NCBI GenBank assembly: GCA_014871385.1
Contig: CM026429.1
Coordinates: 8,923,075-8,987,074 of the forward strand
Reading direction: 5' to 3'
Source of the DNA: Ceratodon purpureus
Lineage: Eukaryota; Streptophyta; Bryopsida; Pseudoditrichales; Ditrichaceae
DNA length: 64,000 bases
The notes under the pieces were generated by a model. The model was not told where the DNA came from, searched no databases, and worked only from the letters and a program-made list of their open reading frames with translations. How positions within the stretch are numbered: the stretch's first letter is position 1; every line of letters starts with the position of its first letter. A program made the translations under genes and the position numbers. Shown here in pieces: positions 1 through 64,000 of this stretch.

Positions 1-982
1 GATTTCTGTTGCACTGAAATAGAATAAAGATGATTCTCATTGGAAACACGAAAACATCAAATGTGAATTTCGCAACCTTTATGAACCTTAACTCTGTCCT
101 AGCTGGAGCCTGGGCATCAAACCATTCAGAAAATTTTCCTAAGTTACTGCAAGATTGATCTCTTTGCTTGATAGCAGTTCATCACTGCTCATGCACGGCA
201 ACATGTTGAATTCAATACGATATACAGCAATAATCGCAAATTGTTGCAATGATGAGGACCGCACTACATGAAGGCAGCCAGAGTCTCCTACAGATTCTTA
301 ACATATTTCGAAGGACAAATGCAAATAGTTCTGCCTGCACAAAAGAGGTGGGGCCAGAATTATATATATCCAGGAGGTATAATAAGAAGAATACAGCATC
401 ACCAGTTTCAACGTTGCACCAGTATATTGAAATATGAAAGAAGCTTTAAAATATGAAAATAAAATTCCACAAACATGTGTATATACAAAAAGAAACACCG
501 GTCATGGGCTTCAACAATACCCGCAGCTACTCAGTCCTAGTTCCTCACGAAGTGTCCCTCAAAGAACATGAAAAATTCCTAGAATCCTGAAATCTGAGTA
601 CTGAAGAGGACACTAACATGTGACATGTAAATTGTAATCTAGAATCCATGATGCCGCATAACTTCGCCTCAAACTGTACAAATATTGGTATCAAAGGAAG
701 AAACTAAATGACGTGTTTTTATGTGCAGTACAAGTCTGAGCAACCAGGAATTTTCGTAAAATAAATAGACTTATGCCACCATCTAGACTGCAAATCTTGA
801 CTATAAAGTTGTATTTTCCGCTGGCAGTGCTCCGCACCTACACATCGACATAAAGTAGATAAGTATTTTGTAACTAAAATTTTGATAGCTCGATAACATG
901 TAAATTTTAAATTTCCGGAGGGGACGATGGATTCTACCTTAAATCAGGAAGACGATCATTCGATCTCAATTGACACGAGGAA
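1..982. other. AT-rich flank, no gene seen
   Basis: No coding-like exon was found on either strand. It lies downstream (3') of the minus-strand Gly/Trp-rich protein gene, so part of it near 700-982 is probably that gene's 3' UTR. Confidence 0.5.
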
Positions 983-1454
983 TTACTTCCTACCCCCACC
1001 GCCCCCACCGCCCCCATCGTCTCCTCCAGCCCACGGTGGCCGATTGTTCCAGCCTCCGCCTTCGTTCCATCTCCCACCTTCGTCCCAGCCTCCATCGTTA
1101 TTCCACCCTCCTCGGTCCCACCCGTCGTCCCACCGGTGCCGAGGGTCGTCAAATCGCGGATCCCGAGCGACCCTTCTCGGATCCACGCCCACCTTCTGCG
1201 CGTCAAGAAAAACCCGAAACTCTGTGAAGATTCACTTACATGTACATCGACAACTCAAACGACCCTCTCCAACTCATGATTTAGAAAATTAGAGATCAGG
1301 CTCGAATCGGTTTCTCCATTACCTCCTGGGCGTGATCCTCTTCAACTAAAGCCCGAGCTTCAGATTGTGCCACAAGAACATGAAGTATCAGCACAAGCAG
1401 AACGAAGATTGGCAGTCTAGCGCTGCAACAGCGCCTGTTCACCTTGAACGCCAT
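983..1454 (-). CDS. small secreted glycine/tryptophan-rich protein, two exons
   Basis: Exon 1 is 1454-1323 (44 codons) and exon 2 is 1195-983 (70 codons plus TAA); the 127-bp intron begins GTAATG and ends in a T-rich tract plus GCGCAG, and both exons join in phase 0. The 114-residue product starts MAFKVNRRCC, then a hydrophobic core (residues 15-29, PIFVLLVLILHVLVA) typical of a signal peptide. The mature part is first charged (RRVARDPRFDDPRHR) and then a low-complexity block of Trp spaced by Gly, Asn, Asp and Glu (seven Trp, GGW/GWD/RW patterns), ending in an eight-Gly run and RK. It resembles plant secreted glycine-rich proteins in signal peptide and composition; a structural or binding role in the wall is inference only. 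Exon GC content is well above the surrounding DNA. It could also be a lineage-specific secreted peptide. The model rests on splice signals, phase and the signal peptide, not on homology. Confidence 0.6.
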
Positions 1455-1948
1455 GAATCCAAACTGAGATCAACAGACTGGTCACTGAATCAAACTCATG
1501 TGATGAGTTAGTGAAGAAGAAGAAGACCAATTATAAAAACCTGATCGACGTGCATGTTTCCTTGCTATTCTGGTTCTGCAAAGTTGCTGCAAGCACCTCC
1601 GTGGATCTGGAACCGCAAATTATCCTGCTGAGGTGCGGAAACTTGCCTTCTCCATTACAATACGTGTTGTGCTGTCTCAACTCTTCTCGTGAGGAAGTGC
1701 CACCTCCGAGTTGATTCCTGTTACAATCTTGCAGCAATCGTGGTGAGTATGTGTGGAGATTTTTGTGAGGAAACTGATCAGCGTGTTGAGGCAGCGGAAA
1801 CTTGCTGCGTGGATTTTCCTGAGATATCTAGGTGGTACTATGGTGATACTCGGGCGGGTATCTCGTGAAGTGGACAAGTTTCCGGTAATCCCAATCTCGG
1901 CCGCTCGGGTTCTGTGGAGACAGAAGGGTTCAGGCCTGTGAAGGGAAG
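1455..1948. other. upstream region of the Gly/Trp-rich gene
   Basis: No convincing exon. A TA-rich stretch (TTATAAAAAC at 1531-1540) lies about 80 bp upstream of the minus-strand ATG and could mark its core promoter, but on the minus strand it is not a canonical TATA box. Confidence 0.3.
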
Positions 1949-2297
1949 TAAGGTAGAGATGGGTATTCCCGTCAGTTTAAGCCATTCAGCATATTTGGGA
2001 TTGAGAAAACTATGGGTATAAAATTTATACAAATAGAAGTTAGGTCGAAAATCACAAATCTGATTTTTTAATATTTTTTTCGAAATTTATCAAATTTTCA
2101 TGAATATTTGAAGTGCAACATTGTAGACCACTATTTCCGTGAGTAGGTATATGCAATACAAAGATTCTTGCATAGAGAACATGATAGGTTGTTATACAAT
2201 TTGTTGAGTGTGGTAGTAAGGTGCTGTCTGCTCAGATATTGGTGCACTGATAGGCCCCAGAATTAGAACCCTCACGGGAATATCCATCTCTACCTTA
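1949..2297. mobile_element. MITE-like element with 24-bp terminal inverted repeats
   Basis: Positions 1949-1972 and 2274-2297 are inverted copies of each other (start TAAGGTAGAGATGG, end CCATCTCTACCTTA) with a single mismatch, enclosing about 300 bp without coding potential. TAA occurs at the left edge and TTAA at the right, so a short TA-rich target duplication is possible but not resolved. Small size and TIRs suggest a non-autonomous DNA transposon; superfamily unknown. Confidence 0.6.
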
Positions 2298-2539
2298 AGC
2301 TGGGCAAGTTTCCTGTAACGCCGTATTAGGAAGAATGGCTATTTGTGAGATGGCCTTCGAAGGGGCGTTTCACACACAACCCAAGGGCCGAACTTTGTTG
2401 AAGACCAACCTATACCAAGGGACCACATTTTGGAAATTGGAGTTGTAGAAAAATATTAAAATATTGAACTGGTGAATTTTAATTAAGAAGAATTTTGCCC
2501 CTTGGCAAGAGTTTGGATTGCTATTCTCAAGCAACCCAA

Positions 2540-3800
2540 ACTCTCCTCAAGGGGCTAAACTTTTGGCATCAAAACTCTAAAAAGGTGCTGCCATATAAGC
2601 ATTTTTAAGGACTTTAGCCCTTAACTCTTAGTGTGAAATTCAATAGGCCAATTTTTAGCTTAGCTTTAGACCAATGAAATTGTTGGAATTGCTCGACCCT
2701 TGGCCTTTGGCCTTTAGTCTGAAATGCCTCTAAGCTGAACAAGTTTCCTGTAACATTGTATTAGGGAGAATTGCCATTTGCAAGATATATTAAGGGCTAC
2801 TTTATACATAAAGGCTAGGCCAATTTTCCTTGAGGCCGATTGCATGACATTTAAGTCCATTTTGAGGTGGAGGCTAGTCTCAACTATTCATCATAATAAG
2901 ATTATAACTTAGCCAATTTTTCCATTCTAAAGGACTTAAGGCCAAGAAGTTAGGTCAATTCAATAAATCTAGAAATTTTAGCCCTTCTCTTTTTCTTTTT
3001 CTTTGCTCTATGTACAAGATGGTTGAATGAAAACATAAAAATGTAGTGGCTCTTGTGTTCTTCATGGCCGTGCGACATGTTATAGCAATAATTGCAATAT
3101 TGCAAAGTTCGATTAAGTTTAGGAATTATCGCAATCAAACAAGCATGTAGCCTCAATCAAGCATTTCCACATGCACATCACATTCATGGACCAAAAACAT
3201 AGCAAAAAAGACAATTCGGGCTTTATGTGGCTTCCAAATGGTACTTGAGCTGAAAATTCCAACTTAGTTTGGCAACAAGGTTGATGAATTGCAATAAATG
3301 GATATGAAGTGAGAAGGAAGGAAGATGTAGATCAAACATGCTAGAATAGTTGGTGTCCCAATGCCCAACAAACCCATGTACTTTTTACCGCGAAAGTTTT
3401 GCTTGTTGGTTACTTTTTGTTTTAACCTTGGTAGAGATTTGAAGGTAAATAAAATATGTGAAGGCTCTTTCCTTGAACCTAAGAGTTGAAGGTCTCAATT
3501 CCCCGTAGCTTTGCAAATGGACCTAATTAGGAAAGAGAATATTGTTCTTTATTATGAAAGGTTTTTTTATACAAATATAACATTGGCCCTAAAGACTAGA
3601 ATTGGCCTCATTTTTGATAAATCCAATTCTCAAATCTTGGGCCATTTCATAACTTGAATTTTTGGATTTAAAGATTTGTATTACCGAATTGACCCAGGCT
3701 CTAGGTGTAAAGGAGTTGGGGCCGATTTCATTCTTTCAACCAATCATAGGTGAGGATTTTTGCCTTCTTACACAACGAATTGGCCTGGCCTCTTGATGTA
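2540..3800. repeat. dispersed repeat A, copy 1 (unclassified)
   Basis: About 1.26 kb that matches 25357-26515 in the same orientation. Shared blocks include GAGGGGCT/AAGGGGCT near the left end, GCATTTTTAA, GGCCAATTTTCCTT, TGTACAAGATGG and TTGCAATATTGCAAAGT. Similarity by eye is moderate, so the copies are old. No TIR, LTR or protein was recognised. A sentence-like block at 2299-2350 is repeated at 2733-2790 (both contain CAAGTTTCCTGTAAC), so copy 1 has internal duplication or a wider left edge. Confidence 0.6.
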
Positions 3801-4378
3801 GAGCGGCCCTAATCTGAATACATTAATTAAGTACTGAATACACAGAATTCTGCAAACAAATCAGGATTTTAGTCTCTCAAATACATTGCTATTGTACAGG
3901 ATCCGGAAGAAAAGATACGTGAATTTTATTTAACTCCAAGTTAATTAGAGTATGGACAGTGAACTTCAAGTGAACACTACAAATTCGCTTTGTGAGCAAT
4001 TGCCATGAGATTTTCACTTATTTTTAGAACTAACTTCTAAGAAGGAGGTTGTGAAAAGTAAATTGTTTTTTTATAACTATAGAAAAATCTATGTAAAATA
4101 ATAGTTTTCCATTGGCCTATCTAAAGTGTGTCCACACCTTTTTTATACTCTAGCTATTATTGGGCCTCATTATGGTATAATAATGTTTTGGACCACTGTC
4201 ACTTAAAAAAGATATCTATGTGATATTGAATTGTGATTGCATTGTAAGTTGTAGGGTTAACTATTGAGATGATTCTATGTGTTAGCGTGACTTTGTTTAG
4301 CGTGTGGTGTATTATTCTTGTTGAAATAAGTTTTTTTGGTGTTGTGGGTAGCTTGAGTGGCATAATCTTTTGAGAAAG
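3801..4378. other. AT-rich DNA upstream of a transposase pseudogene
   Basis: No gene. It probably contains the 5' non-coding part of the Tc1/mariner-like element, but no terminal inverted repeat matching the 3' side could be identified. Confidence 0.4.
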
Positions 4379-5428
4379 ATGAAGACTAGAGCTTTGACAG
4401 ATGCTGAGAAAGGACAAGTGGTTAGAATGCACAGAGTTGGAAGCAAAAGTGTTGGAATGCACAGAGTTGGAAGCAAAGGTGTGGAGATAACAAAAGAATT
4501 AGGTTTGCCCTCTTCCAATGTTTATGGTGTTATAAAGAGTTTTAAAAAACGAGGAACTATGAAGTCATCAAAGCCATCGGGTAAGCCTTGAAAGTTGACA
4601 GGGCAGAATATGAGACAGTTACAACGCCTCCTTAGTAAAGATCGTCGTAGACCACTTACAGAAATTACAAATGACATCGCAAGTGTTGCAAAGGTTAGTA
4701 CTCGTACTGTAAGGAACGATTTGCAAATCCTTGGTTATAGAAGCCGTGTTGCAGCCAAAAAACTTTTTCTCAATAAAAAGCACATGGCAGACATGTTACC
4801 ATTTGCTAAAGAGTATAAAAACTGGACAAAGGAGGATTGGAAGAAGGTTATTTGGACTTATGAATCATCTTTTGAAATAGGAAGGAGTTATAGACAAATT
4901 AGAGTGTGGCGAAAGGCTTATGAAAGATATTCAAATAAATGTCTAGCACCAACTTTCAAGTCCGGGCGTACGTCGATGATGGTTTGGGTTGCTTTTAGTG
5001 GCTTTGATAAGGCTCCTTTAGTAATCATACCTCCAAATAAGCGAAGTGCAGGTGATTTTGTGGATCTTATTTACGATGGCACTTTAACTCCATTTTATTT
5101 TATCCATATTCATCACGAAGACATGTCAGCGCTCTGGTCCATCCCAGGAATTTGCCAAACAGGTGGAGAAAAGCTATTGATATAAAGAAGTTGAAGTGGC
5201 GTGCCAACTCTCCAAATCTAAATCCAATTGATAACCGTGGAAGATTATTAAAGATGAAGTTCAGAGTACATCCCGGCCACACAATCAAGAAGAATTGGTA
5301 GAATCCCTTCATAGAGTATGGGGAGAAATACCTTCAGACCTCTTACAAACCCTTATTGATACCATGCGGCCATGCCTACACCTATGAAGGAAGTAGTTAG
5401 TGCAAAAGGTGGTAGTACTAGATTTTGA
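4379..5428 (+). pseudogene. degenerate Tc1/mariner-family transposase
   Basis: The frame from ATG 4379 gives an N-terminal helix-turn-helix region (LTDAEKGQVVRMHRVGSK, then VEITKELGLPSSNVYGVIKS), a second DNA-binding half (RRRPLTEITNDIA, VSTRTVRNDLQ) and the start of a DDE domain (WKKVIWTYESSFEIG). Broken features: TGA at 4589-4591 in frame; the first catalytic Asp, expected in W-T-D-E-S, is Tyr (W-T-Y-E-S, codon TAT); the frame shifts around 5115-5140, after which WRKAIDIKKLKW and SPNLNPID are read in another frame; a further shift precedes the end AKGGSTRF and stop at 5426-5428. Residues near 16-35 contain a 30-bp tandem duplication (MHRVGSKSVG / MHRVGSKGVE). The original enzyme would excise and insert Tc1/mariner elements at TA sites; this copy cannot be active. 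The family call is firm from the motif order. Confidence 0.88.
4424..4483 (+). repeat. 30-bp tandem duplication inside the transposase pseudogene
   Basis: Two adjacent near-identical 30-bp copies, each starting GAATGCACAGAGTTGG, add ten residues to the N-terminal DNA-binding region. It keeps frame, so it may predate or postdate inactivation. Confidence 0.8.
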
Positions 5429-5820
5429 GTAATATATAGGAAAAAATAAATTGTATGTTGATTTTGGTTTTTTTTATGTAAGCAAAGTCTATTATTGAAA
5501 TAGAGTTTAAAAGCTTCCAAATGCAATTGTTTGCATTGAATTCCATGAATTTTCAAGCTCGCATGACCTCACCATACTCGGGGGGTGCACTCTTTGAAAA
5601 AAATAAGGATATAGGTGCGATCATGGAGTATTTAAATGGGGGCTATTATTTTCCTTTTCTCTAATTTTTGGCACCCTATGATTACATAATTTGAAACTTT
5701 GGGTCATTAAAGTAAGGGCATAGATTAATTGTAATTTTTGAATTCTATCTATATATCATATGCTATATTACTTTGAAAATTTATTTTTCAGATGGAAAGC
5801 AAGTGATTATGGTAGTGTTT
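5429..5820. other. AT-rich DNA, no gene seen
   Basis: Probable 3' part of the transposon followed by unassigned spacer. No reading frame or structured repeat was recognised. Confidence 0.4.
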
Positions 5821-5991
5821 AATAATGGCGCAGTGCCAAAAATGGAGCTCTAGTAATGTTCCTAAAATGGTGCCCTAATGTGACACCCTATAATGTCTGC
5901 AGTCAATACATGATACTATTGCATGGGGAAGCTATTATATACCTCTGACTGAAGATTACTAGAGCTCCATTTTTGGCACTGCGCCATTATT
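5821..5991. mobile_element. foldback element with perfect 37-bp inverted repeats
   Basis: Positions 5821-5857 and 5955-5991 are perfect reverse complements (outer end AATAATGGCGCAGTGCC, inner end CTCTAGTAAT) around a 97-bp centre. Such arms would form a strong hairpin in single-stranded DNA or RNA. Length and structure fit a MITE. No direct flanking duplication was found next to the arms. The absence of any mismatch implies recent insertion or correction between arms. Confidence 0.75.
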
Positions 5992-6416
5992 CGACGTTCT
6001 AGCATAAATTCTGAATAATCCATACACTATAATATTTCTATTTTTTTCTACTTTGGTAGAATATATATCACTCTATATTAGTTATAAGGGCATCCAATGC
6101 ATATTTTGATATGCTATTGTAGATCTAAACTAATTGTAATTTTTAGCTCGAAGATTTATTTGACACCCTACATTATTTCGCACGTACTTTTCTACTTCTA
6201 CCACCTAGTGCACCCCCGAGTCACCATATTAGCTGTCCAGTACATTTTTCTAAAACAATTCAGAAAACATCTAGACTACAACATCTGTACTAGACAAGCA
6301 CTAGGAATAAAAACATCTGTGTACTACAACACTATGCCACTATTTTGAAGCTGGGACACCCCTTCCGCCGTTGTCTTGTTTGTCAATGTTGTTTGGATGG
6401 CAGATTACGACATCAA

Positions 6417-6512
6417 TTTACAAGTTCTCAATTTAGTTCATTTACAAGTTCTCAATTTAGTTCATTTACAAGTTCTCAATTTAGTTCATTTACAAGTTCT
6501 CAATTTAGTTCA
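6417..6512. repeat. 24-bp minisatellite, four perfect copies
   Basis: Unit TTTACAAGTTCTCAATTTAG plus TTCA, repeated at 6417, 6441, 6465 and 6489 with no difference. Being a multiple of three it leaves frames open on both strands, which explains the repetitive short ORFs here. Confidence 0.95.
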
Positions 6513-6539
6513 TTCAAAGAAATCCCTAGTCATGCTAAT

Positions 6540-6735
6540 CACTTGTGTATTAGTTCAATCTTACATGTGTATTAGTTCAATCTCACACCAACATAGTTCA
6601 ATCTTAAATGTGTATTAGTTCAATCTCACACCAACATAGCAATAATACCACAATAATATCACAACAATATCACAACAATAGGGGTGTCAAAGTGCATTCG
6701 CAAGGTGACGTTATAGGGAGAGGGGAGAAAATTTA
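6540..6735. repeat. dispersed repeat B, copy 1, with local duplication
   Basis: TGTATTAGTTCAATCT recurs within 6546-6632. The stretch ending GGGTGTCAAAGTGCATT near 6690 matches 26517-26640 (TATTAGTTCAATCTCACAC ... GTGTCAAAGTGCATT) in the same orientation. Confidence 0.6.
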
Positions 6736-8011
6736 CCCTAATAAGAGGCATGTTAACCCCTAAAGTTGAAATGAACCCTACTAGGATCAATTTAACTTTG
6801 GTCATGCTCTCATTTACTAAATGTAAATTTTGCGAAGTTGAAATGTTTTGCAGATTGTGGAGATTTTTCAAACCTTTCCAACAAGACCATTCATGCTTCA
6901 AAATTCTTCATACATTAAGAGATATTCGTGTTCAAAGTTTGAAAACATTATTAAGGCATGCTGAAATCTGCCCAAAACTGCGGTATATACTCATTTGTCC
7001 TCAAAATCTCCCCAAAATTAATTAGATTACAAAAACTTCAAAAATTCACCAAAAATTGAGATTCTAATTTTTCAAGTTTTATTTATTTTTATATGTAAAT
7101 AAACTTTTAAGTTTTGTTTATTTGTACATGTAAATAAATTTTAAGGCATGATTTCCCCGCTCGGATTTTGAATCCAATATTTTTCCATTTGTCTTTTTAA
7201 TTATCAAAAGACCAGCCTTTGTACTTGAGTTTCAGCATACCTCCATGTGAAAATTGAGGCATTTCTTTAGGTTTTATAGGTCGTACGAAGGTAAAAAGTT
7301 CACCGACATATATCTAGCCCATCAAGGAACAAGAATTTGAAGAGCCTTAAGTCAAATTTACTTTTGAATTGATTTTTATTTGACTCACAAAGCACTGCAA
7401 ACCCATTTTGCAACAAAGAAAAAAAACTTTTTTTTAACTTTGAACATTATGATCTCACAAACCGTAAGGATTTGGAATCTAAGATTTGGAGTATATATAC
7501 ATGTACAAATAAAGTACTAGATTCTACCGGGGGAAAACACGGTAAAGTGGACCACAAAGTGACACATGTAATCACTCGGAAGTGATTATGAAGTGTGCTG
7601 TTTTTCAAAGCTCAAAGCTGATTTTGAGCATTTTTGGTGTAGTTTTTGAGCATTTTAGTCACTTTTAAGGTGTCGTAAGTTTTCTCACATGCATCTACAT
7701 TATAAGAACATCTTTAATTGAAGCTTAATTTGACCACTAGTTCTAAATCATGAAAATGAACTTTTCAAAAGTCTTAATTTCTTCATTTCATGCCCTCTAT
7801 TATCTTTAGAGGATGTTTTTTCCAATTTGAAAAAGAATGTTCAGTGAAAAAAAACCCACAAAATTTGTACCGCTGAACTGACCCTTTTAAAAAAAAATCC
7901 TTGCGGTGCTTTTGGAACCCTAAACCAAGTAACAAGTATACTTATTTATTTCACATTTTAAAAAAGTATTCATAAAATATTTTTAGCTTATTTTTCAGCA
8001 TTCCATACACA
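6736..8011. other. AT-rich spacer with a TTAACCCCTAAAG motif
   Basis: No gene recognised. At about 6751 the sequence TTAACCCCTAAAG is identical to the left end of the TTAA-flanked elements at 9039 and 27836, but the following bases differ and no matching right end was found. At 7069-7145 an approximately 40-bp block is duplicated in tandem (AAGTTTT..TTTATTT..GTAAATAAA). Confidence 0.4.
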
Positions 8012-8378
8012 AGATCTTGTTTGGCCTTAAAAAAATACACACAAGATATTAAAAAGTAGTCATGTGTAAAAGAACTAGCATATCTGAAAAACTATCGAGG
8101 TTCTAAAAGTTGTGGACTAAAAATTCCTTTTCACAAATATGTTCTTCAAAGTAGATGGGTACTGGTAGCTTTGCGGAGTCCTTTTATTTGGATTTCCTAC
8201 AAAATTTTCACAAGAAAAATCGTATGGGTACACACCATCAAGTGCATTGCAAATTTGCAACATATGATTCCCTATCTGCTGATAATCAATCTCCACATGA
8301 ATTTCACTGGTTTCCTGAAACCTTGACCTGGTAGTTTCATGATGACTTTTCTTCTATCCCATGTCAAATCTTGCGGAA
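8012..8378. repeat. dispersed repeat D, copy 1
   Basis: About 370 bp matching 29270-29636 in the same orientation (shared GATCTTGTTTGGC, TCTGAAAAACTATC, TATGTTCTTCAAAGTAGATG, CCCTATCTGCTGATAATCAA). Unclassified; no TIR found. Confidence 0.65.
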
Positions 8379-9038
8379 TGAATGCAGACCTCAAAACTTG
8401 TGCCCGCCAACCTCACATCTGTTAACTTACTGGTCCAAACATGATTCTTGTAAGTTGAATGCACAGCCTCGGCCTTACCATTGAATCTTCCTCAATTGCA
8501 CCCAAAGTCTAGGAAAAGTTAAACATTCTCTGAACTCAGCCAGGATGAGTCCGACCGTTTCGCAATTCAGTTATACATTCCCATACTCCTTCCTTCACTC
8601 AGTGAAATGGGTTCCAAATGTCCAGCTCTAAGTGCACATGGCCTCAGAGGGATTCCTTGCCAACTTGCAAGCGCTCATCATTACTACCAGCTCCTGCGCC
8701 TGCTCTTCACTGTGCAAGTGATGTGGATCATGGGGCTTTGCGGAGTGGACTCCAGGGCGGAAGTGGGCGGGAGAGTGGGGCCTAACTTATGAAATGGATT
8801 GAGCCCGCTGTGCACATGCTCGCAAGAGAGGTTTGGATGCTGGTGCCAGTCATGTCCGAGCTCTTCCCCGACAACGACTGCAGTTGCCAACCATCATCAC
8901 ATGTCATGTGTTTATGAAAGCCTAGCTACCTGCTACTTGGGCAATATTGTAGGCTTCTTTTAGGAATTTCAATTTGATATTCTCAATTGATGAAATTTTG
9001 CGTAACACTAGAATATTATCGGATTCCCCAAATATTTA
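8379..9038. other. spacer, locally GC-richer, no recognised gene
   Basis: Around 8600-8890 base composition rises and short frames exist on both strands, but none has a recognisable domain or clear splice structure. Confidence 0.35.
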
Positions 9039-9042
9039 TTAA

Positions 9043-9903
9043 CCCCTAAATTTCTGAGGGTATTTTTCATCAAAACTGCCTCAAAACAGCCCCTCTTCAA
9101 AGCAAGGTGGATTTTGCAAACTTGGGGTCTTTTTTAGTACATCTAACCGTAAAATCTTGTAGCCAACTTCTATGTCTACATGTCCACCAAATCTCACACA
9201 CTCATCCTTCACCAATTGCAAGATCATAACGTTCAAAGTAGAAAAACAAAATTTTTTTCCTTGCAAAAAAAGGGGACAGCGGAGTTTTAAAGGCCCAAAA
9301 AACCATTTTTTTGCATTATGGATTTTGGGGGTTTTGATGCACGTCAAAGAAGACTGAGTTAGCTAATTGTATTTAGAAAATTATATTCAAAACATTTGTG
9401 GAAGGTTGCCAAAAAAATCATTTTCCGCTAGGGGGTATACTGACATTCACAAACAAAGGCCATTTTTGGACAATAAAAATAGCATATGAATAAATTTTGG
9501 ATTAAAAATCCGAACGGTGGGAACATGCTCTACTGCCTTCTCTATACATAGAAATTTTTATTTTTGAAAAATATTAAAATCTCAATGTTTGGTGGAATTT
9601 CAAATTTTTGTCGATGGGCGGATTTTCGCAGATTTTCGCAATTTTGGGCAGTTTTGGGCAGAATTTGCTGCATTCACAGTGGCTTAGAAAATTTCAGCAG
9701 CTGCCCAACGAGCAGCATTTGACACTTAAACCTTCATAACTTTTGATCCCGATGTCGGAATTGAAAAATAAAAATATACACACGGAGCTCTCGGGACGGC
9801 ACACCTCCATTTTAAATTTCAAAACATATCCATCCTAATTGAAGTCAGAGGTACATGCCCAAACTCCATTTGCACTCCCAGGGGGTGCATTGTCGTTTAG
9901 GGG
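9043..9903. mobile_element. TTAA-flanked non-autonomous element, copy 1
   Basis: The element begins CCCCTAAA and ends TTTAGGGG, an 8-bp inverted repeat, and is flanked by TTAA on both sides (9039-9042 and 9904-9907). A second copy with about the same length and clear similarity throughout lies at 27840-28690. TTAA duplication plus ends beginning CCC is the signature of piggyBac-type transposons; assignment to that superfamily is inference from the ends only, because no transposase is encoded. Both copies share a fortuitous minus-strand frame (residues such as VRFGGHVDIEV), with no known domain. Confidence 0.7.
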
Positions 9904-9907
9904 TTAA

Positions 9908-11803
9908 ATCCAATTTGGGTTTTGGGATTAGATGAAGAAGTAAAAAGTAATATTCTTGCGTTTAATTTTTTGAGGAGGTGAATTTTACTAGAAACTAATT
10001 GTGTGAATTTTTTGGTGGATTTACAATTTTGTGGGAAAATTTTATTGACAAATGTGTTTTCCTACAAAAAAATGCATTTGGGCACGAAATTATTTTTTTG
10101 GTGGATTGACAATTTTGTGGGAAAATTTTATTGACACAAAAAAATCACTCTCAAGGTAATTTTTGAATTTTTTTATTGTGATTTATTCTTGACCAAATTC
10201 CTACTCAAATTACCAAGTTATCCAAGTTGAAGTATATATGAGTTTTATAAGGACATGCTTCAATGTTTGACAATAAAAAGTTCCAGGGTTAATGAAAAAC
10301 ACATTAAGTCCATACAGATTTTTATGATCTCACAAATGAAAAAAAATTGACGATCCAATTTTGATATATGAGTAGTAATTATAGTATGTCAAGTTAATTT
10401 TAAGATCTTATGACTAAATTTATTTAAAAATGCTTAGATTGAGATGTATCAAATGGAAAGTAGAAAATAACCAATTTTGGCAGTTTTACTCCAAAAACAG
10501 CAAGGAAATTTAAGGGTTATTTGTTGTTGGATTCATAATTGTTGGAATATTGCCTAGGTGTAAGATGGAAGGCTTATTGTCAATTCAGAACCATTTTCTG
10601 CAGGTTCTGATTTGCCTTCAAAATTCATTTTCAATGATTTCAAAAAAAAATTAAAATATGCTTTTGAAACTCAACTCCTTGACACCATAGAATTTCCAAT
10701 TACAATACAAAGTAAATTTGAAATTTGATGTTCCAAAGAAGACTACAAACGCCAGATACAACCATAATCTGCTTTCATTTCTAGATGTATATTTTGGTTG
10801 TTACAAGGTATCAAGAAGAGTTCCATATTTAAATTTCATGCAACCAATTACATATGTATTATGTAGATTTTTTTCTTATTCAAATAACTTTCAATTATCA
10901 AAGTTATTTAACATCATCCCAAGGAAACGTTGGTACCATGCAAATTCATGGAAAAAGATTAATGGATTCAAAAAAGTGCCCACATTTTACAAAAAATAAT
11001 TGTTCAAATCTAGAGCCTTCTTAAACTACAAATGCTTGTGAAATCTTCACAAGACTTTAGATTGAAGGAACATTGAAGCAACTAGATTTCCTATGGAATC
11101 TCCAGAATAATTTTAAATTAAATCAATCATTAAATAAAGAAAAAATAGTTTTTGGAAGTCTTATTTGCCTAAAGCATCAAATAATGTAAACATTCAGCGC
11201 CAATTGGAATTAAGAACAATTGAAATTATAACACTTGGTTTAAAAAGAATGCTAATTTTTTTTCATTTTTATATTCATGCATGTATGTTTTATAATAGTA
11301 AATATTACAACGTATGTCATTTGAAATGACATTTATCATCTATAAAGACCATTGATGTCTTTTCCCATAAAAATTCCATAATGTTATAACTATGCACATC
11401 ATTGTAAACTCACCAATGGGAATCATACACTAGAATGTTTGAACAAGCGTCTCCACAATGGAAAATGTAAAATGCTTCCTTGTGTAGATGTTAGGCCTTG
11501 CCATCTTTTTTGGGTTCTTAACTTTGCACTGATGTTGAGTAAGGTAGTAGTACAAGAAACCAATAAAATCAAAGGCATTTGGCTAATTAAATGGCACATA
11601 AAGAGTAATAAAAATACAAAAGGTAGGAAATATCGAGAATATGAACTAAAAAAATCAAATTTTTTGGAACTTTAATTGAATTATAACTAAATTTTCAAAG
11701 ATAAAAAATCTATAGTATCCATAACTAATAGTAGGTACTTGTCAGAACTACCACTATTAAGGCAAAAAAAGCAATGACAGAAAAATTATCAATATGCCAA
11801 TAA
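9908..11803. other. AT-rich spacer with a local direct repeat
   Basis: A block containing GGAAAATTTTATTGACA occurs twice, near 10006-10050 and 10096-10140, about 90 bp apart. No gene was recognised; the longest frame (10718-10999) has AT-rich random composition. Confidence 0.4.
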
Positions 11804-12052
11804 AGAGCCGCCGACACTTATGATGAGGAATCGGAAATGAGTATAAGAGCCACTGATACTTATGATGAGGAATCCGAAATGAGTGTAAGAGCCACTGACA
11901 CTTATGATGAGGTCCTGAGGAATCGGAAATGGGTGTAATCATCAAAGATAATAAATCCATAGTTCCAATAACTGATAGTAGATACTTATTAGCATGCCAC
12001 TAAAGAGCCACTGACACTGATGATGAGGAATTGGAAATGAGTGTAATCATCA
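11804..12052. repeat. 42-bp tandem repeat, interrupted
   Basis: Units starting AGAGCC(A/G)C(T/C)GA and containing TATGATGAGGAAT occur at 11804, 11846 and 11888, and again at 12004 after a spacer that itself resembles sequence upstream of the first unit (CCATAACTAATAGTAGGTAC versus CAATAACTGATAGTAGATAC). This indicates a small array that was then duplicated as a larger block. Confidence 0.8.
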
Positions 12053-14897
12053 ATTGTTAATGAAGGTCCAAAACAGCTGGTTGTTGGTCATTCTCAATTA
12101 TTGGCACCTCTATCTTATTACAATTCATAATGCTTGGCTTTGAATGTATTGTCCAATTAAAAAAAATTCATTGTCCTTTAATCGTTCCGTTATTTATTAT
12201 TGGAAATAAATATAAGAATTTTCACATTCCTTATGATTTCTATTTTTTGATTAAATTAAAAAGAAAGATATTACTTTGGTTATACTACCTCCATGTATAT
12301 GCAAAAATGGCCATAAAATATTGTTTTAAAGCTTCTCTCGCTAATACTATCTATCTTTGGAATTTGGATTTAGCATATTAACCACCAAAGTAAAGAATTC
12401 AATATCAAAATTATATATGAATCATTATACAATGTATTACTAAGATATAAAAAAGCTCTAGATTTAATGTACACATGACATATTTTATAAAATATTAGTG
12501 TGTACCCAAGGAAAGCATTGACTAGACAAAATTATATGTAAAATAGATAATATTAATAATTACAACGCCACCACTAAGGCGTGGCCAGAGAGTAGGCTCT
12601 AAGAAAGGCATTACAAAGCAAAGCATCGCATGATGAATTCATTGTATCACCATATTTGTTATTTTGAGACAATTTTAGAACTTTGAGACTTTTTGCCTAC
12701 AATTTCAGTAATTGTTTTGAGAGAATTTGAACTTTTTTTTACTTTCTAATTATAGATTATCCTTGACTCAAAGATAATCTTCCCATATATAGTCAAAAAG
12801 TTTTGGGCAAATATAGAATCAATCAAGAAATCAATGAAAAATCTACAGTCAAGCATTAAATTGAGACAATGAAAAGTCTCAATTTAACGAATATGATGTT
12901 TTGTGAAGAAACTATAAAAAGGGGCTTCAAACACAAACCAATAATCTATAACTTGGTCAACCTCACAAGGTATAGAGATGATATCAATGAAAATTACATT
13001 AAAGGCACTTACGTAGAAAATAGGCAAAATAAACAATGTCAATTGAACCAAGGTGCGGAGGAGAGTACAAAGGGTATGACATTGCTTACCAAGCCATTGT
13101 TACTACAAGTCTTGTTAATGAGTCATTAGTTATATTCTAAAGGAAAGAGAGAGGCCAATCAATTCCCAAGTACAAAGTGGAATTACATTTACAAACATGT
13201 ATGCATGTTTATGTTGTCAAGGCACCAACATTACATGGGATTGGAGGTCCATTGAAGCTTGATTCATTTGAGTTGGATAAAGATGCAACTAAATAGTGTG
13301 ACTTGTCTATTTTTCAAATACTTATGCTTGAATATGTCTTTCCAAGTCGCAAAAATTAACTTGATGATTTGCTTATAACTTGATGATTGTAACTTGGAAC
13401 TTGTCTCCAAGTCTCCACACATTCCCTCGTAATGTTTTATTCAAGAATGCTGAAGTATAGCAATGTTCTATCGAAGTATGTCACAATTGCTTTTTCTAGC
13501 AAGTCCTAGGGGATTTTTAAACATGTTGAATGCTTGATGTTTCAATTAAATCACCATCTTGAGTTGCATCACCAAATAGAAGTCCTTGTTCTAGTAATTC
13601 CCACATATATTAGTCTACACACATCTCCTCTCAAGCAAATCAACAGCAAAGACCCTACTTGACCATTCTTCACAATTCTTTGACAAAAACATTGTATTTG
13701 GAAGAATAATAGAATCAAGTCTACTAATTACAAATTACAATAATTTAGAAAGTACATAAATTAATAACTAAACACAATTGATTAAAATTTCCATTCTATA
13801 TGCAACTCCGGCATTCTTCTAAAATTATTAGCATTTAAAAAGAAGTCTAGTAAGGTTGGCATATCCAATATGGTTGGTAGTCTAATATGATTTCCTACTA
13901 TTCAACATAAAATTGTTGTCATTGAACCTAAATCCAACTCCCCAATAACATTTAATTTGATCGTTGGATGCATAAGATTATCATATCTATCTTGAAATTT
14001 CTACTTTATCACTTTTATCTATACTTTAATAATTCATAATTTATTCATGTCAACTCCAAAAATTACAAAATCACTTGAATTGAACTTTACCTGGATTGAA
14101 CTCTAGCTTGATTTTCAAACAAATGCAAGCCATTTTTGTTACTATGTCTTGTTTTCTAATGCGAGAATCTGCTTATTCCAGCCACAAATTGGTACCTCCT
14201 CAAGTTTATTTACTCATCATGTACAGTACTGCAGTACCCATCACAAGATGATGCCATGTGCAAATTCATCAAGTTACAATCACAGGGCTGCTGCACATAA
14301 GTTAACTCGCCCAGGAATGATAACTTGTCCCTTGCTCAAAGTCAAAAACATTATGAACATAAAATGCCTTCAAGCTTCAACTTTGCACTGAACTTTCATG
14401 GTTCCCACATGACAGAATCACCAATCTCTACTCCAAAGAACCAGTCACTTACCTGAATCTATTGTCACCAGAAACAGACGACCCCAAATTGATTCATAAT
14501 AAGTTGTGACTCCAAAATTATTAGCACTAAACTCATGGTCATTGAACTGATTCACCATTGTTCAATGTTCATCCACTGCATTAATTAGATACCATACTCC
14601 TGAACCCCTAATCAAGGCTCCTCTTCCACTCCTCCGCAAAGGTTTTTCCTCATGCCCATGAAGGGAAGCAGAGAATGGGAAGGTTTAGGAAGTTTTCAAT
14701 ATTTTCCCGACTCCTTTAAAATCATCTGGTCATGGCCATAGTTCATTGGTCATGTTCTAGTTCCTTCATTTAAAACTCGCCAATATTATGTAAATTTTTT
14801 CATCTATAACTTAAATTAAATTGGTGATCATCAATTTCAACTAGACAGTCTAGAACTAACTACCGTAGTACCATAGTACGTTCGTCCAAAAATAGTT
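12053..14897. other. AT-rich intergenic DNA, no gene seen
   Basis: No frame with recognisable protein features and no structured repeat were seen in this 2.8-kb stretch. Confidence 0.4.
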
Positions 14898-14940
14898 CTA
14901 AAAATTAAAAAATTAAAAAATTAAAAAATTAAAAAATTAT
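14898..14940. repeat. 8-bp AT microsatellite
   Basis: About five copies of TAAAAAAT in tandem, some 650 bp upstream of the pectate lyase ATG. Confidence 0.85.
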
Positions 14941-15597
14941 GAAGAAAAAAAAACAAAAATAGAATGAATTAGTTTTTTGTGATATTTTGTGCTTCTAAGC
15001 CATTTAAGTTCATATTACTGATATTATTGCTAGACATTTTTTTTTTGAGAAATTCAGATTCAAAGAAACAAACCTTTTAAAAAAAAAAATAATAATATTT
15101 GTTCGCCAGGTGGCAAACTTGCTATGTCGTTCCGGTACCCAATTTCTCCCCGTTCATTGAAGGGAAACTTTGGTTCCTTCTTTGTTTCCATTTAATTTAT
15201 TCCAAAGAAAAAAATAATAAAAAACCATCTACGAGATTCATCCAATCGGAATGAAATTCATCCAACCAGTTTCCGAGAAATCCGCTGAGGCAGAAGCCAT
15301 GGCAGGCTCTGGTGGTTGGCAGTGTTTATAAGGCTTCACTCGCAACGCAACTCATTGCAGCAGCCACACTCTGCCTTCCAGTACTCATTCCTTCCCCGCT
15401 CCACCTCCGCCATAGTCTTGTGTGCTACCAAGCTTCCCCCACTTCTAGCACCTTCAAGTCTCCCCGAGCTCATCGATCAGCTGCATTGCACATTGCACAA
15501 CATCATCATCAGACTCACAACTGTTTATTTCTTCACAAACTTGTGAAGAGTCTGTTTTTCTAGAGCTAGACTGAAACAGTTCCTGCACGTTGCTGAG
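14941..15597 (+). promoter_or_regulatory. putative promoter and 5' UTR of the pectate lyase gene
   Basis: TTTATAAGG at 15325-15332 has the form and position of a TATA box, about 270 bp upstream of the ATG. The stretch after it becomes C-rich and GC-richer (CTCCACCTCCGCC), as in a plant 5' leader. No specific factor-binding site can be claimed. Confidence 0.4.
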
Positions 15598-17469
15598 ATG
15601 GGGGGCTCCCAAGTGTGGCAACGGCTCTTAGCTTTCCTTGTCGTTGCAGCGCTGCTGCACTCATGCGTGGCTCTCAGGCCGTTGTCTTCGTTTTGGCAAT
15701 CTGAGCTGCCTGAGGAGAAGTCAGCTCCTGTTGCAGTTGTCGACAACGATGTCGACGATGCTGAACCGAGTACCGCTGAAACCAGGTAAAGTGCTTGTTT
15801 TTATGTCGAGTGATGTTGCTAAGAGCTCTTCGATCGTATTCATGTGGGTCAGGTGTGAAGTTTATGTTTTGAAGATGAGTTTAACATAGTGATAGTGGTA
15901 AATGCATGATGGTGTGATCGACGTTGCTGGTGCGTTTTGAAGTGACGTAAATCATTGAGTTGATATTGGTGTGTTTGAGGGGAGTTGGTAGTGTTGTGTT
16001 GAGAGACTAACTGTAGGCAGCATTGTGCTAGCTTCATCTTGTATGTAGTTTTAGTCACTTGCTGTTGTGGTTGAGCATTTGGAAAAACTTCCCGCCATTA
16101 GTGTGAGTTTTTTGGATTCTGAGTGGTGATGTGAATATTGGGTTGCAGCGGAAACCATACGCGGCGTGCTCTGGCGGGGTGCGGGACGGGGAACCCAGTG
16201 GACGACTGCTGGAGGTGCGACAGCGAGTGGGAAAGCAATCGCCAGGGGCTGGCGGACTGCGCCATAGGGTTTGGGAAGAACGCAGTCGGGGGGAAGAATG
16301 GGAAGATTTATGTCGTCACAGACGACACGGACAACGACGTTGTGGACCCTGCGCCGGGCACTCTGCGGTGGGGCGTTATTCAGGAGGAGCCGCTGTGGAT
16401 AGTGTTCAGTCGCAACATGAACATCAAGCTGAAGCGTGAGCTCATCATGAACAGCTACAAGACTATCGACGGTCGGGGCCAAAATGTGCACATTGCGGGC
16501 GGCGCGTGCCTTACAATGCAGTTTGTGAACAACATTATCGTTCACAACGTCCACATTCACGATTGCAAGGCTGCAGGGCCTGGTGACGTGCGGAGCTCCC
16601 CCTCTCATGCCGGACACAGGGGCAAGACGGACGGGGATGGTATCAATGTGTTCGGCTCCCGTGACATTTGGATTGATCATTGCTACTTCTCAAGCTGTAC
16701 GGATGGGCTCGTTGATGTCATTGAAGGGTCGAATGCTGTGACAATCTCCAACAGCTACTTCGAGAATCACGACAAAGTGATGTTGCTTGGTGCCCACGAC
16801 GGTGACAAAGAGGACAGGAACATGCACGTCACAGTCGCGTTCAACCACTTTGGTCAAAATCTCGTTGAGCGAATGCCGAGGTAAGATACTCGCACGAAAG
16901 CAGCGCTGCATGAGGCTTGTTGTTTTCTAAGAGATGGTTTTATGTGTTCGGGAAGGAAAGGGGCTCATTGATCATGGCTATGGCTTTTCTTGCAATGCTG
17001 CAGATGTCGTAACGGGGTCTTCCATGTTGTAAACAACAACTACGAGGGGTGGGGAATGTACGCCATTGGAGGCAGTTCTCAACCGACAGTTCTCAGTGAA
17101 GGAAATCGCTTCATTGCTCCTAACGGCGGTAACATGAAGGAGGTACAAATTTGGCTCGTGGATTCAGTTCACTATCTCTGGCTTCTCTTTGTGCTTCAAC
17201 CCTAATTCGATGGCATGAGAGGTGATGCTATTGCATTCTTGTTTTTTGCTCGAAGTCAATAATCCTCCTTTTTTCAACAGGTTACGAAGAAACTTGACGA
17301 CAGTGGAGACAATTGGAGATCTTCCGGTGACATTTTCCTTAATGGTGCTTTCTTCACCGCATCAGGAGCCTCCAGGTCTAACTTCTACGCCAAGGCCACC
17401 AGCTTCACCGCTCGCCCTGCGGTCATGGTACCCGCCATGACCAACGACGCAGGACCACTCCGTATCTGA
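15598..17469 (+). CDS. pectate lyase (polysaccharide lyase family 1), four exons
   Basis: Exons 15598-15785, 16149-16880, 17004-17142 and 17281-17469 join in phase (2, 2, 0) to 415 residues. All introns are GT-AG. Residues 1-25 form a signal peptide ([16 protein letters not shown]). The catalytic beta-helix follows: CWRC at 83-86, LADCAIGFG, the Ca-binding/substrate stretch [19 protein letters not shown] (W237-I-D-H-C241), [10 protein letters not shown], and RMPRCR at 304-309, the R-x-P-x-x-R motif holding the catalytic Arg. The family cleaves de-esterified homogalacturonan by Ca-dependent beta-elimination in the apoplast, loosening walls during growth or cell separation. Length is normal for plant members, and no key residue is missing. 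The next gene, the pectin methylesterase, converges on it and makes its substrate. The ATG is chosen because it directly precedes the signal peptide. Confidence 0.95.
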
Positions 17470-20181
17470 CCCAAGTAAAATCTACAGGCTTGGTCACGTA
17501 CATGCTATACTGAGCCAAGAACTTAAGGATCTATTGTCCCGTGAATGTACCTGATCAAGTACTGTATTGGATTGTTTGTGAGATATATAGCTATAATAGT
17601 AGGCGTTCCTTGTATTCGCAGTGTCCAGTGCTGGCCAGTTTTGGTCGACCTAGCTTAGAATGCAATGAGATGCAGAGAACTTCTCCGTGAAAATAACGTA
17701 GGGAAGAGATGATTGCTGGAGCACCTGGGTGAGGAGATGTGAGGATTTCCTCCATCTAGCAGCTTGAATACGTGCTGTGTTATGACCGAGCTTGTGGTGT
17801 AGGTCGGAGGAAGGACGGGAAGGACATGGCACCTTCATTGTTGGTAGTTTATTTACTCTGTTAATCCTACATTTTTATATTTCACTTGTAATTCCAAACA
17901 AACTCGACAAATGTTTCAACAACCCTCATAACTTACTGCAAGTCCTGCCTGATATCTTATCTGGAACTGCCTTCATGTAACCGACAATGGACGTATTAAC
18001 GAAATACAAAACACTGTTAATGTATCACTAATCATATCCACTCACAGTTTGATCCCTAGTACTAAACTTGAAATTTATTAATTTTCTCTGGTGTCCTTTG
18101 CATTATTCGTGAAAAGAAATTGTACCGACATAGGCCAGTCTTGCATCATGGGTGTCAGGACGCGCACCTAACTTGTGCTCATCAGTGCTGCTAGGGGCGC
18201 CCTGGCAGTCAGAGAAAATGTTGCAAGAGTCGGGAATCCGTCGTTGCATCTTCACTCAACCCTCACTCTGGAACCTCATTAGTCATGAGTCATGGCTTGT
18301 CCTTGACACCCTTCAACTCTACACCTCGAAGCCTCTTCGATGCCCTGCAAGCTGAGAGCAGTTATTCACCCTGAAATGTATGTCAGGTAACTTGTGTACT
18401 CGCTGCAACTCTGTCCCCACAGACAGCCATGTCGCCTGCCTTCTTTTCACTCCAATAACCCCCCATTACTTCTGTTTCACGTCAACCACCCTGCACGGTC
18501 GTAATTCGCATCTGACGGGTTACACAGGCGGTCAGAAACCGAAGAAATTCCCGCATTCTTACGTCATGTCTCCTCACCTCACTACACTCTGCTAACTTAG
18601 TGCTGAATACCAGATTGTTTAAATCTGTTCACTGATTGGGCCTCTTGTCTCATCCACACCAGACTGTGCCCTTTTCCAAGGGCTCTTAATGGCATACAGT
18701 CTGAATATGTAAGCAGGGAGTTAAAGAGGTGATGCAAATTTGCAAACATCAATATCGATAGGATGCACACAATCTGGTAGATAACAACTGATTGAATCAC
18801 TGCAAATTACACTTGTCACGCATCCAGAGGAAAGACTTGGGGGAAGGTCAATGTGGTTGATAGGTTGTTGTGTTATCGTGACGGTGTTGTTGTATTCATA
18901 AGTTGGCTGTCATGAAGGAATGTCTGCACCGTACACCACAAGTGCCTACTAAGACGGTGGTAGTCCAGAACCAAGTTTGATTCAATTATTATTAGTATTA
19001 TTGTTTCTGAACCTAAGTGAAGAATATATTTCTTCGCAGACTAAAACATATAATCTCAGTTATCTTTAGCGTTACCCAGCAGGGTAAGTACTCAATTTCA
19101 TAGATTATAGTTTACTGCCCTTATTGACATGTGCAGAGACTGAAACTCAAGCAGAGATGCCAGTGTACTCAAAGGATCACAGCATAAAAGGCTCACATGT
19201 CAAAATTGGAGCCTCGAATTTACACGTTCAATAACAGAAACCTGAACTTGAAGGTAGTATCTTCAATAAAAAAATCACAACCTACATTTGCAGATTATCT
19301 TGTACTGCAGGCTTACCGTAGTAGCAGCCTACGATAAACGACGTCTCTGAGAGGAACTTCGGAACTCGTTCAGTGAACATAGAGAACAGATAAGACCTTG
19401 TCAATTGGTTACCGATCTGTAATGAAGAGATAATCAACTGAGGTTCAAATTCTTCAGCTTTCAAGTACCCCGGCTTTATCAAAGAAATTATGGAAGTGGA
19501 TTTCAGGAACCTATTAATTCTCTGCGATTCGATGTCACCGTTCAGCTGTAGAATGAAAAGGTGAACCCAGTCACGTGAATACTCATCATAGTTCACGTTG
19601 ACAATATTCAGTTAATGATGCTCAACCCAGTGGATTGAATCACTGGATTCAAATTCCGCAATTGAGAACCACTTCCCGCTTTGGCAGAACAACTCTCAGC
19701 TGTTACAGACATAAGATATACACATCATTGCTTGTCGACCATAACCTGCCATCTTCAGACGATGAGTACTACTGTATCGCCCTAAGTTTCGGAGAATCTC
19801 TTCTCGAGGAGCCTTAACGAGCTTGCAGGCAGGTGAATCACCAGGCTATAATCAAACACCTAGCATTCAATGAACTTCACAACTTCAAACTTGTTGATCT
19901 GGAGAAGCTTTTTCAAAAGTTTACGGTTTCACTGACCAGTGTCTGATAACATTTCTAACATTTGAACCTGAAAGAAACCTCTACCGAACTGATGTTCTGA
20001 TATTGTCCTTCTGGCGCTTCGCTATATTTCAAAAGTAGATCAGTACTGCTTTTAACATAAGATCTTATTCGGGTATTTCGGAGGACAAAACATATGCAGT
20101 AGATTTATTCCAACCATCGACCGATGATTGCATTGGTTTTCGGAGAAAGGCACTCTGGACTTAAACTTGTGGCGACGAGGT
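17470..20181. other. intergenic region between two convergent pectin genes
   Basis: Contains the 3' ends of both genes. Frames such as 19282-19596 (-) and 18152-18595 (+) lack recognisable domains. Composition at 18120-18600 is C-rich compared with the rest, without an identified gene. Confidence 0.4.
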
Positions 20182-22129
20182 TCAAGGCTTCAACCATTCA
20201 TCTCCATCGACAAAGGAGAGGCTAAGGAATGGACGAGCCTGGACGTCGGTAAGCTCATGTGACCACGGCACTCGCCTTGTCAAATTGGCGCCCGGCCCAT
20301 AGCACTTGTATTGTCCAAACACCACTGTTCTGCAGAGCAATCCATTTCACAACTCAGTCAATTCTTCGGCACCCTCGAAACCGAAATTCACACCCAAGGT
20401 ATATAAAAACCTCTAATATTTGCTGTTAGAAATTGAGCGTTAGGGTTGCAGTGGTCTTACTGGTTTCGTCGCGGGTCGTTCCAGTCGGACCAGCCCGCAG
20501 GAATGACAATGTTGTCCATGTAGGTGTACGAGTACACGACGCGCGCATACGATCCCCATGCTCGTCCCAGATACAACAATCCGGAGCCTGTAACCCTACA
20601 GTTCAGAAAGGAGAATCCTGTGTCTTCCGAGGTGGTTTGTCTACTCTGCGCAGTCACGGATCCGAATGTCGTTTGCGGTATGGCGTGGAGGTGGCAGCTC
20701 TGGGTGAGTCATTCGCACGCCCACATCAATCAGATACAATGCCTGTTAAATTCAATACTCTTCCTAACTTCCTTTCAATCCTTTCTCTTGACAAGTTAGC
20801 CGTTGAGTTCCAGTGGGTTAAGTTTGGGTACCTCGTAGAGAGACAGGCCATCGCCGAAGATGAAGTCGATGGAGCCCTCGACGTAGCAATCTTTGAAGTA
20901 GTGGCGACCCTGATGGTCGTACAGAGTATCCTGACCGCTCACGAAGCGGCAGCCGTAGAATGCCGCGGTGTCGCCTGTGATTCTCAGCGCCACTGCTTGC
21001 TTCCCTACTGCTCCTGCTGGCGCAACTGGCGCCGTGTTCTGCCCAATATACGAGAAATAAGATTGTTATCACAAGGTTTGGTATCCGATGTGGTGGAATT
21101 CAAATGCTCCTTGATTTCATGACCGCAGATGTAGTACTCTCAGAGTAGTTGAAAGCTCACGACATTGAATGTGGCATGCTTGGGTTACACACTGATTCAA
21201 GAGCATTGGACATGATTCATTAGCTGATGTTCTAAACTAGCATCGTAGTACTGGATATGGAGTCCTAAGAATTTCAAGTGTCTGGTAGTTCCAAAGGGTT
21301 GGATATTGACATGCAGATCTAACTTGAATTTTTGGAGGAGATGCACGAGTACTAATTAGGAGAAGAATCTGTGAAGGTTGTGCGTAGATTCACCTGAAAG
21401 GTGATGTTGCGGGCGATGAAGTAATGAGCTTCAACTGCCACAGAGGCGCTCAAGTAAGTGCCAAGCTTTTTACCGTTCTTTCCGACTGTGGAAGCAGTGT
21501 CACTCCATTGCATGATTGTGTTGTTCCATCCTCTGCCCACTATTGTGATGTACGGTTTTGATGAGGGCACTAAGATTTTCTCCCTGCAATATTTGAATAA
21601 ATCCCCGTTGTTGAATTAGCCATAACCAATATATTTATGCACAGCTTTAGAAAAACAGAACATAAGAGATCGGCTTAACTTCTAATATATTCATGGCTTA
21701 CTTGTAGACGCCCGGAGCAACGATGATGTGCATCCTGCGGTGGTTGTTCACAGGAACATGATCAATGGCAGCCTGCACTGTGGTGAAGTGTCCGAATCCA
21801 CGCCTTTGATCCACGTAAATGGTCACCAGAGAAGTGACCCGGCTCTCCGCTCTGTCGAACATGGTATGATCTCGTTGACCCACCGCCTTCACCCACATGA
21901 GGAGCTGATTCTCCAGCAGAAAAATATTGCTGGAATAGTTGGCTTCACCAGGGAGACTCGCTTGTTGTAGCATGCTAGATCCTCTCGCGTCTCCGGCTGC
22001 CTCGGATCCAGATGTGATGTTGATCATGCTCAAGAGCATTAGCGCCGATGTTACAACTACGAAGTTGAAGCAACCATGGAGTATTTGATATTCTTTTTTA
22101 GTTCCAAAGAAGGTGAATACTATCGCCAT
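20182..22129 (-). CDS. pectin methylesterase (carbohydrate esterase 8), five exons
   Basis: Exons (minus strand) 22129-21702, 21583-21394, 21038-20832, 20699-20461 and 20329-20182 join in phase to 403 residues; every intron is GT-AG. The N-terminus has a hydrophobic segment ([15 protein letters not shown]), probably a signal peptide or anchor. Catalytic marks of the family: QAVALR (220-225), GQDTLY with Asp243, GSIDFIFG with Asp264, and LGRAWG with Arg321. The enzyme removes methyl esters from homogalacturonan in the wall, producing pectate and methanol. There is no N-terminal inhibitor-like PRO domain, so it belongs with the shorter plant PMEs. The C-terminus reads [19 protein letters not shown], as expected for the family end. 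It lies tail to tail with the pectate lyase, 2.7 kb apart. The model is complete, with no sign of decay. Confidence 0.94.
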
Positions 22130-24717
22130 GACCGACTATTTGATTTCTATGGCAATTTGTCAGATTTGAGTAACTACTTGAGAAATTTTGACAGGCACTT
22201 CAGAGCATTCGGAACAAGATCTGCGAATTGAGTACCCTTGTGAATCAGCCGCGAAATACTGTGTAAGATTTTTCTAAAGCTTCACCTCGAAAGATTGTAT
22301 CTTGACATGTGTAGGATCATCACTAGAAAAACTCAGCACTCTTAATGAACTGTTCATGCCCACGAAGACTCGCATGTATCGTTATGATCATCTGCCCACA
22401 GCTTGCTTTATCCTTGACATCAAAAAACGTACGTGAGTCTAGGAGTATCGTTCGCATCGTCTACTCCGTGACTGCGTACGTGCACAAGCTTGTCATACGG
22501 ATACTAGTCGGATCGAATATTCTTACGAAAATGATATGGTCATGTTAGAGTGGTGAATCTAATGTCTAGAAACTTGTTTCAAGGTAGAGTGTCTGGCCTG
22601 GGTTTGACAAAATTACCATGTTCCTGAAAGAAAACCTTCTCTTGGTTGTAATCACCATTGACTACTAGTGGAGAAAAAGTCTAGTATTATCAAATTTGTT
22701 GTTGCTTGGGCTGATTTAATTACGTTAGGGGAACCTAATGCTGCAATGATGCCGCTACTATTTCTTGCACTTAAGTTCTAAAAATGCACAGCATAGACAG
22801 CTTCCAGTGTAAAATATTCGAGGCATTGTCATTTCGTTGTAGTTACTCTTGCAGATGCCGATGCATGACGGTAGGTGATGCATTGTTGTTCGTTGCGTTA
22901 CATCTAGAAGTTATCAAGACATTTTCAATTCTCCAAAAAAATGTACCTACAATTGAACGCGGATCTGCATGGCATCAGATATTCGAATCGGCAAGCACCT
23001 TGTAACACATACTATTAGGAGTCTTTGATGTTTGATAACTTCAGACAAAGCTGCCCAGTTAGGAGACGGGGTGAAGCACCTTCCTTTCTTCTTCATCACT
23101 GACATGAACTGGAAGTTTGTTGAAACGTTACAGGATCACACGGGGTATATCTGCATTGGATCGGTCCCATTGCCGTTAGCTGATGTTACATACACCAACT
23201 ATTCTATCGGACGTTGCAGAGGACAAATGCAATCACTCTTGGGTTTTACCTTCTTTGACATTGAAATCCAAACCGTGGTAAAACTGAGCACTGCGCCGGT
23301 TAAAAGAATTTTTCTCAGTATATGTATTCTGAGAATTTTTTTGAGAATTACGTTTCACAATGTGGGCCACTGCATAGCTAAGAGTCCTTTCTCTTCAAAC
23401 CAGCCGAAGGTTGGTCGAAGTTGGAGTTGATCAAGTTCAAGTTGAAGTTGGAGTTGGAGGTGATGACCATTGACCTAGCCAGGCTGTGTGCTTGTTGAGA
23501 TGTCGTTCTCGTCCTTGAGTTTCGGCAGTGAGCCCACGAGCATGCATATCACCACCACGATTAAAGCGTGAAGACTCGGTGCTGTGGATCTCCTTCAGAA
23601 CAGGGCAGGAGTCAGGACCCACGTAAAAGTTATAATCAGAAGCGATCGCTTGGTCAAGCAAATGGTGCAGAGATGATTCTGCAACTGTTGAGGGGTCACT
23701 CTCATATATATTGCTTTGGCCCTGGACTGCTTGAAAGAGTATTCATTTTGAGTGGACATAGGTTAAGAATCCCTGGATGCAATGTCAGACTTATCTCAAA
23801 GGCCATACGCTACAACTTATTTGTTTTTAAGTCCGTAATATTTTGATAAAAAACATTAGGAAGATAACAGAGTATGCTAGCACCTGAAGGCGAAGAAGGG
23901 CATTCGTAGTGTGTTTCTGGGGTTGATGTAGATCGGAGAAGGCGTTGCATGCGTACTTTACAAGCGAACCAGAACTCTATGTGAACCTTATTCTCTGAGC
24001 TGAATCTCCAACACATTCAACATTAAACAAAATGTAGTAACTTAGCTTCTTTCGTTTGTCTAGATCGGTGATCAGCAACCGGATGATTCATCAGGCATGG
24101 CCTGAACGGCACAGTTCAAAATAATTTACAATGTTTGACGAAAGTGAACAAATTGAGTACATAGTGGTGTTGCTTCGAAGTTCAGTTCCAATGAAGCTCC
24201 GATAGACTCCTCAAGAAATTAACTCGGTACTCCAGCATGACACCTCTGCAAAAGTCTCTGTGGCGAAAGTTTCTGTGGTAGTCTATGATATTCCGGACGT
24301 GTTTTTGCACATAACCCCTGAATCTATGAAGTTGCTTAGTGATTCCGCTGAAACTATCGCCATCTGAAATTGTTCCTCATGATTTCTATACTATCGAGAT
24401 ACGATCGAGTCCATAGACAGGATTAAATAAATGCTATCGAAGTGATTCTGATCACCAATCTAGACAAATGGAAATGGCCATATTCCCATGGCATCACAAG
24501 TACCATTTCAAATTGCACCTCTGATTTAATCTATGATATGTACATTACTGTAATCCAACGAATCCAAATATGACCTTGCAAAGGTCAGTTTCATCACAGA
24601 AAACAAGGTGCAATGGCCTTTGATACAGAAACTAAAACCACGTGTGCTGCAAGCTACAATTCAAAAATATATACTTTTGAATACCGGTTGATCTAGATTC
24701 TAGCTGTCTCCAGTTAC
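22130..24717. other. upstream region of the pectin methylesterase gene; unassigned frames
   Basis: Should contain the esterase promoter. A minus-strand frame at 23437-23661 has coding-like codon use (contains FYVGPDSCPVLKEIHS and GGDMHARGLTAETQGRER) but no recognised family and no clear exon borders. A plus-strand frame of 132 codons at 23032-23430 is likewise unassigned. Confidence 0.3.
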
Positions 24718-25352
24718 CTATGGCCTCAGAAGAAAGCTAGGTTTGTATACAAGACTGGCATCTCTGCCCTTGAATACACTTGTGCGTCGCTGAAACACCG
24801 ACTCTCCAGATGCAAGATTGTATGACACCACAAAGCATCCAAAAGCTATACAAATTTGGTCTGATCGTCCCTTGCACACAGAAGGAGTGGATCTTGTCTG
24901 CTCCTCATAGCCTCTGACCACTTGCACAATCTTCGAAGGAATCCTCGCAATGTTGGAAAATTGGCTGCTTGCTTCATCTAGCTTGAAGATGTAAAATGAA
25001 TGTCTCACAGAGCTGATACTTAGATGGTGGTTGGAGTTGTGCTTGTTCTATATCTTGTCTAGAGCGATTGTGGCTCATCTAAAACCTGCCGAGATGTTAT
25101 CAAACTCTCTAATGGAGACAGTTATGACAGGACAAGGAAGTTTTTCACAAGCACTTCCACTTGATGGAGTGCTGGAGCTTGATCCTTCTTGGATCAATGA
25201 GGGTTGATCAACAAAGTCCATCACAAAGTCCATCACACGGACAAATGCAAAGATACTACCACCACATTCCACAGGCTCGATACAATGCAGTGGATAAACT
25301 CTTGGAATTGAGAGAGTCCACGGGTTCTCAAATTCGTGTTTATCTATTCTTG
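24718..25352 (-). pseudogene. broken gene end, possibly an F-box/kelch-type C-terminus
   Basis: Two minus-strand stretches in the same frame (25352-25075 and 25008-24718) are separated by stops. The distal one ends SVFKGRDASLVYKPSFLLRP, with SFYIFKLDEASSQFSNIARI before it; the proximal one contains VECGGSIFAFVRVMDF. The pattern (VECGG.IFAF ... YIFKLDE ... VVSYNL ... YKPSFLLRP) resembles C-terminal ends of plant F-box proteins that bring targets to SCF ubiquitin ligases, but this is recognition from pattern only. Upstream coding sequence is missing: dispersed repeat A starts at about 25357, directly at the break. An intron between the two parts cannot be excluded. Confidence 0.35.
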
Positions 25353-25356
25353 TTGG

Positions 25357-26515
25357 ACCCAAATTCTCTTTGAGGGGCTGAACTCTTGGCACCAAAACCC
25401 TCAAAAAGTGTTACCATGTAGGCATTTTTAAAGCTTTTAGCCCAAGTTGGCCCCTAGTGTGAAGCCCCACGGGCCAATTGTCACATCTAAACCAATAAAA
25501 ATGTTGGAATTGCTTGGCCCTTTCCAAGATAAACTAAATTCCGCTTTACACGTAAAGGCTTGGCCAATTTTCCTTAGGGCCAATTGCATAATATTTAAGC
25601 CCATCTTGAGGTGGATGCTCGTCTCAATTACCCATTATGATAAGGGTATAATTAGGGCTAATTTTTCCATATGTGAAGGCCTTGGAGCCAAGAAGCTAAG
25701 CTAATTCAATATGTCTTGAAGATTCTAGCCCTTCTCTTTTCTTTTTTTCATTGCTATATGTACAAGATGGATGAATGAAGACATAAAAAATTAGTGGCTC
25801 TTGTGTTGTGCAACATGATATGGTGGTTATTGCAATATTGCAAAGTCCGGTTAAATCCAATAATCACCGCCGTCAAAGCCTCAACGTAGTATTTATACAT
25901 GCACATCATATGTCAATAGACACGAAAACATAGTAAAGAAGTGGATTTGGGCTTCATTTGGCCTCTATATGGTATCCATGTTGCAAATTCCAGCAGTAAT
26001 TTAGGTGCAAGCATGATGAATTGCAATAGACAAACATAAAGGTAGAAGGAAGGGAGAAGAAGATCAAATCTAGGGCAACAAGTGTCTTAGTGCCCCACAA
26101 ACATAGGTGGTTTTTATAGTAAGGATTTCAATTGTTGATTAATTTTTGTATTAGTAGATTTGAAGGTAGATCAAATCTGTGAAGGCTTTTTCATTGAAGC
26201 TACAAGGTAAAGTCTCCATTCCTTATAGCTTTGTAAATGGATCTAATTGGCAAAGAAAAACATATTTTTTATTGAATGAGTTTTTTTACTTAAATTTGAC
26301 ATTTGGCCTGAAGCCAAGAATTGGCCTTTCATTTTTGGTGCATCCAATTCACCGAGCTTGGGCCATGTCAGATTTTGTAGTTTTTGTAAAAACTTTCTTA
26401 CCATCAAATTAGCCCGAGCTCTATGTATAAAGAGGATAAGGCCATTTCAGCCTTTAGACAATCACAAGTGAGGATTTCTTCCATCTTACACAAAGGAGTA
26501 GCCTGGCCATGCTCA
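25357..26515. repeat. dispersed repeat A, copy 2
   Basis: Counterpart of 2540-3800, same orientation. Here it is directly followed by repeat B, whereas in the left cluster A and B are 2.7 kb apart with the Tc1 remnant and foldback element between them. Confidence 0.6.
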
Positions 26516-26646
26516 CATATGTATTAGTTCAATCTCACACTAATATTGAAACAACATCACAAAATATTACAATTATAGAAGTGTCAAAGTGCATTAGCAA
26601 CTATGTTATATGGAGATGGAAGAAAATTTAGCCCAATTAGACATTA
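26516..26646. repeat. dispersed repeat B, copy 2
   Basis: Matches 6612-6735. The match stops at about 26640, next to the inverted-repeat element that starts at 26647. Confidence 0.55.
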
Positions 26647-26961
26647 GGAGAAATGTGGGGTCTCCAAAAGGCCTTGTAAGACAGCCCGAGGTAGGTGAAC
26701 ATGTTACCCACGCATGCCTCTCTAAGTAATCCCATTGGTGGATATCCTGCCCGCTGACAGCGTCAGAAGCTACAGTATTGATAGCGTCATTATTGCTGGC
26801 ATTGTTGACTGCGCTCGCTAGCAGCAATTGGCTGGACCCAGAAAATTCAGTGTTGGCAAAAACGTGGCACCATTAGTGCCAACAGATAAAGTGCATGGGT
26901 TTTACCAAAATTTTAGGCACGTGGAAAACCCAAAGGCCTTTTAGAGACCCCGGATTTTCCC
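26647..26961. mobile_element. MITE-like element with 29-bp imperfect terminal inverted repeats
   Basis: The left arm 26647-26675 (contains GGGGTCTCCAAAAGGCCTT) and right arm 26933-26961 (AAGGCCTTTTAGAGACCCC) match in 24 of 29 positions as inverted copies. The centre is GC-richer than the surroundings and non-coding. The target duplication is not resolved, so the superfamily is left open. Confidence 0.65.
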
Positions 26962-27085
26962 TATTGGGAGTTTGTTTGCTAAATCACAATATAATTCTCC
27001 TCCATAAGTAAAGTTATGCCAAAATATTGGAAGATTTGTTATATTGAAATAGGATGTTGTATCATCCACTTTAACACCTGCTTAT

Positions 27086-27160
27086 ATGAGTAGAATATCA
27101 CACCAATATTATGAGTAGAATATCACACCAATATTATGAATAGAATATCACACTAAAATC
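27086..27160. repeat. 25-bp tandem repeat, three copies
   Basis: ATGAGTAGAATATCACACC plus AATATT; the first two copies are identical and the third diverges at its end. Confidence 0.85.
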
Positions 27161-27795
27161 AACAGATTTTACGTTAGTATGAACTATGTATTATATAAAT
27201 ACCATTTTTTTACTACATTAATTTCACTTGAGCACATCAATTAAAAAAAAAAGAATTAGGTGATCTACACTCTAGGTCTTTAAGAGTTTTAAAATAAAGA
27301 TATTCACAATAAGAACCTTGGTCTTTGGCCAATTTTAATGTGAAATTTGGACTTTGCTAGAAATGGGTCCAATTACAAAGATCACACCAACTAATGCTAA
27401 TGAGACCCTCGTCTTTAATGGAAACAGAAAGGAGGAGAAAGCGGCAAAAGAGAATGCATTTGTACTTGATGATAATTGGTTTTAAAGTTGTAATTGCCTC
27501 TTGCGCATTCATACTAATGGCAAAGGTATTGTCCAAACATGAGTAGCAATTAGTCTCTTCACCAGTGGAAAAGTTGTTCAATGTACACATTGCATACGAA
27601 TTATAGTTGAAGTACAAAAAATAGTGAAAAAATGGAAAACTTTGGAATGCAAGAAGTTGCTCAAAAATTGATGGATTTTAGAATTTCAAATTGCATTGGA
27701 ATATTGGTAAAGCGTACTAGTCTTTAATATCACAAAAATTACAAACATATAAAAGTAAAAAATAAATAATCATTTATATTTTCCTTATACACTAC
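27161..27795. other. AT-rich spacer, no gene seen
   Basis: No recognisable feature beyond short random frames. Confidence 0.4.
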
Positions 27796-28800
27796 CTACC
27801 ACCTAGTATTTCCACCCTTAGCTGAAATCATTACTTTAACCCCTAAAGTTCTAAGGGTATTTTTCATCAAAACTGCCTCAAAACAGCCCCTCTTCAAAGC
27901 AAGGTGGATTTTGCAAATTCGGTGTCTTTTTTAGTACATCTAACCGTAAGATCTTGTAGCTAACTTCTATGTCTACATGTCCACCAAATCTCACACACTC
28001 ATTCCGCTCCGATTGCAAGATCATAACTTTCAAAGTAGAAAAACAAGTTGTTTTTTCCTGCGAAAAAAGGGGGCAGCAAAGTTTTGAAGGCCCAAAAAAC
28101 CATTTTTTAAAGTAGATATGGAATGAATCACTCCATGTTATTGTTTGTAATTGAGTTAGGTACATGTCCAAATCATATCATATTCAAAAAAGTTGTGGAA
28201 GGTTTCCAAAAAAATCATTTTCCGCTAGGGGGTATGCTGAAATTTATATACAAAGGCTGTTTTTTGACAATAAAAATAGCATATGAAAAATTCTTGGATT
28301 GAAAATCCGAACAAAAAAAACATGCTCTACTGCCTTATCTATAAAAAGAAATTTTTATTTTTGAAAAATACCAAAATCTCAATTTTTGGTGGAATTTCAA
28401 AGTTTCGTCTTTGGGCAGATTTTGGCAGATTTGGGCAGTTTTGGGTAGAATTTGCTGCATTCACAGTGGCTTAGGAAATTTCAGCAGCTGCCCAACGAGC
28501 AGCTTTTGACAGTTAAACCTTCATAACTTTTGATCTCGATGTCGGAATTGAAAAATAAAAATATGCATACGGAGCTCTCAGAACGGCACACCTCCATTTA
28601 AAATTTCAGAAAATCATGATTCAAATTGCAACCATAGGTACATGCCCAAGTTTCAAAAAAGCCCATTCTAGGACTATTGTCCTTTAGTGGTTAATATGAT
28701 ATGGCATAGTTGAAATGAGGCGTTTCAATTGCTCTAAGGGAACTTCATCCCATATTTTTTGAATGTTTTCTATCAATTCTTGCTTATTTTTTAGCATGCT
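27796..28800 (-). pseudogene. Tc1/mariner transposase C-terminal fragment split by a TTAA element
   Basis: Minus-strand codons from about 28800 down to 28695 read KNKQELIENIQKIWDEVP and then LEQLKRLISTMPY, the C-terminal helix region of Tc1-like transposases. The frame is interrupted by the element at 27840-28690. Beyond it, from the single remaining TTAA down to the stop at 27796-27798, the same frame continues as IKVMISAKGGNTRW. The end corresponds to AKGGSTRF in the pseudogene at 4379-5428. Nothing upstream of the KNKQ region was recognised, so the catalytic core is gone. Confidence 0.82.
27840..28690. mobile_element. TTAA-flanked non-autonomous element, copy 2
   Basis: Begins CCCCTAAAG and ends CTTTAGTGG (one mismatch in 9), with TTAA at 27836-27839 and 28691-28694. 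It is similar to 9043-9903 over its whole length. Removing the element plus one TTAA restores an open Tc1 transposase frame, which fixes the insertion site and shows TTAA to be the target duplication. Confidence 0.82.
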
Positions 28801-29269
28801 ATGGTAATGTATAAGATCTTTTCAATTAGTGAAGTATAAGGTAGAACCACCTATTGGCGAACAACATTCCATAGCTGTACCCTATAAATGCATGCATTCA
28901 CAAGCAATGCATCACCTATTTCTGTGCAAGTAAGATTCTATTTTTAAAACAAATCCAGCACAAGACACTCATTGATTGGCACAAGTCATCAAAAGGTGAG
29001 TTGTCTTTGTGCACGCTTTTAGGAGGGATCTATGCACATAAATAGGTGTCTAGCTATATAAAACTCTGAAAATTCATAACTTATTCATATAGAATGAGAA
29101 AAATATAATTTCACTTCCATTCTCATATCCCAGTATTTGCTTATCTGTGGAAAAAAATTCAGCTCATGCACAACTTTGCATCAAGGATATCTTCTTAAGT
29201 GTACAAAACTAGGTGGTTCTATCATAAATAAGATCTTTTTAGTTGATCATTAAGCAATTCATATAAGAG
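28801..29269. other. AT-rich spacer
   Basis: No gene or clear repeat recognised. Confidence 0.4.
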
Positions 29270-29636
29270 ATCTTGTTTGGCTTTTGAAAAATAGCCACAA
29301 GATATTTAAAAGTAGGCATGTGTAAAGGACTAGCACATCTGAAAAACTATCAAGGTTCTAAAAGTTGTGCATTATAAATTCCTTTTGACAAATATGTTCT
29401 TCAAAGTAGATGAGTACTGGTAGCTTTGTGAAGTCCTTTTATTTGGATTTCTTACAAATTTTCACAAGAAAAGTCTTATGACGTACACACGTACACACCA
29501 TGTCACCATTAAGTGCATTGCAACATATGATTCCCTATCTGCTGATAATCAATCTCCACATGAATTTCTTTGATTTTCTGAAATCTTGACCTGGTATTTT
29601 CATGACGACTGAGTCTTCTATCCTATGTCAAATCCT
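29270..29636. repeat. dispersed repeat D, copy 2
   Basis: Counterpart of 8012-8378, same orientation. Confidence 0.65.
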
Positions 29637-29705
29637 GTACCTCATAGATTGATCATTCCACCCAGGAAGAAAGTCTAGACTAGGCAGCTTGTGTTCCTCC
29701 TTTGA

Positions 29706-29767
29706 GAAGTGGATTCCGGACCACATCCACTTGTTTGAAGTGGATTCCGGACCACATCCACTTGTTT
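29706..29767. repeat. 31-bp perfect tandem duplication
   Basis: Two copies of a unit starting GAAGTGGATTCCGGACCACA; each also contains an inverted pair (AAGTGGAT / ATCCACTT) that could form a hairpin. Confidence 0.9.
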
Positions 29768-30611
29768 CTGGAGGAGGATGCTGCAATATCAAGTTTGACA
29801 TTCTTGAAAGGACAGACTTGTTGAAAGACTTTGTTTTGCTCTCTCCCATTTTGAAACTCAACAAGGATAAACCAATCATGTGATGCACCATCTAGTCTTC
29901 TAACAACATGTGCATTTTCAAGACTTGAAACTTTCCACTCCTTGCTCACTGTCTTTGAGCGAACATATTCATGTGTTGGTAGCCTAGCCTAAATGAGTCT
30001 GGAAATATCATCAGATAACTGATCTCCTTGCGAAGTGGGAGAATATTCTGCCATCACTCCCAACTTTGAGTCTATAGAATGGGAGAAGAAATACTCCAAA
30101 CTAGGAGTCTAGAGAATCGAAGAAGAAGGACTTCAAATGACAATGTCCATATGGTAACTTGGCCTATAAACCGGGACCCTCTACCATCATGGTTCCAAAC
30201 TATGAGAGAGACTGGGAGACAATGACCACTACAATATGCTGCTCTATGATATGCTGCTCTACGGCAAGTTGCTCCACAATATGTAGTTCTTGAGGTGGTA
30301 GCCCAACTCCAAATTTCAAAACATCGCTTACTAAGACTACTATAATGTGATGTGATAAACTTTGATCGTCTCAAATCATCTGCCATTATCTTAAAAAAAG
30401 TACTAAATTTAAGAGCAAAAGGCCTCACAAGGATGCCTCTTCTTTTTACATCAATAATCTAAATAATGAATGATAATTCCATTACATACTAAGCACTCAC
30501 TATAAATTAGTCAAGCCAACAAAATATATAATTAATAATATTTAAAATCAGCTTATAAAAAAGGTACAAAATTAACAAAATAATGAATGCCATATATAAA
30601 GATTATATAAA
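29768..30611. other. left flank of the satellite array
   Basis: Minus-strand frames here (for example 30072-30428) have no recognised domain. A small repeat of ATATGCTGCTCTA occurs at about 30234-30262. The last 150 bp are very AT-rich up to the array border. Confidence 0.35.
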
Positions 30612-31160
30612 ACCCTGTTTCAAGAGGAAAGGGTAAAGTAACTCCAACTTCTCCATATTCTTGTGGATTCTTCCCTTGAAGTGATCATCAAGTCGTTGGT
30701 GGGCAACTGTTTTACAACATGCAGAACAAAAGAAATCTTCATCTTCCCCCAATATCAAATCTTGACCACTTGGTAGGGTACTATTCTTCAGAGGTCGTTT
30801 AGATGGTCATTTTTCCTCTTCTTGCTCGCCTCTCGCATAAAGCAAGTGAATAAAACGCATTAAAAAAACTTCTCAAGTATATTTCTCAAAATCCAAAGAA
30901 GAAAAGGACTCTTAAAGGTTCCTAAAAAAAAGAAAAACAGTGAAAAAATGAATCTACTTTACTTTGAATATGTAAAAACAATGTAATTTTAAGGACTTAT
31001 TGTATAAAGACTTTAAGCGACTTATGGTATAAAGACTTTAAAGGACTTATCATATAAAGACGATAAACGGCTTATTGCATAAAGACTTTAACGGACTTAT
31101 TGTATAAAGGCTTTCAAAAGACTTCTTGCACAAAGACTTCAAAAGACTTAATTCACGAAC
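30612..31160 (-). repeat. leftmost partial satellite unit
   Basis: Contains the zinc-finger-side half of the open frame and a full spacer; the splice-donor-side half is missing. The break falls within the codons for LLKQG. Confidence 0.9.
30991..31149. repeat. nested 25-bp minisatellite (first of 26 occurrences)
   Basis: Six diverged copies of a unit like AAGGACTTATTGTATAAAGA plus CTTT, then a partial copy. The same block lies in every spacer at 1,044-bp intervals. Its internal units differ from each other much more than the same position differs between satellite units, so this minisatellite is older than the amplification of the 1,044-bp unit. Confidence 0.9.
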
Positions 31161-31850
31161 TTACCTTCCAATCATATTGTGGCTATGGCGAAAACCGTGG
31201 CACATCATTCTAGTGCTACCTTTTATTCTTTCCTTCTTGTCATCCTTCCTCACAGCATTACCATTTTTGGCAAGGTATAATGCCAAAGTAGTCATCTCGT
31301 TAACATCATTCTCACTGAATTCTCCATTAACAATTTGAAGAAGAAATTCATTTGCACCATTGGATAGGATAGTGGTTGGCCATGCCAACTTCTCATAATC
31401 TCCAACCGCTGCAGGTAAATCAAAGTTCTTCCAAAACTTCTTGGTCTGCTTTGCTCCTTGGTTGCCATAAATAACCTTTGGTACCTGAGAACCTCTGTAA
31501 GCTAATGGTGATGGAGCAAGATAAACATGTTGAACAGTACGCAAGTGTTTTTTGGAACACATGAAGTTTAAACAGTTCATAATTTGCCGGCAAATTCTCC
31601 CTTTGGCAGCACTCCTTGTCACACCAGAAACCCTTCTCCCTTCCATCCAACTCAGACCCTGTTTCAAGAGGAAAGGGTAAAGTAACTCCAACTTCTCCAT
31701 ATTCTTGTGGATTCTTCCCTTGAAGTGATCATCAAGTCGTTGGTGGGCAACTGTTTTACAACATGCAGAACAAAAGAAATCTTCATCTTCCCCCAATATC
31801 AAATCTTGACCACTTGGTAGGGTACTATTCTTCAGAGGTCGTTTAGATGG
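31161..31850 (-). CDS. zinc-finger exon-like frame, representative of 25 full copies
   Basis: Open on the minus strand from just after TGA (31853-31851) to a TAA at the end. It has no ATG before the zinc finger: the first in-frame ATG is in KNMEKLEL, after the finger, so translation would need an upstream exon. Counting from LILGEDEDFF (31802) the finger is C11-x2-C14-x11-H26-x5-H32 (CSACCKTVAHQRLDDHFKG..H), like U1-type or CGGBP1-type C2H2 fingers. The rest (residues 40-213, ending TRMMCHGFRHSHN) is not recognised. The stop is formed by AAG-GTAAGT, a near-consensus 5' splice site (around 31161-31167), so the frame looks like an internal exon of a larger gene. It may encode a DNA- or RNA-binding protein fragment or a transposon-related protein; function unknown. 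Confidence 0.5.
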   Translation of the reverse strand, partial: PSKRPLKNSTLPSGQDLILGEDEDFFCSACCKTVAHQRLDDHFKGRIHKNMEKLELLYPFLLKQGLSWMEGRRVSGVTRSAAKGRICRQIMNCLNFMCSKKHLRTVQHVYLAPSPLAYRGSQVPKVIYGNQGAKQTKKFWKNFDLPAAVGDYEKLAWPTTILSNGANEFLLQIVNGEFSENDVNEMTTLALYLAKNGNAVRKDDKKERIKGSTRMMCHGFRHSHNMIGR

Positions 31851-33248
31851 TCATTTTTCCTCTTCTTGCTCGCCTCTCGCATAAAGCAAGTGAATAAAAC
31901 GCATTAAAAAAACTTCTCAAGTATATTTCTCAAAATCCAAAGAAGAAAAGGACTCTTAAAGGTTCCTAAAAAAAAGAAAAACAGTGAAAAAATGAATCTA
32001 CTTTACTTTGAATATGTAAAAACAATGTAATTTTAAGGACTTATTGTATAAAGACTTTAAGCGACTTATGGTATAAAGACTTTAAAGGACTTATCATATA
32101 AAGACGATAAACGGCTTATTGCATAAAGACTTTAACGGACTTATTGTATAAAGGCTTTCAAAAGACTTCTTGCACAAAGACTTCAAAAGACTTAATTCAC
32201 GAACTTACCTTCCAATCATATTGTGGCTATGGCGAAAACCGTGGCACATCATTCTAGTGCTACCTTTTATTCTTTCCTTCTTGTCATCCTTCCTCACAGC
32301 ATTACCATTTTTGGCAAGGTATAATGCCAAAGTAGTCATCTCGTTAACATCATTCTCACTGAATTCTCCATTAACAATTTGAAGAAGAAATTCATTTGCA
32401 CCATTGGATAGGATAGTGGTTGGCCATGCCAACTTCTCATAATCTCCAACCGCTGCAGGTAAATCAAAGTTCTTCCAAAACTTCTTGGTCTGCTTTGCTC
32501 CTTGGTTGCCATAAATAACCTTTGGTACCTGAGAACCTCTGTAAGCTAATGGTGATGGAGCAAGATAAACATGTTGAACAGTACGCAAGTGTTTTTTGGA
32601 ACACATGAAGTTTAAGCAGTTCATAATTTGCCGGCAAATTCTCCCTTTGGCAGCACTCCTTGTCACACCAGAAACCCTTCTCCCTTCCATCCAACTCAGA
32701 CCCTGTTTCAAGAGGAAAGGGTAAAGTAACTCCAACTTCTCCATATTCTTGTGGATTCTTCCCTTGAAGTGATCATCAAGTCGTTGGTGGGCAACTGTTT
32801 TACAACATGCAGAACAAAAGAAATCTTCATCTTCCCCCAATATCAAATCTTGACCACTTGGTAGGGTACTATTCTTCAGAGGTCGTTTAGATGGTCATTT
32901 TTCCTCTTCTTGCTCGCCTCTCGCATAAAGCAAGTGAATAAAACGCATTAAAAAAACTTCTCAAGTATATTTCTCAAAATCCAAAGAAGAAAAGGACTCT
33001 TAAAGGTTCCTAAAAAAAAGAAAAACAGTGAAAAAATGAATCTACTTTACTTTGAATATGTAAAAACAATGTAATTTTAAGGACTTATTGTATAAAGACT
33101 TTAAGCGACTTATGGTATAAAGACTTTAAAGGACTTATCATATAAAGACGATAAACGGCTTATTGCATAAAGACTTTAACGGACTTATTGTATAAAGGCT
33201 TTCAAAAGACTTCTTGCACAAAGACTTCAAAAGACTTAATTCACGAAC
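31161..33248 (-). repeat. satellite copies 1-2
   Basis: Variant state: Val in SENDVNEM and Met in HSHNMIGR. Copy 1 alone has TTTAAACAG where all other copies have TTTAAGCAG (near 31567). Confidence 0.9.
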
Positions 33249-34292
33249 TTACCTTCCAATCACATTGTGGCTATGGCGAAAACCGTGGCACATCATTCTA
33301 GTGCTACCTTTTATTCTTTCCTTCTTGTCATCCTTCCTCACAGCATTACCATTTTTGGCAAGGTATAATGCCAAAGTAGTCATCTCGTTAGCATCATTCT
33401 CACTGAATTCTCCATTAACAATTTGAAGAAGAAATTCATTTGCACCATTGGATAGGATAGTGGTTGGCCATGCCAACTTCTCATAATCTCCAACCGCTGC
33501 AGGTAAATCAAAGTTCTTCCAAAACTTCTTGGTCTGCTTTGCTCCTTGGTTGTCATAAATAACCTTTGGTACCTGAGAACCTCTGTAAGCTAATGGTGAT
33601 GGAGCAAGATAAACATGTTGAACAGTACGCAAGTGTTTTTTGGAACACATGAAGTTTAAGCAGTTCATAATTTGCCGGCAAATTCTCCCTTTGGCAGCAC
33701 TCCTTGTCACACCAGAAACCCTTCTCCCTTCCATCCAACTCAGACCCTGTTTCAAGAGGAAAGGGTAAAGTAACTCCAACTTCTCCATATTCTTGTGGAT
33801 TCTTCCCTTGAAGTGATCATCAAGTCGTTGGTGGGCAACTGTTTTACAACATGCAGAACAAAAGAAATCTTCATCTTCCCCCAATATCAAATCTTGACCA
33901 CTTGGTAGGGTACTATTCTTCAGAGGTCGTTTAGATGGTCATTTTTCCTCTTCTTGCTCGCCTCTCGCATAAAGCAAGTGAATAAAACGCATTAAAAAAA
34001 CTTCTCAAGTATATTTCTCAAAATCCAAAGAAGAAAAGGACTCTTAAAGGTTCCTAAAAAAAAGAAAAACAGTGAAAAAATGAATCTACTTTACTTTGAA
34101 TATGTAAAAACAATGTAATTTTAAGGACTTATTGTATAAAGACTTTAAGCGACTTATGGTATAAAGACTTTAAAGGACTTATCATATAAAGACGATAAAC
34201 GGCTTATTGCATAAAGACTTTAACGGACTTATTGTATAAAGGCTTTCAAAAGACTTCTTGCACAAAGACTTCAAAAGACTTAATTCACGAAC
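33249..34292 (-). repeat. satellite copy 3
   Basis: Variant state: Ala (SENDANEM), Val (HSHNVIGR), and a private change giving IYDNQG instead of IYGNQG (GTTGTCAT near 33551). Confidence 0.9.
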
Positions 34293-37200
34293 TTACCTTC
34301 CAATCACATTGTGGCTATGGCGAAAACCGTGGCACATCATTCTAGTGCTACCTTTTATTCTTTCCTTCTTGTCATCCTTCCTCACAGCATTACCATTTTT
34401 GGCAAGGTATAATGCCAAAGTAGTCATCTCGTTAACATCATTCTCACTGAATTCTCCATTAACAATTTGAAGAAGAAATTCATTTGCACCATTGGATAGG
34501 ATAGTGGTTGGCCATGCCAACTTCTCATAATCTCCAACCGCTGCAGGTAAATCAAAGTTCTTCCAAAACTTCTTGGTCTGCTTTGCTCCTTGGTTGCCAT
34601 AAATAACCTTTGGTACCTGAGAACCTCTGTAAGCTAATGGTGATGGAGCAAGATAAACATGTTGAACAGTACGCAAGTGTTTTTTGGAACACATGAAGTT
34701 TAAGCAGTTCATAATTTGCCGGCAAATTCTCCCTTTGGCAGCACTCCTTGTCACACCAGAAACCCTTCTCCCTTCCATCCAACTCAGACCCTGTTTCAAG
34801 AGGAAAGGGTAAAGTAACTCCAACTTCTCCATATTCTTGTGGATTCTTCCCTTGAAGTGATCATCAAGTCGTTGGTGGGCAACTGTTTTACAACATGCAG
34901 AACAAAAGAAATCTTCATCTTCCCCCAATATCAAATCTTGACCACTTGGTAGGGTACTATTCTTCAGAGGTCGTTTAGATGGTCATTTTTCCTCTTCTTG
35001 CTCGCCTCTCGCATAAAGCAAGTGAATAAAACGCATTAAAAAAACTTCTCAAGTATATTTCTCAAAATCCAAAGAAGAAAAGGACTCTTAAAGGTTCCTA
35101 AAAAAAAGAAAAACAGTGAAAAAATGAATCTACTTTACTTTGAATATGTAAAAACAATGTAATTTTAAGGACTTATTGTATAAAGACTTTAAGCGACTTA
35201 TGGTATAAAGACTTTAAAGGACTTATCATATAAAGACGATAAACGGCTTATTGCATAAAGACTTTAACGGACTTATTGTATAAAGGCTTTCAAAAGACTT
35301 CTTGCACAAAGACTTCAAAAGACTTAATTCACGAACTTACCTTCCAATCACATTGTGGCTATGGCGAAAACCGTGGCACATCATTCTAGTGCTACCTTTT
35401 ATTCTTTCCTTCTTGTCATCCTTCCTCACAGCATTACCATTTTTGGCAAGGTATAATGCCAAAGTAGTCATCTCGTTAACATCATTCTCACTGAATTCTC
35501 CATTAACAATTTGAAGAAGAAATTCATTTGCACCATTGGATAGGATAGTGGTTGGCCATGCCAACTTCTCATAATCTCCAACCGCTGCAGGTAAATCAAA
35601 GTTCTTCCAAAACTTCTTGGTCTGCTTTGCTCCTTGGTTGCCATAAATAACCTTTGGTACCTGAGAACCTCTGTAAGCTAATGGTGATGGAGCAAGATAA
35701 ACATGTTGAACAGTACGCAAGTGTTTTTTGGAACACATGAAGTTTAAGCAGTTCATAATTTGCCGGCAAATTCTCCCTTTGGCAGCACTCCTTGTCACAC
35801 CAGAAACCCTTCTCCCTTCCATCCAACTCAGACCCTGTTTCAAGAGGAAAGGGTAAAGTAACTCCAACTTCTCCATATTCTTGTGGATTCTTCCCTTGAA
35901 GTGATCATCAAGTCGTTGGTGGGCAACTGTTTTACAACATGCAGAACAAAAGAAATCTTCATCTTCCCCCAATATCAAATCTTGACCACTTGGTAGGGTA
36001 CTATTCTTCAGAGGTCGTTTAGATGGTCATTTTTCCTCTTCTTGCTCGCCTCTCGCATAAAGCAAGTGAATAAAACGCATTAAAAAAACTTCTCAAGTAT
36101 ATTTCTCAAAATCCAAAGAAGAAAAGGACTCTTAAAGGTTCCTAAAAAAAAGAAAAACAGTGAAAAAATGAATCTACTTTACTTTGAATATGTAAAAACA
36201 ATGTAATTTTAAGGACTTATTGTATAAAGACTTTAAGCGACTTATGGTATAAAGACTTTAAAGGACTTATCATATAAAGACGATAAACGGCTTATTGCAT
36301 AAAGACTTTAACGGACTTATTGTATAAAGGCTTTCAAAAGACTTCTTGCACAAAGACTTCAAAAGACTTAATTCACGAACTTACCTTCCAATCACATTGT
36401 GGCTATGGCGAAAACCGTGGCACATCATTCTAGTGCTACCTTTTATTCTTTCCTTCTTGTCATCCTTCCTCACAGCATTACCATTTTTGGCAAGGTATAA
36501 TGCCAAAGTAGTCATCTCGTTAACATCATTCTCACTGAATTCTCCATTAACAATTTGAAGAAGAAATTCATTTGCACCATTGGATAGGATAGTGGTTGGC
36601 CATGCCAACTTCTCATAATCTCCAACCGCTGCAGGTAAATCAAAGTTCTTCCAAAACTTCTTGGTCTGCTTTGCTCCTTGGTTGCCATAAATAACCTTTG
36701 GTACCTGAGAACCTCTGTAAGCTAATGGTGATGGAGCAAGATAAACATGTTGAACAGTACGCAAGTGTTTTTTGGAACACATGAAGTTTAAGCAGTTCAT
36801 AATTTGCCGGCAAATTCTCCCTTTGGCAGCACTCCTTGTCACACCAGAAACCCTTCTCCCTTCCATCCAACTCAGACCCTGTTTCAAGAGGAAAGGGTAA
36901 AGTAACTCCAACTTCTCCATATTCTTGTGGATTCTTCCCTTGAAGTGATCATCAAGTCGTTGGTGGGCAACTGTTTTACAACATGCAGAACAAAAGAAAT
37001 CTTCATCTTCCCCCAATATCAAATCTTGACCACTTGGTAGGGTACTATTCTTCAGAGGTCGTTTAGATGGTCATTTTTCCTCTTCTTGCTCGCCTCTCGC
37101 ATAAAGCAAGTGAATAAAACGCATTAAAAAAACTTCTCAAGTATATTTCTCAAAATCCAAAGAAGAAAAGGACTCTTAAAGGTTCCTAAAAAAAAGAAAA

Positions 37201-40200
37201 ACAGTGAAAAAATGAATCTACTTTACTTTGAATATGTAAAAACAATGTAATTTTAAGGACTTATTGTATAAAGACTTTAAGCGACTTATGGTATAAAGAC
37301 TTTAAAGGACTTATCATATAAAGACGATAAACGGCTTATTGCATAAAGACTTTAACGGACTTATTGTATAAAGGCTTTCAAAAGACTTCTTGCACAAAGA
37401 CTTCAAAAGACTTAATTCACGAACTTACCTTCCAATCACATTGTGGCTATGGCGAAAACCGTGGCACATCATTCTAGTGCTACCTTTTATTCTTTCCTTC
37501 TTGTCATCCTTCCTCACAGCATTACCATTTTTGGCAAGGTATAATGCCAAAGTAGTCATCTCGTTAACATCATTCTCACTGAATTCTCCATTAACAATTT
37601 GAAGAAGAAATTCATTTGCACCATTGGATAGGATAGTGGTTGGCCATGCCAACTTCTCATAATCTCCAACCGCTGCAGGTAAATCAAAGTTCTTCCAAAA
37701 CTTCTTGGTCTGCTTTGCTCCTTGGTTGCCATAAATAACCTTTGGTACCTGAGAACCTCTGTAAGCTAATGGTGATGGAGCAAGATAAACATGTTGAACA
37801 GTACGCAAGTGTTTTTTGGAACACATGAAGTTTAAGCAGTTCATAATTTGCCGGCAAATTCTCCCTTTGGCAGCACTCCTTGTCACACCAGAAACCCTTC
37901 TCCCTTCCATCCAACTCAGACCCTGTTTCAAGAGGAAAGGGTAAAGTAACTCCAACTTCTCCATATTCTTGTGGATTCTTCCCTTGAAGTGATCATCAAG
38001 TCGTTGGTGGGCAACTGTTTTACAACATGCAGAACAAAAGAAATCTTCATCTTCCCCCAATATCAAATCTTGACCACTTGGTAGGGTACTATTCTTCAGA
38101 GGTCGTTTAGATGGTCATTTTTCCTCTTCTTGCTCGCCTCTCGCATAAAGCAAGTGAATAAAACGCATTAAAAAAACTTCTCAAGTATATTTCTCAAAAT
38201 CCAAAGAAGAAAAGGACTCTTAAAGGTTCCTAAAAAAAAGAAAAACAGTGAAAAAATGAATCTACTTTACTTTGAATATGTAAAAACAATGTAATTTTAA
38301 GGACTTATTGTATAAAGACTTTAAGCGACTTATGGTATAAAGACTTTAAAGGACTTATCATATAAAGACGATAAACGGCTTATTGCATAAAGACTTTAAC
38401 GGACTTATTGTATAAAGGCTTTCAAAAGACTTCTTGCACAAAGACTTCAAAAGACTTAATTCACGAACTTACCTTCCAATCACATTGTGGCTATGGCGAA
38501 AACCGTGGCACATCATTCTAGTGCTACCTTTTATTCTTTCCTTCTTGTCATCCTTCCTCACAGCATTACCATTTTTGGCAAGGTATAATGCCAAAGTAGT
38601 CATCTCGTTAACATCATTCTCACTGAATTCTCCATTAACAATTTGAAGAAGAAATTCATTTGCACCATTGGATAGGATAGTGGTTGGCCATGCCAACTTC
38701 TCATAATCTCCAACCGCTGCAGGTAAATCAAAGTTCTTCCAAAACTTCTTGGTCTGCTTTGCTCCTTGGTTGCCATAAATAACCTTTGGTACCTGAGAAC
38801 CTCTGTAAGCTAATGGTGATGGAGCAAGATAAACATGTTGAACAGTACGCAAGTGTTTTTTGGAACACATGAAGTTTAAGCAGTTCATAATTTGCCGGCA
38901 AATTCTCCCTTTGGCAGCACTCCTTGTCACACCAGAAACCCTTCTCCCTTCCATCCAACTCAGACCCTGTTTCAAGAGGAAAGGGTAAAGTAACTCCAAC
39001 TTCTCCATATTCTTGTGGATTCTTCCCTTGAAGTGATCATCAAGTCGTTGGTGGGCAACTGTTTTACAACATGCAGAACAAAAGAAATCTTCATCTTCCC
39101 CCAATATCAAATCTTGACCACTTGGTAGGGTACTATTCTTCAGAGGTCGTTTAGATGGTCATTTTTCCTCTTCTTGCTCGCCTCTCGCATAAAGCAAGTG
39201 AATAAAACGCATTAAAAAAACTTCTCAAGTATATTTCTCAAAATCCAAAGAAGAAAAGGACTCTTAAAGGTTCCTAAAAAAAAGAAAAACAGTGAAAAAA
39301 TGAATCTACTTTACTTTGAATATGTAAAAACAATGTAATTTTAAGGACTTATTGTATAAAGACTTTAAGCGACTTATGGTATAAAGACTTTAAAGGACTT
39401 ATCATATAAAGACGATAAACGGCTTATTGCATAAAGACTTTAACGGACTTATTGTATAAAGGCTTTCAAAAGACTTCTTGCACAAAGACTTCAAAAGACT
39501 TAATTCACGAACTTACCTTCCAATCACATTGTGGCTATGGCGAAAACCGTGGCACATCATTCTAGTGCTACCTTTTATTCTTTCCTTCTTGTCATCCTTC
39601 CTCACAGCATTACCATTTTTGGCAAGGTATAATGCCAAAGTAGTCATCTCGTTAACATCATTCTCACTGAATTCTCCATTAACAATTTGAAGAAGAAATT
39701 CATTTGCACCATTGGATAGGATAGTGGTTGGCCATGCCAACTTCTCATAATCTCCAACCGCTGCAGGTAAATCAAAGTTCTTCCAAAACTTCTTGGTCTG
39801 CTTTGCTCCTTGGTTGCCATAAATAACCTTTGGTACCTGAGAACCTCTGTAAGCTAATGGTGATGGAGCAAGATAAACATGTTGAACAGTACGCAAGTGT
39901 TTTTTGGAACACATGAAGTTTAAGCAGTTCATAATTTGCCGGCAAATTCTCCCTTTGGCAGCACTCCTTGTCACACCAGAAACCCTTCTCCCTTCCATCC
40001 AACTCAGACCCTGTTTCAAGAGGAAAGGGTAAAGTAACTCCAACTTCTCCATATTCTTGTGGATTCTTCCCTTGAAGTGATCATCAAGTCGTTGGTGGGC
40101 AACTGTTTTACAACATGCAGAACAAAAGAAATCTTCATCTTCCCCCAATATCAAATCTTGACCACTTGGTAGGGTACTATTCTTCAGAGGTCGTTTAGAT

Positions 40201-43200
40201 GGTCATTTTTCCTCTTCTTGCTCGCCTCTCGCATAAAGCAAGTGAATAAAACGCATTAAAAAAACTTCTCAAGTATATTTCTCAAAATCCAAAGAAGAAA
40301 AGGACTCTTAAAGGTTCCTAAAAAAAAGAAAAACAGTGAAAAAATGAATCTACTTTACTTTGAATATGTAAAAACAATGTAATTTTAAGGACTTATTGTA
40401 TAAAGACTTTAAGCGACTTATGGTATAAAGACTTTAAAGGACTTATCATATAAAGACGATAAACGGCTTATTGCATAAAGACTTTAACGGACTTATTGTA
40501 TAAAGGCTTTCAAAAGACTTCTTGCACAAAGACTTCAAAAGACTTAATTCACGAACTTACCTTCCAATCACATTGTGGCTATGGCGAAAACCGTGGCACA
40601 TCATTCTAGTGCTACCTTTTATTCTTTCCTTCTTGTCATCCTTCCTCACAGCATTACCATTTTTGGCAAGGTATAATGCCAAAGTAGTCATCTCGTTAAC
40701 ATCATTCTCACTGAATTCTCCATTAACAATTTGAAGAAGAAATTCATTTGCACCATTGGATAGGATAGTGGTTGGCCATGCCAACTTCTCATAATCTCCA
40801 ACCGCTGCAGGTAAATCAAAGTTCTTCCAAAACTTCTTGGTCTGCTTTGCTCCTTGGTTGCCATAAATAACCTTTGGTACCTGAGAACCTCTGTAAGCTA
40901 ATGGTGATGGAGCAAGATAAACATGTTGAACAGTACGCAAGTGTTTTTTGGAACACATGAAGTTTAAGCAGTTCATAATTTGCCGGCAAATTCTCCCTTT
41001 GGCAGCACTCCTTGTCACACCAGAAACCCTTCTCCCTTCCATCCAACTCAGACCCTGTTTCAAGAGGAAAGGGTAAAGTAACTCCAACTTCTCCATATTC
41101 TTGTGGATTCTTCCCTTGAAGTGATCATCAAGTCGTTGGTGGGCAACTGTTTTACAACATGCAGAACAAAAGAAATCTTCATCTTCCCCCAATATCAAAT
41201 CTTGACCACTTGGTAGGGTACTATTCTTCAGAGGTCGTTTAGATGGTCATTTTTCCTCTTCTTGCTCGCCTCTCGCATAAAGCAAGTGAATAAAACGCAT
41301 TAAAAAAACTTCTCAAGTATATTTCTCAAAATCCAAAGAAGAAAAGGACTCTTAAAGGTTCCTAAAAAAAAGAAAAACAGTGAAAAAATGAATCTACTTT
41401 ACTTTGAATATGTAAAAACAATGTAATTTTAAGGACTTATTGTATAAAGACTTTAAGCGACTTATGGTATAAAGACTTTAAAGGACTTATCATATAAAGA
41501 CGATAAACGGCTTATTGCATAAAGACTTTAACGGACTTATTGTATAAAGGCTTTCAAAAGACTTCTTGCACAAAGACTTCAAAAGACTTAATTCACGAAC
41601 TTACCTTCCAATCACATTGTGGCTATGGCGAAAACCGTGGCACATCATTCTAGTGCTACCTTTTATTCTTTCCTTCTTGTCATCCTTCCTCACAGCATTA
41701 CCATTTTTGGCAAGGTATAATGCCAAAGTAGTCATCTCGTTAACATCATTCTCACTGAATTCTCCATTAACAATTTGAAGAAGAAATTCATTTGCACCAT
41801 TGGATAGGATAGTGGTTGGCCATGCCAACTTCTCATAATCTCCAACCGCTGCAGGTAAATCAAAGTTCTTCCAAAACTTCTTGGTCTGCTTTGCTCCTTG
41901 GTTGCCATAAATAACCTTTGGTACCTGAGAACCTCTGTAAGCTAATGGTGATGGAGCAAGATAAACATGTTGAACAGTACGCAAGTGTTTTTTGGAACAC
42001 ATGAAGTTTAAGCAGTTCATAATTTGCCGGCAAATTCTCCCTTTGGCAGCACTCCTTGTCACACCAGAAACCCTTCTCCCTTCCATCCAACTCAGACCCT
42101 GTTTCAAGAGGAAAGGGTAAAGTAACTCCAACTTCTCCATATTCTTGTGGATTCTTCCCTTGAAGTGATCATCAAGTCGTTGGTGGGCAACTGTTTTACA
42201 ACATGCAGAACAAAAGAAATCTTCATCTTCCCCCAATATCAAATCTTGACCACTTGGTAGGGTACTATTCTTCAGAGGTCGTTTAGATGGTCATTTTTCC
42301 TCTTCTTGCTCGCCTCTCGCATAAAGCAAGTGAATAAAACGCATTAAAAAAACTTCTCAAGTATATTTCTCAAAATCCAAAGAAGAAAAGGACTCTTAAA
42401 GGTTCCTAAAAAAAAGAAAAACAGTGAAAAAATGAATCTACTTTACTTTGAATATGTAAAAACAATGTAATTTTAAGGACTTATTGTATAAAGACTTTAA
42501 GCGACTTATGGTATAAAGACTTTAAAGGACTTATCATATAAAGACGATAAACGGCTTATTGCATAAAGACTTTAACGGACTTATTGTATAAAGGCTTTCA
42601 AAAGACTTCTTGCACAAAGACTTCAAAAGACTTAATTCACGAACTTACCTTCCAATCACATTGTGGCTATGGCGAAAACCGTGGCACATCATTCTAGTGC
42701 TACCTTTTATTCTTTCCTTCTTGTCATCCTTCCTCACAGCATTACCATTTTTGGCAAGGTATAATGCCAAAGTAGTCATCTCGTTAACATCATTCTCACT
42801 GAATTCTCCATTAACAATTTGAAGAAGAAATTCATTTGCACCATTGGATAGGATAGTGGTTGGCCATGCCAACTTCTCATAATCTCCAACCGCTGCAGGT
42901 AAATCAAAGTTCTTCCAAAACTTCTTGGTCTGCTTTGCTCCTTGGTTGCCATAAATAACCTTTGGTACCTGAGAACCTCTGTAAGCTAATGGTGATGGAG
43001 CAAGATAAACATGTTGAACAGTACGCAAGTGTTTTTTGGAACACATGAAGTTTAAGCAGTTCATAATTTGCCGGCAAATTCTCCCTTTGGCAGCACTCCT
43101 TGTCACACCAGAAACCCTTCTCCCTTCCATCCAACTCAGACCCTGTTTCAAGAGGAAAGGGTAAAGTAACTCCAACTTCTCCATATTCTTGTGGATTCTT

Positions 43201-45776
43201 CCCTTGAAGTGATCATCAAGTCGTTGGTGGGCAACTGTTTTACAACATGCAGAACAAAAGAAATCTTCATCTTCCCCCAATATCAAATCTTGACCACTTG
43301 GTAGGGTACTATTCTTCAGAGGTCGTTTAGATGGTCATTTTTCCTCTTCTTGCTCGCCTCTCGCATAAAGCAAGTGAATAAAACGCATTAAAAAAACTTC
43401 TCAAGTATATTTCTCAAAATCCAAAGAAGAAAAGGACTCTTAAAGGTTCCTAAAAAAAAGAAAAACAGTGAAAAAATGAATCTACTTTACTTTGAATATG
43501 TAAAAACAATGTAATTTTAAGGACTTATTGTATAAAGACTTTAAGCGACTTATGGTATAAAGACTTTAAAGGACTTATCATATAAAGACGATAAACGGCT
43601 TATTGCATAAAGACTTTAACGGACTTATTGTATAAAGGCTTTCAAAAGACTTCTTGCACAAAGACTTCAAAAGACTTAATTCACGAACTTACCTTCCAAT
43701 CACATTGTGGCTATGGCGAAAACCGTGGCACATCATTCTAGTGCTACCTTTTATTCTTTCCTTCTTGTCATCCTTCCTCACAGCATTACCATTTTTGGCA
43801 AGGTATAATGCCAAAGTAGTCATCTCGTTAACATCATTCTCACTGAATTCTCCATTAACAATTTGAAGAAGAAATTCATTTGCACCATTGGATAGGATAG
43901 TGGTTGGCCATGCCAACTTCTCATAATCTCCAACCGCTGCAGGTAAATCAAAGTTCTTCCAAAACTTCTTGGTCTGCTTTGCTCCTTGGTTGCCATAAAT
44001 AACCTTTGGTACCTGAGAACCTCTGTAAGCTAATGGTGATGGAGCAAGATAAACATGTTGAACAGTACGCAAGTGTTTTTTGGAACACATGAAGTTTAAG
44101 CAGTTCATAATTTGCCGGCAAATTCTCCCTTTGGCAGCACTCCTTGTCACACCAGAAACCCTTCTCCCTTCCATCCAACTCAGACCCTGTTTCAAGAGGA
44201 AAGGGTAAAGTAACTCCAACTTCTCCATATTCTTGTGGATTCTTCCCTTGAAGTGATCATCAAGTCGTTGGTGGGCAACTGTTTTACAACATGCAGAACA
44301 AAAGAAATCTTCATCTTCCCCCAATATCAAATCTTGACCACTTGGTAGGGTACTATTCTTCAGAGGTCGTTTAGATGGTCATTTTTCCTCTTCTTGCTCG
44401 CCTCTCGCATAAAGCAAGTGAATAAAACGCATTAAAAAAACTTCTCAAGTATATTTCTCAAAATCCAAAGAAGAAAAGGACTCTTAAAGGTTCCTAAAAA
44501 AAAGAAAAACAGTGAAAAAATGAATCTACTTTACTTTGAATATGTAAAAACAATGTAATTTTAAGGACTTATTGTATAAAGACTTTAAGCGACTTATGGT
44601 ATAAAGACTTTAAAGGACTTATCATATAAAGACGATAAACGGCTTATTGCATAAAGACTTTAACGGACTTATTGTATAAAGGCTTTCAAAAGACTTCTTG
44701 CACAAAGACTTCAAAAGACTTAATTCACGAACTTACCTTCCAATCACATTGTGGCTATGGCGAAAACCGTGGCACATCATTCTAGTGCTACCTTTTATTC
44801 TTTCCTTCTTGTCATCCTTCCTCACAGCATTACCATTTTTGGCAAGGTATAATGCCAAAGTAGTCATCTCGTTAACATCATTCTCACTGAATTCTCCATT
44901 AACAATTTGAAGAAGAAATTCATTTGCACCATTGGATAGGATAGTGGTTGGCCATGCCAACTTCTCATAATCTCCAACCGCTGCAGGTAAATCAAAGTTC
45001 TTCCAAAACTTCTTGGTCTGCTTTGCTCCTTGGTTGCCATAAATAACCTTTGGTACCTGAGAACCTCTGTAAGCTAATGGTGATGGAGCAAGATAAACAT
45101 GTTGAACAGTACGCAAGTGTTTTTTGGAACACATGAAGTTTAAGCAGTTCATAATTTGCCGGCAAATTCTCCCTTTGGCAGCACTCCTTGTCACACCAGA
45201 AACCCTTCTCCCTTCCATCCAACTCAGACCCTGTTTCAAGAGGAAAGGGTAAAGTAACTCCAACTTCTCCATATTCTTGTGGATTCTTCCCTTGAAGTGA
45301 TCATCAAGTCGTTGGTGGGCAACTGTTTTACAACATGCAGAACAAAAGAAATCTTCATCTTCCCCCAATATCAAATCTTGACCACTTGGTAGGGTACTAT
45401 TCTTCAGAGGTCGTTTAGATGGTCATTTTTCCTCTTCTTGCTCGCCTCTCGCATAAAGCAAGTGAATAAAACGCATTAAAAAAACTTCTCAAGTATATTT
45501 CTCAAAATCCAAAGAAGAAAAGGACTCTTAAAGGTTCCTAAAAAAAAGAAAAACAGTGAAAAAATGAATCTACTTTACTTTGAATATGTAAAAACAATGT
45601 AATTTTAAGGACTTATTGTATAAAGACTTTAAGCGACTTATGGTATAAAGACTTTAAAGGACTTATCATATAAAGACGATAAACGGCTTATTGCATAAAG
45701 ACTTTAACGGACTTATTGTATAAAGGCTTTCAAAAGACTTCTTGCACAAAGACTTCAAAAGACTTAATTCACGAAC
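34293..45776 (-). repeat. satellite copies 4-14, one homogeneous block
   Basis: Eleven consecutive units with the Val/Val state and no difference noticed by eye in the encoded protein. This is the largest uniform block and probably the most recent amplification. Confidence 0.88.
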
Positions 45777-48700
45777 TTACCTTCCAATCACATTGTGGCT
45801 ATGGCGAAAACCGTGGCACATCATTCTAGTGCTACCTTTTATTCTTTCCTTCTTGTCATCCTTCCTCACAGCATTACCATTTTTGGCAAGGTATAATGCC
45901 AAAGTAGTCATCTCGTTAGCATCATTCTCACTGAATTCTCCATTAACAATTTGAAGAAGAAATTCATTTGCACCATTGGATAGGATAGTGGTTGGCCATG
46001 CCAACTTCTCATAATCTCCAACCGCTGCAGGTAAATCAAAGTTCTTCCAAAACTTCTTGGTCTGCTTTGCTCCTTGGTTGCCATAAATAACCTTTGGTAC
46101 CTGAGAACCTCTGTAAGCTAATGGTGATGGAGCAAGATAAACATGTTGAACAGTACGCAAGTGTTTTTTGGAACACATGAAGTTTAAGCAGTTCATAATT
46201 TGCCGGCAAATTCTCCCTTTGGCAGCACTCCTTGTCACACCAGAAACCCTTCTCCCTTCCATCCAACTCAGACCCTGTTTCAAGAGGAAAGGGTAAAGTA
46301 ACTCCAACTTCTCCATATTCTTGTGGATTCTTCCCTTGAAGTGATCATCAAGTCGTTGGTGGGCAACTGTTTTACAACATGCAGAACAAAAGAAATCTTC
46401 ATCTTCCCCCAATATCAAATCTTGACCACTTGGTAGGGTACTATTCTTCAGAGGTCGTTTAGATGGTCATTTTTCCTCTTCTTGCTCGCCTCTCGCATAA
46501 AGCAAGTGAATAAAACGCATTAAAAAAACTTCTCAAGTATATTTCTCAAAATCCAAAGAAGAAAAGGACTCTTAAAGGTTCCTAAAAAAAAGAAAAACAG
46601 TGAAAAAATGAATCTACTTTACTTTGAATATGTAAAAACAATGTAATTTTAAGGACTTATTGTATAAAGACTTTAAGCGACTTATGGTATAAAGACTTTA
46701 AAGGACTTATCATATAAAGACGATAAACGGCTTATTGCATAAAGACTTTAACGGACTTATTGTATAAAGGCTTTCAAAAGACTTCTTGCACAAAGACTTC
46801 AAAAGACTTAATTCACGAACTTACCTTCCAATCACATTGTGGCTATGGCGAAAACCGTGGCACATCATTCTAGTGCTACCTTTTATTCTTTCCTTCTTGT
46901 CATCCTTCCTCACAGCATTACCATTTTTGGCAAGGTATAATGCCAAAGTAGTCATCTCGTTAGCATCATTCTCACTGAATTCTCCATTAACAATTTGAAG
47001 AAGAAATTCATTTGCACCATTGGATAGGATAGTGGTTGGCCATGCCAACTTCTCATAATCTCCAACCGCTGCAGGTAAATCAAAGTTCTTCCAAAACTTC
47101 TTGGTCTGCTTTGCTCCTTGGTTGCCATAAATAACCTTTGGTACCTGAGAACCTCTGTAAGCTAATGGTGATGGAGCAAGATAAACATGTTGAACAGTAC
47201 GCAAGTGTTTTTTGGAACACATGAAGTTTAAGCAGTTCATAATTTGCCGGCAAATTCTCCCTTTGGCAGCACTCCTTGTCACACCAGAAACCCTTCTCCC
47301 TTCCATCCAACTCAGACCCTGTTTCAAGAGGAAAGGGTAAAGTAACTCCAACTTCTCCATATTCTTGTGGATTCTTCCCTTGAAGTGATCATCAAGTCGT
47401 TGGTGGGCAACTGTTTTACAACATGCAGAACAAAAGAAATCTTCATCTTCCCCCAATATCAAATCTTGACCACTTGGTAGGGTACTATTCTTCAGAGGTC
47501 GTTTAGATGGTCATTTTTCCTCTTCTTGCTCGCCTCTCGCATAAAGCAAGTGAATAAAACGCATTAAAAAAACTTCTCAAGTATATTTCTCAAAATCCAA
47601 AGAAGAAAAGGACTCTTAAAGGTTCCTAAAAAAAAGAAAAACAGTGAAAAAATGAATCTACTTTACTTTGAATATGTAAAAACAATGTAATTTTAAGGAC
47701 TTATTGTATAAAGACTTTAAGCGACTTATGGTATAAAGACTTTAAAGGACTTATCATATAAAGACGATAAACGGCTTATTGCATAAAGACTTTAACGGAC
47801 TTATTGTATAAAGGCTTTCAAAAGACTTCTTGCACAAAGACTTCAAAAGACTTAATTCACGAACTTACCTTCCAATCACATTGTGGCTATGGCGAAAACC
47901 GTGGCACATCATTCTAGTGCTACCTTTTATTCTTTCCTTCTTGTCATCCTTCCTCACAGCATTACCATTTTTGGCAAGGTATAATGCCAAAGTAGTCATC
48001 TCGTTAGCATCATTCTCACTGAATTCTCCATTAACAATTTGAAGAAGAAATTCATTTGCACCATTGGATAGGATAGTGGTTGGCCATGCCAACTTCTCAT
48101 AATCTCCAACCGCTGCAGGTAAATCAAAGTTCTTCCAAAACTTCTTGGTCTGCTTTGCTCCTTGGTTGCCATAAATAACCTTTGGTACCTGAGAACCTCT
48201 GTAAGCTAATGGTGATGGAGCAAGATAAACATGTTGAACAGTACGCAAGTGTTTTTTGGAACACATGAAGTTTAAGCAGTTCATAATTTGCCGGCAAATT
48301 CTCCCTTTGGCAGCACTCCTTGTCACACCAGAAACCCTTCTCCCTTCCATCCAACTCAGACCCTGTTTCAAGAGGAAAGGGTAAAGTAACTCCAACTTCT
48401 CCATATTCTTGTGGATTCTTCCCTTGAAGTGATCATCAAGTCGTTGGTGGGCAACTGTTTTACAACATGCAGAACAAAAGAAATCTTCATCTTCCCCCAA
48501 TATCAAATCTTGACCACTTGGTAGGGTACTATTCTTCAGAGGTCGTTTAGATGGTCATTTTTCCTCTTCTTGCTCGCCTCTCGCATAAAGCAAGTGAATA
48601 AAACGCATTAAAAAAACTTCTCAAGTATATTTCTCAAAATCCAAAGAAGAAAAGGACTCTTAAAGGTTCCTAAAAAAAAGAAAAACAGTGAAAAAATGAA

Positions 48701-48908
48701 TCTACTTTACTTTGAATATGTAAAAACAATGTAATTTTAAGGACTTATTGTATAAAGACTTTAAGCGACTTATGGTATAAAGACTTTAAAGGACTTATCA
48801 TATAAAGACGATAAACGGCTTATTGCATAAAGACTTTAACGGACTTATTGTATAAAGGCTTTCAAAAGACTTCTTGCACAAAGACTTCAAAAGACTTAAT
48901 TCACGAAC
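45777..48908 (-). repeat. satellite copies 15-17
   Basis: Three units with the Ala/Val state. Confidence 0.88.
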
Positions 48909-49952
48909 TTACCTTCCAATCACATTGTGGCTATGGCGAAAACCGTGGCACATCATTCTAGTGCTACCTTTTATTCTTTCCTTCTTGTCATCCTTCCTCA
49001 CAGCATTACCATTTTTGGCAAGGTATAATGCCAAAGTAGTCATCTCGTTAACATCATTCTCACTGAATTCTCCATTAACAATTTGAAGAAGAAATTCATT
49101 TGCACCATTGGATAGGATAGTGGTTGGCCATGCCAACTTCTCATAATCTCCAACCGCTGCAGGTAAATCAAAGTTCTTCCAAAACTTCTTGGTCTGCTTT
49201 GCTCCTTGGTTGCCATAAATAACCTTTGGTACCTGAGAACCTCTGTAAGCTAATGGTGATGGAGCAAGATAAACATGTTGAACAGTACGCAAGTGTTTTT
49301 TGGAACACATGAAGTTTAAGCAGTTCATAATTTGCCGGCAAATTCTCCCTTTGGCAGCACTCCTTGTCACACCAGAAACCCTTCTCCCTTCCATCCAACT
49401 CAGACCCTGTTTCAAGAGGAAAGGGTAAAGTAACTCCAACTTCTCCATATTCTTGTGGATTCTTCCCTTGAAGTGATCATCAAGTCGTTGGTGGGCAACT
49501 GTTTTACAACATGCAGAACAAAAGAAATCTTCATCTTCCCCCAATATCAAATCTTGACCACTTGGTAGGGTACTATTCTTCAGAGGTCGTTTAGATGGTC
49601 ATTTTTCCTCTTCTTGCTCGCCTCTCGCATAAAGCAAGTGAATAAAACGCATTAAAAAAACTTCTCAAGTATATTTCTCAAAATCCAAAGAAGAAAAGGA
49701 CTCTTAAAGGTTCCTAAAAAAAAGAAAAACAGTGAAAAAATGAATCTACTTTACTTTGAATATGTAAAAACAATGTAATTTTAAGGACTTATTGTATAAA
49801 GACTTTAAGCGACTTATGGTATAAAGACTTTAAAGGACTTATCATATAAAGACGATAAACGGCTTATTGCATAAAGACTTTAACGGACTTATTGTATAAA
49901 GGCTTTCAAAAGACTTCTTGCACAAAGACTTCAAAAGACTTAATTCACGAAC
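48909..49952 (-). repeat. satellite copy 18
   Basis: A single Val/Val unit, like copies 4-14, between Ala-type blocks. Confidence 0.88.
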
Positions 49953-52900
49953 TTACCTTCCAATCATATTGTGGCTATGGCGAAAACCGTGGCACATCAT
50001 TCTAGTGCTACCTTTTATTCTTTCCTTCTTGTCATCCTTCCTCACAGCATTACCATTTTTGGCAAGGTATAATGCCAAAGTAGTCATCTCGTTAGCATCA
50101 TTCTCACTGAATTCTCCATTAACAATTTGAAGAAGAAATTCATTTGCACCATTGGATAGGATAGTGGTTGGCCATGCCAACTTCTCATAATCTCCAACCG
50201 CTGCAGGTAAATCAAAGTTCTTCCAAAACTTCTTGGTCTGCTTTGCTCCTTGGTTGCCATAAATAACCTTTGGTACCTGAGAACCTCTGTAAGCTAATGG
50301 TGATGGAGCAAGATAAACATGTTGAACAGTACGCAAGTGTTTTTTGGAACACATGAAGTTTAAGCAGTTCATAATTTGCCGGCAAATTCTCCCTTTGGCA
50401 GCACTCCTTGTCACACCAGAAACCCTTCTCCCTTCCATCCAACTCAGACCCTGTTTCAAGAGGAAAGGGTAAAGTAACTCCAACTTCTCCATATTCTTGT
50501 GGATTCTTCCCTTGAAGTGATCATCAAGTCGTTGGTGGGCAACTGTTTTACAACATGCAGAACAAAAGAAATCTTCATCTTCCCCCAATATCAAATCTTG
50601 ACCACTTGGTAGGGTACTATTCTTCAGAGGTCGTTTAGATGGTCATTTTTCCTCTTCTTGCTCGCCTCTCGCATAAAGCAAGTGAATAAAACGCATTAAA
50701 AAAACTTCTCAAGTATATTTCTCAAAATCCAAAGAAGAAAAGGACTCTTAAAGGTTCCTAAAAAAAAGAAAAACAGTGAAAAAATGAATCTACTTTACTT
50801 TGAATATGTAAAAACAATGTAATTTTAAGGACTTATTGTATAAAGACTTTAAGCGACTTATGGTATAAAGACTTTAAAGGACTTATCATATAAAGACGAT
50901 AAACGGCTTATTGCATAAAGACTTTAACGGACTTATTGTATAAAGGCTTTCAAAAGACTTCTTGCACAAAGACTTCAAAAGACTTAATTCACGAACTTAC
51001 CTTCCAATCATATTGTGGCTATGGCGAAAACCGTGGCACATCATTCTAGTGCTACCTTTTATTCTTTCCTTCTTGTCATCCTTCCTCACAGCATTACCAT
51101 TTTTGGCAAGGTATAATGCCAAAGTAGTCATCTCGTTAGCATCATTCTCACTGAATTCTCCATTAACAATTTGAAGAAGAAATTCATTTGCACCATTGGA
51201 TAGGATAGTGGTTGGCCATGCCAACTTCTCATAATCTCCAACCGCTGCAGGTAAATCAAAGTTCTTCCAAAACTTCTTGGTCTGCTTTGCTCCTTGGTTG
51301 CCATAAATAACCTTTGGTACCTGAGAACCTCTGTAAGCTAATGGTGATGGAGCAAGATAAACATGTTGAACAGTACGCAAGTGTTTTTTGGAACACATGA
51401 AGTTTAAGCAGTTCATAATTTGCCGGCAAATTCTCCCTTTGGCAGCACTCCTTGTCACACCAGAAACCCTTCTCCCTTCCATCCAACTCAGACCCTGTTT
51501 CAAGAGGAAAGGGTAAAGTAACTCCAACTTCTCCATATTCTTGTGGATTCTTCCCTTGAAGTGATCATCAAGTCGTTGGTGGGCAACTGTTTTACAACAT
51601 GCAGAACAAAAGAAATCTTCATCTTCCCCCAATATCAAATCTTGACCACTTGGTAGGGTACTATTCTTCAGAGGTCGTTTAGATGGTCATTTTTCCTCTT
51701 CTTGCTCGCCTCTCGCATAAAGCAAGTGAATAAAACGCATTAAAAAAACTTCTCAAGTATATTTCTCAAAATCCAAAGAAGAAAAGGACTCTTAAAGGTT
51801 CCTAAAAAAAAGAAAAACAGTGAAAAAATGAATCTACTTTACTTTGAATATGTAAAAACAATGTAATTTTAAGGACTTATTGTATAAAGACTTTAAGCGA
51901 CTTATGGTATAAAGACTTTAAAGGACTTATCATATAAAGACGATAAACGGCTTATTGCATAAAGACTTTAACGGACTTATTGTATAAAGGCTTTCAAAAG
52001 ACTTCTTGCACAAAGACTTCAAAAGACTTAATTCACGAACTTACCTTCCAATCATATTGTGGCTATGGCGAAAACCGTGGCACATCATTCTAGTGCTACC
52101 TTTTATTCTTTCCTTCTTGTCATCCTTCCTCACAGCATTACCATTTTTGGCAAGGTATAATGCCAAAGTAGTCATCTCGTTAGCATCATTCTCACTGAAT
52201 TCTCCATTAACAATTTGAAGAAGAAATTCATTTGCACCATTGGATAGGATAGTGGTTGGCCATGCCAACTTCTCATAATCTCCAACCGCTGCAGGTAAAT
52301 CAAAGTTCTTCCAAAACTTCTTGGTCTGCTTTGCTCCTTGGTTGCCATAAATAACCTTTGGTACCTGAGAACCTCTGTAAGCTAATGGTGATGGAGCAAG
52401 ATAAACATGTTGAACAGTACGCAAGTGTTTTTTGGAACACATGAAGTTTAAGCAGTTCATAATTTGCCGGCAAATTCTCCCTTTGGCAGCACTCCTTGTC
52501 ACACCAGAAACCCTTCTCCCTTCCATCCAACTCAGACCCTGTTTCAAGAGGAAAGGGTAAAGTAACTCCAACTTCTCCATATTCTTGTGGATTCTTCCCT
52601 TGAAGTGATCATCAAGTCGTTGGTGGGCAACTGTTTTACAACATGCAGAACAAAAGAAATCTTCATCTTCCCCCAATATCAAATCTTGACCACTTGGTAG
52701 GGTACTATTCTTCAGAGGTCGTTTAGATGGTCATTTTTCCTCTTCTTGCTCGCCTCTCGCATAAAGCAAGTGAATAAAACGCATTAAAAAAACTTCTCAA
52801 GTATATTTCTCAAAATCCAAAGAAGAAAAGGACTCTTAAAGGTTCCTAAAAAAAAGAAAAACAGTGAAAAAATGAATCTACTTTACTTTGAATATGTAAA

Positions 52901-54128
52901 AACAATGTAATTTTAAGGACTTATTGTATAAAGACTTTAAGCGACTTATGGTATAAAGACTTTAAAGGACTTATCATATAAAGACGATAAACGGCTTATT
53001 GCATAAAGACTTTAACGGACTTATTGTATAAAGGCTTTCAAAAGACTTCTTGCACAAAGACTTCAAAAGACTTAATTCACGAACTTACCTTCCAATCATA
53101 TTGTGGCTATGGCGAAAACCGTGGCACATCATTCTAGTGCTACCTTTTATTCTTTCCTTCTTGTCATCCTTCCTCACAGCATTACCATTTTTGGCAAGGT
53201 ATAATGCCAAAGTAGTCATCTCGTTAGCATCATTCTCACTGAATTCTCCATTAACAATTTGAAGAAGAAATTCATTTGCACCATTGGATAGGATAGTGGT
53301 TGGCCATGCCAACTTCTCATAATCTCCAACCGCTGCAGGTAAATCAAAGTTCTTCCAAAACTTCTTGGTCTGCTTTGCTCCTTGGTTGCCATAAATAACC
53401 TTTGGTACCTGAGAACCTCTGTAAGCTAATGGTGATGGAGCAAGATAAACATGTTGAACAGTACGCAAGTGTTTTTTGGAACACATGAAGTTTAAGCAGT
53501 TCATAATTTGCCGGCAAATTCTCCCTTTGGCAGCACTCCTTGTCACACCAGAAACCCTTCTCCCTTCCATCCAACTCAGACCCTGTTTCAAGAGGAAAGG
53601 GTAAAGTAACTCCAACTTCTCCATATTCTTGTGGATTCTTCCCTTGAAGTGATCATCAAGTCGTTGGTGGGCAACTGTTTTACAACATGCAGAACAAAAG
53701 AAATCTTCATCTTCCCCCAATATCAAATCTTGACCACTTGGTAGGGTACTATTCTTCAGAGGTCGTTTAGATGGTCATTTTTCCTCTTCTTGCTCGCCTC
53801 TCGCATAAAGCAAGTGAATAAAACGCATTAAAAAAACTTCTCAAGTATATTTCTCAAAATCCAAAGAAGAAAAGGACTCTTAAAGGTTCCTAAAAAAAAG
53901 AAAAACAGTGAAAAAATGAATCTACTTTACTTTGAATATGTAAAAACAATGTAATTTTAAGGACTTATTGTATAAAGACTTTAAGCGACTTATGGTATAA
54001 AGACTTTAAAGGACTTATCATATAAAGACGATAAACGGCTTATTGCATAAAGACTTTAACGGACTTATTGTATAAAGGCTTTCAAAAGACTTCTTGCACA
54101 AAGACTTCAAAAGACTTAATTCACGAAC
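49953..54128 (-). repeat. satellite copies 19-22
   Basis: Four units with the Ala/Met state. Confidence 0.88.
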
Positions 54129-55172
54129 TTACCTTCCAATCACATTGTGGCTATGGCGAAAACCGTGGCACATCATTCTAGTGCTACCTTTTATTCTTTC
54201 CTTCTTGTCATCCTTCCTCACAGCATTACCATTTTTGGCAAGGTATAATGCCAAAGTAGTCATCTCGTTAGCATCATTCTCACTGAATTCTCCATTAACA
54301 ATTTGAAGAAGAAATTCATTTGCACCATTGGATAGGATAGTGGTTGGCCATGCCAACTTCTCATAATCTCCAACCGCTGCAGGTAAATCAAAGTTCTTCC
54401 AAAACTTCTTGGTCTGCTTTGCTCCTTGGTTGCCATAAATAACCTTTGGTACCTGAGAACCTCTGTAAGCTAATGGTGATGGAGCAAGATAAACATGTTG
54501 AACAGTACGCAAGTGTTTTTTGGAACACATGAAGTTTAAGCAGTTCATAATTTGCCGGCAAATTCTCCCTTTGGCAGCACTCCTTGTCACACCAGAAACC
54601 CTTCTCCCTTCCATCCAACTCAGACCCTGTTTCAAGAGGAAAGGGTAAAGTAACTCCAACTTCTCCATATTCTTGTGGATTCTTCCCTTGAAGTGATCAT
54701 CAAGTCGTTGGTGGGCAACTGTTTTACAACATGCAGAACAAAAGAAATCTTCATCTTCCCCCAATATCAAATCTTGACCACTTGGTAGGGTACTATTCTT
54801 CAGAGGTCGTTTAGATGGTCATTTTTCCTCTTCTTGCTCGCCTCTCGCATAAAGCAAGTGAATAAAACGCATTAAAAAAACTTCTCAAGTATATTTCTCA
54901 AAATCCAAAGAAGAAAAGGACTCTTAAAGGTTCCTAAAAAAAAGAAAAACAGTGAAAAAATGAATCTACTTTACTTTGAATATGTAAAAACAATGTAATT
55001 TTAAGGACTTATTGTATAAAGACTTTAAGCGACTTATGGTATAAAGACTTTAAAGGACTTATCATATAAAGACGATAAACGGCTTATTGCATAAAGACTT
55101 TAACGGACTTATTGTATAAAGGCTTTCAAAAGACTTCTTGCACAAAGACTTCAAAAGACTTAATTCACGAAC
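54129..55172 (-). repeat. satellite copy 23
   Basis: A single Ala/Val unit, as in copies 15-17. Confidence 0.88.
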
Positions 55173-57260
55173 TTACCTTCCAATCATATTGTGGCTGTGG
55201 CGAAAACCGTGGCACATCATTCTAGTGCTACCTTTTATTCTTTCCTTCTTGTCATCCTTCCTCACAGCATTACCATTTTTGGCAAGGTATAATGCCAAAG
55301 TAGTCATCTCGTTAGCATCATTCTCACTGAATTCTCCATTAACAATTTGAAGAAGAAATTCATTTGCACCATTGGATAGGATAGTGGTTGGCCATGCCAA
55401 CTTCTCATAATCTCCAACCGCTGCAGGTAAATCAAAGTTCTTCCAAAACTTCTTGGTCTGCTTTGCTCCTTGGTTGCCATAAATAACCTTTGGTACCTGA
55501 GAACCTCTGTAAGCTAATGGTGATGGAGCAAGATAAACATGTTGAACAGTACGCAAGTGTTTTTTGGAACACATGAAGTTTAAGCAGTTCATAATTTGCC
55601 GGCAAATTCTCCCTTTGGCAGCACTCCTTGTCACACCAGAAACCCTTCTCCCTTCCATCCAACTCAGACCCTGTTTCAAGAGGAAAGGGTAAAGTAACTC
55701 CAACTTCTCCATATTCTTGTGGATTCTTCCCTTGAAGTGATCATCAAGTCGTTGGTGGGCAACTGTTTTACAACATGCAGAACAAAAGAAATCTTCATCT
55801 TCCCCCAATATCAAATCTTGACCACTTGGTAGGGTACTATTCTTCAGAGGTCGTTTAGATGGTCATTTTTCCTCTTCTTGCTCGCCTCTCGCATAAAGCA
55901 AGTGAATAAAACGCATTAAAAAAACTTCTCAAGTATATTTCTCAAAATCCAAAGAAGAAAAGGACTCTTAAAGGTTCCTAAAAAAAAGAAAAACAGTGAA
56001 AAAATGAATCTACTTTACTTTGAATATGTAAAAACAATGTAATTTTAAGGACTTATTGTATAAAGACTTTAAGCGACTTATGGTATAAAGACTTTAAAGG
56101 ACTTATCATATAAAGACGATAAACGGCTTATTGCATAAAGACTTTAACGGACTTATTGTATAAAGGCTTTCAAAAGACTTCTTGCACAAAGACTTCAAAA
56201 GACTTAATTCACGAACTTACCTTCCAATCATATTGTGGCTGTGGCGAAAACCGTGGCACATCATTCTAGTGCTACCTTTTATTCTTTCCTTCTTGTCATC
56301 CTTCCTCACAGCATTACCATTTTTGGCAAGGTATAATGCCAAAGTAGTCATCTCGTTAGCATCATTCTCACTGAATTCTCCATTAACAATTTGAAGAAGA
56401 AATTCATTTGCACCATTGGATAGGATAGTGGTTGGCCATGCCAACTTCTCATAATCTCCAACCGCTGCAGGTAAATCAAAGTTCTTCCAAAACTTCTTGG
56501 TCTGCTTTGCTCCTTGGTTGCCATAAATAACCTTTGGTACCTGAGAACCTCTGTAAGCTAATGGTGATGGAGCAAGATAAACATGTTGAACAGTACGCAA
56601 GTGTTTTTTGGAACACATGAAGTTTAAGCAGTTCATAATTTGCCGGCAAATTCTCCCTTTGGCAGCACTCCTTGTCACACCAGAAACCCTTCTCCCTTCC
56701 ATCCAACTCAGACCCTGTTTCAAGAGGAAAGGGTAAAGTAACTCCAACTTCTCCATATTCTTGTGGATTCTTCCCTTGAAGTGATCATCAAGTCGTTGGT
56801 GGGCAACTGTTTTACAACATGCAGAACAAAAGAAATCTTCATCTTCCCCCAATATCAAATCTTGACCACTTGGTAGGGTACTATTCTTCAGAGGTCGTTT
56901 AGATGGTCATTTTTCCTCTTCTTGCTCGCCTCTCGCATAAAGCAAGTGAATAAAACGCATTAAAAAAACTTCTCAAGTATATTTCTCAAAATCCAAAGAA
57001 GAAAAGGACTCTTAAAGGTTCCTAAAAAAAAGAAAAACAGTGAAAAAATGAATCTACTTTACTTTGAATATGTAAAAACAATGTAATTTTAAGGACTTAT
57101 TGTATAAAGACTTTAAGCGACTTATGGTATAAAGACTTTAAAGGACTTATCATATAAAGACGATAAACGGCTTATTGCATAAAGACTTTAACGGACTTAT
57201 TGTATAAAGGCTTTCAAAAGACTTCTTGCACAAAGACTTCAAAAGACTTAATTCACGAAC
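55173..57260 (-). repeat. satellite copies 24-25
   Basis: Ala/Met state plus a shared silent change (GTGGCTGTGG instead of GTGGCTATGG, at about 55191-55200 and 56235-56244) found nowhere else. Confidence 0.9.
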
Positions 57261-57535
57261 TTACCTTCCAATCATATTGTGGCTATGGCGAAAACCGTGG
57301 CACATCATTCTAGTGCTACCTTTTATTCTTTCCTTCTTGTCATCCTTCCTCACAGCATTACCATTTTTGGCAAGGTATAATGCCAAAGTAGTCATCTCGT
57401 TAACATCATTCTCACTGAATTCTTCATTAACAATTTGAAGAAGAAATTCATTTGCATCATTGGATAGGATAGTGGTTGGCCATGCCAACTTCTCATAATC
57501 TCCAACCGCTGCAGGTAAATCAAAGTTCTTCCAAA
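57261..57535 (-). repeat. satellite copy 26, truncated and most diverged
   Basis: Only the splice-donor end of the frame remains. It has private changes (TTCTTCATTAAC, TTTGCATCATT; protein IVNEEFSEND, LSNDANEF) with the Val/Met state of copies 1-2. Confidence 0.9.
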
Positions 57536-57646
57536 TTCAGATCTCTAATAGTATTGAAGCAGATTTTTCATTAGTGGAATTCACACACTGATACCTCTGA
57601 GCTGGTCGCAGGAGTTCTTGCGTGGGATGGCATGCACATCAGTTGA
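57536..57646. other. junction between satellite array and TPR gene
   Basis: About 110 bp of unique sequence. An ATG at 57627 opens MACTSVELRN and then stops one base out of the TPR gene frame; an ATG at 57632 is in that frame but stops at 57644. No start codon for the TPR gene is therefore visible here. Confidence 0.5.
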
Positions 57647-60600
57647 GCTGAGGAATTAAGTGCACGGTCGTCACATGCGGAGAGTGTGCAAGAAGAAGTT
57701 CAACTTGTGGAAGATAGTCTGCAGTCACCAGAATCCGGCGAGATTACTACCAACTCACATACTGCAAGATGGCGTATCTATACTGACATGGGCCGAGACC
57801 TCTTTTCCGAAGTTAGAGCCTCTCACTTTCTACAATGCAAAGCAGAGTATCGTCCTCGTTATAGAGCGAGGTTTCAAAGTCCTGTTGCTTGTTTTGACTA
57901 AGAGATACACCATGTGTCGGTAACCTTCAGTCATTGCATCAGAAGTCCGTATCTAACATGCACCATGAATGAGGCTTAGGACTCATTTTCTGGCTTCTTT
58001 TAAAGGGCCGTCTTGACGAAGCTGAGAAGTACTTTGTACGTGCTTTGGAAGAAGCCAAGCAAGGCTTTGGAGAGCGAGATCCTCATGTTGCCTCGAGCTG
58101 CAATAACTTGGTGAGAGATTCGGTCAGATTTTGCAAGATAATTAAGGTCAATAGCAACGACAGTTTAATCATTCAAGACTTGAAAACTTCATTCTTCTCA
58201 GCTACAATAATAGACCGAGCTTTGCGTAATCGTTGTTTGCTGCTTATTAGCTCTCAATGTAGCCGCCTGTAATTTCATCTCCTCGACAACAGCAGCCTTC
58301 GTGATTTTGTACCTAATGCTGGAGTAATCTTCTGATCTTGATTCGTTTACTGATACACCAGGCTGAGCTTTACCGCATGCGAAGAGAGTATGCTAAGGCG
58401 GAGCCTCTTTTTTTAGAGTCGGTTCAGAGGCTTGAGCAAGCTTTGGGTCCTTTGCATGAAAGGTATGCTGATGGCTTTTCTTCCTAGATTATGTTTTCAG
58501 TTCCTTCAGTAGTTGCTTCAGGCAGTTGGTATTTGTGTGCGTTTCTAAAGGCTGGTGAGAAGTTGACGGACACATGGGTGATTCTTGCATTGGTGTATTT
58601 TTGGCAGTGTCGGCTTTGCGTTGCACAACCTTGCTGGCACGTACTTGCAGCAACATAAATATGAGGAAGCTCGGATTTGCTATGAGGTAAGCTGCATACT
58701 CATAAGTAAACGTGGTCAGAACTTCTCATTCATGTATGTTCAATATCTGCATGAAGCAGTAATGCGGAATGATAAGATTCCTTTTGTAGGTTTTAGTTTG
58801 GAAGTTTTTATCAGACATGAGCTATGTTAAGAGATTGCATCTCCAGGCCTGGTAGATGTAGTCGTTCTAAAATAACGTACGCAGGTGTTCAGAGCTAAAT
58901 GGACTAATACATTGCTGACTATTTGATAAGTACGCAAAGCCTTTAGACAGTGGACCCGTCTTTCTTTATTTGACAGTGGTGGCGGTTTGGGTTTTGGAAC
59001 ATGATTCGACGAAATCCTATTAACTACAGCGGTCATTGAAGGTGCTCCTCGTTTCAAAGCTGTCCTTGTTCTGCAATATTTCCTACTTTACTCTTCATTA
59101 CAGAACCCTCTGTATGGTGTAAAGGTTTATGGATTCTTCTATTGTTTTGTCATCTTGTTCAAAAATTCCATACACTCAATAAATTGACTTGTTAGGGAGC
59201 TTTGTTGGTGTTTTCTTGAAAGGGCGTTCTTGCTTATCTATTTGTTGAAATCTTGTGTGGTTGCCGTCAGCTGAAGGAGCAGAAACTCGGTTCAAGTCAC
59301 CCCGAGTACGCCAACACGATGTTCCATTTGGCAGAGGTTGCTATCACCGCTTGCAGCTTAAGTTTCCTAAGTTTCAGTGACCAATACGTTTCATTCCGTT
59401 TCCCTCTTTTAACTCTTTCATATCTAACACCCTCAGAGATTTATATGGCCTATTGCTTTGCTATAGTATTGCTGAGCAAATACATGTCAATAAAGGGTAT
59501 CTTTGTATGTTAATTTGCGATTGTTACAGGTACTAAGGCTCCAGGGCAAGACAAGTGATGCAGAGTACCTGATTCGTGATTCCCTCAGAATACTTGAGGT
59601 CTTCACCTCACAGCTTTTTTTGATTACGAATGCATCAAGAATCTGGCTAGAATTGGCAGAGCTTTCAGTTGTTTGTGAGGAACAAGTTGGTGCTGGAGCA
59701 ATCATATTTTCTGAATTGCTTTGTTCATTTCATGTCTCATACTCATATAAAGTGGATTCCAGGAGGGTGGAGTTGGCCATTCGCAACAAGCCCTGCGACG
59801 TATGAGTCGCCTGGCAGAGGTACGCAATCTGCTTTCAGTATTGAGATATGGAATAGAGCGTGCTCTTAGTTGTTGAAGTTCGTTTGAGGTGAGTGGGTTC
59901 ACATTGTTGTTATAGATACCTTTTTTGGGTTTATGCTTCGGGTTATGCTCTAGCGTACCTTGAAGACTGCTTTGCTTCGCTCTGTCTTAGTATATTATCT
60001 TGTCTTTTCCTCTACCCTGGATCTTTCGATCTGAACATGTCTGGTCAGTTTCTGGTAGTCAAGAGTTTATTGTAAAGAATCTCTGAGGACCGATTGATGC
60101 GAATCTAATATTTGCCAATTGCAGCTTCTGGTGCACTCTGGCAAGTTGCAAGAGGCGGAAAACCTTCAGCGCAAAATTCTGCATATTCTAGAACTTTCGC
60201 AGGTATTTGTTGTTCCACACCTGCCATGGTATTGAGCCTTATTCTTGAAGTATGTTTGGAGATTTCAATACAAGAATATACATGATTTATTATCAGTTAT
60301 ACCAATGCATTGACGAATGCTAATCGCATACTGTTTTCTATGAATCAAAATAGTGCGTTAAAGAAAGAACTGTGCCTTTGCACAAGATTTTACAGTAGTA
60401 ATTTAGTTACACCACTCCTGTTCAATTTGAGATGGGTAGTGAAGTGTCATAGTTGTGTATGGTTCTGGACCTCTTTTTCTTTCACCGTGCGCATCATGAC
60501 TTATTCGATTTTTGTGATCACAGGGTCCTGAGAGTCTTAGTACTATCACTGCAGCTGACAATCTGGCTACCACCTTGCAAGCTTTGCGGAAGCTGGATGA

Positions 60601-62322
60601 AGCGGAAGAACTCTTTCTAAGGTTTAGCTTATTTTCATTCAGAAGTCAGCTCTATCAGTATGCTGTCCTTGACACTGATAATGAAGATAACGACATACAG
60701 ATCTTGAAGTTTGTATTTTCGGGATCGTCTTACATATGAATTCAGCCGTGCTGACTTATTTGTGAACGTGGATTCTAGATGTCTTCGAGTGCGACAGAAG
60801 GCTCTCTCATCAACACATATCCAGGTATTGGTTATTCAAGCTCAGATGCTTCAATGGAATCCTTCTAATATTCTGGTCGGCTCTTGTTATAGCATGTCTA
60901 GTAACCTCACATGGTATCCATATCCTCACTTGGTGTGTTCGTGTTGGACAGGTGGGTTCGACATTATTCAAATTAGGAGTTGTCACAACACAGCAGGCTG
61001 ATAATATGGTGTCGGACAAAAGTGGTACCTTGGAGCAAGCTAAGACGGCTTATGGAATGGCTGAAGACATGCTTCGCCAGGCGATTAGGTATCAAGCTAG
61101 TCACCTTGATAGCATAGAAATCGTGTTTACCTTTTCTAACTTTCTGAGACGCTTTTATTCCTTGGAGATGCTTGTCACCTCTCGAGCCTGAGTGATTATT
61201 ACTTGTGGCAGGATAGCAGAGCAACGATGGGAGGAAGCGCTAGGGGGAGTTGCAGCTGCTGATCGAGCTGCATCAGCAATGTTAGGCAATGAGGCCAGTT
61301 TAGGCGCTAAAGCTCTCAACACTCTTGTTCCACCTCTCCTGGCCCTTGTAAGCTTCTAGCTTGGATCGTCTCTGCTGTCATGCAAACACCTCTACAGTGG
61401 TATAAGCTCCATTCAGAATCGATGTTTTCTCAATGAACTTCCAGTCGGTCTGCCTCTACTCCATGTTGATTTCCTCTTACTGCTCGAAGAGTTCGACCTT
61501 GCCATAACGAATTTTCTTCTGGTGGGTTACAGGTCCGCGCATTGAATGCTCTGAGTGTTGTGGTCATGCATCAAGCTGATTTGGCTGATTCACCTGTGGT
61601 ACCGTTCTATTGACCATTCTACCATCTGAGATTATAGGACGCACAACAATCTGAATACAATTGACATCACCACCTTAGGGTCTTTCTTATGAGCTCCTTG
61701 TTATCCTTTTGTTGGAGTCTAATAAACACGCAGCTTGCTCTATTTTATTGCTCATTTCAGCACGAAAAGAACTTGATAGCATCAATTGTTTAAACTTTGC
61801 AGGGCGCTGACGAAGCGACTCGGGAGGCAGAACGTATTCTCCGTCATTGCTTGACACTACTTGATAAGGTACAATGTCACTTGAATTTGAGATTATCATT
61901 CTGTTTTTGATGTTTTAAATCTAGCCGACTTTGACGGAACCTTATCGTTGTGTTTTTATTGTATATACATCAAACGTAGTATTGCATTGATGTCTGAGTG
62001 TACATTTAGTATTAGTGTAATCCTTTAAGGTATTTCCAGAGCTCAAAACGTACTGTAGGTGTGAGATTTGTCAAACTATACTGACAACAGCTTATCACTG
62101 CAGCCTCCTGGCATAGCGCAGGAACTCATTGAAGTCCCCGAGCTGCAGAGGGAGCATGTCTCATGTCTGCATCATTTAGCAGCACTGCTTGTGAGGAATA
62201 AGGCGAAGGGTGCAAATGAGAGCCAAAAGTCCTCCGAGGAGCAAGCTTCCAGGCTTCTTAGTAGAGCGGAGAATATTGAGGCTACTCTTACAACCCGTAG
62301 GAGATCGAAGGGAGAACAATGA
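57647..62322 (+). CDS. kinesin-light-chain-like TPR protein, about 15 exons, 5' end not resolved
   Basis: Exons: 57647(or later)-57811, 58006-58110, 58362-58462, 58608-58686, 59271-59336, 59530-59598, 59763-59819, 60125-60202, 60524-60621, 60779-60824, 60952-61088, 61212-61347, 61533-61598, 61803-61868, 62104-62322. All introns after the first exon are GT-AG and phases agree, giving about 495 residues. Tetratricopeptide repeats follow one another: GRLDEAEKYFVRALEEAK, REYAKAEPLFLESVQRLEQA, HKYEEARICYE, GKTSDAEYLIRDSLRILE, GKLQEAENLQRKILHILE, RKLDEAEELFLRCLRVRQKA, with HPEYANTMFHLAEVLRLQGK matching kinesin light chain-type repeats. TPR solenoids bind partner proteins; the partner is unknown. 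The C-terminus is basic (LTTRRRSKGEQ). The first exon is open only back to 57647 and has no usable ATG, so an upstream exon is missing, displaced by the array, or lies beyond it. Confidence 0.85.
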
Positions 62323-63188
62323 GATTATCCCGTGCAACTGCGAACCTTATATATTAATTTTTTAACAACTCTAGAACCTCGACGTAGGCTAGTCATTCCT
62401 GTGCTCACTTATAATACACCCCATGAATGGTTTTATCATTGCCGTGATCGCAGATCTCTCTCTTTTTGCAACTAATAGTTCTCAAATGTAATGTCACACG
62501 AGTCGTTTGTACTTAAGACCCTCTCCGAAAGGACATGTTAGACTGTATACCGCAGTCTTGAATTTTCATTTAATTGAGATCCCTGACAGTCGATGATTGT
62601 GTATACTGAGTTGATGCATGCCAGGCCAGTATTTTCAAGAGGTGCTGTTCCAAGCATATTCCAGAAAATGCCAAAATGTCCATGTCCATGACAAGGTACA
62701 AGGTGACGTAGGATGCCAAGGACCAAGTACATAATCAAGCGAGTGCAACTAATGGAGTAATATCCGTTCCAAGCCATAATCAGAATCCTTCTCAGTTTCA
62801 CAAGCATGAAACTGGTAGAGTAAGATATCTTCACGCTTCTCCATAATTGCACAATGGCCTCTATTAGAGGAAATATATGGACTACTGTTTTAAGGTGTCA
62901 AATACTTCTAATCTATCTTTACAACTTTAGATTTTATCAACATCTGGAATTACAGGTCGATCTCAAACATCAACACCCGCAGACCCTGATCCTGTCTGTC
63001 CTTCGAATATGTTTGATTGTCATGGTTTTGCGAAGGATATGCGGGATTGGTCACAAAGGCAAGGTACTTGTACATCCAAAAGCAGGCTACATACCAGATC
63101 CGCCATAGAAGAATATACCAAACTTGAGATATATTCAAGTGCGGAGCTGAAGTTCATCGAATTCTCACACGTTGTTGAGAGCTTCGAC
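62323..63188. other. intergenic region between the TPR and S1-like genes
   Basis: Holds the TPR gene 3' UTR and the S1-like gene promoter and leader. The in-frame extension of the S1 frame back to 63009 lacks a signal peptide at its start, so it is treated as leader. No other gene seen. Confidence 0.45.
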
Positions 63189-63599
63189 ATGGCGCTCAGA
63201 GTGATCGTGTTTTTTCTGGTGATGGGGTCGGCTTCCATGGCCTTCGCCAAACAAAGCCTCGCAGACGTGACCATCGTCAATTCGCTTCCCCCGGAGTCTC
63301 CACCACTCCACGTGCACTGCAAGAACCGCCATAAGCATGACGCTCTCTCCGAGCATACAGTTTCGTACCAGCAGAGTGTTGTCTTCGGATTTAAGCCCAA
63401 CCAGTGGGGCACCACAAGATACACTTGTGAGTTCACGTGGAACAGATACCACCAAGAGTTTCCCGTGTGGGTTGATGACTACTTCTTCCAGACTAGGCCG
63501 TGTACGCACTGCGTCTGGACCGTGACAGTGGATGGCTTTTTCCGGAATGAAGCTGCAGATGGCAGGTTCCAACAGTTCGTTTATTATTGGAAGATTTGA
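63189..63599 (+). CDS. S1/self-incompatibility-like (SPH) secreted protein
   Basis: Single exon of 136 residues. The ATG at 63189 is preferred because it starts a clear signal peptide (MALRVIVFFLVMGSASMAFA) followed by the S1 domain: VTIVNSLPPESPPLHVHCKN, a central FGFKPNQWGTTRYTCEFTW, and PCTHCVWTVTVDGFF. Cys in HCK, YTCEF and CTHCVW match the conserved pattern of the family, whose small beta-sandwich is disulfide-stabilised. The poppy founder member is a pistil recognition ligand; most relatives in other plants have no known role. Intronless structure is usual for the family. Here it is likely an apoplastic signalling or defence peptide, which is inference. It lies 0.87 kb downstream of the TPR gene. 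Confidence 0.9.
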   Translation: MALRVIVFFLVMGSASMAFAKQSLADVTIVNSLPPESPPLHVHCKNRHKHDALSEHTVSYQQSVVFGFKPNQWGTTRYTCEFTWNRYHQEFPVWVDDYFFQTRPCTHCVWTVTVDGFFRNEAADGRFQQFVYYWKI

Positions 63600-64000
63600 T
63601 CGGTAACCAGAATTTCTGCCTTCACTATCACTCATGTGAATCATACTAGTCAGGAAACAGGTACGATTAGTGCTTGATTTTGGTGAATCATTTGTATCGA
63701 GGAAAATAGATCTCCGGATTACGTGCTATTATTTGTGGAAACCAAGAGCTTTATCAACTTCTGTGGCTTTACTTTGTAGCTAGTAACCCCTGATTGGCAG
63801 ATTCTTAACATCTAGAGTTTAAACTCACCTAAGGTCGTTACGTTTTGCAGGACTATCAGCTATATGTGGTCGAACAGACGATCTATCTCCCAGCAGAGGA
63901 CATATTCTAGATCGCAGAGTCGGTGATGTCCACTCAGATTTAGCGAATGAATAAGTTGCTGGAGATTTATGTATTCTGTTGTAGGGCTCTACAGCCCTGA
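63600..64000. other. 3' flank of the S1-like gene
   Basis: No further gene recognised up to the window edge. Confidence 0.45.

Follow-up and report, generated by a model that had tools for sequence, protein, structure and literature searches.

By what route did a fragment of a gene come to be repeated head to tail over 27 kb, in near-identical copies, in the genome of the moss Ceratodon purpureus? The question is raised by the window analysed here, a stretch of 64,000 nucleotides of contig CM026429.1 (positions 8,923,075 to 8,987,074), and was approached through the anatomy of the repeat, its relatives in the genome and its immediate surroundings.

Anatomy of the array and its unit

By self-shift and comparison of the copies, a tandem array was delimited at positions 30612..57535 of the window, with the coding strand of the ancestral exon on the minus strand. 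Its 1,044-bp unit is present 25.79 times in the one assembly examined, and some of this length could have been created by the assembly. The self-comparison that the earlier note had called for, a shift by 1,044 bp, gave a continuous match across 30612-57535, with an exact period, no break or indel, and both edges sharp. Chance as the origin of this periodic match is out of the question, and the assembly does contain the array; the roughly 25.8 near-identical, uninterrupted copies of exact period that had been claimed are indeed there. With head-to-tail units of about 1 kb, nearly identical and present in tens of copies, it has the form of a macrosatellite, or long tandem repeat. Among the 26 copies 7 sites vary (unit positions 564, 574, 692, 713, 746, 854, and 961). 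The consensus sequence is carried by 12 of the 25 full copies, 11 of which are adjacent (units 4-14). The variants are clustered: at one site there were 7 runs against 13.7 expected, a value as low in 82 of 20,000 shuffles, and at a second site 5 runs against 12.8 expected (11 of 20,000 shuffles). The amplification looks recent.

Read on the minus strand, the unit contains part of a three-exon gene (exon 1 with its splice donor, then 13 bp of intron 1), a minisatellite of 25-bp repeats, and an AT-rich spacer. In an example unit the pseudo-exon is located at 35341..36042 (minus strand, with one counterpart per 1,044-bp period); homology to dispersed gene copies extends over about 700 bp of it, and its 3′ end is the donor AG|GTAAGT. 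The first 13 bp of intron 1 follow (35328..35340, minus), and then the duplication junction to the minisatellite, which has about 6.5 copies per unit (35163..35326, minus). Between minisatellite and exon, each unit has the spacer (34999..35162, minus). Minisatellite and spacer are also found in the outlying copy described below, the former upstream of the exon. The final exon copy in the direction of the gene (30612..30822, minus) is cut in mid-exon at 30612; the sequence below this point is unrelated, and neither exon 2 nor exon 3 was found in that flank.

All 25 complete exon copies have a 213-aa open frame on the minus strand, and the donor AG|GTAAGT is intact as many times. The frame contains one C-x2-C...H-x5-H motif, which is zinc-finger-like; Pfam gave no match to it at E up to 1. 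Consisting of exon 1 only, the unit does not contain the TET/JBP oxygenase domain of its relatives. The earlier note had described an open frame with a zinc finger and a splice donor: the frame, the donor, and one zinc-finger-like motif hold, but the frame is that of a damaged exon. It was right that the unit is no simple satellite, since it is a gene fragment with a genuine exon end; a simple satellite is ruled out by the alignment of this piece of gene to dispersed copies. The placement between genes was also confirmed, the flanking genes being a pectate lyase and an S1-type protein by Pfam, with a subtilase-like 821-aa ORF, named by eye, further right.

The dispersed gene family and the outlying copy

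The unit was searched against the genome (39 of 56 candidates scored, 43 matches listed). Its exon part was found at at least 28 loci with 81-86% identity, 28 of the 43 listed matches spanning it nearly in full, and the unit is thus homologous to a dispersed repeat. A single-copy parent gene, for which the earlier note had suggested looking, is ruled out by these matches; the source is a dispersed family. No second long array was present among the 43 matches listed, which include an adjacent partial pair on C5 (17.5757 and 17.5765 Mb). The array exon could be aligned with all 11 dispersed copies that were opened. Six of the opened copies had joinable exons, and two of these, on C12 and C7, were unbroken, with a zinc-finger-like region and a TET/JBP-like oxygenase part containing HxD...H.

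The assignment of the oxygenase part was examined by profile and by alignment. Against PF12851 the C12 copy scored 22.1 bits as a whole protein and 24.1 bits (E 2.3e-5) with its C-terminal part; because these scores are below the curated cut-off of 34.9, the parent is called "TET/JBP-like" and is not filed as a member of PF12851. The segments PHTDEGD and IVHCSKT of the parent align with HLD and IVHGTR of CMD1, in which His345, Asp347, and His397 are given as iron ligands (PMC7854593). The best sequence match of the oxygenase part of an intact relative was Chlamydomonas CMD1 (PDB 7cy4), a weak one at E 0.0071. With the full-length relative, three weak matches to solved structures were obtained: CMD1 (E 0.042) and, to a different part of the protein, two methyltransferases at E 0.16 and 0.22. 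A search for homologues of the 421-aa relative among 2,293 candidates returned one protein at E 0.001; P0001 (243 aa) is 91% identical to this relative over 58% of the query.

The core common to the dispersed copies measures about 3 kb and includes the minisatellite, the gene, and about 1 kb of 3′ sequence. No recognisable common right terminus or element end was seen around the opened copies. Three copies are alike further 5′ (C1 versus C12, 95.7% over 7.4 kb; C6 versus C1, 97.4% over 4.3 kb). Among ORFs of at least 130 aa in three loci no transposase was recognised by eye. Both intact copies have CACTA-type ORFs nearby, though not on the same side of the gene, and neither of two queries found a relative around the five remaining 20-kb loci, within the 124 kb of C9, or at locus L029. 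The genome gave no match to KDZ transposase at E 0.001, and the control genomes were likewise silent (0/14).

Compared with this family, the array exon is damaged: the start codon is lost, there is an in-frame TGA near the 5′ end, and a -1/+1 frameshift crosses the second finger. The 124 kb of C9 read around the array yielded no match to the catalytic exons 2 and 3. With its start, frame, and second finger broken and the catalytic exons missing, the exon is to all appearances dead, and a coding role for the unit is not supported. The dN/dS ratio was 0.18 between the intact C12 and C7 copies and 0.35 between the array unit and the C12 copy. These values are in line with an array exon formerly constrained and now free of constraint, and the two opened intact copies appear to be selected for function.

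A further copy of 0.75 unit is located outside the window, 51 kb to the right of the array (C9:9031383-9032162), in the same orientation, which rules out an inversion as its source. Its first 600 bp are identical to the array unit (600/600), while the last 180 bp, in the minisatellite, differ by several bases and one gap; the start-codon loss and both indels of the array exon are present. Upstream, its sequence can be followed colinearly along a full but decayed paralogue on C10: in the flank the identity is 87% over 1.9 kb and 75% over 1.0 kb, and spacer and exon then match at 77% over 0.7 kb. Because of this colinearity we take the outlying piece to be the 5′ end of an ancestral gene copy. 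It is probably the first copy of the array, severed from it by a block of 50,773 bp (C9:8980610-9031382), of which 57536..64000 lies in the window and which contains genes and transposon remains. When the first and last 6 kb of the block were compared for terminal repeats, only matches at chance level were obtained (best E 0.37). A 21-bp sequence at the right edge of the array (57515..57535) recurs as a direct repeat across the block, where the outlying copy begins at C9:9031383. We calculate that cuts made independently at two points of a 1,044-bp unit would by chance come to lie as close together as this about one time in 40, and the link between outlying piece and array depends partly on these 21 bp.

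Origin of the array

We consider it probable that the array arose when a pseudogene exon from the dispersed TET/JBP-like family was tandemly duplicated and its copies underwent unequal exchange. From what was seen directly (the anatomy, the family relation, the exon damage, the clustering of variants, the outlying copy with its 5′ flank, and the 21-bp direct duplication) we infer an order of events. In a dispersed three-exon gene copy on C9, coding for a zinc-finger-like and TET/JBP-like 2OG-Fe(II) oxygenase protein, the start codon and frame would have been lost. Of this copy, a segment of 1,044 bp with the 5′ minisatellite, the AT spacer, exon 1, and the first 13 bp of intron 1 would then have been tandemly duplicated, and the array would have expanded through unequal exchange between copies. 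The 50.8-kb block would have arrived after the array was formed.

Against unequal exchange it counts that rolling-circle re-integration would leave much the same pattern. Copying of the unit as an extrachromosomal circle followed by re-insertion, instead of growth in place, would agree with the long runs of identical neighbours, and the transposon-derived Bari1 clusters are described as having an anomalous rolling-circle origin (PMC9659126). The 21 bp common to the array edge and to an outlying piece with a true 5′ flank fit better with one array cut in place, so the circle seems to us unlikely. Slightly less likely again is an effect of the assembler, which would have lengthened an array that is truly short, or contracted a longer one. 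The 11 identical adjacent copies, and the difficulty that 27 kb of 1-kb repeats presents to error-prone reads, speak for it; against it stand the clustered variants, the sharp and distinct edges, a window without N, and the junction of intron position +13 with the minisatellite, which itself requires a tandem duplication.

A function could also be imagined for the array as a silencing locus, whose transcription would give small RNAs directed in trans at the dispersed TET/JBP-like family, much as repeat-derived small-RNA loci act against transposons. Tandem repeats of near-identical sequence are typical sources of small RNAs; of the 1,044 unit positions, 114 start a 21-mer and 63 a 24-mer that recurs somewhere in the 11 dispersed loci opened, and the longest exact match is 40 bases. 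However, 81-86% identity alone predicts such sharing, and we hold this role to be improbable. Its more elaborate form, a self-made control locus in which small RNAs from the dead exon would restrain a proliferating TET/JBP-like demethylation family, as an immune memory against selfish demethylases, is very improbable.

The pseudogene origin that we prefer has against it a damaged frame open for 213 codons in 25 of 25 complete exon copies and a period divisible by three. Nevertheless, a coding array, be it of repeated exons of a single transcript or of short zinc-finger proteins, is hardly credible even with its intact donors, as the start codon is lost, the second finger is out of frame, a TGA lies in frame close to the 5′ end, and the remainder of the unit has stops in all three minus-strand frames. 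We reject a functional coding array for the start loss, TGA, and frameshift, and an array of whole genes because exons 2 and 3 did not turn up in the 124 kb read. Judged by the damage, the array most likely makes no protein and has no function.

Significance and comparison with known systems

The array is a young, cleanly bounded instance of satellite birth. Because the 5′ flank, the probable first copy, the junction, and the relatives are all readable, the passage from gene through pseudogene to array can be put in sequence. It also brings to light a dispersed TET/JBP-like oxygenase gene family in a moss, and it is mainly through this source family that it is interesting. The usual view is that plants remove methylcytosine with glycosylases and not with TET-type enzymes, which makes the family a better target of study than the array. 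In the part of the matching papers that the literature search covered, there was nothing on the array or on moss TET/JBP-like genes.

Among human macrosatellites, the units of the DUX4 repeat, also named D4Z4, and of RS447/USP17 carry an intact frame, whereas the unit described here is a broken exon without the catalytic part. The array shares with them (3.3 and 4.7 kb, respectively; PMC2588610) kilobase units arranged head to tail, identity above 99%, and coding sequence inside. TET/JBP genes borne by transposons are described in fungi (Kojima 2025, PMC12730594), and in the moss there are likewise many dispersed copies of a TET/JBP-type oxygenase in one genome, although those opened have no established element ends or shared transposase. 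That text has no mention of moss, Physcomitr, algae, Volvox, or zinc finger. With Chlamydomonas CMD1 (PMC7854593) the intact relative aligns at HxD and the distal H, but the match is weak, as noted, and the array itself has no catalytic part.

Plant satellites grown from short tandem arrays within LTR retrotransposons (PMC7004042) are similar in that a repeat belonging to a dispersed element was expanded locally. There a pre-existing short array was expanded, whereas the 1,044-bp unit appears to be new at this locus, only the 25-bp minisatellite having been tandem before. Satellites from coding parts of mobile elements include rye E900, with a GAG-like frame, and chicken HinfI/CR1 (PMC9659126). 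The moss array differs from these in that one long array was found, with no known pericentromeric place, and in its source, a TET/JBP-like oxygenase exon with its donor, from a dispersed gene family; like them, it is a piece of a dispersed element, including part of a coding frame, amplified head to tail.

Dispersed relatives and the parent protein

One unit of the array was compared with the whole genome (362.5 Mb, 151 contigs), in which the window occupies C9:8923075-8987074, and 39 of 56 candidates were scored, so that the counts are lower bounds. Apart from the array itself, at least 43 matches were obtained. Among the matches listed, at least 28 of the 43 ran from position 1 or 2 of the query to at least 696 with 81-86% identity, on 13 different contigs; one, with 99%, was located 51 kb to the right of the array, and the other 14 were partial or weaker. 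Two of these, partial exon matches of 77% and 80% at C5:17575715-17577170, share one orientation and are separated by about 0.3 kb, and are possibly a tandem pair. Eleven dispersed copies were inspected, the surrounding sequence being 20 kb for seven of them and 3-7 kb for the other four. The part of the unit common to them is one exon, ending at AG|GTAAGT. Exons 2 and 3 could be located and joined in all seven larger copies except C10:12.08M, where they were not found by pattern. The joined frame was unbroken in the copies of contigs C12 and C7 (429 and 423 codons back to the preceding stop) and broken in the other four. All three exons, with stops, match at C10:13772500-13779499 (C10:13.77M), one of the four smaller loci, whose exons were not joined. 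In the copies at C6:108.78M and C1:24.03M, 97% alike, different stops occupy glutamine positions of exons 2-3, a pattern expected of C-to-T changes.

Read from its ATG, the 421-aa protein of the joined C12 exons matched Pfam Tet_JBP with an E of 9.9e-5 (22.1 bits); the C-terminal 183 residues alone gave 2.3e-5 (24.1 bits). Both scores are below the curated cut-off of 34.9. Only one solved structure matched the C-terminal part at an E of 10 or less, that of Chlamydomonas CMD1 (E 0.0071). CMD1 was again the best match of the full protein (E 0.042), ahead of two weak and unrelated ones. The iron of CMD1 is described as held by HxD and distal histidine residues (PMC7854593), and in this weak match these line up with the C-terminal part of the C12 protein. 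Taking into account the scores under the cut-off and the aligned iron-ligand residues, the most apt label for the parent is TET/JBP-like, with a zinc-finger-like region at the N-terminus. That region is a reading of the Cys/His spacing by eye; no finger profile matched. Between the intact C12 and C7 copies, exon 1 gave a dN of 0.039 and a dS of 0.212 (ratio 0.18), a sign of purifying selection.

The dispersed copies have a common core of about 3 kb, formed by the minisatellite, the gene, and about 1 kb downstream. Three of them share extra 5' sequence (C1/C12, 95.7% over 7.4 kb; C6/C1, 97.4% over 4.3 kb), and no common right terminus was seen around the copies. CACTA/EnSpm-type ORFs are located near both intact genes; on C12 they follow the gene at a distance of about 3 kb, and on C7 they precede it by 6 kb. 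The C12 locus (C12:717000-736999) contains a Transposase_21 ORF (PF02992, E 1.5e-54) and a DUF4218 ORF (E 1.7e-32), and an ORF 40% identical to the latter is found at C7:17825000-17844999, on the other side of the gene. Searched with two queries, none of the remaining five 20-kb loci contained a relative of these ORFs, nor did C10:13.77M or the 124 kb of C9. Fungal TET/JBP genes are described as carried by many DNA transposons, including EnSpm (PMC12730594); by analogy, EnSpm-borne spread of the moss family is a lead only.

The damaged exon and the birth of the array

In gene direction the unit runs from the minisatellite through an AT-rich spacer, exon 1, and 13 bp of intron 1 to the minisatellite again. 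By comparison with the dispersed copies, the array exon has lost its start codon and contains an in-frame TGA. It also lacks one base where the second finger begins and has gained one behind that finger, which leaves about 27 residues in the wrong frame. The open frame reported in the earlier note does exist, but given this damage it is the remains of an exon and not intact coding sequence; the exon is dead. The unit and the C12 copy gave a dN of 0.127 and a dS of 0.366 (ratio 0.35). No evidence of a product was found for the array. It is possible that the array is a silencing locus acting on the dispersed genes, since 114 of the 1,044 positions of the unit are the start of a 21-mer that also occurs in at least one of the 11 inspected loci; however, such sharing already follows from sequence identity.

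The copy to the right of the array (C9:9031383-9032162) is 99% identical to the unit and extends from the minisatellite into mid-exon. Its first 600 bp are equal to the array unit (600/600), and the remaining 180 bp, of minisatellite, show several base differences and one gap. Upstream of it the likeness to the unit ends and the 5' flank of the decayed C10:13.77M paralogue continues; the two loci are 87% identical over 1.9 kb, 75% over 1.0 kb of flank, and 77% over 0.7 kb of spacer plus exon. This colinear flank shows the outlying copy to be the 5' end of an ancestral gene copy, and the join between intron position +13 and the minisatellite in the array to be the duplication junction. The start-codon loss and both indels are also present in this copy, 51 kb away, so the damage probably predates amplification.

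The array's final 21 bp (57515-57535) recur in the same orientation at the mid-exon end of the outlying copy, and 50,773 bp separate the two. The opposite end of the array, at 30612, lies in mid-exon, and exons 2-3 of the parent were looked for without success in the 124 kb of C9 read. The simplest reading is that a single array would have been cut within its first copy by a block (C9:8980610-9031382), whose arrival duplicated 21 bp in the way a staggered break does. By our own arithmetic, chance would place two unrelated cuts this close within a 1,044-bp unit about 1 time in 40, which makes this reading likely, not proved.

The block, of which 57536-64000 falls within the window, contains genes and transposon remains, and no terminal repeats were seen at its ends. 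Inside it, two direct copies of 722 bp (99.6% identical) lie within transposase-like frames of 294 and 971 aa, hAT-like by eye. In the window there are also a Tc1/mariner-type transposase remnant (4595-5185; PF01498, E 8.4e-12), a pectate lyase frame (16138-16884; PF00544, E 2e-16), and a plant self-incompatibility protein S1 homologue (63009-63599; PF05938, E 2.6e-20).

Growth of the array and comparison with known arrays

Self-comparison of the window bore out the near-identical, uninterrupted array of exact period that had been noted: in the assembly, 25.79 tandem copies of exactly 1,044 bp occupy 30612-57535, with 0 indels and 7 variable sites among the 26 copies. The consensus sequence is carried by 12 of the 25 full copies, and units 4-14 are a run of adjacent identical copies. 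When the order of the variants among copies was shuffled 20,000 times at the two most variable sites, a number of runs as low as the 7 at site 692 (mean 13.7) came up in 82 shuffles, and one as low as the 5 at site 564 (mean 12.8) in 11. Neighbouring copies thus share variants beyond the shuffling expectation at both sites. This clustering is consistent with an array that grew by unequal exchange between adjacent copies, and is evidence against a plain assembly loop as the source of the 26 copies assembled.

Among the matches listed in the open-access literature, we found no report of this array or of a TET/JBP-like family in mosses. Rye and chicken, for example, have tandem arrays that arose out of coding parts of dispersed elements (PMC9659126), and gene-bearing macrosatellites are described in human (PMC2588610). 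The moss array is of this known kind, but its source is unusual and its birth unusually readable.
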